From assembly GCA_037349105.1 (NCBI GenBank), contig JAYJMM010000124.1, positions 1,460,501-1,524,500 of the forward strand: DNA of 64,000 nucleotides, written 5' to 3'. Both the position numbers and the translations under genes were made by a program. This document shows, in pieces, positions 1 through 64,000 of this stretch. This DNA comes from Limnomonas spitsbergensis. Taxonomy: Eukaryota > Chlorophyta > Chlorophyceae > Chlamydomonadales. Under the pieces are notes generated by a model. It was not told where the DNA came from and made no database searches. It worked only from the letters and a program-made list of their open reading frames with translations. Numbering within the stretch: position 1 is the stretch's first letter; each line of letters begins with the position of its first letter.

Positions 1-470
1 CATACCCTTAACCCTAAACCCTAGCAATGGTGTTTGTGAGGGCAGGCATAGCATATCGTACCGCATACCCTTAACCCTAAAACCCTAGCGACGGTGTTTG
101 TGAGGGCAGGCAGAGCATATCTTACCCCAAACCCTTAACCCTAAAACCCTAGCGATGGTGTTTGTGAGGGCAGGCAGAGCATATGTTACCCCAAACCCTT
201 AACCCTAATCAATGGTGTTTGTGAGGGCAGGCAGAGCATATCTTACCCCAAACCCTTAACCCTAAAACCCTAGCGACCGTGTTGGTGAGGGCAGGCAGAG
301 TATATCTTACCCCATACCCTTAACCCTAAGCAATGGTGTTTGTTAGGGAAAGCTGACCAACTACTATAATTAACCTTACCATGATTGACCTCAAACCCTA
401 ATCCCTAATTGAACTTAAACCCCAAACCCTAAACCTTAAGCAACGGTGATTGTACGGGAAGCTGGAAAGG
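1..470. repeat. 60-bp tandem array with telomere-like heptamers
   Basis: About six copies of a unit near 60 bp. Each joins a stretch of CCCTTAACCCTAAAACCCTAG to a conserved segment (GGTGTTTGTGAGGGCAGGCA) and a GAGCATATCTTACCCC segment. The CCCTAAA motif is the plant/green-algal telomere heptamer, but the array is interrupted and diverged, so this is interstitial or subtelomeric rather than a true telomere end. No coding capacity is visible. The unit contains both an AG and a GTGAGG, so it could be a splice-edge duplication of a gene lying to the left; that is inference. Confidence 0.8.
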
Positions 471-504
471 CAGAGCATATGCTACCCCAATCCCTTAACC
501 CACG

Positions 505-995
505 TCACGTTTTACGAATGGGGCTTATCGTCAACACCATGTGGTTCGCTCCCCCGCCACTGGTTAGTGGTTGTGTGTTGGTTGCTTGCCCAGGGGGGTC
601 ACTGGCTGTCTTAGTTCATTTTGTGGTTGTACCGGTTTACGTGCAGCCGTGCACCTGTTCCATGCACCTGTCCCATGCACCTGGCCTATGCACCTGTCCC
701 ATGCACCTGTCCCATGCACCTGTCCCATGCACCTGTCCCATGCACCTGTTCCATGCACCTGGCCTATGCACCTGTTCCATGCACCTGTCCCATGCACCTG
801 TCCCATGCACCTGTCCCATGCACCTGTCCCATGCACCTGTCCCATGCACCTGTCCCATGCACCTGTTCCATGCACCTGGCCTATGCACCTGTCCCGTGCA
901 CCTGTCCCATGCATCTGTCCCATGCACCTGTCCCATGCACCTGTCCCATGCATTAAATGTGATGCACCGTTTGACTGTGAACACTCCACAAAACC
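505..995 (+). repeat. Dispersed repeat A, copy 1, with internal 13-bp minisatellite
   Basis: The flanks (about 505-650 and 950-995) match three other copies in the window at 9120-9330 (reverse), 21736-21935 (reverse) and 60770-60990. Shared landmarks are GGTTGCTTGCCCAGGGGGGT, the ACCGGTTTRCG block, and CCCATGCATTAARTGTGATGC followed by GGACTGTAA. The other copies have one ACATGTCCCATGCA segment here. This copy has expanded it to about 24 tandem units of 13 bp (TCCCATGCACCTG with CTGGCC and CTGTTCC variants). Because 13 is not a multiple of three and the unit lacks stops, long ORFs appear in several frames on both strands. I regard them all as artefacts of the repeat. Confidence 0.85.
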
Positions 996-1079
996 CTAAA
1001 CCATGCAAAGGCATGCGAAATCACACGACAAGAGACCGTTGGGGTGTTTGTATCCATATAGGAGCAAGCAAGTGTCCCA

Positions 1080-1500
1080 TGCTGGATTACTTTCTTGCAT
1101 GCATGCATGCGTGGGCAAATGCATGAGAATACGCATGACAGACACACTCTTTTATCTCCGTGCGCTTTGAACAATTTATAAGATTATTACGAGTATGACG
1201 CACGGCAGCCCGTTCCAGCTATGAAGTGTGTGTCAGCAGAGGGAGTACCCCAATGTTTGGACATGCGCAGTATGTAATATGCGGCATGGGGCATAGGGCA
1301 TGTGCATGCACCAAGTCGCATGTACGGTAGCATGCGCCATGCGTTACTTGGTATGTGGCACGTAGCATTTGGCATGTACTATGCATGTGACATGTGTCAT
1401 ATGGCATGTGGCATGCATGCAACAGCACCATGTGGCATGTACCATGTGGCATGCGCCATGCGGCATATGGTGCTCGACATGTATGGCCTGGCCGCCTCAT
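1080..1500. repeat. CATG-rich low-complexity tract
   Basis: Dense runs of CATG, GCATGC and GGCATGTG motifs with no regular period. Similar tracts occur at about 2690-3030 and 5490-5760. Short ORFs through it are rich in Met, His and Cys because of the motif and look non-coding. Confidence 0.6.
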
Positions 1501-1702
1501 AATTCTCTCTCCCTCAAGAATTATGCTCGAGTAAATAAAGTAAGAATATGTGTAGCTTGGCGAATACTCTCTGATCTATTCTGTAGAGAAGGTTCTCCAG
1601 TCGGGTCGGAAAGCGAGCGCTTATTACGTACCGGTGTACATTACTTGTCCTCGTAGGCTTCATTATTATGCGTACTAGGAATATTAGTACGTACCTGAAT
1701 CT

Positions 1703-1912
1703 CTCAGGGCCCGATACGACTGGCAACGCCTTTCGAAGGTCCGCCAATTCAGATAGCAAGTAATCGCTGCTGGCATCAAACACCTCGTACAACTCCAGCA
1801 TCGTCACTGGCGCTGATGCCTGTGTCGCTTCCGCTGATTCTGATGCTTTTGTCGCTGATGCTGCTTGGGTTCCTGCTCTCTGGCGATTGTCGATTGGACT
1901 TTGAGCGGGACG
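1703..1912 (-). CDS. Possible internal exon of an unidentified gene or retroelement
   Basis: On the minus strand an open stretch runs from an AG at about 1913 (GCTGACAG) to a good donor (ATTCAG followed by GTACGT) at about 1702. The first half is Ala/Ser/Thr/Gln-rich. The second half looks like folded-protein sequence (LYEVFDASSDYLLSELADLR). Local base composition is more AT-rich than the surroundings, and downstream of the donor the frame stays open to 1514. I do not recognise a family. It could be a fragment of a retroelement Gag. No partner exons were found on either side. Confidence 0.25.
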
Positions 1913-3054
1913 TGGCGAAAGCTGTCAGCGCTGGGTCACACTCCGATCCTGGCCTTATTTCAGCTTGTCATGAGCCCCCTGCATGAACTAAGCATGTAAA
2001 CGGTGAAGGGGGCAGGAAGAGCACAAGATGAGAACTGAGTGCAAAGCTGAAAGGGTGGACACGTGTGTCACAAAAGAGTGATGTCGAGAAGAATAGTGCG
2101 CGTGCGCCAGCTGCTTCCGCCCATTCCCCATTCCTCCATTTTAACAACCCTCGCCGTTACAAACCTCAGAGAGCATCCTCCCTGCTCCTAATCCCTTGAA
2201 ATTTGAAATGGCGGGTATGGTGGCTTGGCGAACTGGCGGCAGCACAGGGCTCGTACGTACCGCGCAGGCGTGCTGCCATCGGCTACTCACGCTGCAGAAG
2301 ACTCCAGGTGTGTATTTTATTACACAGGCGCCCGATACGATGGTACCATGCTGTTTCTCGCCTCGGATGCCAAGACGCCACAAGCTCCCCCGTCCACATG
2401 GCATGTTGCATGGGTGGTCCCAGTTGCTAAGGTACTGCTGTTTTGTGTTGGTTAAACTTTGTGGCTTCCTCTCGCTTCTGCCTTCCTTCCCATTTGTATA
2501 CATGCTGTGGGTGGTTGCCTTATGTCAGTAGAGATAAGAGACCTGTGACTATCAGGGATCTCTCGCACATTCACCCCCACCCGGACACCCGGAGGCATCG
2601 CAAATAAGGGCCACACAGAAATCATGATTAATCCGGATAAGTCTTTCTTCCACATGCTGCTTAGGCTACAGCACTGCATGGCTGCATCACATTCACATTT
2701 ACTTGTGAAAGAATATGCATGCATGCAAGCGCATGGCACATGCATGCGCATGAATTCTGCCTGCTGTGGTCATTAAATGCTGCATGGGCCCTTCCGGTCA
2801 AGCCCCGCATGGCTGGGTTCATACATCCTGGTTCATACCGGAACCTGATGACGAATCAATACGCCCGCTTTCACATTTTACGTGCATGCCAGCATGGTCA
2901 CACACGAGCAAGCGCACAACAAGCATGCACGAGCAAGCGTGCAACATGCATGCATGCACACGAGCATGCACGAGCATGCATGCTTACAGGCATGCATTCG
3001 AAGGAGCATGCATGCATTTGATGCAGGTGAACATGTGTCATGCAATGCCGCTTG
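1913..3054. other. No supported gene; GCATGC-rich tract at 2690-3030
   Basis: 1913-2690 has only short ORFs. One (2196-2310, plus) ends at a plausible donor (CCAG followed by GTGTGT) but matches nothing I know. 2690-3030 is a GCATGC/CATGCACGAG-rich tract with irregular spacing. Confidence 0.4.
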
Positions 3055-3250
3055 ATCAGGATGACCTGGATGGCTGTGTTCACCCTTGGATATCTGGGTT
3101 CACACTTATATGACTATGTTCATACTTGAATGACTGGTGTCACACTTGAATAGCTGATTTGACACTTACATGTCTGATTTCACACTTGTATAGCGGTGTT
3201 CACACATGTGTAGCTGAATTCACACTTGGATAGCTGGGTTCACACTGTGA
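3055..3250. repeat. 20-bp minisatellite
   Basis: About nine copies of a 20-bp unit of the type TAGCTGATTTCACACTTGAA, diverged from one another. No ORF of interest. Confidence 0.8.
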
Positions 3251-3589
3251 CAGAGCCTCTACATGCACACCAATTGTATAATGTGTGTGCAAGCCTTGTA
3301 AGTTTGTGTCAGTGCAAGTGGTGTCGTTGAAATCCTCCCAAACCCTAAAACCTAGACCCTAAACCCTCCCCCATGGTTGCCTTGATTCCGCCTCAATGTC
3401 CGCCTCAGTCTACGACCACTCCGGAAGGATACGCACCACAGCCTCATGGCCAAAGTCATCGCCAAACTCATGGCCAAAGTCCTGGCCAAACTTAGCTACC
3501 AAGTCCGTGCACTGCAAGTCCAGTAGCCCGCTTAAGTGATTGCCCCAGCAGCATATGCACCTCAGCGTCGTGGTCCTGGAAAGAAAGAA

Positions 3590-3665
3590 AGCTACGCCCC
3601 GCGGGGGGCGTGAGGGTTAAGGAAACAGCGCAGCCTGGGCCTAAGCCACATCTGCGTTGTTACCT
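3590..3665 (+). repeat. Short dispersed repeat shared with 19345-19425
   Basis: A segment containing GCGTGAGGGTTAAGGAAACA and GCGCAGCCTGGGCC followed by AAGCCACATC is repeated with few differences at about 19345-19425, inside a later intron of the RsmI gene. Both copies are in the same orientation. Confidence 0.75.
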
Positions 3666-3794
3666 CCTGGCCACACTTGGCTACATCGCAGAGCGCAAAG
3701 CCGTCCTCGCAGTCTTATCATTACCTCCATGGCCACCTCAAGCTGTCCTATGAAAGCTGCTGCCTGTTGATACTGATGTGATGAGAAAATATTT

Positions 3795-4060
3795 TGTACC
3801 CCTCCCCTGATCCCCCCTCTCACCCCCCTCACTACCTTCATCCCCTCCCTCTCTTCCTCCCACCTCCTTCGCTTCACTTCCCCTTCACTCCCCCCTCGCT
3901 CCCCTCCACCCCCCCCCCCCTTCCTCCTCCTCCCCCCCTCTCTATCTTTTTATCCCCGCACACCCGTCTCTCTCCCCGTTCACTCTCCCCCCCCCCCACC
4001 CTTCCTACTCCCCTCCCACTCTTTCTCTCCCCCTCACTCCCCCCCTCACTCTTTCTCTCC
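3795..4060 (+). repeat. Polypyrimidine (CCT/CTCC) tract
   Basis: About 265 bp almost wholly of C and T on the plus strand, immediately upstream of the first recognised exon of the RsmI gene. It may lie in that gene's promoter, 5' UTR or first intron; the sequence does not decide which. Confidence 0.7.
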
Positions 4061-4062
4061 CT

Positions 4063-4416
4063 TTGCAATCCTCCAACTGCTTTGCAGTTACCAAGCTGCG
4101 CAGAGATTTGAACAGCCCACAGAGGTGCCCCTCCTCCTCCTCCTCTTCCTTATTTCCCTCCTCCTCCTCCCCCCAACACCCCACCTCCATTTCTTCCGCA
4201 CCTCCCTCGTCCTCCTCCTCCCCACGTCCCACCTCCATTTCTTCCGCACCTACCTCGCCATCCCCGATGGACGACTCCCAACAGCAAAAAAAAAACACTA
4301 CAGCCTCGACAGTGAAAGGGATGACATGCCCTCCGGAACACAGCTTCCTCTCGGCTTCCTCCCCCCGCGACACCGCCAACCAGGCTGGCCCAGGCCCAGG
4401 CAGCGACACAGCTGCA

Positions 4417-4457
<41 letters not shown>

Positions 4458-7400
4458 ACCTGCTGCTGCTTCTGCTGTTGCTGCTCCTGCTGCTGCTGCT
4501 GCAGCTGCTCCTGCTGCTGCTGGATGGGGGGAGAAACAGAATCTGGAGCCCGGGCTGTACCTAGTGGCTACGCCGATAGGGAATATGCAGGTGGGTGGGT
4601 GGAAGGGTGGAGGCATGGCGTGGGGTTTGTGCTAGCATGGGGTGGGGGCATGGCATGGGGTTTGTCCTAGCATGAGGTGGGGGCATGGCATGGGGTTTGT
4701 GCTAGCATGGGTGGGGGCATGGCATGGGTTTTATGCTAGCATGAGGTGGGGGCATGGCATGGGGTTTTTGCTAGCATGGGGTGGGGGCATGGCATGGGGT
4801 TTGTGCTAGCATGTGGTGGGGGCATGGCATGGGGTTTGTGCTAGCATGGGGTGGGGGCATGACATAGGGTGTGTGCTAGCATGAGGTGGGGGCATGGCAT
4901 GGGGTTTGTGCTAGCATGGGGTAGGGGCATGGCATGGGGTTTGTGCTAGCATGTGGTGGGGGCATGGCATGGGGTTTGTGCTAGCATGGGGTGGGGGCAT
5001 GGCATGGGGTTTGTGCTAGCATGGGGTGGGGGCATGGCATGGGTTGTGTTCTAGCATGAGGTGGGGGCATGGCATGGGGTTTGTGCCAGCATGGGGTGGG
5101 GGCATGGCATGGGGGGTGTGCTAGCTGGTGTGGGGGCATGGCATGGGGTTTGTGCTAGCATGAGGTGGGGGCATGGCATGGGGTTTGTGCTAGCATGGGT
5201 TGGGGGCATGGCATGGGTTTTGTGCTAGCATGAGGTGGGGGCATGGCATGGGGTTTGTGCTAGCATGTGGTGGGGGCATGGCATGGGGTTTGTGCTAGGA
5301 TGGGGTGGGGGCATGGCATGGGGTTTGTGCTAGCATGGGGTGGGGGCATGGCATGGGGTTTGTGCTAGCATGATGTTGGGGCATGGCATGGGTTTTGTGC
5401 TAGCCTGGGGTGGTGGCATGGCATGGGTTGTGTGCTAGCATGAGGTGGGGGCATGGCATGGGGTTTGTGCTAGCATGAGACATGTCATATGTGGCATACC
5501 ATGGGGTGTAACCGCTTCAGGCAAGGGGTAAGGCCGGTTGGGGCAGGGCATCACGGCATGGGGCAAGGGGCATCAATGCATGTGGCATGGGTGCATGTGA
5601 CATCATGGCATGAGACTTTTCTGCATGGGGCATCGATGCATGTGTTTGAGTGCATTATTGCTTGGGACATGGGGCATAGCGGCATGGTGCATTGTTGCAT
5701 GGGGCATGGTCGCGTGGAGCATCGTTGCATGGATTTGGGGCGTTATTGCATGGGGCAGGGTGTACCATTTCCACACCTTCACACATTTTCAGGACATAAA
5801 GTCACATGCACTGAACATGCTCCGCGCGGTAAGCTTCATCCTGGCCGAGGACACGCGGCACACCTCCAGTTTCACACCCGTTTCCACACATTCTCCCTTT
5901 AAGGACATGACCATACGTGCGCTGAGTGTGCTCCGCTCGGTCAGCCTCATCCTGGCCGAGGACACGCGGCACACGGGGAAGCTGCTCGCCGCGTTTGGGA
6001 TCAAGACCCGCATGGCCAGCTACCACGCACACAATGAGGTGGAGAGGAGTCGGCAGGTGGTGGATCGACTGTTGGGAGGAGAGGTGCGCACTTTGTTTTG
6101 AATTTTGAAGCGCCTAAACCATGAACCATGAACCATTATAATACAACGCACACAATGAGGTGGAGAGGAGTCGACGGGTGGTGCATCGACTGGTGGGAGG
6201 ACTGGTGATGTAATTTGTTTTTACATTTTTAACACCTTCAGCGTGAACCCTACCCCCTTAACCCTTATACATTTTAAACACCTCCAGCTTAAACTTACAA
6301 CTTTACCCCGACCCTCCACACCCTTGTGTGTTCTGCCCCTGGTCAGGGGGCTCCTACCACTGCCCCCTGTAACCCTTAACCCCAAACCTACCCCCCTCCG
6401 CCCCCCTCATGATCTGTTCCTAGTCAGGTGTAACCTTCGCCCCCTGTAGCCCTTAACCCCAAACCCACCCCCCTCCGACCCCCCTCATGATCTGTTACAA
6501 GTCAGGGATAACCACCGCCCCCTGTAACTCTAAACCCCCGTCCGAACCCTCTCGTAGTCTCGTGTGATGTTCCTGCTCGTTGAAAACCATAAGCCCCAAC
6601 ACTTGCAAACCCTGGATCCTAGACCCTATACCCTATACCCACCCTCTTATTGTGCCATGTCCCAGGTTGGTGATAACCTCTAGCTTCTGCACCCCGAAAT
6701 CCTAGTACCCTATACCCTATACCCACCCTCTCCTGTTCTGTCCCTGGTCAGTTATAGCCCCCCCTCCCTAAACCCTAAACCCTACCCCTCCCTCATGTGT
6801 CGTGTCCCTGGCCATGTATATTGTCACCCCCCCTGTAACCCTCTTTCTTCTTGAAGCAGTACTGACATTGGTCAGCGATGCTTGAATGTCCGATATCTCC
6901 TACACCCTTCACCTGAGCCCTTAACCTTTGACCCTAAACCCTGAACCCCACCCCTTTCTTTTACACACAGTCATTGGCGTTGGTCAGCGATGCGGGCATG
7001 CCCGGTATCTCCTACACCTTTCACCTGAGCCCTTAACCTCAGGCCCTAAACCCTCAAGCCCACCCCTTTATTATAAACGCAGTCACTGGTGTTGATCAAC
7101 GATGCAGGCATGCCCGATACCTCCTTCACCCTTAAACCCTGAACCCCGCCCCTTTCTTTTACACACAGTCATTGGCATTGGTCAGCGATGCGGGCATGCC
7201 CGGCATCTCCGACCCCGGCTACGTGGTGGTACAGGCTGCTATTGAGGCGGGCATCAGGGTGGTGCCGGTACCAGGTAGGGGGTGTCCCTCACCTTCCTCT
7301 GGTTAGCACCTTCTGTCTGTGTGCAATTGGACGCACGTGGTGGTGCAGGCTGCCATTGAGGCGGGTATTAGGGTGGTGCCGGTACCAGCCTAAACCATAT

Positions 7401-10400
7401 CCTAACCCCTGTACCCTAAACCCTCAACCCTTTCTGATGTGCCCTATCCTAACCCCTATACCCTTTAGCCTCAACCCTTACCGATGTGCCATATCCTGAC
7501 CCATATACCCTTAACCATCAACCCTAACTGATGTGCCCCATCCTAACCCATATACCATAAACCCTCAACTCTTACTGCTTTGCTCTATCCTATCCCCTAT
7601 ACTTTAAACCCTCAACCCTTACTGCTGTGCCCTATCCTAACCCATATACCCTAAACCATCACTGCTATACCCTGGCTCCAGGCGCGTGTGCACTAGTGGC
7701 CGCGGCTGTGGCGTCGGGCCTGCCTACGGACGCCTTCACCTTCTGCGGCTTCTTGCCGCCCAAACAGGTACAGCGGTACAGTGTACTTCAACCATGTGTG
7801 ACTCGATGACACATTTCAAAAATGCAGTCATCGCCTCTGGCGGGTCTGGAATGCCTGTCGGCCAGTGCTGTGTGCCGATCACGGTCTTTACGGTGGCTGG
7901 ATTTCGTAGCTGACCTTCAGTCACAGGCATTTCAAGGCAATTTAGCGGCAATTTAGCTACCCTTGCCAGCACTTGACCGTAAATAGATTAACGGATTACG
8001 GCTCATAAGCACTACTTTCGGCGCCTATGTCTTGGACAGTGATTATTTCAACCTTGAACCCTGAGCCCCTCTACCCGAAACCCTAAACCCTATGTCTTGG
8101 ACAGTGATTATTTCAACCTTGAACCCTGAGCCCCTCTACCCTAAACCCTAAACCCTATGTCTTGGACAGTGATTATTTCAACCTCGAACCCTGAGCCCCT
8201 CAACCCTAAACCCTATGTCTTGGACAGTGATTATTTCAACCTTGAACCCTGAGCCCCTCTACCCTAAACCCTAAACCCTATGTCTTGGACAGTGATTATT
8301 TCAACCTCGAACCCTGAGCCCCTCAACCCTAAACCCTATGTCTTGGACAGTGATTATTTCAACCTTGAACCCTGAGCCCCTCTACCCTAAACCCTAAACC
8401 CTATGTCTTGGACAGTGATTATTTCAACCTTGAACCCTGAGCCCCTCAACCCGAAACCCTAAACCCTATGTCTTGGACAGTGATTATTTCAACCTTGAAC
8501 CCTGAGCCCCTCTACCCTAAACCCTAAACCCTATGTCTTGGACAGTGATTATTTCAACCTTGAACCCTGAGCCCCTCAACCCTAAACCCTAAACCCTATG
8601 TCTTGGACAGTGATTATTTCAACCTTGAACCCTGAGCCCCTCAACCCTAAACCCTATGTCTTGGACAGTGATTGATTTGTTGTGACTCTTAGCTACGTGT
8701 CAGCTACACTCTGGCCGCTGACCGGAGACCCTATTTGTGGCCAGTCTTGCTGCTTTGGTCATGAGTTGCAGGCCGGGTTCGGTCCTAATTGGGCCTTTGA
8801 CAGCTGCTGGGCCGGCCGCCGAAATTGAACTGAAGTCGAAAAAAGAAGCATTTGTAAAGAAGTAAAGAAAGACTGACGTATATTTGCTTTTCCTTCCCCC
8901 AAAGTTAACGTTGTTTGGGGTTGAGGGATCCATGAATACCGGCATACTAGTCATCGATTATCGACGCCAGTTTTCATCGATTATCGACGCCAGTTTTCAG
9001 TCAGAAATTAAGAGTTTTGTCGATGATTTGCCCTCTTCTCATTCGATGCACCCTTGCAAAAATCGATTTCCTTTCACTTCGTTTGTACTCGTATGATAAC
9101 GATGCACACTCGTTTCTGACACACCCTTTATAAGGAGTGTTTGATGTTTTACAGCCCAGCAGAGCATCACACTTAATGCATGGGACATGTGCCCGCACAC
9201 CGGTACAGGCACTTGATACTCTAGGACAGCTAGCGAAAACCAGTGACCCCACCCTGGGCAAGCAATCAACACACAACCACCGAGTAGTGGTGTGGGAGTG
9301 AACCTTATAGGGCAGAAGATATTCCTGCAGCAACCGTTCGGAAGTGTATGCAATCTGCCATGGAAGGGCCGGGGGGTAGCCAAGTAGTCATTTTTTGCCG
9401 GAAAGGATGTTTTGGGGGGCCAGTCCCGGCCGGCAGGGGTCTAAAAGTGGCCCACCGGTCCGGGCCCTTCTATATCGTACCTTGATGACCGCGTGCAGTC
9501 GTGCACTACATCTCAAACACCCCCCCTGTTGCTGCCCAGGGTGCCAGGCGTACGCAACTGCCGTTGCCATGCACTGACCGCTTGCTGTACAACGATCTCT
9601 GTGTTCATATCACTGCAACAACATCACATCTCACTGCCCCCTGTGACCCAGGGTGCCAGGCGCACGCCGCGGCTGGAGCGCCCTTGTGCAAACTATGTTC
9701 ATCTCGTTTCTTCTGCGTGCTGGAAACGCATACCTGCTGCACCCTTGTGACCCAGGGTGCCAGGCACCACGGCAGGAGCACCCTCAAGCAAACGTTGCAC
9801 ACTATTTTCATTATGCACCCTGAAAACTTTTTTCCCCTGCCGCACCCGTGCGGATTTGCAGAGAGGATCTGCAAGGGCCCTTGTTAAAAATACCCTGACC
9901 CCTTGCAGCACCTCGATGCCTGTGTTCATCACATCGCACTGCCCCCTTTGTCCCAGGGTGCCAGGCGCACGCGGCGTCTGGAGCACCCTCAAGCACACAT
10001 TGCAGACTCGTTTCTTACGCACCCGGTAAAACGTTTCCCTGCTGCAACCCAGTGGCGGAGGGTGCTAGGCGCATGCGGCTGCCCCTGCCATGCACAGACC
10101 GCTTGCTGCACAACATGACATCTCACTGCCCATTGTGTCCACATCACAGCAACGACATTACATCTCACTTCCCCTTGTGGCCCAGGGTGCCAGGCGGACG
10201 CGGCTGGAGGAGCTCAAGGCAATGCGCACCACGCTGGTTTTCTACGCGCCGCCGCACGGCCTCCGGGCAGTGTTGGCTGACATGGTGGAGGTGGGGGGGG
10301 GGAGGGGGGGGAGGGGGGAGGTGGGGGGGGGGGGGCAGTTGAGGATATGCGATTCAGTGTAGAGATGGGGGTATAAGATGAACGTTGAGGGTAGAGGTGC

Positions 10401-13400
10401 TGGGTTTAGGGAGGACAGGGCACTTTTGGCGGTCCTGTTGAAGGGAGGGGGGGCTGAGTTGAGGGTTGAGGGTTCAGGTTGGAGTTGAGGGGGGGGGGGG
10501 TATGAGATGAGGGTTTAGGACTTCGAGTGGAGTAAGGGGAGGTGTTGAGGCTTAAGGAGTGATGGGTTAGAAGTGATGGGTTAGAAGTGATGGGTTAGAA
10601 GTGATGGGTTAGAAGTGACGGGTTAGAAGTGATGGGTTAGAAGTGATGGGTTAGAAGTGATGGGTTAGAAGTGATGGGTTAGAAGTGATGGGTTAGAAGT
10701 GATGGGTTAGAAGTGATGGGTTAGAAGTGATGGGTTAGAAGTGATGGGTTAGAAGTGATGGGTTAGAAGTGATGGGTTAGGAGTGATGGGTTAGAAGTGA
10801 TGGGTTAGAAGTGATGGGTTAGAAGTGATGGGTTAGAAGTGATGGGTTAGAAGTGATGGGTTAGAAGTGATGGGTTAGAAGTGACGGGTTAGAAGTGATG
10901 GGTTAGAAGTGATGGGTTAGAAGTGATGGGTTAGAAGTGATGGGTTAGAAGTGATGGGTTAGAAGTGATGGGTTAGAAGTGATGGGTTAGAAGTGATGGG
11001 TTAGAAGTGATGGGTTAGAAGTGATGGGTTAGGAGTGATGGGTTAGAAGTGACGGGTTAGAAGTGATGGGTTAGAAGTGATGGGTTAGAAGTGATGGGTT
11101 AGAAGTGATGGGTTAGAAGTGATGGGTTAGAAGTGATGGGTTAGAAGTGATGGGTTAGAAGTGATGGGTTAGAAGTGATGGGTTAGAAGTGACGGGTTAG
11201 AAGTGATGGGTTAGAAGTGATGGGTTAGAAGTGATGGGTTAGAAGCGATGGGTTAGAAGTGATGGGTTAGAAGTGATGGGTTAGAAGTGATGGGTTAGAA
11301 GTGATGGGTTAGAAGTGATGGGTTAGAAGTGATGGGTTAGAAGTGATGGGTTAGAAGTGATGGGTTAGAAGTGATGGGTTAGAAGTGATGGGTTAGAAGT
11401 GATGGGTTAGAAGTGATGGGTTAGAAGTGACGGGTTAGAAGTGACGGGTTAGAAGTGATGGGTTAGAAGTGATGGGTTAGAAGTGATGGGTTAGAAGTGA
11501 TGGGTTAGAAGTGATGGGTTAGAAGTGATGGGTTAGAAGTGATGGGTTAGAAGTGATGGGTTAGAAGTGATGGGTTAGAAGTGATGGGTTAGAAGTGATG
11601 GGTTAGAAGTGATGGGTTAGAAGTGATGGGTTAGAAGTGATGGGTTAGAAGTGATGGTTTAGGAGTGATGGGTTAGAAGTGATGGGTTAGAAGTGATGGG
11701 TTAGAAGTGATGGGTTAGAAGTGATGGGTTAGAAGTGATGGGTTAGAAGTGATGGGTTAGAAGTGATGGGTAAGAAGTGATGGGTTAGAAGTGATGGGTT
11801 AGAAGTGATGGGTTAGAAGTGATGGGTTAGAAGTGATGGGTTAGAAGTGATGGGTTAGAAGTGATGGGTTAGAAGTGATGGGTTAGAAGTGATGGGTTAG
11901 GAGTGATGGGTTAGGAGTGATGGGTTAGGAGTGATGGGTTAGGAGTGATGGGTTAGAAGTGATGGGTTAGAAGTGATGGGTTAGAAGTGATGGGTTAGAA
12001 GTGATGGGTTAGAAGTGATGGGTTAGAAGTGATGGGTTAGAAGTGATGGGTTAGAAGTGATGGGTTAGAAGTGATGGGTTAGAAGTGATGGGTTAGAAGT
12101 GATGGGTTAGAAGTGATGGGTTAGAAGTGATGGGTTAGAAGTGATGGGTTAGAAGTGATGGGTTAGAAGTGATGGGTTAGGAGTGATGGGTTAGGAGTGA
12201 TGGGTCAGAAGTGATGGGTTAGAAGTGATGGGTTAGGAGTGATGGGTTAGAAGTGATGGGTTAGAAGTGATGGGTTAGAAGTGATGGGTTAGAAGTGATG
12301 GGTTAGAAGTGATGGGTTAGAAGTGATGGGTTAGAAGTGATGGGTTAGAAGTGATGGGTTAGAAGTGATGGGTTAGAAGTGATGGGTTAGAAGTGATGGG
12401 TTAGAAGTGATGGGTTAGAAGTGATGGGTTAGAAGTGATGGGTTAGAAGTGATGGGTTAGAAGTGATGGGTTAGAAGTGATGGGTTAGAAGTGATGGGTT
12501 AGAAGTGATGGGTTAGAAGTGATGGGTTAGGAGTGGTGGGTTAGGAGTGGTGGGTTAGGAGTGGTGGGTTAGAAGTGATGGGTTAGAAGTGATGGGTTAG
12601 AAGTGATGGGTTAGAAGTGATGGGTTAGAAGTGATGGGTTAGAAGTGATGGGTTAGAAGTGATGGGTTAGAAGTGATGGGTTAGAAGTGATGGGTTAGAA
12701 GTGATGGGTTAGAAGTGATGGGTTAGAAGTGATGGGTTAGAAGTGATGGGTTAGAAGTGATGGGTTAGAAGTGATGGGTTAGAAGTGATGGGTTAGAAGT
12801 GATGGGTTAGAAGTGATGGGTTAGAAGTGATGGGTTAGAAGTGATGGGTTAGAAGTGATGGGTTAGAAGTGATGGGTTAGAAGTGATGGGTTAGAAGTGA
12901 TGGGTTAGAAGTGATGGGTTAGAAGTGATGGGTTAGAAGTGATGGGTTAGAAGTGATGGGTTAGAAGTGATGGGTTAGAAGTGATGGGTTAGAAGTGATG
13001 GGTTAGAAGTGATGGGTTAGAAGTGATGGGTTAGGAGTGATGGGTTAGAAGTGATGGGTTAGAAGTGATGGGTTAGAAGTGATGGGTTAGAAGTGATGGG
13101 TTAGAAGTGATGGGTTAGAAGTGATGGGTTAGAAGTGATGGGTTAGGAGTGATGGGTTAGAAGTGATGGGTTAGAAGTGATGGGTTAGAAGTGATGGGTT
13201 AGAAGTGATGGGTTAGAAGTGATGGGTTAGAAGTGATGGGTTAGAAGTGATGGGTTAGAAGTGATGGGTTAGAAGTGATGGGTTAGAAGTGATGGGTTAG
13301 AAGTGATGGGTTAGAAGTGACGGGTTAGAAGTGATGGGTTAGAAGTAATGGGTTAGAAGTGATGGGTTAGAAGTGATGGGTTAGAAGTGATGGGTTAGAA

Positions 13401-16400
13401 GTGATGGGTTAGAAGTGATGGGTTAGAAGTGATGGGTTAGAAGTGATGGGTTAGAAGTGATGGGTTAGAAGTGATGGGTTAGAAGTGATGGGTTAGAAGT
13501 GATGGGTTAGAAGTGACGGGTTAGAAGTGATGGGTTAGAAGTGATGGGTTAGAAGTGATGGGTTAGAAGTGATGGGTTAGAAGTGATGGTTTAGGAGTGA
13601 TGGGTTAGAAGTGATGGGTTAGAAGTGATGGGTTAGAAGTGATGGGTTAGAAGTGATGGGTTAGAAGTGATGGGTTAGAAGTGATGGGTTAGAAGTGATG
13701 GGTTAGAAGTGATGGGTTAGAAGTGATGGGTTAGAAGTGATGGGTTAGAAGTGATGGGTTAGAAGTGATGGGTTAGAAGTGATGGGTTAGAAGTGATGGG
13801 TTAGAAGTGATGGGTTAGGAGTGATGGGTTAGGAGTGATGGGTTAGGAGTGATGGGTTAGGAGTGATGGGTTAGGAGTGATGGGTTAGGAGTGATGGGTT
13901 AGAAGTGATGGGTTAGAAGTGATGGGTTAGAAGTGATGGGTTAGAAGTGATGGGTTAGAAGTGATGGGTTAGAAGTGATGGGTTAGAAGTGATGGGTTAG
14001 AAGTGATGGGTTAGAAGTGATGGGTTAGAAGTGATGGGTTAGAAGTGATGGGTTAGAAGTGATGGGTTAGAAGTGATGGGTTAGAAGTGATGGGTTAGAA
14101 GTGATGGGTTAGAAGTGATGGGTTAGAAGTGATGGGTTAGAAGTGATGGGTTAGAAGTGATGGGTTAGAAGTGATGGGTTAGAAGTGATGGGTTAGAAGT
14201 GATGGGTTAGGAGTGATGGGTTAGGAGTGATGGGTTAGAAGTGATGGGTTAGAAGTGATGGGTTAGAAGTGATGGGTTAGAAGTGATGGGTTAGAAGTGA
14301 TGGGTTAGAAGTGATGGGTTAGAAGTGATGGGTTAGAAGTGATGGGTTAGAAGTGATGGGTTAGAAGTGATGGGTTAGAAGTGATGGGTTAGAAGTGATG
14401 GGTTAGAAGTGATGGGTTAGAAGTGATGGGTTAGAAGTGATGGGTTAGAAGTGATGGGTTAGAAGTGATGGGTTAGAAGTGATGGGTTAGAAGTGATGGG
14501 TTAGAAGTGATGGGTTAGAAGTGATGGGTTAGAAGTGATGGGTTAGAAGTGATGGGTTAGGAGTGATGGGTTAGAAGTGATGGGTTAGAAGTGATGGGTT
14601 AGAAGTGATGGGTTAGAAGTGATGGGTTAGAAGTGATGGGTTAGAAGTGATGGGTTAGAAGTGATGGGTTAGAAGTGATGGGTTAGAAGTGATGGGTTAG
14701 AAGTGATGGGTTAGAAGTGATGGGTTAGAAGTGATGGGTTAGAAGTGATGGGTTAGAAGTGATGGGTTAGAAGTGATGGGTTAGAAGTGATGGGTTAGAA
14801 GTGATGGGTTAGGAGTGATGGGTTAGGAGTGATGGGTTAGGAGTGGTGGGTTAGAAGTGATGGGTTAGAAGTGATGGGTTAGAAGTGATGGGTTAGAAGT
14901 GATGGGTTAGAAGTGATGGGTTAGAAGTGATGGGTTAGAAGTGATGGGTTAGAAGTGATGGGTTAGAAGTGATGGGTTAGAAGTGATGGGTTAGAAGTGA
15001 TGGGTTAGAAGTGATGGGTTAGAAGTGATGGGTTAGAAGTGATGGGTTAGAAGTGATGGGTTAGAAGTGATGGGTTAGAAGTGATGGGTTAGAAGTGATG
15101 GGTTAGAAGTGATGGGTTAGAAGTGATGGGTTAGAAGTGATGGGTTAGAAGTGATGGGTTAGAAGTGATGGGTTAGAAGTGATGGGTTAGAAGTGATGGG
15201 TTAGAAGTGATGGGTTAGAAGTGATGGGTTAGAAGTGATGGGTTAGAAGTGATGGGTTAGAAGTGATGGGTTAGAAGTGATGGGTTAGAAGTGATGGGTT
15301 AGAAGTGATGGGTTAGAAGTGATGGGTTAGAAGTGATGGTTTAGGAGTGATGGGTTAGAAGTGATGGGTTAGAAGTGATGGGTTAGAAGTGATGGGTTAG
15401 AAGTGATGGGTTAGAAGTGATGGGTTAGAAGTGATGGGTTAGAAGTGATGGGTTAGAAGTGATGGGTTAGAAGTGATGGGTTAGAAGTGATGGGTTAGAA
15501 GTGATGGGTTAGAAGTGATGGGTTAGAAGTGATGGGTTAGAAGTGATGGGTTAGGAGTGATGGGTTAGGAGTGATGGGTTAGGAGTGATGGGTTAGGAGT
15601 GATGGGTTAGGAGTGATGGGTTAGGAGTGATGGGTTAGAAGTGATGGGTTAGAAGTGATGGGTTAGAAGTGATGGGTTAGAAGTGATGGGTTAGAAGTGA
15701 TGGGTTAGAAGTGATGGGTTAGAAGTGATGGGTTAGAAGTGATGGGTTAGAAGTGATGGGTTAGAAGTGATGGGTTAGAAGTGATGGGTTAGAAGTGATG
15801 GGTTAGAAGTGATGGGTTAGAAGTGATGGGTTAGAAGTGATGGGTTAGAAGTGATGGGTTAGAAGTGATGGGTTAGAAGTGATGGGTTAGAAGTGATGGG
15901 TTAGAAGTGATGGGTTAGAAGTGATGGGTTAGAAGTGATGGGTTAGAAGTGATGGGTTAGAAGTGATGGGTTAGAAGTGATGGGTTAGAAGTGATGGGTT
16001 AGAAGTGATGGGTTAGAAGTGATGGGTTAGAAGTGATGGGTTAGAAGTGATGGGTTAGAAGTGATGGGTTAGAAGTGATGGGTTAGAAGTGATGGGTTAG
16101 AAGTGATGGGTTAGGAGTGATGGGTTAGGAGTGGTGGGTTAGGAGTGGTGGGTTAGAAGTGATGGGTTAGAAGTGATGGGTTAGAAGTGATGGGTTAGAA
16201 GTGATGGGTTAGAAGTGATGGGTTAGAAGTGATGGGTTAGAAGTGATGGGTTAGAAGTGATGGGTTAGAAGTGATGGGTTAGAAGTGATGGGTTAGAAGT
16301 GATGGGTTAGAAGTGATGGGTTAGAAGTGATGGGTTAGAAGTGATGGGTTAGAAGTGATGGGTTAGAAGTGATGGGTTAGAAGTGATGGGTTAGAAGTGA

Positions 16401-19400
16401 TGGGTTAGAAGTGATGGGTTAGAAGTGATGGGTTAGAAGTGATGGGTTAGAAGTGATGGGTTAGAAGTGATGGGTTAGAAGTGATGGGTTAGAAGTGATG
16501 GGTTAGAAGTGATGGGTTAGAAGTGATGGGTTAGAAGTGATGGGTTAGAAGTGATGGGTTAGAAGTGATGGGTTAGAAGTGATGGGTTAGAAGTGATGGG
16601 TTAGAAGTGATGGGTTAGAAGTGATGGGTTAGAAGTGATGGGTTAGAAGTGATGGGTTAGAAGTGATGGGTTAGAAGTGATGGGTTAGAAGTGATGGGTT
16701 AGAAGTGATGGGTTAGAAGTGATGGGTTAGAAGTGATGGGTTAGAAGTGATGGGTTAGAAGTGATGGGTTAGAAGTGATGGGTTAGAAGTGATGGGTTAG
16801 AAGTGATGGGTTAGGAGTGATGGGTTAGGAGTGATGGGTTAGAAGTGATGGGTTAGAAGTGATGGGTTAGAAGTGATGGGTTAGAAGTGATGGGTTAGAA
16901 GTGATGGGTTAGAAGTGATGGGTTAGAAGTGATGGGTTAGGAGTGATGGGTTAGAAGTGATGGGTTAGAAGTGATGGGTTAGAAGTGATGGGTTAGAAGT
17001 GATGGGTTAGAAGTGATGGGTTAGAAGTGATAGGTTAGAAGTGATGGGTTAGAAGTGATGGGTTAGAAGTGATGGGTTAGAAGTGATGGGTTAGAAGTGA
17101 TGGGTTAGAAGTGACGGGTTAGAAGTGACGGGTTAGAAGTAATGGGTTAGAAGTGATGGGTTAGAAGTGATGGGTTAGAAGTGATGGGTTAGAAGTGATG
17201 GGTTAGAAGTGATGGGTTAGAAGTGATGGGTTAGAAGTGATGGGTTAGAAGTGATGGGTTAGAAGTGATGGGTTAGAAGTGATGGGTTAGAAGTGATGGG
17301 TTAGAAGTGATGGGTTAGAAGTGATGGGTTAGGAGTGATGGGTTAGGAGTGATGGGTTAGAAGTGATGGGTTAGAAGTGATGGGTTAGGAGTGATGGGTT
17401 AGAAGTGATGGGTTAGAAGTGATGGGTTAGAAGTGATGGGTTAGAAGTGATGGGTTAGAAGTGATGGGTTAGAAGTGATGGGTTAGAAGTGATGGGTTAG
17501 AAGTGATGGGTTAGAAGTGATGGGTTAGAAGTGATGGGTTAGAAGTGATGGGTTAGAAGTGATGGGTTAGAAGTGATGGGTTAGAAGTGATGGGTTAGAA
17601 GTGATGGGTTAGAAGTGATGGGTTAGAAGTGATGGGTTAGGAGTGATGGGTTAGGAGTGATGGGTTAGAAGTGATGGGTTAGAAGTGATGGGTTAGAAGT
17701 GATGGGTTAGAAGTGATGGGTTAGAAGTGATGGGTTAGAAGTGATGGGTTAGAAGTGATGGGTTGGAAGTGATGGGTTAGAAGTGATGGGTTAGAAGTGA
17801 TGGGTTAGAAGTGATGGGTTAGAAGTGATGGGTTAGAAGTGATGGGTTAGAAGTGATGGGTTAGAAGTGATGGGTTAGAAGTGATGGGTTAGGAGTGATG
17901 GGTTAGGAGTGATGGGTTAGAAGTGATGGGTTAGAAGTGATGGGTTAGAAGTGATGGGTTAGAAGTGATGGGTTAGAAGTGATGGGTTAGAAGTGATGGG
18001 TTAGAAGTGATGGGTTTAGGGCGTGGAAGTTAGTGTTGGCAGACCGGGTGGAGATGAGTGGGGCTGTGTTGAGGGTTTGGGGTGGAGCTGGGGGGGGGGG
18101 GGGGGGGCTGAGGTGAGGTTTCAGGGCGGGGAGGGGGCTGGATTATGCTGGGTATTCATAACCAGCTGAAATACCCTGTAAAGTAGGATATTTTAACTAA
18201 ATCTTTAGTGTGTAGATGACAATGTTGCCAGACCGGGTGGACATGTGTGTGTTTGGGGGGGGGTATGAGTTGATGGTTTAGGGTTTAGGTGGGGATGCTG
18301 AGGGTTTAGAGTTCAGAGGTGGTGTTGGCGGACCTGGTGCAGGTGGGCGGAATGAATGAAGGGGTCTATGGGAGAGGGGAGAGGGGCTGAGTGTAGCAAA
18401 TTAACATTTCCAAACCCCTGCTATCCATCCACCCTAACTTCCAAATCCCTTTCCTCTAACGACCCTTTCACCACCTGCACCCTAACCCCTAAACCCATTG
18501 ACTCTAACCACCGATTGACCCCCTGCACCCTGATCCCAGCTTATAAAAAATCCTCCACTCTGATCACCATCACCCACATTACAACCTCAAACCCCTGCAT
18601 CTCAAACCCCAGGTGATGGGGCCGGCCAGACGCATGTTTGTGGCTAGAGAGCTGACCAAAACCCTCCGTTTTGACCCTCCAACCTAACCAACCATAAACC
18701 CTGAAATGCTCCCCCCTGAACCCCAGGTGTTGGGGCCTGCCAGGCGTGTGTGTGGCACGAGAGCTTACCAAAGCATTTTGACTTCAACCACCCTAACCAA
18801 CCTTTAACCCTGGAATATGTTTTCCGTAAACCCCAGGTGTTGGGGCCTGCCCGACGCGTGTGTGTGGCACAAGAGCTTACCAAAGCATTTTGACTATAAC
18901 CACCCTAACCAACCTTAAACCCTGGCATATGTTTTCCGTAAACCCCAGGTGTTGGGGCCTGCCCGACGCGTGTGTGTGGCACGAGAGCTTACCAAGATCC
19001 ACGAGGAGTTCTACAGGTGAGATTATATAGGGTTTGGGGGGGTAGGACTTAGAAGTGAGGTTATAAACGGTTGAGGGGTTAGGATTCGTAGTGCTTGAAT
19101 GGCCAATTCATTTATTTATTTGTTGGCCCGTTTCCTCAATCTACAGGTGAGGTGTTGGGGTTCGGTTTTATAAGGTGAGAATTTGGGGTTGAGGGGTCCG
19201 GATTTGTAGCACTTGAATGGCCATTTTATTAAAGTTTATGTTGTGTTGGCCCGTTTTAAGTCTTTGACGAAAGAAGAAGGGAGAGGGAAGGAAAAGGGAA
19301 GGAAGGAAGAAGAAAGGAAAGAAGAAAGAAGAAAAAAAACTACACCCCGTGGGAGGCGTGAGAGTTAAGGAAACAGCGCAGCCTGGGCCAAAGCCACATC

Positions 19401-21616
19401 GGCGCCGTTACCGTTGGACGTAACAAAGAGAGTGGCAGGCCGCCTAACCCTAGAAGCCCCGTGGCGCTGAGGCGTTCGATGAATGAGGGTTTGGGGTTCC
19501 TGAATGCCCATTTTATTTTGTTTATTTTTCTTGGCCGTTGCATGTATGAATGCGTGCAACGTTCACACTTTACCCGCCTCCCCACTGCCCTGGACAGGTC
19601 CACACTTGAGGGTGCCCTCCAGGAGTTCACACGTCGGGAACCTCGCGGCGAGATCTGCCTCGTGGTGCAGGTGAGATCCAGATCCGGATCTGGAGGATTC
19701 AAGTCCCAAGTTAGCTGGATCTTCCGGGTCAGATGGTCAGACCTTTCATATTTGAACTTTGAACCTAGGCATGCCTAATGCGGGTTTAGGTTAAATAGAG
19801 TTAAAGGCACAGGGTTGATGACGGCCAACTTCCTTGGTCTACCTCTTAATTCACCTCTTAATTTACGCCTCAGTTCACGCCTAAATGCACATTGTTTTTC
19901 TTGCTTGCGCACAAAGCGAACAAGAGAGTACAGCGGCGCCTCACTGACACAACCCTGGACACAGTACCCTTTCCCTAGACGTCTGAACCCTGGACTCTGA
20001 ACCCTGAACCCTGGACCCTTAGCCCAGTAAGCCATAGCTCAGTGAGGTAAACCCCCAACCCTTAACCCCTTGTCCTAAATCCTAAACCCTGGCCATAAAA
20101 CCTCGAGCTGAAATTGAAACTGAAGCACTTATAAACCCTCCGCACTGTAACTACCAAATAGTCCATTCACCTTAACCAACTTAACCACCCCATCCCCAGG
20201 GTTGCGACCCAGTGGCCGCACGCTTTGCGGAGCTGATGCGGGGTCTGGGGCCGGAAGCTGCCCAGCAGCTGGCGGTCGGCGGCGGCGGCGTTGGGGCGGC
20301 TCCGGAACCGTACACGTTGCTGGGTGGAGAGGACGGAGATGGCGGGGAAGAGCGAAGGAGAGGGAGTGCTTCCCCTCTGCCCTCCTCTGTTGCTGATGCT
20401 CCTGCTGATGCTGCTTCCGCTGGCGGGCAGGAAGATGGGGGGGCGGGGGAAGGGCGGGGCGGAGGGTCAGCAGCAGGAGGGACAACAGCAAGTGGAGCGG
20501 CATCAGCAGCAGTCAAAGTAGGTGGGACAGCATCAGGAGCTCTGGAAGGCTCGGAGCTGCATACTTCTTCAAAGATGGAAGGCGACGGAGATCGCGTTGT
20601 GGTGAGCGAATTGGAATTGGGGGAGGGGGGGGTCTGGTTAGAACAGGGAACCCGAGGTAGGAACAAGGGTTAAATCTTAAGCCTTAACCCTTGGTAGAAA
20701 CAATGGGGGGAGGGGCTGGCATGGAAGTTTAGGGTTTAGGGAGTTAAACCTTCATCTCTGAACCTTGCACCCTAATCCTTCATCCTTGATCCCTTATCCG
20801 TGAAACCTCAATTGCTGAGCCCTCATCCTAATACCTGATCCCTGAAACCCTAATTACTGAGCCCTGAGTCCTGACCCCTAATAACTGAACCTTTAACCCT
20901 GATCCCTGACCCCTGATATTTAATATCTGAACCCTGATATCTAATATGTGAACCCTGATATCTAATATCTGAACCCTGATATTTAATATCTGAACCCTGA
21001 CATTTCAACCGTGATGTCTTATATCTGAACCCTGATATCTATCATCTGACCCCTGATCTCTGAACCCTGATACATAATATATGAACCCTGATATCTGGTC
21101 ACTTAACCCTGATATTTGATCTCTGAACCATAATATCTGATCCCTGCACCCTGATATCTGAACCTTGCAGGCTGTGTCCAAGCCAGGGTGGCCGTCCGCT
21201 TCATCCACTGCTGAGCTGGCAACCCCAGCCGCACTCCTAGGACCCAGAGGCCTGGACACCCTGCTCACACGTTTGCTGCAGGTGTGGGGATGGGGACAAA
21301 GCGCTGGGTTACATTTGTGTGTGTCCACACCATGCAGTCCGGCATGCCCGCATTCGGTTACTTTTGTGTGTCCCCACACCATGTATTCGGGCAAGTCCAC
21401 ATTTGGTCACTTCAATTTGTCCACACCATGCAGCCGGACATGCCCACCTTCGGTTACTTTTAGTTTGTCCACACCATGCAGCCGGGCATGCCCTTCCTCC
21501 CCCCTATGCAGTCAGGCATGCCCACCAAGGCTGCCGCCAAGGAGGCTGCGAGGCTGGTGCCCGGGCTGGGACGCAAGGAGGCGTACTCGGCTGCGCTCAA
21601 GCTGTCAAAACGTTAG
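4063..21616 (+). CDS. rsmI: RsmI-type 16S rRNA (cytidine-2'-O)-methyltransferase, ten exons
   Basis: Exons: 4063-4590, 5904-6083, 7169-7274, 7682-7767, 10186-10290, 18949-19016, 19598-19670, 20200-20601, 21171-21281, 21512-21616 (stop). All junctions are GT–AG and keep one frame, giving about 587 residues. The product is an SAM-dependent methyltransferase of the tetrapyrrole-methylase fold that, in bacteria, 2'-O-methylates C1402 of 16S rRNA; a plastid or mitochondrial role is likely here. Diagnostic motifs in order are [10 protein letters not shown] (end of exon 1), [11 protein letters not shown] (exon 2), [15 protein letters not shown] (exon 3), [16 protein letters not shown] (exon 4), [10 protein letters not shown] (exon 5), [13 protein letters not shown] (exon 6), PRGEICLVV (exon 7), and a C-terminal [16 protein letters not shown] helix (exon 10). 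Bacterial RsmI is near 286 residues. The excess is a Ser/Pro- and poly-Ala-rich N-terminus (GCT repeat at about 4408-4530) and a low-complexity Gly/Ala/Glu insert in exon 8. The start is uncertain: Met at 4063 is the first in frame, 4267 is an alternative, and an upstream transit-peptide exon is possible. Confidence 0.9.
4591..5480 (+). repeat. 35-bp minisatellite in RsmI intron 1
   Basis: About 25 copies of a 35-bp unit (GGTGGGGGCATGGCATGGGG followed by TTTGTGCTAGCATGG) start directly at the donor of exon 1 and run to 5480. They are G-rich on the transcribed-sense strand. 5490-5760 continues as irregular GGGGCAT-rich sequence. Confidence 0.9.
5793..5903 (+). repeat. 111-bp acceptor-side duplication of RsmI exon 2
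   Basis: A second copy of the acceptor (TTTTCAG) and the first 75 or so exon bases lies exactly 111 bp upstream of the real exon start. It still encodes [12 protein letters not shown]. The frame is open through the copy into the real exon, so use of this acceptor would add 37 residues in frame. A further decayed donor-side copy of the same exon lies at about 6150-6210. Confidence 0.85.
6084..7168 (+). repeat. RsmI intron 2: telomere-like C-rich DNA and partial exon-3 copies
   Basis: The intron is largely degenerate CCCTAAA/CCCTTAA text. Three partial copies of the exon 3 acceptor edge (TTGGTCAGCGATGCGGGCAT and variants) begin at about 6861, 6970 and 7080 before the intact exon at 7169. A donor-side copy of exon 3 lies at about 7333-7388 in the next intron. 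Confidence 0.8.
8025..8675 (+). repeat. 58/65-bp tandem array with CCCTAAA tail
   Basis: Eleven copies of a unit TATGTCTTGGACAGTGATTA followed by TTTCAACCTTGAACCCTGAG, CCCCTC and one to three CCCTAAA heptamers. Length differs (about 58 versus 65 bp) mainly by the number of heptamers. It lies in RsmI intron 4, C-rich on the sense strand. Confidence 0.9.
8690..8830 (+). repeat. Dispersed repeat B, copy 1
   Basis: Matches copies at about 38450-38600, 44255-44400 and 54660-54785. Shared landmarks are GTCAGCTACACTCYGGCC, GCTGCTTTGGYCA and a TTGGGCCY...CAGCT segment. About 130 bp, no coding capacity. Two of the other copies stand directly before arrays of the 188-bp satellite. Confidence 0.75.
9110..9335 (-). 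repeat. Dispersed repeat A, copy 2
   Basis: Reverse-oriented copy of the family described at 505-995, without the minisatellite expansion. It lies inside RsmI intron 4. Confidence 0.85.
9535..10185 (+). repeat. Five tandem acceptor-side copies of RsmI exon 5
   Basis: The acceptor edge of exon 5 (CCCAGGGTGCCAGGCG followed by ACGCGGCTGGAG) is repeated at about 9538, 9651, 9755, 9955 and 10060 before the functional exon at 10186, giving a spacing of about 105-200 bp. Copies keep the AG and 15-30 coding bases and differ in how far the exon part is preserved. Confidence 0.85.
10552..18014 (+). repeat. 7.4-kb minisatellite of a 14-bp unit in RsmI intron 5
   Basis: Roughly 530 head-to-tail copies of GTGATGGGTTAGAA, very homogeneous, with scattered variants (AGGAGT, GACGGG, GTGGTGG, GGTTTAGG). 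The unit contains GGGTTAG, and the array exits into GGGTTTAGGG. Variant units are clustered: a GGTTTAGGAGT variant recurs at about 11655, 13587 and 15340, each followed 200-250 bp later by a run of four to six AGGAGT units, suggesting higher-order duplication of blocks near 1.75-1.9 kb. The array fills most of an 8.66-kb intron between exons that code contiguous parts of the methyltransferase. Confidence 0.97.
18605..18948 (+). repeat. Three 112-bp acceptor-side copies of RsmI exon 6
   Basis: CCCAG plus about 47 coding bases of exon 6 (for example GTGTTGGGGCCTGCC and GAGAGCTTACCAA) recur at 18613, 18727 and 18837 before the real exon at 18949. Unit length is 110-114 bp. The copy at 18837 is nearly identical to the functional one up to TACCAA, where it diverges into intron sequence. 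Confidence 0.9.
19265..19345 (+). repeat. Purine (GA/GAAG) tract
   Basis: About 80 bp of G and A in RsmI intron 6, followed directly by the dispersed repeat shared with 3590-3665. Confidence 0.7.
20745..21170 (+). repeat. CCCTGATATCTGAA degenerate array in RsmI intron 8
   Basis: The 3' half of the intron consists of repeated short units of the type ACCCTGATATCTAATATCTGA. The 5' half (20602-20744) is G-rich with GGGTTTAGGG. It is the clearest example in the window of a G-rich/C-rich two-arm intron. Confidence 0.75.
21330..21511 (+). repeat. Tandem acceptor-side copies of the last RsmI exon
   Basis: CCATGCAGTCCGGCATGCCC and variants recur at about 21338, 21387, 21433 and 21482 before the functional acceptor at 21511/21512, giving a spacing of about 30-50 bp. 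Confidence 0.8.
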
Positions 21617-21718
21617 CCTTGTTATACTGAGAGTCTTTAGTTTCGTGATCTTATTACCCGCCGGATCAGCTGGACCGCTGGAATGATGTTGATGTTACAA
21701 GCAAGATGGAAAGCGGGC

Positions 21719-22430
21719 TGGGACGCAAGGAGGCGTGAAGTTTGTGAAGTTGTTACAGTCCAACAGAGCATCACAATTGATGCATGGGACATGTGCCTGT
21801 AAACCGGTACAGGCACTACATACACTAGGACAGAAAGCGAAAACCAGTGACCCCCCTGGGCAAGCAACTAGCACACAGCCGCGACAGTGGCGTGGGAAAT
21901 GAACCCCATAGTGCAGAAGATAAGCCCCAGCCATAAAACATGACTGACGTGGATGCAAAAATATATCGATTGAGCACCGCCTAAAGAATTCGGGGGGGCG
22001 GGACATTTGGCGAAGTTTTGAGATGATTATCTTTTTTCATCGTACACTGAAATATAAAAGAACCAAATTTATTCCAGAACACAGAAACAGAATCCACTGC
22101 ATTTTGTTACGAACGTCGTCAGTACAGCTTTTGCCTCGCCGTACGAAGCGGGTTTTCGGGGTCTGGCGCAGGGGGTTTGGCGAAAGCAGGGTTTGCCGAA
22201 ATGAAAATTGCTGGTGACCACGGTACGCCCGTTGATTGACGGCCGGTAGGTGAAAGGTTGCGAGCGTTAGCCCACAGACCAACAGCCACATACACCGCAT
22301 CTACAGGGTCGTGAACAAAAAAAACGGGCGTAGCGTACGTTCGCCGGCTAGTTTGCCCCCACACTCCACGGACGCAAGGAGGCGTACTCGGCTGCGATCA
22401 AGCTGTCCAAAACCTGATTTCATCCTAAAC
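21719..22430 (+). pseudogene. Duplicated last exon of rsmI, interrupted by an insertion
   Basis: A second copy of the terminal exon follows the gene. Its first part (GCTGGGACGCAAGGAGGCG) is at 21718-21735 and its second part (GGCGTACTCGGCTGCGATCA and AGCTGTCCAAAAC) is at about 22382-22412. The two are separated by a 635-bp insertion. The copy has diverged and ends in a different stop, so it is a decayed duplicate. Confidence 0.8.
21736..22371 (-). mobile_element. 635-bp insertion with 15-bp target-site duplication; contains repeat A, copy 3
   Basis: The sequence GGACGCAAGGAGGCG stands immediately on both sides (about 21721-21735 and 22372-22386), as expected of a target-site duplication in the duplicated rsmI exon. 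Read on the minus strand, the 3' part (21935 to 21736) is dispersed repeat A, ending ACTTCACAAACTTCA. The 5' part has an unrecognised open stretch (22364-22119). A variable-length duplication and family copies sharing only one end fit a SINE- or LINE-like non-LTR element with 5' truncation. No reverse transcriptase is encoded here. Confidence 0.75.
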
Positions 22431-22911
22431 AATAATGCGGGTTCAGAAGTTTCAAGACCCGCAACCACATGTACAGTCCAATCTTCTCAAGTTAAGTGAT
22501 AGTAATGTAAAAGTTCAAGGGGACATTGGAGTCTCGCGGGTTGGGAAAGGCCCGGCAAACCGGCTCCGAAACCAACCACAAAATGCAGGCCGGAGATTCC
22601 TCAATCGCTACAGAAACCAGACATCCACAGCAGACAAGCACGAACACATAATTGACGCGACGGGGGGGGGTAGAAAAAAGTATGGCCCCATTCACCTACT
22701 TTGTAGTGCTTGACGTCTTGACGTACTTGACGAGAGCTTTCCAACTAAATCTGGTCACAGATTACTATTTGGCCCAGGGGGAGGATGGTTATGGGGGGGG
22801 TCTCGGTAAACAAATGTTTGTTAAGAAAAAGTCATACATTTTATGCTAGGAGTCCATAAAAAGTTATAACGACGCCGTTGTCTGCATCGTGTCATTTGCA
22901 GCTCATTAGCA

Positions 22912-25485
22912 TCAAAAAATATTGCATGCATTATGTCGCACCATAAATGCTGGTTGGTCATCTGACATTGCCAACCTGTTGTGCGATCCCCAGTACCCAC
23001 ACGCCTGGCAATACTTTCTGGCTGCAACCGCTCCTGGGTGTGACATATCCAGGACTGGTACGTTGCCTTGGATGGCTGGGATCTTGGCTACCTTGGCTAC
23101 CCCTGCCAGCTGCAATACCATCTGTTGCTGCAGCTGCAGGTTCACCCTCGCCTGCTCCCGATCGAGCCTTTTCATTTCCTGGTCGCTGGACTCCTGTCTG
23201 GCTCCTGGCCTGCGTCTGTCCGCTCCCCCTGGTCCCGAATCTACTGACCCTGACCGCGACCTAGGTCCTCCACTGCCGCCCCTCGATGGGCTGCGGCCTG
23301 ACTGATACCTGTCATGTCTGTTATAATCCTCATCATGATCGTGAGCGTCTCGTGATGGCTGTCTGCCCGCTCTGCCTGCCGAGCCTCTACTTCCTTCGGG
23401 TGGCGGTCGTTCTGGTTCGCTTCTGCTTGGTCTGCTGTCAGATCCAGGTCTCCACGGCTGTGCTCTGCCGGGCTCTGCCTGTCCCCTGGGCAGCTCCTGG
23501 TCTTGCCATTCCTGCCGCACACCTCTGCTGCGTTCCGCTGGTCCCCTTAATTGCTCCTGGCTCTGCTGGCTTGGCTGTTCCCTGCCCTCTGCCTGTCCTC
23601 TGGGCGGCTCTTGGCTATGCTGGTGAGGTTGTTCCCTGGAGTATGCCTGCCCCCTGGGCGGCTCCCGGCTCTGCCGACCTGGCTGCGTCCCGCCTGTGTA
23701 ATTCCTGGCGTAGGAATCAGACTGTGTTTCCTCTTTGGTCTCCTGTATTTTTGGGCCACTGCTCTGTGCGCTGCCTGCAGGCTCATTCCTCCTAGCTCCT
23801 CTTGCCGCGCCTGGCTGCCTGTTCCTCAGGAATTCCTTGATGTAATCCACCTGGGTTTCCTGGTATGCGTTCTCTTTGTCCTCGACTATGCGCAGCAACT
23901 CATAAGACTCTTGCCTGCTTGCTCTGCGTGTCGCTGTGCTTTGCTCTGCCATTCTGGCAAGTGATTGGCTAGTCAATTCCGTCCTATCGCTGGCGGCTGG
24001 ACTGCTGGCTCTGGGTGCTTCCCTGCCCCTTGGCCGTCCTCTGAGGCTGGGCTCGCTGCTGACCTCGAAGGCTGCAGATCTGAGTGTTGGTGTTGGCGCG
24101 GCTCCTGCCTGCTGCTGCCACCTTTGCACCTCCCTGATCCCCTCAGGCCGCTGCACCCCTGTTTCAAATCCTTCCCACACCTGGTCCTCCTCATCCTCTG
24201 GTTCTGACCCAGGTTCCTCCTGGTCTCCTGTGACCTCTTTGCACCATTTGTCTGCGAAGGCTTTAACAGCCCTGGCTGCTTCGTGTCCCGTCCTTCCCTT
24301 GGATACCTGTCCAAGGGCGGCTAACAGTAGCGCCCTGTCCAGACCTGTGTGGGGGATACCCAACATGGCCTTTGTTGCCCATCCCCGCAGATGATGGGCC
24401 TTGAACTCCTCAATGGCTGTGACCTGGTCCTGGAAATGCAAGAACGTCCTGGAGCACACTTGCTTCCACAGGTCTGTTGCCCACTGCACAATTCCTGCCC
24501 AACCGATCGGCCCTTCTACCTCCTCATTTCCGCACGCGACTCCCCCGGTCTCCGAGCGCTCTGGCTCTCTCTGCCTCTGGCTGCCAGATCCCTCCTTGGA
24601 CGTCTGCGCAGGTCTGTTCACGCTGGGTGGAAAACTGGACAGCGGTGTGCCGAAGACTGTGGATCCAGCTCCTCTTCTAACCAGTGCCTTGCGCGGCTGC
24701 AGCTGCTGCACGGGACGCAGTTCTGCTGTAGTCTGCTGCCCCTGCTTTTCAGCTGGTTTCTCCCTGTCCTTGCCTGCCTGCGAGCTCTGTCTGCCTGCTG
24801 CTGGCTGTGGCTCATCTTCCTCGTGTTTGACCTCTGCAGGCACAATCCTGGCCCCATCTCCCTCCGTCTTTATTCGAGGTTTGACTTCGCAGGTCTTATG
24901 CCAGCCTGCAAACTTGTCTGAAGCTGCGGCTACTTCTGCCCTTAGACCCGATTGGCTGGGATCCTTTTCAACCTGCTGTGTAACACTTGCCACCCTGGGC
25001 AGGCTCTGCTGCGGCTCGGCCTCAGGTGCACTGCTCTGTCGCGTGTCACAGCTCTGGGATGCTTCCGTTGCTTGATCCAAGATCAACTCTGGGGTTCCCG
25101 CTTGAGTCTGCCCCTGCTCGAAATTCAGACAGCTGTCGGAACCAGCGGGCAACGGACCCCCTCGACCAATGCCTTTTCGTGTTACTAGTACTGCACCATC
25201 TGCTTGCGCCCCTGCCCCTCTGGGTGGTACACGGTCTGGCTCACGTACCCTGCAATCCTCTGCGGGCGGTTCTACTGGCTCTGACAGCTTTTCCGCTATC
25301 AACAGGGCTTCTGCCACAATCTCAGCACTAGCATTTTTTAGGTCTATTCCCGGCTCCAGCCCCCTCAGACGCCCACTCCTCCGTTGGACGTCAGGGTGCT
25401 GGTGCCTATCGGGGTTTAGATCTATGCCTGTCATCTCTACAGGCATTTTACGAACCGCACTGTTCTGCAGGCGTGCTGGCGACAC
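22912..25485 (-). CDS. Gag-like protein of a retroelement (857 aa)
   Basis: A single uninterrupted minus-strand ORF. The N-terminal third is Glu/Gln/Pro-rich and disordered. A compact helical region around residues 330-430 (IVQWATDLWKQVCSRTFLHF, DKWCKEVTGDQ) may be a capsid-like domain. Residues 460-800 are very rich in Arg, Gln, Ser and Gly with repeated SREQP/RGQAE segments, an RNA-binding style. Near the C-terminus is CQACGYWGSH, a Cys-rich motif that does not match a canonical CCHC knuckle. No protease, reverse transcriptase or integrase follows downstream, so the element is truncated or non-autonomous. A host Arg-rich protein is the alternative. The start Met at 25485 is the first in frame. 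Confidence 0.55.
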   Translation of the reverse strand: MSPARLQNSAVRKMPVEMTGIDLNPDRHQHPDVQRRSGRLRGLEPGIDLKNASAEIVAEALLIAEKLSEPVEPPAEDCRVREPDRVPPRGAGAQADGAVLVTRKGIGRGGPLPAGSDSCLNFEQGQTQAGTPELILDQATEASQSCDTRQSSAPEAEPQQSLPRVASVTQQVEKDPSQSGLRAEVAAASDKFAGWHKTCEVKPRIKTEGDGARIVPAEVKHEEDEPQPAAGRQSSQAGKDREKPAEKQGQQTTAELRPVQQLQPRKALVRRGAGSTVFGTPLSSFPPSVNRPAQTSKEGSGSQRQREPERSETGGVACGNEEVEGPIGWAGIVQWATDLWKQVCSRTFLHFQDQVTAIEEFKAHHLRGWATKAMLGIPHTGLDRALLLAALGQVSKGRTGHEAARAVKAFADKWCKEVTGDQEEPGSEPEDEEDQVWEGFETGVQRPEGIREVQRWQQQAGAAPTPTLRSAAFEVSSEPSLRGRPRGREAPRASSPAASDRTELTSQSLARMAEQSTATRRASRQESYELLRIVEDKENAYQETQVDYIKEFLRNRQPGAARGARRNEPAGSAQSSGPKIQETKEETQSDSYARNYTGGTQPGRQSREPPRGQAYSREQPHQHSQEPPRGQAEGREQPSQQSQEQLRGPAERSRGVRQEWQDQELPRGQAEPGRAQPWRPGSDSRPSRSEPERPPPEGSRGSAGRAGRQPSRDAHDHDEDYNRHDRYQSGRSPSRGGSGGPRSRSGSVDSGPGGADRRRPGARQESSDQEMKRLDREQARVNLQLQQQMVLQLAGVAKVAKIPAIQGNVPVLDMSHPGAVAARKYCQACGYWGSHNRLAMSDDQPAFMVRHNACNIF

Positions 25486-25552
25486 CCCCTACAAAACCTG
25501 CTAACGTTTAGGCTTCTGCTCCTTATCCTTACTGCAACCTGGTGAGGATCTG

Positions 25553-25792
25553 CTAGTCAAGGCTGGACGGCAGGTACAGCAATTTTGCGCGATAGGCCTT
25601 GCCCTCTGCTTTTATGCTCACTAATATTTGTATCTGGCGGAATCCTCCTTCGCCCTTTTTTAGCCCCTTCCCACCTTTGCTGGCTGGGCTGCCTCTAGCT
25701 GGCGCACGTCCCCTGCGGATGTCTGCCTCCTGGCGGATCTTGCGCTGTGTCAGTTCCTCTCTGACACCTGCGGGGATCCTTTGGTACACCAC
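25553..25792 (-). CDS. Small basic ORF upstream of the Gag-like gene (79 aa)
   Basis: Minus-strand ORF 68 bp upstream of the Gag-like ORF, rich in Lys, Arg and Gly (AREDs absent; contains ELTQRKIRQEADIRRGR). No family recognised. Its position suggests part of the same element, but it could be chance. Confidence 0.3.
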   Translation of the reverse strand: MVYQRIPAGVREELTQRKIRQEADIRRGRAPARGSPASKGGKGLKKGEGGFRQIQILVSIKAEGKAYRAKLLYLPSSLD

Positions 25793-25799
25793 AAAATTT

Positions 25800-26775
25800 T
25801 AACCTTGGATGATCTGTCAACAAGTTTACTTCTGTCAATGATGAATGATTGGATCCACCTGATCTCAATCTGCAGTCATACAGGAATTATCTGCTGGGTG
25901 TATAAATCCACAGCCAGATCCTCAAGCCTCTCCTGGACTCAACACTAAGTTGCCACTCTTAGTGATTCTCAGGGCTTAACTTGGCACTCTCTATGGAGAT
26001 TACCACAGCAAAGTGCAATTCATATGCTGTCCAAGGTTGTTTGCATACAAACAAAATTCCAATCTCGCTGCACAAGCACCTTTAGCAGGAATTGGCAAAT
26101 CAGGCTGATCAGGCTAGATCCACTTCGTCCCTTTCTAAAGGACACGCGAGGTGCGCTTCAGGTCCGTGGCGGACTTCTTTCCTCACTGCAGTGACGGACG
26201 CCTACGGGCAGGCTCAGTGACTACTCACTGGCTGCGAGTGCTCTTCGAGTTAAGCAGCTAGGTGGATATTGTGTATATATAGCAACAGACTTTGGGGGCA
26301 TAGGCCTTCTGGCCGTCTGGTCGCGATCCAGCAGGGCTATGTTAAGGACACTAACCGCGTAACACGCGGAGAGACGGACGGGACGAGGCTGCGTACTTCT
26401 TCTTCTGCAGAGTCTCGTTTCTCTTACTGGGGTACTTGTCTCCAGCTAGATCAGCGGTGGCTGAGCTAGGCTTGACTCGAGTTAAGGTACTGACTTATAT
26501 GGAAGCTGCTGGTCTCAAAGACTGCCGGTGCTTGTTACAAATAGAGGTCTGTCCTTTAGAAAGGGACGAAGTAACTAGCCAAGGCAATTGCCGGGATACA
26601 GGGACCCGGCAGGCCCAGTTCAGAGTACGGTAGAACCTGTCAAACTAATCCTGCGTAAGCGGGTTTCTAGGTCTCAGCTCAAATCCGGAGACTCCGCAGA
26701 GAAGCTGCGGAGTCACCGATGACGCTAACTGCGGTCTAAACGGTTCTGTCACGTATACTGTAATATACTGTGACA
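25800..26775 (-). mobile_element. Structured leader or terminal repeat of the Gag-like element
   Basis: No ORF of interest. It holds three inverted-repeat structures. A 22-bp inverted repeat has arms at 26121-26143 (CACTTCGTCCCTTTCTAAAG) and 26551-26572. A perfect 10-bp hairpin has its stem at 26690-26699 and 26705-26714 (GACTCCGCAG / CTGCGGAGTC). A near-palindrome of 29 bp starting TGTCAC and ending GTGACA lies at about 26746-26774. The last would make a plausible TG...CA terminal end of the element on the minus strand. No second terminal repeat was found. Confidence 0.4.
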
Positions 26776-27240
26776 ATTACCATGTGACCCCCCATGCACG
26801 GGGTTTTGCTGGACACACCCCGAAAACAAGTCGGCCACCTTGGAGCTGTCCTAGACGCAGTGCAAGCGTCCACTAGCACTAGTAATAATGGGTTGTGGAT
26901 AAATAAACCATTACATGTGATTGCTGTAGAAAGGTCCTCAAAAGTGACAAACCCTCAAATGTCGCACGCCACCAGACTTCTAGTCCGTTGTCGAGACTTC
27001 ATAGCCAGGCATAGCCAGTCAAGACTTCATAGGCAAGACTTCATAGGCAAGACTTCACAGCCAAGACTTCATAGCCATAGCTCAGCATATGACTTTGTAC
27101 CTGACTCAGTACCTTACTTTGGGTTGGATTTGATCTTTCAGTACTTGACGCAGTGCCAATGGGGCCCACGTAATTTTTTGTGGCATGGGGTGTTCAGCTT
27201 TTATTTATGCCCCCCCTTGAATTGAAGTCCCTTTTTTCTC
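26776..27240. other. No supported gene; short direct repeats
   Basis: Contains tandem AGACTTCATAGGCA-type direct repeats at about 26993-27080. A 143-codon ORF crosses it but has no recognisable domain and I do not call it. Confidence 0.4.
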
Positions 27241-27254
27241 AACTGTTGTTTCCC

Positions 27255-27470
27255 CCTCTCTTTAATTTCCCCTTGTTCAGTGCTTGACTCTTCGAGGGCG
27301 AGGAAGCTTCACACTGCCTTTCTGGTGGGGGGGAAGAGATACCTTCCTTCGCCTTTTTGTTCATCTCTTCCTTTCCTTCTCCCAACTCCAATGGTTGGGC
27401 GTCAACGCAGCCCAGCCTGTTGGGCAGGGCCCAGAAATGTAACATCATTGACACATTGACACACATTGAT
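27255..27470 (+). mobile_element. LINE 3' end (5'-truncated copy)
   Basis: The characteristic tail of the window's LINE family: a T/C-rich stretch, then a variant of GGGCGCCCACGCGGCCGAGC (here GGGCGTCAACGCAGCCCAGC), a GGGCCCAGAG segment, and GTAACATCATTGAC at the 3' end. Confidence 0.65.
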
Positions 27471-27675
27471 GTTCATGTGTGCATGTTACTAGTGTACATA
27501 CAACGGTTGTGAGTAAGGACAAGGCTTCGGCAAGATTCTCTGCTTGGGGTTCTTTTATGGACATGGTGCTTTTACAACTGAAATGAACTAGGCTGAATTC
27601 TCCTAGGACTTGGGCACCTACCAGGCCTGGCTAGCCATGAGACCCACCCATGATATAGGCCTCCCAATCCCGTCC

Positions 27676-29097
27676 CTAGTCGTTGAACCCCAGGGCCCGC
27701 AACGCTCCCGCTGCGTTCTTCTTGGCCTCTTCCGAGCCGTCTGTCAGAAGCGCCATCAGGGGCGGAATCGCACCCGCAGCGGCGATCCTGCTCTTCCGCC
27801 CCTCGCTGCCAGCCGCAAGGTTCGCCAGAGCCCCCGCTGCGTTCGCCTTGGCTCCCATCGATCCGCAGGTCAGTAGCGCCACCAAGGGTGGAATCGCGTC
27901 CGCCATGACAATCATCAGGGGCGAAATTTTGCCCCCGGTGACGGAGATGAATGCCGCGAAGCCGAGTATCAGTAGCTCCGCCAGGGGCGAAAGCTCAACC
28001 TCAATGGCGATCTTGCTCTTAAGCTCCTCGCTGCCGTCCGCCAAGTTCCACAATGCCCCCGCTGCGCTCTCCTTCACTTCTGCCGAGCCGCGAGTCAATA
28101 GCACCACTAGGGGCATAAGAGCACCTGCGGCAGCCATCTCTTCTTTCAGCTCCCCGCTGCCGGAAGATAGGTTCCGCAGTGCCCCCGCTGCCATCTCCTG
28201 GGCTCCCAGAGAGCCAAACATCAGCAACACTACTAGGGGCCGAAGCGCACCCTCGTCGGCGATCTTGCCCTTAAGCTCCTCGCTGCAGGATGCCAGGTTC
28301 CGCAACGCCCCCGCTGCCAACATCTTGGCTTCCGAAGAGTAGCCCGTCAGCAGCGCCACCAAAGGCGGAATCGCACCCGCAGCGGCAATCTGGGCTGTCA
28401 CCTCCTTGCTACCGGACGCCAGGTGCAACAGCGCCCCCGCTGCGCTCTCTTGGACTCCCGCTGAGCCGCCCCTAAGCAGCGCCACCAATGGCGGAAGGGC
28501 ACCAGCAGCAGCGATCTGGCCCTTCCGCTCCTCGCTGCCATTCGCAAACTTAGCTAGTGCCCCTGCCGCTTTCACCTTGGCTCCCGCTGAGCCGCGAGTC
28601 AACAGCGCAACAAGGGGCCGAATCGCACCCGCAGCGGCGGTCTTACCCGCCCGCTCCACGCTGCCGTCTGCCAGGTGCGACAGCGCCCCTGCTGCTATCT
28701 CCTGGGCACCTGCTGAGCCGTTCGTCAGCAGTGCCACCAGTCTGCCTGTCAGCATTGGCACCAGTCTGCCCGTCAAGATAGCCTCCAGACTGCCCATCAG
28801 CAACAGCAGCACTAAGCCGCCCGTCAGCAGCGCCACCATGCTGCACTTCAGCAGCGCCTCCATGACTTCGTCGTTCTGCAGCAGGACGCACGCCAACAGC
28901 ATGACGCAGGCCATCAGCGCCATCAGACGTCTCGGCAGTGGCGCCTCCAGGCCGTCGGCCAACAGCACTGCCAGGCCGCCAGTCAGCAGCGCCACCGGGA
29001 CGCCCGACAGCAGCGCCATCGGGACAGAGGAAGGAGGCCGGGCACAGTCTATCCATGGGGGGGGGGGAGGGGAGGGGAGAAAGAAGGAGGGAGACAT
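27676..29097 (-). CDS. Armadillo-repeat protein (473 aa, intronless)
   Basis: About eight armadillo repeats of 41-42 residues follow one another from residue 100 or so to the end. The consensus is IPPLVALLTxGS..AKxxAAGAL.NLA.GSEE.K..IAAAG. Armadillo repeats form an alpha-solenoid that binds partner proteins; the partner here is unknown. The first 100 residues are Leu-rich with degenerate half-repeats (ALLTGGL, MLTGRLVALL). One repeat near residue 370 is disrupted by an insert (VTGGKISPLMIVMADA). The gene has no introns, unlike its neighbours, which could mean a retrocopy or a recently amplified family. The start is uncertain: Met at 29097 precedes a Pro-rich stretch, and the Met 26 residues in is an alternative. 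Confidence 0.8.
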   Translation of the reverse strand: MSPSFFLPSPPPPPWIDCARPPSSVPMALLSGVPVALLTGGLAVLLADGLEAPLPRRLMALMACVMLLACVLLQNDEVMEALLKCSMVALLTGGLVLLLLMGSLEAILTGRLVPMLTGRLVALLTNGSAGAQEIAAGALSHLADGSVERAGKTAAAGAIRPLVALLTRGSAGAKVKAAGALAKFANGSEERKGQIAAAGALPPLVALLRGGSAGVQESAAGALLHLASGSKEVTAQIAAAGAIPPLVALLTGYSSEAKMLAAGALRNLASCSEELKGKIADEGALRPLVVLLMFGSLGAQEMAAGALRNLSSGSGELKEEMAAAGALMPLVVLLTRGSAEVKESAAGALWNLADGSEELKSKIAIEVELSPLAELLILGFAAFISVTGGKISPLMIVMADAIPPLVALLTCGSMGAKANAAGALANLAAGSEGRKSRIAAAGAIPPLMALLTDGSEEAKKNAAGALRALGFND

Positions 29098-29224
29098 GGT
29101 CGAGGTGACTCCTGGTGAAAGGGCAGGAGGTTGCGGCTTGATTGCCCAAGGCTAAGCCTGCTTTTCAAATGGTCATCATTTACAGTCACGAATAGGGGTG
29201 CAAAAGGATATTATAAATGATTTT

Positions 29225-29490
29225 GTATGACAGCTGAATGTGTTACGGCCTGTCCTTTGGCATGTTGCCTCTTGAACATTAGGATCCCGTAGGCACGGAC
29301 GTATTTTGCTGTTTTGATCGCTGTTTAGGGAGCAACGAAATCAATTGTGAACATGTTCTTGACTGGGATTTTTCATGTTTTCACGAATGAAAAAAAACGC
29401 CAAAACAGCGACTTTTTAAGCAACAATGAAACGAAAACAACGAAGCATGTCCGTGACTACAGTATGTGACACGGGACAGGCTCTTTTTAA
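29225..29490. mobile_element. MITE-like element with imperfect terminal inverted repeats
   Basis: The left arm (GCCTGTCCTTTGGCATG, then CACGGACGTATTTTGCTGTT) is imperfectly complementary to the right arm (AACAACGAAGCATGTCCGTG, then GTGACACGGGACAGGC). The arms are about 70-80 bp with a 100-bp AT-rich centre. No ORF. Target-site duplication not clear. Confidence 0.45.
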
Positions 29491-30184
29491 GGAAAGACAC
29501 ATTACCTAAAACCAGGGGGGTGCCCCCAAGGGATCCCCCTGCCTAAAACCCATTCCATTTTAGCATCTCTTAATGAAATGCAATCTTGGGCACGGCACTT
29601 GAATTGCCAATGACCTGAAATGCACAAGCAAGGGTTGTCTCTAGGAAATGGGCGCCGATCGGGCGTGTTGCAAGCTTGCACTTGCCCTGTTTCCTACGTC
29701 CTAGTGTGCCATGCAAGTCATGAGGGGTGGGGGGCATTCCATGCATGTTTCTACATGGGGCCTGCGGCTGCATGGGATGGGTGGCTGCCTGGTCTTATGT
29801 GTCAAGCAAAGTGCGCAATGGGTGGCTATGCTAGCTATGCATGCGACTAAGGCCAGGCATTTTGCTCCCTGATGGGACCCCCATCGTTGCGGCTTGACTG
29901 AATGGCAGCGATCTATCCTGCGAAGATCTTAATTGTTTTGAACGACCTTCATTGATTGATGGCTTGCTTGCATAAAGCCGTGGAGCCGTGCATCGCATGC
30001 ATGCGACCCTGCTTGCTCCGACCGGGCCTTCATCGCTCCGACTCGCTGGCGTGATCCCGATTGCGACTTGCGATATTAAGGCTATAATTGCTTTATGTCT
30101 TACCTGCGCAATGCCGAGGTGCCGTGCACAACCTGCACCGCTGTCTTACGACTCCGACCTGGCCGCTCTCGGCATTTTGTGAGA
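29491..30184. other. No supported gene
   Basis: Only short ORFs with no recognisable domains, in unremarkable sequence with several GCATGC motifs. Confidence 0.5.
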
Positions 30185-30234
30185 AAGTATCAATCAACCC
30201 CTCTTTCGTGCTTAAGAATCCCAGGACTGACGTG

Positions 30235-30560
30235 CTAAAGTGCCACTCTGACCGTGCTAGACGTGCTGGCCGTGCTGACCAAAATGTGTACAAGAGGGGT
30301 TACTCTGGCCGTGAGAGCCGTGCTCACCGTGCTGACCAAAATTTCCACAAGAGGAGTTACTCTGACCGTGCTAGCCATGCTAGCCGTCCTGGCCATGCTG
30401 GCCAAAATTTCTGCAAGAGGAATTACTCTGGCCGTGCTAGCCGTGCTAGCCGAGCTGGCCAAAATTCCACACTAGGAGTTGCTATGACCGAGCTAACCGG
30501 TCTTGTTGTGCTTGCCGTGCTGACCAAAGTTTCCGCTGGGGTGAAACTGCCTACCTGTAG
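30235..30560. repeat. Minisatellite of 57-66 bp units
   Basis: Four to five copies of a unit containing GCCGTGCTGACCAAAATTTC, CACAAGAGGAGTTACTCTG and a variable number of short GTGCTAGCC units. ORFs through it simply translate the repeat. Confidence 0.8.
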
Positions 30561-30965
30561 CTGGAGTAGCTGGAGGGAAGCGTGTTTGGTATTTAGGAGG
30601 AAGCTGCCTATCTGGCACTTGGGGGAAACCTGCTTGCCTGAGTGGTAGCTGGGATGAAGCTGCATATCTGGTAGGTAATGTGAAGCTGCATAGCTGGTAG
30701 CTGGATGTAAGCTGTTTGTCTGGTATTGAGTAGGAAGCTGCATATCTGGCATCTTAGTTAGGGGAAACAGCTCGCATGGTAGTGGGGTGGAAGCAGCCTA
30801 CACGTTAGGTGGAGGGAAGCTGCCTACTTGGTTGCTGGGGTGAAGCTGCCTATCTGGTAGCTGGAGGGAAGCTGCTTATCTTGTAGGTAGTAGGAGGCTG
30901 CCTATCTTGCACCTAGGGGAAGCTGCTGGCCTAGTGGCTGGGATGAAACTGCCTACCTGGTGCCC
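30560..30965. repeat. Minisatellite of about 30-35 bp units
   Basis: About twelve diverged copies of a GAAGCTGCCTATCTGGTAG type unit. No coding signal. Confidence 0.75.
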
Positions 30966-31029
30966 AACCCCCCCGCTCCCTAAAAGAAACCCAAACGCTC
31001 CCGGCCTGGTCTATGGATGCCATATGTAA

Positions 31030-31480
31030 CGAATCAATGCATTGTAAGTTTCCATTCATGAAATGTATCTACCATTGAGGGTTAGTCTCCAGGGTTTCTG
31101 AGGCCGGTGTCTTTGGCCTTTCCGGCCTTCTCTTTTGGTCCGTTTTGGGGGGTTGTTGTTGTTGTTGTTTGCCCCCTTTTTAGTTTCTTCTCTTCTCCCT
31201 TCTGATCAGTGGGGCGCCCTCGCTGCCAAGCAGGGGTGGGATGCACTTGCTTTTCTGGACTTCTCTTTTTTTTAGAGGCTTTGTTGAGGGTTAGTCTCTA
31301 GTGGAACTCAGGTGTTGGACTTGGTCTTCGTTGCCTTCCCGGCCTCTCCTTTTGTTCCTATCCCCCTCTCTTCCGTTTAGTTCCTTCTTTACTCCCTTCT
31401 GAACAGTTGGGCGCCCATGCGGCCGAGCTTTGAGCGGGCCCAGAGGTGTAACGTTTCAGAACACTGTCTGGACCCAGGCT
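31030..31480 (+). mobile_element. Two tandem LINE 3' ends
   Basis: Two successive segments each start with GGGTTAGTCTC and run through a T/C-rich stretch with TTAGTTYCTTCT. The first ends at a TGGGGCGCCCTCGCTGCCAA variant. The second is complete, with TTGGGCGCCCATGCGGCCGA, GCGGGCCCAGAGGTGTAACG and then TTTCAGAAC. Confidence 0.65.
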
Positions 31481-32055
31481 TGGAAGTCGTGGTACAGGAC
31501 TGTAGGTATGAACTTGGTACCGCCTCCAGGAGCTCTGAACATAACGAAAAGGATGTGCGCTGACTTGCTGACGAGCACCAGCACTTCGCTGATAGAGCAC
31601 TCCACTCCGGTGATTGGCATCGGCAGCCCATGCATGGCTCAACCGAGAAGGCGAGCGCATTGGAGCTGGGGCACCCTAGTGGGATACTGGGATGCTGAGT
31701 GGTAAACTCCTCATCCAGATTGAGCTGCCAGAGGCCGTCAAGCAGCTGGCAGGTCACCGGCACTTTCTGCTTGTCCACCGACGGGGTTGAACATGGCTGG
31801 GATGGAAGGCTCCTCATACCTGCTAGCTCTGAACAGAACCATGAGGTCAGCACGACCCACACTGTCTCTCAGAATTGCCATAGAAACCTCTCGCAAACCC
31901 AAACATCGGGGATGCTTGGGTCGCTACATCCGGAGATAGGAGTTGTTGCTGCGGGCTCTCAGGCGAAGCCTCAGCAACAGGGCCAACAGCTGCAGGATTA
32001 GCAGCTGCTGCAAGAGCGAGAGGCTCGGCGACAGCCGCATGCTCGACAGCAGCGG

Positions 32056-32086
<31 letters not shown>

Positions 32087-32690
32087 AGCTGAGGGAGTAG
32101 TTGGAGTAATAGAGGAGTTTAATGATGTCATTTTGCGGCGTCGAGTTCTCCCTGGCCAGCCTCTCAGCTCCTCTCTTGCACTCGTTCCTTTGTTGGTGAT
32201 TCCTTGGGGCCACTGGGTTGTCTGTAAATTCTAAGACCTTCAAACAATGCAAGCAGCAGGTTGTCATTGCTTAATTCATAGCAATTACCAATGCAGCTAC
32301 ACCGTCTGAGTCCATAATGGGTGTACGCACAACGGTGCATGTGGTTCTGGAGCCATGACACCTCCCCATGCCATAATTGCATGCCAGGAGGGGTCTGATA
32401 TTCTGTGTGGAATCTTCATGATGAATACCTGTGGCAAATGACTTAAGGAATGCAGCGGCGTAGCTATCGGCTCAATCTGATGTTCAAAAAAAAACTAAAA
32501 TTTCAAAAAAATGAGCTTTATTTTTTACCCCCCCACTGTGTCCCTCCATATCTCCCAGCCCCCTGGACCAAAAACAATTTTAAGACCAGGCATGGAAAGC
32601 TCTCGTCAAGCTCTACGACTTTCGACGATGGGGTGTATCCAGTTTCTTTTTGCCCCCCCCCTTGGGCAAACAACAAAAATGGACCAAAAG
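31481..32690. other. No supported gene; GCA microsatellite and G-run remnants
   Basis: 31485-31860 has a minus-strand stretch that reads protein-like for about 55 codons (LVLVSKSAHILFVMF) but with no identifiable family or splice partners. A GCA microsatellite lies at about 32058-32090. 32518-32640 shares GGAAAGCTCTCGTCAAG with the reverse strand at 22730-22746, so it may be part of another dispersed repeat. Confidence 0.35.
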
Positions 32691-32692
32691 CT

Positions 32693-33020
32693 GCCAGAGA
32701 GGTGCTAGCGCTAGTTGATGCAGCATAGGAGCGGGCGCAGCTGGCAGAGGGGACCCCAGAGACCCTGCCACTGAACACATGTCTGTGTCCGCCTACCGCA
32801 CCTGGTTTCCGTCTAAGGCGGGCGCATGCCAGGGGCTGCACCAGCCGAAGGGAGTGTGCTTGCGTGTGCACGAAATTAAGGATGCGGCTCGGTGCCGTCA
32901 GCACTTATTGGGAGACGAGGTAGATATCGTTGATGCGTAGACGTTTTTCAGAGGCAGCAACTTCCTTTGGCTTTCTTTTCCAGCCTTTTGTCTGTCCCTT
33001 CACTTTATTTCCAACTTTTC
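32693..33020 (+). pseudogene. LINE ORF2 C-terminal fragment with internal deletion
   Basis: Nucleotide-level copy of the LINE segment at 50826-51330 (GAGAGGTGCTAGCGCTAGTT, AGGGAGTGTGCTTGCGTG). It has an in-frame stop, and a deletion removes the zinc-finger part, so GTCAGCAC joins directly to a segment before GTAGATATCGTTGATGCGTA. Non-functional. Confidence 0.75.
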
Positions 33021-33345
33021 CTCTTTTTTTGTCCTTTGGTGTTAGAACCAGCGGCCTTGGCATGCTGCGCCTCGTATCTTAATCGGGAGGAAGCGCTCTT
33101 CATGCACCTGAGGCTTGGACATGGTGTTTTTACAACTGCAATGTCTTTAGGGCAAGAACTTCGAGAAAAAGTACACACTGTTATGTCCTTAAAGCAACAA
33201 CCTGTACTTCAAGAAAAAGTACATACTGCAAGAGTACCGTCCCACAGTCCTCTGTCCTGTTTTGACATGTTTTTTGGGAGGAGCCACACCATAAATGACT
33301 TAATATAAATGACTAAGAACCGCCACAACGCGCCAATCACATCAT

Positions 33346-36300
33346 TCACACATCCACAACCTCCCCCTCGCCCGCGTCATCCACACCCATCTCCACCCAC
33401 TCCCCCTCCCCGTCCTCCTCCCCCTCCAGCACCTCCACAGGGGAGTCCATGACCATCAGCCTCACTCCCTCGTTGTTGGCCACCTCATACCCTGCCTCGC
33501 TGCCGCCCCGGGCCGCCGCCCGGCCGCCCAAGGACGACACGCCCGCCGTGGCCGCCCCCTTGGCCGCCAAAGCGCCGAGCTTGTCCGTGATGCTGAACTT
33601 GACCCCGTCAATCACGTAGTCGTTCGTGGTCTCCGTCTTGCCCTCGGCGTTCATGATGCTCATCTGCTCCAGCGCCTCGATGTACATCTCCAGGCCCTCG
33701 CGCAGCACGTCCAGCTGCTTGAGGGTCAAGAAGCCATACCTGGCAGGCAGGCGGGGGAGGGAGGAGGATGGGGTTGAGTCTGGAGGCCAGGCCAACAAAC
33801 TATATTTTATGCCCTGTGCCTGGCTCGAGGCCCTCGCGCAGCACACCCAGCTGCTTAAGGGTCACGAAGCCCTGGCAGGCAAGCGGGGGATGGGGTCGGA
33901 TAGGGTTGAGTCTGGAGGCCAGGCCAACAAACGATGTTGAAAACCTTTTATTGACTTGCACTTTAAAAAACAGCTAAGGGAGGGGGGGGATAGGGTTGAG
34001 TCTGGAAGCTTGGGACCGGTAACCCTCAAAACCCCGACCCCTTATATTAGAATGGAACCATGAAGCCCTGCACCTGCAGAAATGGCTTCCAAGTACAGCC
34101 CCGTCCCTCTCACTCACAGCTCGAGACAACCCACAAAGAGGCATAGGACAAGTAGCAATCCACTGGCATCCCATTTCCCCAACCTTCATCACCTGCAGAA
34201 AAAGGCCTCCAAGTAAAGCTCCGTCCCCTCGTCCGCCGACTCGCGCAGCTGCTTGGCCTGTCGCAACGCAACCAGAGCGCCCGAGCCAACCCCGCTGCCG
34301 GCACGGCTGATCCGCGGCCGACCCCGAACGCCACCAGGCCGGCGGCCGGGGCTGTCCTTGAGCTGCTGCTCAGCGCGGTACTCTGCCAGCTCAGCACGCG
34401 ACCTGGAAGGATGGAGGGGATATAGAGGTGTGAGGACCTCTGCCAGCTCATCGTGCGAACTCGCAGGAGGGAGGGGAGGGAGAGGTGTGAGGATCTCTGC
34501 CACAGCTCAGCATGCTACCTGGCAATAAGAGGGGGGAGGGGCGGGGGCAATGCCAGCTCAGCGCACGACCTGGCAGTACAAGGGGGAGTGCTTGAGGGGC
34601 GAGGAGCGATTATGTGCCAGCTCAATGCATGACCCGACAGCGAGGAAGGAGGAGGGGGGGTAGGTGAGGGACGAAAAGCTCTGCTAAATCAGCTCACGAC
34701 CTGATAGAAAGAGAGGGGGTCGGGGGGGAGGTTGAGTGGGGAGGGGCTCTGCCAGCTCAGCACGCGAACTGGCAGTGAGAGGGGAGTGAGAGGTGAGTGG
34801 CTCTGCCAGATCAGAGAATGTGATTTATATGTGAGGGTTAAGCCAGGGTTTGTAGGGGTTAGACACAATCAGCTGCTGTCACCTGGCCAGCGTGTTGTAC
34901 TTGACAGCCACTGAGAAGTGGCTATCGCTGCCCAGGGTTAAAATAAGGGTTCAGGGTTTATAGGGTTAAGACACAACCGCTGTTTATAGGGTTAAGACAC
35001 AACCTGCTGCTCTCACCTGGCCAGCGTGTCGTACTTGACAGCCACTGAGACGTGGCTCTCGCTGCCGGGGGCAAACACTCGGATCAGCTCCAGGCAGCTG
35101 CGAAGAACCGATGGGTGGGATTTCTCCTGGGTGGGCGTTAGGGGCATCGGGCTTTAGGGTTCAAGGTCAAGGGTTAAGAGGTGAGCTACGAAGAACCGAT
35201 GGATGGGATTTCTCCTGGGTGGGTGGGCATTAGGGGCATCGAGATTTAGGGTGCAGGGTTCAAGGGTGCAGGGTTAAGATTTAGGGGCGAGCTACGAAGA
35301 ACCGATGGGTGGGATTTCTCCTGGGCGGGCATAAGGGGCAGCAAGCGTTAGGGCTGAAGGGTTCAGGGTAAAGGGTTCAAGGTTGAAGGGTTTTGGGTGA
35401 AAGGGTTTAGGATTGAAGGGGGGGGCGGGGTTCAGGGTTGAAGGGTTCAGGGTGTTCGCATGGGATTGCTCCTCCCGGCGGGCATCAGAGGAAGGGAGAT
35501 CTGACCCTCCTCGCCTGGACATTTATTCCAATGAATACATAACTGTTCTTTGACTCCACCACTGCGATTTCCTTCCCATCAGGTTTTACTTAACCTTAAG
35601 CCCTTGACCCTAAAACCCATCAGGTTTTGATAATAACCTTTTTTCAAGACATGAACAGCACTGTCGCGAACATATCCATTCAAAGGTGAATCCCCAGACC
35701 TTCATAAACGCCCCGTTCCCTCCACTCACACACACACACCTGGTTAATAAACTCGTCACACATGACCAGCAGGTCGTAGCAGTCGTATGCCGCCGCGCGC
35801 ATCCACATGCGCTGCTCCTCGCCCATCACCTCATCGGCTTGCACAGCCTCCTCAACCTCAGACACCATCTGCAGGGAGTGTGAACAATGTTAGGGAGTTG
35901 GGATAACAATTACTTGTATTTGTTACTGTGTTGGCAGTAACTGGTTTAGTGGTTACTGGGTTAGCAGTTACTGTGTTGGCAGTTACTGGGTTGGTGGTTA
36001 CTGGGTTGGTGGTTACTGGGTTGGCAGTTACTGTGTTGGCAGTAACTGTGTTGGTGGTTACTGGGTTGGTGGTTACTGGGTTGGCAGTTACTGTGTTGGC
36101 AGTAACTGGGTTGGTGGTTACTGGGTTGGTGGTTACTGGGTTGGCAGTTACTGTGTTGGCAGTAACTGGGTTGGTGGTTACTGGGTTGGTGGTTACTGGG
36201 TTGGCAGTTACTGTGTTGGCAGTAACTGGGTTGGTGGTTACTGGGTTGGTGGTTACTGGGTTGGCAGTTACTGTGTTGGCAGTTACTGGGTTGGTGGTTA

Positions 36301-39300
36301 CTGGTTTAGTGGTTACTGGGTTAGCAGTTACTGTGTTGGCAGTTACTGTGTTGGTGGTTACTGGGTTGGTGGTTACTGGGTTAGCAGTTACTGTGTTGGC
36401 AGTAACTGGGTTGGTGGTTACTGGGTTGGTGGTTACTGGGTTGGTGGTTACTGGGTTGGTGGTTACTGGGTTGGTGGTTACTGGGTTAGTGGTTACTGGG
36501 TTGGCAGTAACTGGGTTGGTGGTTACTGGGTTGGTGGTTACTGGGTTAGCAGTTACTGGGCTAGCCTTCTCAACCTCAGGCACCATATACAGGGAGTGTG
36601 GACAATGGTTACTTTTAAGCAGTACTAAACCCTTAACCCCAAAACGAGAAATAATCACTGATGGCCACCTCCACCTTGCATATGATAATTGAGAGGGATC
36701 AGGGATGGCGATATTATCATTGAGGAAGACCAGGGCTGGCGGCATTACAGGCTGGTGAACCCGAATTCCTCAGGAGCCCTTCTGCGGCGTTAAGGGTTTT
36801 GGGTGAAGGGTTGTCTTGGCAAGCATTCCACTGGGTCCCCCCTCCACCCCCCCTCACCCTTCTCCCTTTCACTCCCATCTGGTCCGCCTCCTGTTGCAGG
36901 CCCTTCAGCCCTTCCATCTCCTTGTTCTCCTAGCAAGCATTCCACTGAGATTGCCCCTCCCCCCCCCCCCCCTCCCCCTTCTCTCCCTCCTCCTCCTCCC
37001 ACCTGGTCCGCCTCCTGTTGCAAGCTCTTCAGCCCATCCATGTCCCCGTTCTCTTGGCAAGCATTCCACTGGGTCACCTCCCCCCCCCCTCACTCTTCTC
37101 TCCCTCCTCCTCCTCCCACCTGGTCTGCCTCCTGTTGCAAGCTCTTCAGCCCTTCCATGTCCTCGTTCTCTTGGCAAGCGTTCCACTGGGACTGCCCCTC
37201 CTGTTGGTACCAACTGAAGGCATCGCTGAGGGACTGTCGCAGGTCCTCAGAAGCACTTTCTTCCGTGATACACCTACGAGGATCAGGGTTCAAGATTTAA
37301 GACGTGGATTGGGTTCAGGGCTCCACGCAACCGCTCCCACAGCTATAAGGGCTTAGTGTTTAGGGCAGGTCGCACCAAGGGCTTGTGGCTGGGGGCCACA
37401 ATGTAGCTGAACTGCAGCTGATAGAGGCATACCACTCACTAACAAAGACACGCACGCCTGTCCTCCATGTACCCCCACACCCAGACTACCTCCCCCATTA
37501 AATCTTGTCACCTTTCCCGTTTCCCCAAATCTTGTCACCTTTCCCGTTTCCCCAAATCTTGCCACCTTTCCCATTTCTCCAAATCTTGTCACCTTTCCCG
37601 TTTCCCCAAATCTCGTCACCTTTCCCATACACCAAAACCTCACCTTGGACAGCGGCACTCAAAGCCACGCTGCTCCATCACCGCTGCGCGCCTCTCCTCC
37701 AGTGGTGCTGTAACGGCCACACCGATGCAGTTTCTGTGTAGAGGGGGGTGATGAGGGTTAACGAATGAGGGCTTACGAAGAGGGTCAAGGGTTTACTGTT
37801 GAGCGTTGAGGGTCTATGGAAGAGGTTCAGGTGCACATAAGTACTGCTGGTGTACTGCTAATGCACCGCTGGCGTACTGCTGTAGTACCTTGAGAGTGGC
37901 TGCCCTGCTTGGACGCCCTTGGCCACGTCTACAAGCAGCCACTTCCAAAAATGTAGCCTAGAATCCACATCAATGCTGCTGGTGTACTTCAGTACCTTGT
38001 GCGTGGCTATCCCGCCTGGATGTCCTAGGTCGCGTATACCAACAACCAGTTCCGAGACCTTAACCTACAGTTCATGGCATTGCTGCTGGTGTACTTCTGT
38101 ACCTTGTGAGTGGCTCTCCCGCTTCTATGTCCTTGGCCGCGTGTACCAGCAACCGATCTCCAACCACTGTCGTCGACGTGTTGGGCACGCAAGAGTGTGA
38201 CAAGAGTGAGAACTCCGGCCAGAGGCCGATGAAGCCAGACGGCATCTGCTGGCGGACCTGCGGTACAGGCGGGTGGGGCAGTACAAGTGTGAGCGTGTGA
38301 GGCGGTACACAGTGACCTGGTTTCGGGAAGGATGGCAGTACGGAAGTGTGGATTTTGAAAAGCCTCCATACCCTCCCTGAAAACGGAAGCTGCAAGTATC
38401 AGCAGGTAGTTAGGTGTTAGGATCAGGACACTTCCTCATTTCTTCAGGGACTCAGCTACCAGTTGGCTACACTCCAGCCTCTGGCCGGCAGCCCCTTGTG
38501 AGGCCAGCCATGCTGCTTTGGCCACCAGTCATAGGCCAGTTCAGGTTTGGCCCCAAGCAGGCGCTTCTCCCAGGGTGGGCTGGTAGCCCTGAAAACGAAA
38601 CACTAGCCTAGGAATGGATTTTGGTTTCCCAGGCGCGTCACTGGGCAGGGGATATGTCGGTTGGTGATGGCCGAAAATTCAGTTGAAGGCTGTCCCGAGG
38701 TATCAGTAACAGTAGGATTAAGGACAGTCTGAGGCTGAGTTGGTTTGCAATGCCTCAAACAGCAGTTTGATTGGGAGTGTCGTGTTTAAAACGTATGATG
38801 TGGCTGTCCCGAGGTTTCAGTTACAGAAAGAGCAGTTTGAGGCTGCCCCCCCGTATCGGTTAACCTTGGTTTGATCTGCGGGCATTTCTCGAGGTGAAGC
38901 GCGGCAAGGCGCAATCAGCACCTGATGTGAAGACCGTGACTGCTAGGTCCTCTCTGCATTGGTAGTGTCATATTGTAAAAATGTGATCTAGCTGTCCCGA
39001 GGTTTCAGTTACAGTAAGGGCAGTTTGAGGCTGCCCCCCCGTATCGGTTAACCTTGGTTTGATCTGCGGGCAATTCTCGAGCTGAAGCACGGCAAGGCGC
39101 GATCAGCACCTGATGTGAAGACCGTGACAGCTAGGTCCTCTCTGCATTGGTAGTGTCATATAGTAAAAATGTGATCTAGCTGTCCCGAGGTTTCAGTTAC
39201 AGTAAGGGCAGTTTGAGGCTGCCCCCCCGTATCGGTTAACCTTGGTTTGATCTGCGGGCAATTCTCGAGGTGGAGCACGGTAAGGCGCGATCAGCACCTG

Positions 39301-42300
39301 ATGTGAAGACCGTGACAACAAGGTAATCTCTACATTGGTAGTGTCATATAGTAAAAATGTGATCTAGCTGTCCCGAGGTTTCAGTTACAGTAAGGGCAGT
39401 TTGAGGCTGCCCCCCCGTATCGGTTAACCTTGGTTTGATCTGCGGGCAATTCTCGAGGTGGAGCACGGTAAGGCGCAATCAGCACCTGATGTGAAGACCG
39501 TGACAACAAGGTAATCTCTACATTGGTAGTGTCATATAGTAAAAATGTGATCTAGCTGTCCCGAGGTTTCAGTTACAGTAAGGGCAGTTTGAGGCTGCCC
39601 CCCCGTATCGGTTAACCTTGGTTTGATCTGCGGGCAATTCTCGAGGTGAAGCACGGCAAGGCGCAATCAGCACCTGATGTGACGACCGTGACTGCTAGGT
39701 CCTCTCTGCATTGGTAGTGTCATCTTGTAAAAATGTGATCTAGCTGTCCCGAGGTTTCAGTTACAGTAAGGGCAGTTTGAGGCTGCCCCCCCGTATCAGT
39801 TAACCTTGGTTTGATCTGCGGGCAATTCTCGAGGTGGAGCACGGTAAGGCGCAATCAGCACCTGATGTGAAGACCGTGACAATAAGGTAATCTCTACATT
39901 GGTAGTGTCATATAGTAAAAATGTGATCTAGCTGTCCCGAGGTTTCAGTTACAGTAAGGGCAGTTTGAGGCTGCCCCCCCGTATCGGTTAACCTTGGTTT
40001 GATCTGCGGGCAATTCTCGAGGTGGAGCACGGTAAGGCGCAATCAGCACCTGATGTGAACACCGTGACAATAAGGTAATCTCTACATTGGTAGTGTCATA
40101 TAGTAAAAATGTGATCTAGCTGTCCCGAGGTTTCAGTTACAGTAAGGGCAGTTTGAGGCTGCCCCCCCGTATCGGTTAACCTTGGTTTGATCTGCGGGCA
40201 ATTCTCGAGGTGGAGCACGGTAAGGCGCGATCAGCACCTGATGTGAAGACCGTGACAACAAGGTAATCTCTACATTGGTAGTGTCATATAGTAAAAATGT
40301 GATCTAGCTGTCCCGAGGTTTCAGTTACAGTAAGGGCAGTTTGAGGCTGCCCCCCCGTATCGGTTAACCTTGGTTTGATCTGCGGGCAATTCTCGAGGTG
40401 AAGCACGGCAAGGCGCGATCAGCACCTGATGTGAAGACCGTGACAACAAGGTTATCTCTTCGTTTGTGTGAATTAGCGTAAGTGTGAAGACCGTCATGGT
40501 AAAAATATATATGGTACCAGTAAAAAATAACCGCAAAAATAACCGCAATGTCCACATCTATCCAACAGCTGTATTCCCTCGTCTCACACATGCTGATGCA
40601 CGTCTGTACTAACCATCTCACACACAATGAGGAGAGATGTATGGCTGCATCACATGTAGTACTGTACTGCCCCCATGTGCAACTGTACTGCAATATCTAT
40701 CATCCTGTTCACATACATGCTGCTGAAGTACCTACCTGTTTCTAGTGCTGTCTGCATGATAGCCATGCCCTGTTGAATTTAGTGCAACAACATGACACCT
40801 CTACCTGTACCGCCAAAAAACGTGACATACTACCCGAAGTACAGCCATGTCCTGCTGCCAGCTGGCGCAAACACATGACATTCCTTCTACCACCCGGTGC
40901 AGCAAATTGCATAATTGTACTAAACAATGCTACCGCTGTACTGAGTACCTGCAGGACGGCCATTTCCTGCCGGGAGGCAGTGCAGTAAATCACATAATAG
41001 TACTACACAATGGTACCGCTGCACTGCCGTACCTGCATGACAGCCGTGTCCTGCTGGGTGTCGGTGCAGCAGCAGGAGCGAATGATTCCCAGCAACCTTA
41101 CGGCATCCACGGCGGGCGCAGAGGCGTCTTTGGACATACGCGAGGTCCAGAACTTGAGGTCGAGCGTGGCCAGGGAGGCCGTCTGCGATATGGCGGGTCA
41201 AAGGAGATAAGTAGATAGAGGTAGCAAGCCCGGTGATGGCCGGGTTATGGCCAGCCCCTGATGGCCAGTCAAAGGAGATCAATATAGCAGTTAAGATAGA
41301 TAGTGGTAGCAATATAGATAGAGGTAGCAAGTCAGGGCACAACGGATGAAGCAACTGGCAACAACCGTGCCCCACTGCATTGGCGATTGGGCATGTCACA
41401 GCTTCATGCCGGCAACAACATACAGGACGCGCAACATCAAGCGGGCTGGGCAGTAGCGGGTGACGGGTGGGTGGGGTGGCAGTACTTGGATGTGAGCAAC
41501 AAAAAACGGGATGGGGGCAGCATTGAACAGGGAGAGTAACATTGGTTGACAGCTGGGTCGGTTAGCAGGTTTTTGGGGGTGGAATGAGCGGGTAGAAAAG
41601 AAGGGCTGGGCAGCAGCAAACAGAGGAAGGAGCGCAAATCACATATACTGTACATCCACAGCAGATGGGGTACGGCGGTATGCACAGGGTCGGGCAGAGC
41701 ACAGGGTCGGGCAGAGAAACGAGCAGAGATTGGGAGATGAGATGAGATGCCAAAGGGTCGGACAGTGAGGCAAAGGGTGAAGGGTTAACATTGAGGCGGG
41801 TTAGCGGTCACAAATATCGGTGAAAGCAGTTGGAAGCACGAAAAAAATGTGACATGGTACCCATGTACTCTTTCAGTGCATACAACATCCCATTTTGTTC
41901 TGATCTGCTTGTCAACACAGCTGTCCCGAGGTTTCAGTTACAGTAAGGGCAGTTTGAGGCTGCCCCCCCGTATCGGTTAACCTTGGTTTGATCTGCGGGC
42001 AATTCTCGAGGTGGAGCGCGGCAAAGCGCGACCAGCACCTGATGTGAAGACCGCGTGAAGTGGAAAGATCATGCGTCTGAGCAGAGAGCGCACAGGGTAC
42101 GGTACTGTACGGTGCGGGTACGGTGGACAGACATGCACACACACATAAACACGTACAAAACACACACTCAGTACACGGAGGAGAATCACGCACATAACAC
42201 GCACACAATCACACACACAAGATACAGTGGACAGACTCGCACATAACACGCACACAATCACACACACACAAACACACTCAACACACACACTAGTACAGGA

Positions 42301-45300
42301 CACAGTGGATAGACTCGCACAGACAAACAACCACACGCACACCACCACCGCAACAAAACATCTGCTCGTCTGGACGTCTGGTCTCGGCGCAAGAGATCAC
42401 ACAAATCCCTATCATAACACTGACAAGTGCGTCACACAAATCCCTAACACAACTGTCAATTGTGTAACACAAGTCACTCATTACACTACCAATTGTATCA
42501 CACAAAATACTCATTGAAGTATCAGAGTCCCAGGCGCATCACACAAATCACTCACTGTTGGCAGGCAGAGGGCGGGCCTGTCGGGTCACAGTATCACACC
42601 AATCACCATCATTACACTTTCAGGTGCGTCACGCAAATGACTCGTACGTATTGAAGAGGCAGAGGGGGGGCCTGACGGGTCACTCATTTTATCACACAAA
42701 TCACTCTCACCAATGACGAGGCTGAGGGCGGGCCTGCCGGGTCACACATGGCGTCCAGCACGTGCCGCAGCGGCGCCGAGAGACCGTCCTCCAACATGGA
42801 CATCTACAAGACAGGGGAGGGGGCGATTCATATATATAAGAGGTGGCAGGACATCTACACAACAGGGGAGGGGGCGATTCATATACACAAAAGTGGGGGC
42901 AGGGCATCTACACAACAGGGGAGGGGGCAATTCATATACATAAAAGAGGGGGCAGGACATCTACACAACAGGGGAGGGGGCGAGTCATATACATAAAAGA
43001 GGGGGCAGGACATCTACACAACAGGGGAGGGGGCGAGTCATATACATAAAAGAGGGGGCAGGACATCTACACAACAGGGGAGGGGGCGAGTCATATACAT
43101 AAAAGGGGGCAGGACATCTACCCAACAGGGGAAGGGGCGATTCATATTCATAAAAGAGGGGGCAGGACATCTACACAACAGGGGAGGGGGCGATTCATAT
43201 ACACAAAAGAGGGGGCAGGACATCTACACAACAGGGGAGGGGGCGATTCATATACATAAAAGAGGGGGCAGGACATCTACACAACAGGGGAGGGGGCGAT
43301 TCATATACACAAAAGTGGGGGCGGGACATCTACATAAAAGTGGAGGGGGCGAGCCAGAAGATGATTCAGTATTGATAATTTGATAAACCCTAAACATAAA
43401 ACATACTATTATATTGCAGCTCCAGTGGGCGCGAGGAGGGCCCGGCAAGCAAGTGTGCTTTCGTGGCATCCGCAGAAGTGGGGAGGCACCGGCGGGAGAC
43501 CATCCTCCAGCATCAAAAGCGACTCAGGCGCACAAGGACAGGCGAGCCGGCAGTACATCCGGTTTGAATCAGCCGAGGCACGTGTGGGGTGCGCAATGGA
43601 AAGGCCGGCAAATGAGAGGCCCGCAACAGCGGTTGTTTTCAGCAGTGACAGCTGTTCTGGGGACGAGAGACGCATATAAATGCATTACTTTGGATGGTAG
43701 ATGCCAAATTCCAAGCCCCTACCCGCGGCTCAATCATTACCGCAGATCCGCTAGTTCAGGAGGCCTTGCATGCAGATCATCTGGTTCTGGAGCCCTTTAA
43801 CTTCAGAACCGCGAGTTCCGGGGCCCCCTACCTGCAGGTCCTATAGTTCCGGAGCCCACTAATCTCAGATCTACTACTTTGGAAGCCCCCTACCCGTACC
43901 TCCTCTGGCACCGGAGCTAGCTAACATCAAATCATTTGGTTCCGAAACCCGCTGACCTCAGATCCACCACTTTGGAAGCCCCCTACCTGCAGATCCTCTG
44001 CTTCGGGAGCCTCCTGAAAACCACCCTCCAGAAAGGCCAGGGCAGGCACCAGCAGCATCAGGTCCCCGGCGTTGGAGTCTTCCTTGGCGACGATGCCGCG
44101 GCGCCCGCCTGGAAAGAGGCAGTATTCAGGGTTAGGAGGAGTCATGGTCATCTATATATCTATAAATGGGGCTACGTTTGATTGCATTGGTTAAAAATGT
44201 ATGCGAGCAGTAGCAGGCCGAGTTGGAGTCGGTGTTTATTATTCCTTGAGTCAGCTGCATGTCAGCTACACTCCGGCCCCTGGCCAGATGCCCCATTCAT
44301 GGTAAGCCGAGCTGCTTTGGCCACCCCTTGTAGGATATGCCAGGTTTGATATCAATTGGGCCCTCGAGGGCAGCTAGGCAGCTTGCTGAATTTGGGCTTG
44401 TAGCCGGGGGGACACGCTGGTTTAAGTTTGTCTGCACCTGCGGGCAATTCTCGAGGTGAAGCACGGCAAGGCACGATCAGCACCTGGTGTGAAGACCGTG
44501 ACAACAAGGTCCCCTCTACATTGGTAGTGTCATATTCCAGAACTGTGGTCTAGCTGTCCCGAGGTTTCAGTTACAGTAAGGGCAGTTTGAGGCTGCCCCC
44601 CCGTATCGGTTAACCTTGGTTTGATCTGCGGGCAATTCTCGAGGTGAAGCACGGCAAGGCGCAATCAGCACCTGATGTGAAGACCGTAACAACAAGGTAA
44701 TCTCTACATTTGTGTGAAAGAGCGTAAGTGTGGTCTAGCTGTCCCGAGGTTTCAGTTACAGTAAGGGCAGTTTGAGGCTGCCCCCCCGTATCGGTTAACC
44801 TTGGTTTGATCTGCGGGCAATTCTCGAGGTGAAGCACGGCAAGGCGCGATCAGCACCTGATGTGAAGACCGTGACAGCTAGGTCCCCTCTGCATTGGTAG
44901 TGTCATATTGTAAAAGTGTGATCTAGCTGTCCCGAGGTTTCAGTTACAGTAAGCGCAGTTTGAGGCTGCCCCCCCGTATCGGTTAACCTTGGTTTGATCT
45001 GCGGGCAATTCTCGAGGTGAAGCACGGCAAGGCGCAATCAGCACCTGATGTGAAGACCATGACAGCTAGGTCCCCTCTGCATTGGTAGTGTCATATTGTA
45101 AACATGTGATCTAGCTGTCCCGAGGTTTCAGTTACAGTAAGGGCAGTTTGAGGCTGCCCCCCCGTATCGGTTAACCTTGGTTTGATCTGCGGGCAATTCT
45201 CGAGGTGAAGCACGGCAATGCGCGATCAGCACCTGATGTGAAGACCGTGACAGCTAGGTCCACTGTACATTAGTTGTGTCATATTGCAAAAGTGTAAGTG

Positions 45301-46421
45301 TGACCCTCAGCATGCCAAGCTTAGAAGGGATGATGGTCTGAGGCTGTCCAGTGATCCTGCACCTCGTCTGGAAGCCACAGCTTGGACATCAACACTGAGG
45401 GCTTGCCATGCACCTACACCCTGAGGGCCTGCCGTGGGCCGCGAGACAGCTAGTTTGCGACACCTGGCTCGAGACTCCACGTAAACTGTGTCTCAGTCTT
45501 GCCATGGGCCACAATCATGGTGCAGCACTACGACTCTAAAGCTTGTTGTGGTCATGGACCCAAAACCCTGTGGGCACTCTATGTGCCTAAACCCTGCAAA
45601 CTGCAAACCCTCATTGGCACCCACGCACCTTCTATGGTCGCGATGTCCACTTTGTCGACGGATCTTTGGGGCCGGTACTCGGGATCAGTGTACACCTGGT
45701 ACTCGGGCTTTGCAACGTACGACTCGTCCTCGCCGCCGCCCTCGCTGTCCTCTTCTTCGAACGACATCGGTTTGGACGAGCCGGAGGCGGCAGCGGCGAG
45801 GGCGGAAGGCAGGGAGGCTAACGGGTCGCGCTTTGCGTCGGCAGCCGAGCTGGCAGCTGGATTGCGGGGCTTGCCGAAGCCCTTGCTGGCTTTAGCAGGT
45901 GCGGCAGAGGACAGCATAGCCGCTAAATCGGTATCATCCTCGTCATCGTCCCATGCAGCATGGTCGTCGCCGCCGGGGCTGTTGTCGTCGGCCTTGCGAT
46001 TGCTAGGTTGCGACCCGCTGTGCTTGTGATTCCTAGAGGCACATGTGGCAACGTGGGACAAATGGCCCTGCCTTTTGCCTGCGAGCTGCGCCTGCGCCCG
46101 GGATCGGTTGCTGCTGACGCTTCTGAGCGCGGTGTTGGTTGTGCTGAGGATACAGCAGCGATGAGGTCTGCGATCGGAAGGGAACAGCGCGCGCAGGGCT
46201 GCTCGCACGGTGCGCAGCTCTGACATGGGCAGCGCAGAGCTGGATGGACCAAGCATGGCGCTCTCGCAACTATAGTGAGGATGCGATGGCTGATTGCTTG
46301 TAACGACGCGATTGGGCCTGTAGTCACGGTGCAGCAGGACCCGCGTGGTTGGATAAGGCTTTTGAGGCTGCAGCAGCCGACATGGTGGGGATAAAAGTGT
46401 TGAACATGTGTGGGGATTCAT
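33346..46421 (-). CDS. SET-domain protein lysine methyltransferase, at least eleven exons
   Basis: Exons in transcription order: 46421-45629, 44108-43987, 42803-42711, 41182-41033, 38257-38103, 37733-37644, 37273-37120, 35868-35740, 35126-35017, 34402-34193, 33739-33346 (stop). Every junction is GT–AG and preserves frame. SET motifs are split over the exons. GRRGIVAKEDSNAGDLMLLV (second exon) is the SET N-terminal strand. GLWPEFSLLSHSCVPN (fifth exon) is the NHSC-type SAM/active-site motif, with Ser in place of the usual Asn. VHAAKDIEAGEPLT follows. RGFECRCPRC, split across the sixth and seventh exons, is the post-SET zinc-binding CxCxxC. The order and spacing fit SMYD-like or plant TPR–SET proteins that methylate lysines. 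The N-terminal exon is acidic and Ala-rich (AAWDDDEDDTDLAAMLSS). The C-terminal exons are helical and unrecognised. The start is uncertain: 46421 is the first Met, but Met at about 46255 or 46227 or a further 5' exon is possible. Confidence 0.85.
33830..33885 (-). repeat. Decayed acceptor-side copy of the last SET-gene exon
   Basis: Carries GGCCCTCGCGCAGCACACCC and CAGCTGCTTAAGGGTCACGA followed by AGCCCTGGCAG on the plus strand, matching the exon edge at 33695-33745. The GTAT of the exon start is lost. Confidence 0.8.
34403..34830 (-). repeat. About seven acceptor-side copies of a SET-gene exon edge
   Basis: The plus-strand sequence CTCTGCCAGCTCAGCACGCG followed by ACCTGGCAG (acceptor plus about 22 coding bases of exon 34402-34193) recurs every 55-70 bp, with increasing decay, between G-rich spacers. 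Confidence 0.85.
34880..35330 (-). repeat. Edge copies flanking the 35.0-35.1-kb SET-gene exon
   Basis: A donor-side copy (CACCTGGCCAGCGTGTTGTA on the plus strand) lies at about 34882-34932. Two acceptor-side copies (CGAAGAACCGATGGRTGGGA) lie at about 35188-35218 and 35297-35327. All are partial; the complete exon is 35126-35017. Confidence 0.8.
35925..36560 (-). repeat. 18-bp minisatellite in a SET-gene intron
   Basis: About 35 copies of GTTACTGGGTTGGTG-type 18-bp units with ordered variants (GCAGTTACTGTGTTG). The array is bounded on its right by a partial copy of the downstream exon's acceptor edge (TCTCAACCTCAGGCACCATA at about 36566), so a duplicated exon edge sits at its outer end. The long Val/Thr/Asn ORF across it is a repeat artefact. 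Confidence 0.9.
36815..37075 (-). repeat. Three donor-side copies of the 37.1-kb SET-gene exon end
   Basis: The last 70-80 coding bases of exon 37273-37120 plus the donor are repeated about every 110-130 bp. The nearest copy (about 37014-37070) still reads QWNACQENGDMDGLKSLQQ in frame; the next two are frameshifted or truncated. Spacers are C-rich on the plus strand. Confidence 0.9.
37500..37635 (-). repeat. 27-bp minisatellite in a SET-gene intron
   Basis: Five copies of AATCTTGTCACCTTTCCCGT followed by TTCCCCA on the plus strand, directly beside the donor of exon 37733-37644. Confidence 0.85.
37885..38045 (-). repeat. Two donor-side copies of the SET-motif exon end
   Basis: CAGTACCTTGTGCGTGGCTA (plus strand, about 37991) and TAGTACCTTGAGAGTGGCTG (about 37884) are decayed copies of the donor edge at 38095-38150, about 107-110 bp apart. 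Confidence 0.85.
38450..38600 (+). repeat. Dispersed repeat B, copy 2
   Basis: Copy of the family at 8690-8830, standing immediately before the 188-bp satellite array. Confidence 0.75.
38690..40485. repeat. 188-bp satellite, nine copies plus a degenerate leading unit
   Basis: The marker CTGTCCCGAGGTTTCAG occurs at 38804, 38992, 39180, 39368, 39556, 39744, 39932, 40120 and 40308, exactly 188 bp apart each time. Units are nearly identical, with variants such as GGTGAAGC/GGTGGAGC. A divergent unit lies at 38690-38803. It lies within the intron between SET-gene exons 41182-41033 and 38257-38103. Confidence 0.97.
40735..41030 (-). repeat. Three donor-side copies of the 41.0-kb SET-gene exon end
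   Basis: Copies of the exon end and donor (plus strand CTGCATGACAGCCGTGTCCT type) lie at about 40749, 40837 and 40946, about 100 bp apart, with a shared intron spacer including ACATGACATTC and GTACTGCA elements. Confidence 0.8.
41915..42060. repeat. Single 188-bp satellite unit
   Basis: One partial unit of the satellite at 38690-40485, from CAGCTGTCCCGAGGTTTCAG to GATGTGAAGACCG, isolated in the next intron. Confidence 0.9.
42125..42345. repeat. CA-rich microsatellite region
   Basis: Imperfect ACACAC and CACGCACACAATCACACA runs, some repeated at 42190-42265 as a 50-bp duplication. Confidence 0.7.
42550..42700 (-). repeat. Two donor-side copies of the 42.7-kb SET-gene exon end
   Basis: GGCAGAGGGCGGGCCTGTCG and GGCAGAGGGGGGGCCTGACG followed by GGTCAC (plus strand) repeat the exon segment at about 42720-42750, about 95 bp apart. 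Confidence 0.8.
42804..43345 (-). repeat. 53-bp minisatellite built on a splice acceptor
   Basis: About ten copies of a 53-bp unit (plus strand GGACATCTACACAACAGGGG, AGGGGGCGAGTCATATACAT, AAAAGAGGGGGCA). Each unit contains GGACATCTACA, the complement of the functional acceptor TGTAG with the first exon bases ATGTCC at 42798-42808. Every unit is therefore a potential acceptor with six exon bases. A diverged copy of the whole exon (encoding MLEDGLPPVPPH) stands beyond the array at about 43415-43530. Confidence 0.9.
43690..43986 (-). repeat. Donor-side copies of the 44.0-kb SET-gene exon end
   Basis: Five or more decayed units of the type CTACCTGCAGATCCTCTGCT followed by TCGGGAGCC (plus strand), about 45-50 bp apart, next to the functional donor at 43986/43987. 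Confidence 0.75.
44255..44400 (+). repeat. Dispersed repeat B, copy 3
   Basis: Again stands immediately before an array of the 188-bp satellite, as copy 2 does. Confidence 0.75.
44430..45295. repeat. 188-bp satellite, second array
   Basis: Markers CTGTCCCGAGGTTTCAG at 44554, 44739, 44927 and 45115 (185, 188, 188 bp) plus a partial leading unit. Sequence is nearly identical to the array at 38690-40485. It lies in the intron between SET-gene exons 46421-45629 and 44108-43987. Confidence 0.95.
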
Positions 46422-46429
46422 TTGGGTGT

Positions 46430-47760
46430 GGAATCAGACTAGCGAGATTATAGTGATACTAGACCAGTGCCCGATCTTCGAAGAAGCGAGGGGTTGAACG
46501 TGAACTGCTCATGACCATAATTGTGAAGATTCATAGGCGTCGCTAGCCTTCGCGCCACACATGGCATGACACCCCATAGCATGATTGTAGAAGTTTACCA
46601 CTCATCATTTTGAAGGGTAAACGTTTGAAGCATCGGAAAAACAATTGTTGGCGCAAATTTGTTGTGATGGTGGTTGGTCCCCGTATGTCAGCGCTATGTA
46701 TGTTGCCCCTCGTGGCGTAACGTTTGTTTATTTGATAATTATTATCTTGCCCCACATTGCTTCCGAGACGGCATTCGGGGCACAATCCTGCAACAACACC
46801 CGTTTTGGCACCGAGGTCTTACACCTTCCCAATATGCTCACATCGTGACATACACTATGCTCTAACTTATGGACACAACAATAACATAGCAGCACAGGGC
46901 ACCGATTTAAATTGTATGTAATAGTTCTTTAAAGTATGCTTTTTCGGCAGAGCCCCCGGGCGGCCGAAGGTCGTGGGGGCGAAGCCTCCGGAGTCACCCC
47001 TACACACCGTGTTCGTCAGTCAGCCCGATGTTTCTGGAACGCCGCGATATTGTTAATACTGGGTAACCCTAGTGGGTTCATATATCTACACGTTGGCCTG
47101 TATTATCATGAGATAAGGTCTAAACGATTTTACACGTGCATTCAGAAATCCACAAATAATGTGATAAACATGGCCGCCTCGGGCGGCTCAAGCATACTGC
47201 CCAAACCCAGAAGCATGTGCCGTCGCATTCAAGGCGGACTTGAAGATTAGGATCCAAACTGCACAGGGTTCTTATTATTACCGTATAGAGGAAAGATTAC
47301 TGGTTGATCCAAGGCCAAAGGTCAAGTCAACTTGAGACCGTCAATTGAAGGTATTAAGTGTTTATGGTGGTAGTGAGGTGAGAGTAGGAGATGTTTAGTT
47401 GGGTATGAGCGTGCGTGCTCGAGGAGCAAGGCTTTGCCCATGTCGTAGTCGTCATTGGAGATGCACTTCCAATGCCCTGGATGTGTCGAGGACACAGCTC
47501 GTAGTCTCAGCCCCCCTGTGACTGAGACGCAACAATTCCATGGTCATAAGCATCACTCATGTTTGGCCAACCACTGGAGTACCAGACGTATCGAACCTTT
47601 GATGAGTATCTTTTCAGAATAAGTGAACAGAGGTAATAAAGGAAAAGCTGGAGAAAAAAAACAGGAGAGAAGACAAAAGAAATGCGAAGGAAGAAAGAAG
47701 GATAACCTGGGCATCAATAAGTGAATTAAACAAAAAATGTACGATGCAAAGAGGAACACA
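46430..47760. other. No supported gene; presumed promoter side of the SET gene
   Basis: More AT-rich than the coding regions. A 104-codon plus-strand ORF at 46936-47250 has no recognisable domain. I see no convincing promoter element. Confidence 0.35.
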
Positions 47761-47764
47761 GATT

Positions 47765-48175
47765 ATATCAAGATGCTCATTGCAAGCCAATTCCAAACCA
47801 GCGTCGCGGGGCAAGTGCAGCTGACCCTGCATGCTTGATCACATGAAATCAAGAAATATAACATCATGCTTCAGCCAACAGGATAACAGGCGAATTTACA
47901 GGCATGGCCGCAATGCCCAATTGCAAGCCAATGCCATGACATGGTTCAATTACCGGCTGACACGCAGCGCAAGAACATGCCGTGTCACAGGCCCAATCGC
48001 AGCATAGCAGGCCATGACGCTGGCTGGTTAGTTGTAAGCTCAATCGCAAGCCAATGGCAGGCCATGTCAGAGGCCAATTCCCAACCAGGGTCGCATGGCA
48101 GGGGTCGCTGACCATGTAGGCTTGATCACCGGAACATAGAGAAATTGAACAGGCTTCATTCAACAGGATTACAGC
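47765..48175. repeat. Direct duplication of a 110-bp segment about 295 bp apart
   Basis: 47765-47885 and 48062-48175 share GCTGACC...TGCTTGATCAC, CAACAGGATAACAG/CAACAGGATTACAG and the AAGCCAATTCCAAACCAGCG block. Between them are AATCGCAAGCCAATG repeats. Confidence 0.7.
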
Positions 48176-48299
48176 AGTGTGGTGAATTCAGATGACCGGA
48201 AGATGTCAATGGATGTCAACCATAACTCAGGGGCATGACAATGGGCACCTTGCTTCAGGACATCTGCTGCACCCTCCATAGCTAGGTTGGAGCCATCAT

Positions 48300-48900
48300 G
48301 CCCCGTGATCCTGCGCCTGAACAGAAGAAAACGCAGCAAACTGGAAGAGCTCCATGTAAATCCAAGCGCACCTTATTCGGCCCTGCCTCGTCGGTCGAGG
48401 CAGCGCTCGTTGAGATGGTGGCATCCTGGCTCATTGGATCCACCTGGATATAAAAACATGTGAAAGATGAGATCCAGCATTGATCCAGCTGAAGGACGAC
48501 GTCTCCTGCCGCGCCGTCGATGGATTGGCAAAGTCCTGCCCCGAGTCCTGCGCCTGAACAAAAGGAAACGCAGCAAATAGAAGAGCTTCATGTCATCATC
48601 CCTTCCTCGTCCGTTGGGGCAGCGCTCGTTGGGCCAGTCACATCCTTGCGCATTCGGTCTACCTGGACATCAGGGGTTGAATATCATGAACACGTGAAAT
48701 GTAAGATCCAGCTGAAGGAAGACGTCTCCTGCAGCGCCCTCGTTAGATTGGTACCATCCAGCGCCGAATCCTGCGCATGGACAAAAGAATACGCAACAAA
48801 TTAGAAGAGCTTCATGGAAGCTCAAACGCACCTTTTCCAGCCTTGCCTTGGGGCAGAGATCATGGCAACAACCACATCCTTGCAATCATCTCACCTTAGC
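48300..48900. repeat. Three tandem units of about 220-240 bp
   Basis: Units starting CTGAACARAAGRAAACGCAG at about 48315, 48552 and 48773 share AGAAGAGCTTCATG, the CCTTCCTCGTCSGT block and GGGGCAGCGCTCGTTG. They are diverged and contain AAGGAAGACGTCTCCTGCAG in the spacers. Confidence 0.75.
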
Positions 48901-48984
48901 GAGTGAAAGGTATGACCCGCTGACAGGAATAATGAGATAGGCACAACGCCGCAGTGTGCAACGTTGCAAGCTCCCAAACCAGGC

Positions 48985-49445
48985 TGTACAGATGGTGGGT
49001 GAAGACCATCCGTCGGACCATCTGTGAGGCTCAGAATGCGACTATCGACACGCTGTCTTCCACCTAAACCCCCAAACATGCACCCGATCGCTGCACGCAG
49101 TCGAACCGCTGGTCCCAAAAGGGACAACGAAGTTCGCCAAAAAACTGGATGCTGGATACAAATGTGCTGGATACAAATGCTGGATGCTGGACGCTGGATG
49201 CTGGACGTTGGATGCGGGATGCGGGATGCTGGATGATGCATGCTGGCTGCTGGATGCTGCATACGATGGCTGCTGGATACAGATACTGGCTGAACGCCAT
49301 CCGTCGCTGAACGCCATCCGTCGGACCATCTGTGAGGCCCAGAATCTACCATCGACACGCTGTCGACGACCCGATCGCTGCGCGCAGTCGAACCGCTCGC
49401 AACCGAGCCCGAAAGGGACTACGAAAAGCGCCAAAAAGCGCGAAA
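48985..49445. repeat. 300-bp direct duplication with an 8-20-bp minisatellite between copies
   Basis: The block CGTCGGACCATCTGTGAGGC ... CGATCGCTGC.CGCAGTCGAA occurs at about 49010-49110 and 49318-49400. Between them lies a CTGGATGCTGGACG-type array (about 49145-49270). Confidence 0.75.
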
Positions 49446-49460
49446 CCGCTTCTGCCGTAT

Positions 49461-49700
49461 TGTTACGATTAGCGCACTTAATAGTATAGATGTACTGGCC
49501 GCGTAATAGCACCAGCACCCGAGCACTGGGGCACCCAGTCTAATTTAATGGTGGGTGCACCTCGTGGATTGAGGGGAGGGGTGGGCGCACGCGTGCATGC
49601 ACGGCCTGTCTCAACTCTCAATGCCTCATACTTTTCGAGCACAAGAAAAACGGAATTGGGCGCAGACGGACCACCAATTTAGAACGTGGTATCAGAGCGC
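49461..49700 (+). mobile_element. Possible 5' LTR with initiator-tRNA primer binding site
   Basis: TGGTATCAGAGC at 49687-49698 matches the primer binding site complementary to the 3' end of initiator tRNA-Met, standard in plant copia and gypsy LTR elements. The preceding 225 bp start TGTTACGATTAG, a plausible LTR start, but the expected CA just before the primer site is not seen. No Gag or Pol ORF follows, so this would be a remnant. Confidence 0.4.
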
Positions 49701-50340
49701 GATCTGATCTGAGCGACAGGATAATCATTGCGTGCGCGGACCGGACCGGATGGTCGCGACACCGGGTGCACGGATACACGTCCCTAGCACCTCAGTCCTG
49801 CCACGTATACCGGTACCTTGGAACACATATCCTTGGATTACCTGTTTACCCATAAGCTTAGGGTCTCCACGCTCCCAAAGAAGGCTGGGGGTACCCTGTT
49901 GTTTGGAGTATGGACCCTTTGTGCCTCAAGCCTCCTAGCCTCGTCATTCCTCAATCCTCATCACCATTTGTGTCCTGCCTCAGTGCCTCCCCTCGATACG
50001 GGAATTGCACTGTCCTATGTCCACTTCTTGGTGTCCATCACACAACATCCTCTGCTTGTCCCTGTTATCGATGCGCTTGGGGAGTGTTCATTTTTTTGGC
50101 TACATGTCCACCGCACCTGCCACGGGCCACCTCGCAACCCACAGTCCCAAATGGGGGCCAAGCCTTGCCTGGCCTCCACACAGCTCTGCTGTCCGCATAC
50201 GAGGCCTCCGGCTGGAAGTGAGGAGGTAGCTGAATGTAGCTGAGCTGTAGCGAAGCCATGAAAAATGAAACACTGTGAATAATAGGATTCATTGGCATGA
50301 CTGTGCCCATATGAACGCAAGTCCCTCTAGCGAGACTGTG
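49701..50340. other. No supported gene
   Basis: Several overlapping ORFs of 70-140 codons but none with recognisable domains or splice partners. Possibly the interior of the LTR-element remnant. Confidence 0.35.
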
Positions 50341-50394
50341 ATACACTCACCACCTATACTTTGCCTCTACAACGCAGCGGTCACACCAGCAGCA

Positions 50395-50670
50395 CAGCTC
50401 TCTTCCTTTTAGTTCCTTCTTTACTCCCTTCTGAACAGTTGGGACTTGGGCGCCCACGCGGCCGAGCTTTGAGCGGGCCCATAGGTGTAACGTTATTGAC
50501 CAGCAGCACAGCAAGATAGCCCACCCATTTCCCACTTGTTTTCCTCCTTTCTTTTGTCCTCCCCCTTTTGTATTTCTTTCCATCTTTCCTCCCAAATCTT
50601 TAGTTAGACGCCCACGCAGCCGAGCCTTTTTTAAGCAGGGCCCAAAGGTGTAACGTCATTGACTCATGGC
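50395..50670 (+). mobile_element. Two tandem LINE 3' ends
   Basis: The tail motif GGGCGCCCACGCGGCCGAGC / GGGCCCATAGGTGTAACG is complete at about 50447-50495. A second (GACGCCCACGCAGCCGAGCC, GGGCCCAAAGGTGTAACGTC followed by ATTGACT) lies at about 50608-50662. Confidence 0.75.
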
Positions 50671-51530
50671 GGCAGCCATGGCGGCCGACATGCAGCTCGC
50701 TGTCAGGTAGGGCACCGGAGGACGCAATTCGTGCAATGATCTGCTAGGTGCCTTGCTGGAGCTAGAGCTGGGATCAGCCGATCCCAAACTGCGTCAGACA
50801 GTAACTGACCTACAGCCGCTGCCTGTCAGAGAGGTGCTAGCGCTAGTTGATGCAGCATACGAGCGGGCGTAGCTGGATGCAGCTGGCAGAGGGGACCCCA
50901 GTGATCCTGCCACTGAACACAGGTATGCGGCCGCCTACCGCACCTGGTTCCAGCCTACGGCGGGCGCCGTCCTTGCGCAGGCCAGGGGCCACACCAGCCG
51001 AAAGGAGTGTGCTTGCGTGCGCACGAACTTAAGGCTGCGGCTAGGCTCCGTCAGCACGGCTGACACTAGAGGACGGCGCGGTGGTCAGCAACGTGACAGA
51101 CGGTGTTGCCTGCGATGTTGGGCTAGGGGAGACGGCGACCATGTGGAGGACGCACTGCATGCTTGTTTTCAATGCCCCAGCGTGCATGATCAACTTAAAG
51201 AGCGGGGATGGGCAGGTCCTTCGAACGGTGCTAGAGGCAATTTTTGAGTTGTACCGAGGCAGCCTTGGGCGGGATGCCCTGGCCTTTGTGGACGACGTGG
51301 TAGATATCGTTGAGGCGTAGACGTTTTTCAGAGGTTGTAACTTCCTTTGTATTTTGTTTTTTTCAGCCTTTTCTTTTGCCCCTTCACTTGATTTCCCACT
51401 TTTTCCTCTCCTTTCTTTTGTCCTGCCCCCTACTGTGTTTCTTTCCATCTTTCCTTTCCACTCTTTAATTAGGCGCCCACATGGCCGAGCTTTTTTGAGC
51501 AGGGCCAAGAGGTGTAACATCATTGACTCA
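50663..51530 (+). pseudogene. LINE ORF2 C-terminus and 3' UTR (5'-truncated copy)
   Basis: Reads MAADMQLAVR, LGALLELELGSADPKLRQTV and VREVLALVDAAYERA across in-frame stops and frameshifts, then a Cys/His finger (CCLRCWARGDGDHVEDALHA followed by CFQC) of the type found at the end of L1/Jockey-like reverse transcriptases. A T/C-rich 3' UTR and the family tail (GGCGCCCACATGGCCGAGCT; GTGTAACATCATTGACT) follow. It encodes no intact protein. It provides the best reference for what is missing in the copies at 32693 and 58749. Confidence 0.75.
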
Positions 51531-51779
51531 CCACCTAAACGCTTCCACCAGTGTGGCCACCTAAACAGGCTCCTGACCGCCTGAACGTGTCTCCTGACCA
51601 CTCAAACGCGTCAACTGGACCACCCAAACTTGGTCACCGGTACGTCTCCGTATCGTGATCTACCGCACCTGTCACAGTCTATTTCTGGGTGCTTAGCTAC
51701 AATTCAGCTATCTCACGGCCTATAGCCCCTGGGGGATGATCCTAGCTTGGGATACTAATTCGTCAGGCCATATCGAGGG

Positions 51780-51870
51780 GGGGGCAAAAGAAAAGCCAGG
51801 GACCCCATGCCCCCCCCCAAAACGAGCACCCAACGAGCCTACCACCCCCCCACCCCCCCACTACCGCCTC
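51780..51870. other. C-rich low-complexity stretch in otherwise unremarkable DNA
   Basis: Runs of C with ACCCCCCCACC. 51540-52280 otherwise shows a 30-bp direct duplication (ATGCCAACAGTCAATTT at about 51992 and 52068) and no gene. Confidence 0.5.
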
Positions 51871-52279
51871 CGGAACCCATTGAAATTCAAATATTTCAGT
51901 CAAAATTCAAAATTACAGGGCATGTAAGGGGTGTTTTTATCAGCTCGTCAAGCCGCTTCTACTGGTATATTTCAATTCGTTAGGTGATGACATGCCAACA
52001 GTCAATTTTTGTACTGGGCTCAGCCAGGCTATTGAGTACCGACTAATGCTCACTAGCGATCACAATTCATGCCAACAGTCAATTTGGGTATTGAGCTCAG
52101 CCAGGGTCTTGACTACCGACTAGCTAGGGGTGGAACGGGAGCAAACCCGAGCGATCTCTGCCACTTCGAATCGCGTGGTATCGCTGAAGCTGCCATCCGT
52201 GCCATGCACTCCCTCCCATTCTGGTGGCTTCTGACGTTTGCAGGGGTTTTGCCCTCCCCCCTCTGGCCATATTGCCTAT

Positions 52280-52790
52280 TTTAATGACGTTACACCTCTG
52301 GGCCCTGCTTTAATAAAGCTCGGTCACGTCGACAAACACGAAGTCAGATAGGAAAGTCAAGGGAGAGGGCACAAGATGAAGAAAGGAAAGCAAGTTCACC
52401 TTCCAGACAACAGGAACAACAACAAAAAAGTCAAGCAAACCGTATGTGCTTATGTGGTGGCCTTTCTCAGAACTTTTCCGCTCTCTTCCAAGAGACTAAA
52501 TCTCGTACCGGTATCACTTTATTAGAGGTAACCAAGTCGCAGATCTGGGGGCCACTGCAGCCACCAGTCAATGACATTACACTTGTGGGCCCTGCTCAAA
52601 ACGGCGCGGACACGTGGGCGCCCAACTGTCCTGTTGGGAGGAAAAGAGAAGGAACTTAAGGACAGAGGGAGAACAACACAAAGGAGAAAGAAATACCCCC
52701 CCACAAAAAAGGAAAAGGCAGCCCGAAGTTACCTTGCCACTTTCAAGCCTTATTCCCCAAGAAGGCAAGGAGAAGCAATACACTAGGCCT
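52280..52790 (-). mobile_element. Two LINE 3' ends in reverse orientation
   Basis: AATGACGTTACACCTCTGGG followed by CCCTGCTTTAATAAAGCTCG begins at about 52283. A longer copy starts at about 52569 and continues through GTGGGCGCCCAACTGTCC and a purine-rich stretch to about 52780. Both are the complement of the family tail. Confidence 0.75.
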
Positions 52791-53084
52791 CAACAATGCC
52801 TACGTCCCTCGCTACGTCCTCAACGAAAGTCAGAGCTTCCCACCCAGCCATCACTCCATCAGTGAACCCTCCTTGTGCAACTTCGACTTATCTAGCATTA
52901 AATGGTAGTACCTTGTGTCTCTCCCAGCTTTGCCTTGCATCCCAAATCCAACTCGTACCGGTTGTGACATGGATGATGAGTGTTGTTGACGGACCCTCGG
53001 TTTGCCTCTGACCCCACATCTTCCAAAACCAGCCATTTATCTCCATGCGCCCATGTATAACTGATGGCCTCACCTCTAGTACCC

Positions 53085-53385
53085 CTAGCTGACTTTATGT
53101 TTGCCGATATGGTCGAGCTTAATTTAAACAGGGCCTAGAGATGCAACGTCTTGAACCTCTAGTACCCCCAAGCCCCAATACTCCTTCATACCGGCTGGAA
53201 CTTCCTTTGTCTTTCTTTTCCTGCCTTGTGCCCGTCCTTCCAGTGAATTTCTCACTTCACCTCATTTTTTCTGCCCCTTGTGCTTGATTCGGTCTTTCCT
53301 CCCAACCATTCAGTTAGGCGCCCACGCGGCCGAGCGAGCCTTCTGAGGGCCCAGAGCGAGGTGTAACGTCATTGACTCCTTCATT
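53085..53385 (+). mobile_element. Two LINE 3' ends
   Basis: A diverged tail (GCCGATATGGTCGAGCTTAA, GGGCCTAGAGATGCAACGTC) lies at about 53100-53150. A good one (TTAGGCGCCCACGCGGCCGA, AGGTGTAACGTCATTGACTC) lies at about 53313-53382, preceded by its T/C-rich region. Confidence 0.7.
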
Positions 53386-53389
53386 CAGG

Positions 53390-54640
53390 AGCTCCATACA
53401 CCCGCGGGTCTACCTTGACTATTTGAAGTATGGTAATCATATGTAACGGTAATGGTCCAGAGGTGTCCTGCCTGTCATTGACATGTAAATGATAATCACA
53501 TTCCAAGGCTTGTCTTATCGTTATTATCCACAGTTCCACAGTCCACACCATTGTCAGCATGTGGTGCAATCTCGCGCGCATGGACTGCTTGGCAAGCCAA
53601 ACTCTTCAACACCCCGTACGTGATTATGTCACTAGGGCTGGTCGATGTATCATGCACTCCTGGAGTTTTGGTCTCCGCCCACTTTGCTTGCCCCTCCCCT
53701 CCTCACCGATGACCATAAACGATACTGAATGTCCCATTTTTTGCTTCTATTGGCATCCCCAAAGCGCAGCTTCCTACATTTCTTGACACAATCGTGTCAT
53801 CCTCAAGATTTATGCCGCTAAGAAAATCTGCAGTTACGTCGTTTCAAGAAGGGCTGGATCTCCGATCCAGATCGTCTTACCGAACATCCCGATCATGTGC
53901 CGATTAGGGTGGAACGATAGATTCGAAATTGTCGTGAATATCAATGCTCTGATGAGATAATTTTTTGAGCAATAATTGAGATCCGAGGTTCGGCGCGCGA
54001 AGGAAGCGAACGGACCGCGCTTCAGGGCGGGCGCTGCAGGGCTTGTGAAGCAGGGGCATGCCTTCAGACTACGACAATCAATAGCCCAGCCAACAACTGT
54101 GCTCCCTGAGAAAAACTCCTTCCCTACAGCTCCCCGAAGCCCCCCCCCCCTCTACTGAGCTTTACAGAAATCCGAATTGCACTCCCGCCGTGATTGATGG
54201 CCTAGCGTGACTCAGCATCGAATTATCGTGCCTTGCCTTCAACGTGTAACGCTCCTGGATCATCTTTGCTAATGGCGCCTTACAGCCTCATCCACGGCTC
54301 TGCCCTGCGGCCTCTGGGGTCCTTCGGTCACTTGCCGTCCTCCAGCTCCAGGGCCAGCGGTGCATCGTCTCGATGCTCGACCCGGACGGCAGCAACTGCC
54401 AGCTCTTACATGGAACGCGTTCAGGTGCTTTACTCACGCATACGAGGCGGTCGCATGCGATAGTGAGGGAGGGTGTTAAAGTCAATGAGGGTTGCGCGTT
54501 CATCAGGCATCCATCGAGTCCAGTCCATGGGGCATGAGCAGGATCCGCTGCGATCACCTCGATTTTTGAATTCCGCTGACTGGAAATCCAACGCCCCTGG
54601 CGTCACGTGCCCTGCTGAGCCAACAGCATGACAGATGCTC
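53390..54640. other. No supported gene; possible 5' region of the Mpv17-type gene
   Basis: A first exon of the downstream Mpv17/PMP22 gene is expected here or nearer 54.8 kb, but I could not identify one. Open stretches at 54233-54463 (plus) and 54288-54557 (minus) have no recognisable domain. Confidence 0.3.
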
Positions 54641-54659
54641 CTCAGTGTTAATTTACGCG

Positions 54660-54785
54660 CTTTTATGGTGCACTACAGCTACATCACGGCCACTCTGCAA
54701 GCTCTGTTGCTTTAGCCACGGCCATAGGTCGGTCAGGGCTTGGTCCTCATCGGCCCTGTATCAGCCACCTGTCACTCTCCCCAAG
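54660..54785 (+). repeat. Dispersed repeat B, copy 4
   Basis: The most diverged copy of the family at 8690 (ACAGCTACATCACGGCCACT, GTTGCTTTAGCCACGGCCAT). Confidence 0.6.
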
Positions 54786-54880
54786 GTGGTCTGTTGCATA
54801 CTAAATAGACACTGTTGCTCCTCCTGCATCTTGCCGTCTTCCACACCCATGTCTGTGTTTTCCTGCCTCTCTCTCTTCAG

Positions 54881-57800
54881 GGTTTCCAAGGGCCATGGAA
54901 GGCAGCTTGTACCTCGGGTGTTCTGTCTGCCCTGGGTGACTCCCTGGCCCAAACGCTAGGAATGTACATGGAGCAGGTGGGCACGCCATGCAGGGTTGCA
55001 TGCATGGAGGGAGTTCACGAAAGACACGCCATGCAGGGTTGCATGCATGGAGGGAGTTCACGAAAGACACGCCATGCAGGGTTGCATGCATGGAAGGAGT
55101 TCAAGAAGGACATGCCATGCAGGGTTGCATGCATGGTGGAAGAGCATGGAGAAAAAGCTGCATGCAAGCGGCCATGCTATTCGGGCAGCCACTATCCTGC
55201 TCACAACAGAAAGCCTAGTATTCTACTTGGGCTAGCATACCCAGCTCTGTCTTGTCCCGCTTTTGATAGCCTAGTCTCCTGCTTGTCTTGTCCGGCTCTA
55301 GATGGCCTTGTCTCCTGCTTGTCCTTTCCCACTCGTCCTGTCCCGCTTCCGATAGTCTAGCATCCTGCTTGGGATTGGGCGCCGAGCCTTGTCCTGTCGT
55401 TTTCAAAAAGCAAAATGTTCTGGATGGGCTGTTCAGGGTTTCAAAAAATCATGTTCTGGATGGGCTTTTCTTTGTGTTAGACATCATTTCCTCTTGTGCC
55501 TTATGCCCGCAGAAAGAGGGTCGGGCCAATCCACCGTACAACCCCTGGAGGACGTTGAGGATGTTTGGATTCGGCTTCTGTTGGTACGGCCCCTACCAGT
55601 TCTATTGGTGAGGAATGCATGCAGTACACGGGGTACATGCTATCCGGTGGTACATGCAGTACATTATGTATATTTGGGCTGGACTTATGTTGGTACGGCC
55701 CCTAACAGTTTTACTGGTGAGCAGTACATGCAGTACATGGGGTACATGCTATCTGGTGATACATGATGTACAATATGTATGTTTGGGCTGGCCTTATGTT
55801 GGTACGGCCCTTAACAGTTTTACTGGTGAGCAGTACATGCAGTACATGGGGTACATGCTATCTGGTGGTACATGCTGTACATTATATAGCTTTGGATTGA
55901 ACTTCTTTTGTCATGACCCCTCCCACTTACACTGGTGAGCAGTACATGCAGCACACGGGGCACATGCTATCTGTGAGCAGTACATGCAGTACATGCTATC
56001 TGGTTTCACAGGCTGTACAGTACAGCCGCAAGCCCCTAGGCCGTAGGCTGTGATGTAGCTACAGTGTGATAAATGAACGGTGGTCGTCACACTACACAAG
56101 AACAAACATGTACCGCTGCCATCCATGTAGCACCCTGCCCACGTCCATCGGGGTCAGGGTTTAGGGTTAAGTATGTGCTGCTGTTATCCATAGGCGACTT
56201 AGTGTGGTGGAATGCAGGGGAATGAGTGGCCTCGTTATGGAGGGCTGCGAGGATGGTGAGCAGCCCTGCCACATAATATCTTATGTGTATCTGCAGGTGT
56301 GATCTACTCCCACCTTTATTTCCACACTAGTGTGAAACAGCCATGTTACTTAATACTGTATGTGGGCCTCCAGGTGTTCATACTACGGGTAGTGTGAAAC
56401 AGTCATGTCAGACAAGGCTATTTTGTGTAGTGCTCGCCGCATCATGTTTGTGTTCACACGTCACATATTGCCCTGGTCCACACTAGTGTGACACAGTTTT
56501 GTATCAGAATATCTGATGTAGAGATTCAAGTACCACCAAACCGGTTTGAATCTGCGTACAATAAATTACTTGTGGAGGTACAAGGAGTGGTGTGCGACAG
56601 AAAAAAAAAAGGGAAAAAAGGGGAAAAGGTAACAACTACTTTGGGGGGTGCGCTGAGTAGTGTTTCCGGCTCCAAATATGAAAACAATTCAGCTGCGCGT
56701 GCGCAGAGTAGGATACTTTTTGCCTGTGCAACGAATTTGCCTGATGTGACCCTGTAGGTATAACATGCTCGAGTGGGCCATGCCTTTGAAGACCACGCTG
56801 AACTTCCTAGCCAAGGTCGCCTCCAATCAGCTGCTCCTGGCGCCATGCACGGTGTCGGGCCTGTTCGCATGGAACCTGTGTCTGGCTGGAAAAGCAGAGG
56901 TATGATTGTTTCTGTATGAAACAGAGGTGCACGATGGTTGCACAGAAGACAGAGGTACGATTGTTTCCTTAAAGAACAAAAGTATGATTTCTCCGTAAAA
57001 ACAGAGGTGCGATTGTGTCTGTAAAAAGCAGTTTCATGATTGTTTCCATCAAATCGGACTATAACCATCTGAAATTGAACCCTGAACCCTGCCCACCCGG
57101 ACCCTGAACCCTACCGACCCTGACCCTGAACCCTGCCCACCCTGAACCTGAAGTCCTGAACCCTGCCGGCACAGGACCTTGACCCTGAACCCTGCCATCC
57201 CTCAACTGCCTTCAGGAGCTGCCCAACAAGATGAAGGCCGACTTGGTGCCGACGATGATGAACGGCAAGTTTTCTTTGCTATGCTCTCTTCTACTGTACG
57301 TCATGGTGGCCATGGTGCGGACGTGGCCTTGGCCCGTGCCGCACGGTCTCTCTGACCCTCACACGGCACCTTCTGGGGCGCAGTTTTCTCTCCTTGCCCT
57401 GATGTCACCCCCCATACTGTTCCACCCTTTGACCCCCCCACACACACTTTTTCACATTTAACACCGCAGGTTGGAAATTCTGGGTACCTGCGGCCAGCCT
57501 CAACTTTTACTGCATCCCCATCCAGCTACAGGTAGACACACGACCTCCGATGATTGTATTTCACCCCTGGCTCTCGCTATATTTCATTCATGTTTAATTC
57601 AGTTCTAGTCCATGCGGCCCTGAGGTTGTTTTTCAAACCATGAACCCTCAAAAAAATCTTCTCGCAAACCACCCCCTGAGCTGGACCCTAAACCCTCACC
57701 GCATGGCATGCCACCCTCAGGTTCTATACATGTCATGCTGCGGCGTTTTGTGGACGGCCTACCTCTCATATGCTTCCACAACGCCTCAAGGGGCAACCGC

Positions 57801-57882
57801 CGCGCCGGTTGTGGCCAAGCTTGAGGCTGCCACAACGCAGAGCCCCGCAGCAAAGACGGACAAGAAGCACAAGAAAAAATAG
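54881..57882 (+). CDS. Mpv17/PMP22 family membrane protein, six exons found
   Basis: Exons: 54881-54976, 55513-55607, 56758-56899, 57216-57264, 57470-57531, 57721-57882 (stop). The frame is continuous. Family landmarks are TSGVLSALGDSLAQ (first helix), NPWRTLRMFGFGFCWYGPYQ (the R..R..GF....P..H/Q.WY block), KVASNQLLLAPCTVSGLFAW (KV..DQ....P), WKFWVPAASLNFYCIPIQL (WK.WP..Q..NF..VP) and VLYMSCCGVLWTAYLS. The family has four transmembrane helices and sits in peroxisomal, mitochondrial or plastid membranes, with proposed channel or ROS-related roles. The C-terminal tail is Ala-rich and ends KKHKKK. The intron after 57264 begins GCAAGT, a GC–AG intron; no GT alternative restores the frame. The N-terminal exon with the start codon was not found. 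The first exon listed opens at an AG (CTCTCTTCAG). Confidence 0.88.
54977..55150 (+). repeat. 43-bp minisatellite at an Mpv17-gene donor
   Basis: Four copies of CACGCCATGCAGGGTTGCAT, GCATGGAGGGAGTTCACGAA and AGA start seven bases after the exon end, within the first intron listed. Confidence 0.9.
55608..55990 (+). repeat. Three donor-side copies of the 55.6-kb Mpv17 exon end
   Basis: The exon end TGTTGGTACGGCCCCTACCA and GTTCTATTG with donor GTGAGG is repeated at about 55688-55722, 55797-55830 and, more decayed, 55908-55940. The spacers are GCAGTACATGCAGTACATGG and GGTACATGCTATCTGG. Unit length is about 110-115 bp. The first two copies retain a potential GTGAGC donor. Confidence 0.9.
56900..57060 (+). 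repeat. Donor-side short repeats after the 56.8-kb Mpv17 exon
   Basis: Five units of the type ACAGAGGTATGATTGTTTCT follow the exon end GCAGAGGTATGATTG, spaced 30-45 bp, decaying with distance. The remainder of the intron (57061-57215) is CCCTGAACCCTGCC text. Confidence 0.8.
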
Positions 57883-57984
57883 ATAGAGGGGGCATCATGT
57901 TGTCTGGTGATTCGTCAGACTTGCTTTAACGTGTTGGCATCCATATCCTTGGTGTAACATCAGGTTTTTTTTTTCCTTCCAACA

Positions 57985-58055
57985 GGACAGTTGGGCGCCC
58001 ACGCGGCCGAGCCTTTTTGAGCAGAGCCCAGAGGTGTAACGTCATTGACTTGTTG
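57985..58055 (+). mobile_element. LINE 3' end
   Basis: GGGCGCCCACGCGGCCGAGC, then GCAGAGCCCAGAGGTGTAAC and GTCATTGACT. It begins about 100 bp after the Mpv17-gene stop, so the polyadenylation region of that gene may lie in LINE DNA. Confidence 0.75.
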
Positions 58056-58139
58056 GCATCGATATCCGAATGTGGCATGGCTGCACCATGGTCTTAGCTG
58101 TGCATGGGAGCTGGAATTGAGCTTGTTCATCCCCTATCA

Positions 58140-58625
58140 GCCCCACGCGGCCGAGTGTTCAGCAGGGCCCAGCGGCCGAGTGTTCAGCAGGGCCCAGCGG
58201 GGATGCGCCGCTGTAAACATGTCCATGACGTTACTCCTGTGGGACCTGCTCAAAAAGGCTTGGCTGCGTGGGCGGCTGGTCGCCCAACATGAAATTGGGA
58301 GACGAAAACTAAGGTGAAGCGAGAGGGGAAAGCAAAGAGAGGAACAGGAAGGAGAAATAGAATACCCCTCCCCCCAAAAAGGAAGGTCAGTGTAAATGTG
58401 ATTCCTACCCATGTTAATTACATGACACCTCTGGGCCCTGTTAAAAAAAGCTCGGCCGCGTGGGCGCCCAACTGCCCGTTGGGAGAAAAGAAAAGGAGCT
58501 TACGGCTAGAGGGGATAGAAGGAGAAGAACACGAAGGAGAATGAAACACCCCCTCCAAAAGGAATAGGCAGCCCGAAGTATTCCTACCCCTCTCAAGCCT
58601 ATTCCTCAAGAAGGCAAACAAAAGC
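58140..58625 (-). mobile_element. Two LINE 3' ends in reverse orientation
   Basis: Tails at about 58225-58300 (CATGACGTTACTCCTGTGGG) and 58420-58480 (CATGACACCTCTGGGCCCTG, GTGGGCGCCCAACTGCCC), each followed by a purine-rich stretch. 58143-58200 holds a 28-bp duplication of GCGGCCGAGTGTTCAGCAGG. Confidence 0.75.
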
Positions 58626-59249
58626 AAAAGCTAGGCCTCAACAATGCCCACTACGGTACGCCCCTAATAAAAGTCGAAGCCTCCCACCCAAGCCTGCCCC
58701 GATACAACTGTTGTAAGTTTGTGGCACCCTCCGGGGGCCTGTCCATCTTTAAGCCTCTGACTCCTTCATGCTAGGGCACTGGAAGCAGACATGCAAAGCA
58801 TCCTCCACGTGCCCGACATCTCCCCTTGCGCAACACCGCTGGCAGCAGCGTGTCTCACGTTGTTCACTACTCCGTCGTCCTCTTGTGCCAGCCGTGCTAA
58901 CCGCACCCAGCCGCAGCCGTGAATTCGTGCACACACAAGCGCACGCCCTGTTGCTGGTGCGGCTCCTAGCTTGCGCCAACACGGCGCTTGCCGTAGACTG
59001 AACTCAAGCGCGGTAGGCGGCCACAGACCTGTGCGCGGTGGCGGGGTCCCTGGGGTCTTCTCTGCCAGTCTCCCGAAGCTGCACCTGCTGATAGCCTGCG
59101 CCCACTAGGTGCAGCACCTCTGGGACGGGGAGCGGCTACAGGTTATAGACTGCCTCAAATTTAATTCTTGGGGCGGGATTGCTTGGCAATTAGCAATTAG
59201 CCCCTTTAGGGGGTCACTTTGCCTCTCCAACTCTCTAAAGACGCATTAA

Positions 59250-59327
59250 CACGTCTTTAAAGAGCAGGTGAAGAAGCGTGGCCCCCAAAGGGAGGCTCCG
59301 CTTCTCCACCTGCTCTTTAAAGACGTG
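59250..59327. repeat. Long hairpin inside the organelle-like insertion
   Basis: The arms CACGTCTTTAAAGAGCAGGT (59250 on) and its complement ending at 59327 pair perfectly for 21 bp and continue for about 8 bp with one mismatch. The loop is about 20 nt containing CCCCCAAAGGGAGG. It is flanked by CAAATTTAATTCTTGGGGC direct repeats. Confidence 0.9.
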
Positions 59328-59509
59328 AAGCGGATTACCGTCCTGGGACCCAAATTTAATTCTTGGGGCCGTGGCGGGCCTCTTAGGGCAGGTCGGTATT
59401 AACCCAAATTGGACCCCCAGACGGTGAGGGGGCACAAATAAAGGTCTTGGGGGTTTAAAATAGGGGAGATAGATATATAATAATAATTAAAAAGAACCTC
59501 TGTTCAAAG

Positions 59510-59622
59510 ACCGCTCGAAGATTGGCTTGGAAGCAGCCACTCTATAATGAAAGCGTAGCAGCTCACGAGCTTAGAAGAGAGTTTGCCAAATGTCCGGGAT
59601 TATACTTAAACTATTTAGCTTC
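59510..59622 (+). rRNA. Fragment of an organelle large-subunit rRNA (GTPase-associated centre)
   Basis: TTGGCTTGGAAGCAGCCA followed by TGAAAGCGTAGCAGCTCACG corresponds to the universally conserved 23S-like segment around E. coli 1060-1110 (GGCTTAGAAGCAGCCA, AAAGCGTAATAGCTCAC). AATGTCCGGGATTA further on corresponds to the ATGTAACGGGGCTAAA segment. Several conserved positions differ from bacterial or plastid 23S, which favours a mitochondrial source. It is a non-functional nuclear copy. Confidence 0.7.
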
Positions 59623-60769
59623 TTCTTTATGTTCTGTTTAATACAGGTTGGGGGCAGCTGCTCCACGCTCCAACTCCTTCAACGCCTCCATCAGCTCACC
59701 GCACCATGTGCGCCCTCCGGTGTTCTGTCGAAGCGCGAGCTGCATGTCCGCCGCCATGGCTGCTACCATGAGTGGGCTGTCTTGTTGTGCTGCAGGTGCT
59801 ACCGTTGCATTGTAGAAGCGGAGCACGTGCTGCCACCAGTCTCGTTGTTACGGCTAATTCTGCAGCTCCCTCATGACCCCCAGTTGGCAGCGGAGGCAGG
59901 TAGCCCCGCAGCCTGGCGCAAGTGCTGAAGTAGGCTGGACTACATGCTGCTCTTGATGCAATGTCGCAGCCTGAGGTGATCGGTGGACGGTGGCCCACAC
60001 CACATAACCGTACTTGGCCGCAGTCGCTGCATAGACAGACGCCAACCGGATGCGTGTGGGCAGATGATGCCTGAGGTGATGCATGGCCGCCATCACCTTG
60101 GCGGCCATGCGGTGGACACGCTGCAATGTGGCAGCCAAAGGCACCTCTCTACCTTGCATGGCCTTCCTCATGCTGCCGTTCTCGTGCTGAATGATGCCCA
60201 GGAACTTAAAATCCTGGACACGCTTCAGCACTATCCTATCTGGGCCATACTTGCAAGAATGGGCTGATTGCCGGTGCTTCGCAGCTAAGCGGCTGCCAAA
60301 CTCTATTATCTCTGTATTGCTAACGTTGAACTGGAGCTGCTTGACCGCCGCATATTCATGCAGGGCATCTAGCATGCGCCGCAGCCCTGCCGGGCTGCTG
60401 GCTAGCAGGGTGAGATCATCCGCATACTTACAACAGGCACCTGAGTTGTCGCCCCGGGCACAATGCCCTCTGCCGTGCACTGGGCTGCGATCATGCCCGG
60501 CAGATCGCTGATATAGAGACTGAAGAGGAGGGGGCTGAGTGGGCAGCCCAGCTTGATACCGCGGGTGCAAGGCACAGGGGCAGCAGTGCTTTTATTGCCG
60601 TCTTCAAAGGAAAGTAAATCCAGCTAAACATGTACTGTATCATGCATTCATGATGTGTCATGCTACCATACGTTCAAGTCTTTGAAAGGAAGCTCCTTTG
60701 TCACTCTTTGGGGCATTCTCAGTTTTCTTAGGCGGTGTCCAACCGAACTCTTTTGCACCACGTCATATT

Positions 60770-60995
60770 TTATGACTGGGCTTGTCCTTTGCACCATGGG
60801 GTTCCTTCCCACGCTACTGCTCGTTGGTTGTGTTGGTTGCTAGCCCAGGGGGGTCACAGGTTTTCGCTCATTGTTCTAGCGTATCAAGTGCTTTTACCGG
60901 TTTGCGGGCACATGTCCCTATGTCCCATGCGTCAAATTTGATGCTCTGCTGGACTGTAAAAACTTCACGAACAGCTTCACAGCTCCTGGGTCACT
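60770..60995 (+). repeat. Dispersed repeat A, copy 4
   Basis: Unexpanded copy of the family described at 505-995, from ACCATGGGGTTCCTTCCCAC to CTGGACTGTAAAAACTTCAC. Confidence 0.85.
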
Positions 60996-61029
60996 GATGC
61001 TCTGACAGCACCCTTGAAGAGAGTTAAGT

Positions 61030-61405
61030 CGCATGGAGACAGTGTTAATGACGATACAATTCTGGGCCGTGCTCGGAATGCTTGCTTAGCTGCGTAGGTC
61101 ACTGAGGGACACCTGGTTACACCTCTGGAACAACCTTTGTGTTTTTGGTGTTTCGTGGGTGAATTTGCTTTCCTTTCTTTCCTCTTATGCCTTCTCCCTT
61201 GACTTTCCTAGCTGGCTTTTTGTTTGCCGGGGTGGGCCGAGCTTCATTTCAGCATAGCCAGGATGTGTAACGTCATTAACTTCTGGTACCTGAACAAAAA
61301 GGCTGGGCCCCATCAGTGCCAAACAGTCTGGTTGGGAGAGGTTGTAGGTCGTATACCAATGACATAATACCTCTGGGCTCTGGACCCTGCTCATGGAGAT
61401 CCTAA
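61030..61405. mobile_element. Cluster of three LINE 3' ends in mixed orientation
   Basis: Reverse tails at about 61045-61100 (TTAATGACGATACAATTCTG) and 61360-61400 (AATGACATAATACCTCTGGG). A forward tail at about 61140-61285 (GGGTGGGCCGAGCTTCATTT, GATGTGTAACGTCATTAACT) follows its T/C-rich stretch. Confidence 0.6.
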
Positions 61406-62720
61406 GAGTGTCATTTTTGCTTTACCTGCGTCCTCGGAGGCCAACACGGCCAGGCTTGCAACGTACCGTATTCTTAAATCTGCTTCTGAACATCTGAACA
61501 AGTGGAACACTCCGAGGATCTCCCACCCCAACTGAAACTCCCACTCCAAACTCTAACTCCCACTTTAAACTCCAACTCAAACTCCCACTCCAGCTTAAAC
61601 TACATCGAAGAGGTAGCAGTTGACCTAGAGGAAGAATACCAGGTTGAAGCAATATTGTAATTATCAATGTGAGGGGGGGGGGAAGGAGGAGTGAGATCCT
61701 GTCAAAATTGTGCTCCGAAGCATATTCACAAACTTCACATATGACTTCCAACGCTGCTAGCATTCAGAAGGGTCAAATGATCGCCCACTCCTATCTTCAT
61801 ATCGGACATATGGGGATATATCGAGGGCCGAGGGCAGGCAAAAAATACATCCCATGCTCCTTAAGCTGTTGAGATTTATAAGAGCATTCCAAATCTGGCC
61901 CTAAAAATGTTTTTGGCGCAGATAGGGGCGGGGGATTGGCGGGGGGGGGGGTGGCAAAGTTGGGAGGTTGCCGGGTGGGGTAGAAATAAGGGGCACAAAA
62001 AGATTTTTTTTTTGCTACTCGACATTACTGGTATACCATGTTGTTCTAGACATCAGATTGGAAATTGCCACAAAATCTGTATGCACCTTTGTGATGTTTA
62101 CTGACGACTGCACAACAAATAATTAGGATCCAATAACAGGAGGTCCCGCAAAGGACCTAGGGTTTAGGGTAGCAAAATATTAGTTGCTATGGAGACCTGT
62201 CATTTAATTAATTAATTGCTTCATACAATCTTGAAAATTTATAATTGCCCAAACTCCAAAGTGCCACCGAGCAAAAAATATTAGTTGCTAATGGAGACCT
62301 GTCAGTCATAACCAAAAAATCAGGCCACACGATGTGAAAAATCGATGTTCCATCTCTTCTCCACTAAATCTATATCTATGCTCAAAAATGTCAGTACATA
62401 TCTTATCCTACATGGACCAGTAAGCTGCGTGAATGGCGTGCATATCGTGGTCCACAGCCGACCTGATCTCAGCACGGAGGTCAACTTGCTTGTCAGCTTG
62501 CTAGGTACGCAGGCTTGTCTGGCACAATGTCCTCGTGGCAATCGTGCACCTGTCCACATGCAAAGGCAATCAGAGCAATTAGTGTGCTCGGTTCTTTCCA
62601 GGAAAAGTATTGGCATAGGCATGGGAGACTTAAAACAGCCTTGAGCGAGGGTATCAGCCAATTCGAACAAGTTGTCTTCTTCTTTTTTAGGATACGTGCT
62701 AATGGTCATATTATAAGTGT
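61406..62720. other. No supported gene; short repeats
   Basis: 61530-61600 has CTCCAACTCAAACTCC-type repeats. 62166-62200 and 62270-62310 share AAATATTAGTTGCTA...GGAGACCTGTCA. ORFs of 60-130 codons have no recognisable domain. Confidence 0.4.
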
Positions 62721-62725
62721 CCTAC

Positions 62726-63173
62726 CTAAACAGCAGTCGTGATCAAGAACTCGCGCCATTGTCGCGCCACGTCGTTGTGCTGGTTGAAGTAGCGCTCGTT
62801 GGTATTGTGGTTCATGAAGGTGATGTTGACGTCGTCGCCAGTGATGCGCCTGAGAAATGGTGCAAATAATTTTCTTTGGGCTCAGGCAAGACAGAGGCAC
62901 ATCGTACGGGGCTCGGGCGAAACAGGAGGTTTGAATGCCTAAAGCAAATGCAATATGCCATTCTTGGACCCTCTGTATCACCTTCCCTCTTGACACCATT
63001 GTGGCATTGTAAACAAGGCAAGCATGCAGGCATGGTGCAGAATGGATGGCAGGGGAATATAGGGAAATACTGAAATAGGCTGAGGGGATCACAAGGGAGC
63101 AGGTTTCCACTTTCCAGTCAGTTTGGCAACAATCGCACACACCTGCCCCCTGGCATCCGGTAGTGTGTTCCTC
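62726..63173 (-). CDS. 3' end of an unidentified gene (two exons)
   Basis: The last exon is 62849-62726 with the stop at 62726. It reads RITGDDVNITFMNHNTN, then ERYFNQHNDVARQW and REFLITTAV. The acceptor is TTTCTCAG. The preceding exon ends at a good donor (GGGGGCAG then GTGTGT) at about 63146; in the matching frame it reads GKRGTHYRMPGGR back to about 63185, where a TGA precedes, so an acceptor must lie close by (GATGAG is a candidate). The last-exon sequence has the look of a conserved protein, but I do not recognise the family. A longer acidic reading in another frame (63458-63146) is open but does not join in frame. The gene continues to the right, possibly to the exon at 63918. Confidence 0.5.
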
Positions 63174-63917
63174 GTTTTCCTCATCAGAAGCGTCGGCCGA
63201 GCCGGGCTCTGTCGTCTTGTTCGTCATGCATGGTCGAAGGCGTCCAGGCATGTCGGATTCGCTTTTGTCCTCTTCTGTGTACAGGAATTGCAGCAATTTG
63301 GAAGAGGGAAGTTCTAGGGATCCAAATGATTTCATAGTCCAGATAGAGGAGCAGGGTAGCATGCATCGCCATTCGCCAGGCTCTGCACGGGACCCAAATT
63401 GCGCTCGAAGGGTTACCCAGTGCCACAGTTCGCACCTGAAGCCTCGCAGGTCTTCCACGATGGGGCAAAGGTTGTATAACAGAGGGCTGCCCCTCGGCCA
63501 GCTACGCCCTCTGGCTGTGCTGGGTCAACTGGTAGCCAGCTTGAAGACGCTGTCACCCGCTGTCACCCATTTCACTCATACATCTCGATCGCATATAAAA
63601 CATGTTTGTAATGTTTGAATTCTGAGTGGTGACACCTCCTGGAAACAAAGTTCGGCGACCTGAAGTCCCTGACACAGGCCAGCTGCCCATGAATCAGCTA
63701 TCACTCGCTTAACTGAGTTGGTAGAGCAAACTTTTATGGTATAATGTAAGGCCAAGAACTGGCAAACGTGGCCTCGAGGTCCCATGGCAGCTTCGTTCGG
63801 ACGTGCCATATCGAGGGTACCAAATCGACCTTCGCCTCGCTCAAGCATGGCCCAGACAAGTTCCAACGCATAATCCATTTTATTCCCTAGCTTCGAATTT
63901 GCAAATTACACGCTTTG

Positions 63918-64000
63918 TCAAAATTTACCGCCCCGGAACCGCTGGCGCTGGTTGCTGGACAGAACCTCCGAAGGGTCGTACTCGGGGGCGCTCACTTTTC
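63918..64000 (-). CDS. Terminal exon of a gene entering from the right edge (partial)
   Basis: The minus-strand frame is open from the window edge and reads SAPEYDPSEVLSSNQRQRF then RGGKF and a TGA stop at 63918-63920. Codon-like GC content contrasts with the AT-rich DNA just after it. No family recognised. Confidence 0.5.
   Translation of the reverse strand, partial: KVSAPEYDPSEVLSSNQRQRFRGGKF

What the first reader, a model, noticed from the sequence alone, without database searches (positions are those of the whole stretch)
4591..57060. Splice-edge-anchored tandem duplications flank nearly every exon of three unrelated genes
In rsmI, the SET gene and the Mpv17 gene, almost every internal exon has partial tandem copies of its own edge, made of intron terminus, splice site and 6-80 coding bases, lying in the adjacent intron. 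Acceptor-side series stand before 5904 (1 copy), 7169 (3), 10186 (5), 18949 (3), 21512 (4), 34402 (about 7), 35126 (2) and 42803 (about 10, plus a whole-exon copy). Donor-side series follow 37120 (3), 38103 (2), 41033 (3), 42711 (2), 43987 (5 or more), 54976 (4), 55607 (3) and 56899 (5). Unit lengths range from about 35 to 190 bp and copies decay with distance from the exon. Chance tandem duplication would not centre on splice junctions in three genes. This suggests a genome-wide process, with R-loops, splicing-coupled breaks or DNA-level template switching at exon edges as candidates. It would both enlarge introns and generate reserve splice sites.
Basis: seen in the sequence. Interest (0 to 1): 0.93.

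Follow-up and report, generated by a model that had tools for sequence, protein, structure and literature searches.

The report
Algal introns carpeted with tandem duplications
In this snow-alga genome, short stretches of DNA are repeatedly copied side by side inside genes, and because the copying ignores where introns end, many splice sites now sit beside decaying copies of themselves; the genes seem to cope, which makes it a natural test of how cells pick the right splice site.

Summary
It is not confined to these genes: kinesin genes picked without regard to repeats show it at 12 of 48 junctions. By assembly statistics the genome is that of the snow alga Limnomonas spitsbergensis.

The claim that the duplications are anchored on splice edges is not supported. 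Junctions are overlapped about as often as ordinary intron positions: 0.44 against 0.41 per intron, difference +0.03, 95% interval -0.07 to +0.12, with no peak at the junction and a fall only inside the exon. The best reading is frequent short tandem duplication that ignores gene structure and is tolerated where the outermost splice site survives. Copies on the intron side, newest nearest the exon, follow from geometry.

"Reserve splice sites" are not supported. Duplicated introns are longer, so intron growth by this route is supported. Specificity for introns, and mild edge enrichment in long introns, remain open.

The parts
4297..21616 (+). rsmI-like gene, 10 exons: 4297-4590, 5904-6083, 7169-7274, 7682-7767, 10186-10290, 18949-19016, 19598-19670, 20200-20601, 21171-21281, 21512-21616 (start codon within exon 1)
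   Evidence: in-frame translation with stop; 120 listed homologues 52-66% identical; PF00590 E=1.2e-30
5767..5837 (+). copy of acceptor edge of exon 5904
   Evidence: score 31, 75% over 71
6160..6248 (+). copy of donor edge 6083 (not named by reader)
   Evidence: score 50, 81% over 89
6840..7127 (+). 3 copies of acceptor edge 7169
   Evidence: scores 76, 47, 32; TRF 6857-7133 period 112
7335..7408 (+). copy of donor edge 7274 (not named by reader), first donor base changed
   Evidence: score 35; alignment
9510..10081 (+). 5 copies of acceptor edge 10186 (a sixth, at distance 44, is weak)
   Evidence: scores 49, 37, 29, 25, 20
18604..18995 (+). 3 copies of acceptor edge 18949 plus the edge itself
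   Evidence: scores 84, 60, 38; TRF period 112
21307..21523 (+). short-overlap copies of acceptor edge 21512
   Evidence: weak: score 18, 23 and 18; TRF 21307-21493 period 49
33346..46256 (-). SET-domain gene, 11 exons: 45629-46256, 43987-44108, 42711-42803, 41033-41182, 38103-38257, 37644-37733, 37120-37273, 35740-35868, 35017-35123, 34193-34402, 33346-33739
   Evidence: in-frame translation with stop; PF00856 E=4.6e-7
33828..33922 (-). copy of acceptor edge 33739 (not named by reader)
   Evidence: score 58; alignment
34068..34111 (-). copy of donor edge 34193 (not named by reader)
   Evidence: score 27, 20
34403..34812 (-). 5 copies of acceptor edge 34402 at this threshold
   Evidence: scores 43, 38, 25, 19, 18
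34848..34937 (-). copy of donor edge 35017 (not named by reader)
   Evidence: score 62, 89% over 80
35124..35360 (-). 2 copies of acceptor edge 35123
   Evidence: scores 50, 52
36563..36610 (-). copy of acceptor edge 35868 (not named by reader), separated from it by a 15-bp minisatellite (35922-36560)
   Evidence: score 36, distance 718, AG lost; TRF
36810..37119 (-). 2-3 copies of donor edge 37120
   Evidence: scores 76, 54; TRF 36810-37201 period 117
37871..38102 (-). 2 copies of donor edge 38103
   Evidence: scores 53, 32
40710..41032 (-). 2 copies of donor edge 41033
   Evidence: scores 49, 22
42530..42710 (-). 2 copies of donor edge 42711 (a third, further off, scores 16)
   Evidence: scores 35, 34
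42804..43352 (-). 10 copies of acceptor edge 42803 (only 6 coding bases)
   Evidence: 10 copies, scores 21-39; TRF period 53
43738..43986 (-). 4 copies of donor edge 43987
   Evidence: scores 39, 26, 23, 22
54271..57531 (+). Mpv17-like gene, partial model: 54271-54424, 54881-54976, 55513-55607, 56758-56899, 57216-57264 (GC donor), 57472-57531
54982..55136 (+). 43-bp array next to donor 54976; copies lack the GT
   Evidence: TRF
55608..55971 (+). 3 copies of donor edge 55607
   Evidence: scores 61, 62, 45
56900..57027 (+). 2 copies of donor edge 56899 at this threshold, weaker ones by eye
   Evidence: scores 23, 20; TRF period 26

Best explanation
This genome has a high rate of short local tandem duplication, usually 20-150 bp between a junction and its nearest copy, that pays no attention to exon-intron borders. 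A duplication whose segment runs across a splice junction leaves two full splice sites. The protein is preserved only if splicing keeps the outermost one (first donor, last acceptor), so the extra copy becomes intron and is neutral. Every new junction-spanning event puts the youngest copy next to the exon; older copies drift. Introns grow this way and become carpets of decayed copies, while exons stay clean because duplications wholly inside them are removed. Shown here: the copies, their frequency, rough equality with intron interior, decay that looks neutral, link with intron length. Inferred: the mutational step (replication slippage or template switching), the selection in exons, and that the outermost site is the one spliced.
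For: Junctions overlapped by a duplication: 37 of 96 (window 25 of 48, kinesin 12 of 48) against a class-matched chance of 0.8%. Per intron (42 introns of 230 bp or more): junction 0.440, interior 0.413, difference +0.027, 95% interval -0.067 to +0.118; after null correction +0.028 (-0.067 to +0.121), and between -0.025 and +0.018 at the other five thresholds tried. Profile: 37/96 at the junction, 40/96 at +30, 38/96 at +60, 35/88 at +100, 23/80 at +130, 25/64 at +200, 14/42 at +300, 16/30 at +400; inside exons 28/96 at -20, 20/96 at -40, 7/96 at -60. Copies look neutral: best copy at each of 30 junctions, mismatches at codon positions 1/2/3 are 45/39/70 (all 60 copies: 105/68/143), roughly what I expect if the copy drifts freely while the exon changes mostly silently; no model was fitted. 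GT 0.84 against 0.79 for neighbours (22 junctions), AG 0.72 against 0.78 (18), intervals include zero. Distance to nearest copy modulo 3 is 15/15/10 for residues 0/1/2 (40 junctions); 3 of 29 window cases would insert an open in-frame piece. Introns with a duplicated junction are longer (28 of 48; median 690.5 against 384 bp, p=0.002).
Against: Sample is 48 introns; an excess at junctions up to about 12 percentage points is not excluded. In introns of 800 bp or more, junctions reach 0.667 against 0.573 inside (15 introns, interval -0.116 to +0.274). In the window, introns are far more duplicated than the remaining DNA (2835 of 4486 points, or 1690 of 3340 without the 14-mer array, against 774 of 4641), so the rate may not be uniform; that DNA includes an armadillo-repeat frame and a weak reverse-transcriptase match and was not annotated further. 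The link with intron length is weak within the window alone (p=0.18; kinesin p=0.03). Zhao et al. (PMC3887541, abstract and passages) report more tandem repeats near intron ends in Chlamydomonas and Volvox. No RNA data were seen, so use of the outermost site rests on the protein reading frames.
Confidence: 0.75

Rival explanations
1. Splice-edge-anchored process: breaks, R-loops or template switching centred on exon edges create the duplications and grow introns from both ends.
For: 16 of 21 internal exons in the window carry at least one edge copy; long introns (800 bp or more) show somewhat more at the junction than inside (20/30 at 0 and 21/30 at +10 against 11/30 to 17/30 at +100 to +400); a published end bias of tandem repeats in two algae (PMC3887541).
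Against: No junction excess overall; no peak in the profile; the donor-side half of the intron, G-rich in the transcript, is not more duplicated than the acceptor half (0.384 against 0.444), against an R-loop driver; several arrays lie wholly inside introns.
Confidence: 0.12
2. Intron-specific duplication: a process tied to transcription or to intron DNA, not to splice edges, makes tandem copies mostly in introns.
For: In the window 2835 of 4486 intron points are in local duplications (1690 of 3340 without the 14-mer array) against 774 of 4641 points outside the three genes and 105 of 668 exon points.
Against: One window; non-gene DNA was not annotated and may be young transposons or hold undetected genes; exon depletion is expected from selection.
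Confidence: 0.25
3. Functional reserve or alternative splice sites kept by selection.
For: Many copies keep GT or AG (mean over junctions 0.72 donors, 0.50 acceptors, where neighbour identity predicts 0.65 and 0.63); donor-like motifs in intron interiors exceed a local single-base shuffle (66 and 39 in the two halves against 24 and 10), though arrays inflate such counts.
Against: Dinucleotides are not kept significantly better than neighbouring bases; coding parts decay at all codon positions; 3 of 29 would be in frame and open.
Confidence: 0.05
4. Assembly artefact.
For: Tandem repeats are a common source of assembly error (general knowledge).
Against: Copies are mostly 72-91% identical, arrays under 1 kb are far shorter than the reads, PacBio 63x and Illumina polishing (PMC11228838, part of methods); edge copies in 11 of 22 kinesin loci.
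Confidence: 0.02

Closest known systems
Intronic minisatellites / tandem repeats of green algae (PMC3887541; abstract, introduction and passages seen)
   Same: Head-to-tail repeats, densest in introns in Chlamydomonas reinhardtii and Volvox carteri, more frequent toward intron ends
   Different: That study counted repeat motifs by relative position; the passages I saw do not describe units that include the splice site and coding bases, and suggest a splicing role, for which the copies here give no support
Intron gain by tandem genomic duplication (review PMC3443670, passages seen; potato RdRp case PMC4974935, search listing only)
   Same: Tandem duplication yields two copies of a splice-competent sequence and the copy in between is spliced out
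   Different: There an exonic segment with AGGT makes a new intron; here the segment spans an existing junction and lengthens an existing intron
Introners (PMC9860276, search listing only; features recalled)
   Same: Genome-wide process that shapes introns
   Different: Introners share one sequence across many genes; here the repeats are local to each junction (matches to other sampled genes 0.8%)
Long introns of core-Reinhardtinia algae (PMC8226300, passages seen)
   Same: Introns lack the usual short-length peak; the paper leaves the cause of intron length open
   Different: Different species; tandem duplication as the cause is my proposal

Membership tests
Intronic minisatellite / local tandem duplication | adjacent head-to-tail copies | tested here: met
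   TRF arrays; nearest copy 21-154 bp away at 35 of 40 junctions with a copy of score 22 or more
Intronic minisatellite / local tandem duplication | no function of the unit, neutral drift | tested here: met
   codon-position mismatches 45/39/70 at 30 junctions; dinucleotide retention like neighbours; limited sample
Intron gain by tandem genomic duplication | duplicated segment is exonic and carries AGGT | tested here: not met
   units contain intron end, splice site and coding bases
Intron gain by tandem genomic duplication | a new intron position arises | not tested
   intron positions were not compared with relatives
Introner | same sequence in introns of many genes | tested here: not met
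   junction and interior windows match introns of other sampled genes at 0.8%; not tested genome-wide
Splice-edge-anchored duplication (proposed by reader) | junctions overlapped more often than intron positions | tested here: not met
   0.440 against 0.413, interval -0.067 to +0.118; an excess up to about 0.12 is not excluded
Reserve splice sites | copy splice sites conserved above neighbours | tested here: not met
Reserve splice sites | copies used in RNA | not testable with these tools
   no RNA reads available here

The most novel reading that the evidence does not exclude
Introns of this lineage grow by a duplication process that is specific to introns (tied to transcription or intron DNA). 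It leaves on the order of 50,000 splice junctions (12 of 48 sampled, scaled to the published 18,277 genes with 6.7 exons each) next to near-copies of themselves, with the spliceosome holding to the outermost site at each, a natural genome-wide experiment in splice-site choice and an explanation for the long introns of these algae.
Probability: 0.25. Interest if true: 0.8.

Novelty: new variant of a known kind. Interest (0 to 1): 0.5.

Why it matters
If about a quarter of splice junctions in a genome sit next to decaying copies of themselves (12 of 48 in the kinesin sample), full-length RNA reads of this alga (the authors describe IsoSeq data) could show directly how often, and by what rule (first transcribed, strongest, exon-defining), the right site is chosen. 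It also offers a concrete, testable mechanism for intron growth in algae whose long introns are unexplained, and a warning for gene annotation: coding-like exon edges in introns here look like relics.

Tried and rejected
Blastn self-comparison was too insensitive (12 of 48) and was replaced by constrained local alignment. A hairpin between the G-rich 5' half and C-rich 3' half of introns was tested: no excess pairing across halves against local shuffles (0.388 against 0.383, p=0.95, 30 introns), although total folding energy was lower than in shuffles (-0.292 against -0.275 per nt, p=0.0017). Gene-model rows dropped: of 32 kinesin introns called, 5 with poor splice sites or reading were dropped before (27 kept) and 3 more doubtful ones before (24 kept); searches used all 51 introns (24 window, 27 kinesin). 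With the 3 doubtful introns the kinesin count is 14 of 54. Only 68 of 139 kinesin matches lie in fetched DNA. A second family sample (dynein DHC_N2) gave coordinates but no DNA. A frame error of mine: one search read the Mpv17-like gene one base off and gave 4 of 29 open in-frame cases; one search corrects it to 3 of 29. Papers: nine searches; among the titles and abstract starts listed (capped lists) I saw none about duplicated splice junctions on a genome scale; the library lacks most subscription journals.
Full report
What was checked. The window is G000:C124:1460501-1524500 of a 260,226,709-base, 124-contig genome. Its size, contig number and a contig of 10,736,355 bases, with a GC of 54.4% in the kinesin loci, match the published assembly of the Arctic snow alga Limnomonas spitsbergensis (260,248,090 bp, 124 contigs, longest 10.736 Mb, 54.15% GC; PMC11228838: abstract, most of the results, part of the methods and the data section seen). 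The identification is by these statistics, not by a name from the tool; the two sizes differ by 21 kb. The best named hits of the rsmI protein are Sanguina (66%), Gonium (63%) and Chlamydomonas incerta (62%).

Gene models. I rebuilt the three genes by eye and tested them by translation: 10 rsmI exons and 11 SET exons give open frames to a stop; the Mpv17-like model is partial.

The duplications are there. Chance matches to other genes reach 0.8% (384 junction trials and 1500 interior trials).

They are not peculiar to these three genes. From 139 kinesin exon matches, 22 loci (20 fetched by place, two) were examined and gave 32 introns by homology plus splice motifs; 24 were kept after dropping 8 doubtful ones. 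There 12 of 48 junctions are overlapped by a duplication. A second measure that needs no splice-site call, the 44 coding bases at the end of each kinesin match against the adjacent 1000 bases, gives 22 of 129 edges (chance 0.8-1.6%) and 3 of 124 for exon middles; 11 of 22 loci have at least one edge hit. Scaling 12 of 48 to the published 18,277 genes with 6.7 exons each gives roughly 50,000 such junctions; this is an extrapolation from one gene family.

They are not shown to be anchored on splice sites. The same measure at intron-interior points gives 0.413 per intron against 0.440 for junctions of the same 42 introns; difference +0.027, 95% bootstrap interval -0.067 to +0.118. It stays within -0.025 to +0.028 at six thresholds after correction with class-specific nulls. 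The profile has no peak at the junction: 37/96 there, then 40/96 at +30, 38/96 at +60, 35/88 at +100, 23/80 at +130, 25/64 at +200, 14/42 at +300, 16/30 at +400; it falls inside the exon (28/96 at -20, 7/96 at -60). Long introns show a small, non-significant excess at the junction (0.667 against 0.573, 15 introns). Against the exon interior, junctions are enriched, but selection on coding sequence would explain that.

Why it looks anchored. A tandem duplication spanning an acceptor must leave its extra copy upstream, and one spanning a donor downstream, or the protein would be broken. Each further spanning event puts the newest copy beside the exon, so copies appear to decay with distance. Both features that suggested a special process follow from geometry plus selection on the protein. 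This is an argument, not a test.

The copies look like neutral relics. Using the best copy at each of 30 junctions, mismatches in the coding part fall 45/39/70 on codon positions 1/2/3 (rates 0.12/0.11/0.19); with all 60 copies 105/68/143 (0.14/0.09/0.19). The excess at position 3 is what silent change in the exon would add, while positions 1 and 2 show drift of the copy; no model was fitted. GT or AG in the copies is kept like its neighbours (donor 0.84 against 0.79, acceptor 0.72 against 0.78, intervals include zero; 22 and 18 junctions). Distance to the nearest copy is not biased to multiples of three (15/15/10 for residues 0/1/2), and 3 of 29 window cases would insert an open in-frame piece. 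So neither maintenance as reserve sites nor purging as harmful decoys is seen at this sample size; the acceptor value leans slightly towards loss.

Consequence for introns. Introns with at least one duplicated junction are longer (28 of 48; median 690.5 against 384 bp, p=0.002; Spearman 0.50 between length and number of duplicated junctions). Taken apart, the kinesin set gives p=0.03 and the window p=0.18. The published mean intron length is 788 bp.

What stays open. In the window, introns are far richer in local duplications than the rest (2835 of 4486 points; 1690 of 3340 without the 14-mer array; 774 of 4641 outside the genes), but the rest was not annotated for transposons or other genes. 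Introns also have a strong strand asymmetry: sense-strand GC skew falls from about +0.3 at the donor to about -0.35 at the acceptor, first half above second half in 46 of 50 introns (p=2.6e-12), and in 18 of 24 longer introns after 100 nt are cut from each end. By eye the sign change moves inward with intron length, which would fit growth by local duplication that preserves order. Pairing between halves is not in excess. Both halves are about equally duplicated (0.384 and 0.444), which speaks against R-loops as driver.

Prior knowledge. Tandem repeats are known to be densest in introns and more frequent toward intron ends in Chlamydomonas and Volvox (PMC3887541, abstract and passages). Intron gain by tandem genomic duplication is known (PMC3443670, passages) but makes new introns from exonic AGGT segments. 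The genome paper, in the parts I saw, reports 33% repeats and runs Tandem Repeats Finder but does not describe intron arrays. Among the listed results of the paper searches (capped lists, titles and abstract starts) I saw nothing about duplicated splice junctions on a genome scale.

Noticed in passing
50 introns of the window and kinesin loci: Sense-strand GC skew falls from about +0.3 at the donor to -0.35 at the acceptor across the whole intron; first half above second half in 46 of 50, and by eye the sign change scales with intron length
   Followed up: partly
introns, window and kinesin loci: Telomere-like words (GGGTT toward donors, AACCC toward acceptors) are frequent in introns of 150-5000 nt: AACCC 3.6-7.1 per kb by decile against 2.1 per kb over whole kinesin loci; CTAAC/CTGAC inside them resemble branch points (by eye, recalled motif)
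   Followed up: partly
10558-18016: 7.4-kb array of about 533 copies of a 14-mer (AGTGATGGGTTAGA) inside rsmI intron 5
   Followed up: no
38796-40459, 44438-45295 and about 41920-42060: 188-bp satellite unit in arrays in two introns of the SET gene and, by eye, a single unit in a third; looks like a dispersed satellite
   Followed up: no
57265: GC-AG intron in the Mpv17-like gene (exon ends AACG, donor GCAAGT; read by eye)
   Followed up: no
27676-29151, minus strand: Open frame of 491 codons with armadillo repeats (PF00514, E=1.7e-55)
   Followed up: partly
59854-60591 and 22912-25488, minus strand: Weak reverse-transcriptase match (PF00078, 20.4 bits, under cut-off) and an 858-codon open frame without Pfam match, possibly retroelement parts
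   Followed up: partly
intron interiors (introns of 250-5000 bp among the 48): Donor-like motifs exceed a local single-base shuffle (66 and 39 in first and second halves against 24 and 10); acceptor-like motifs only slightly (37 and 54 against 33 and 40); arrays inflate the counts
   Followed up: partly
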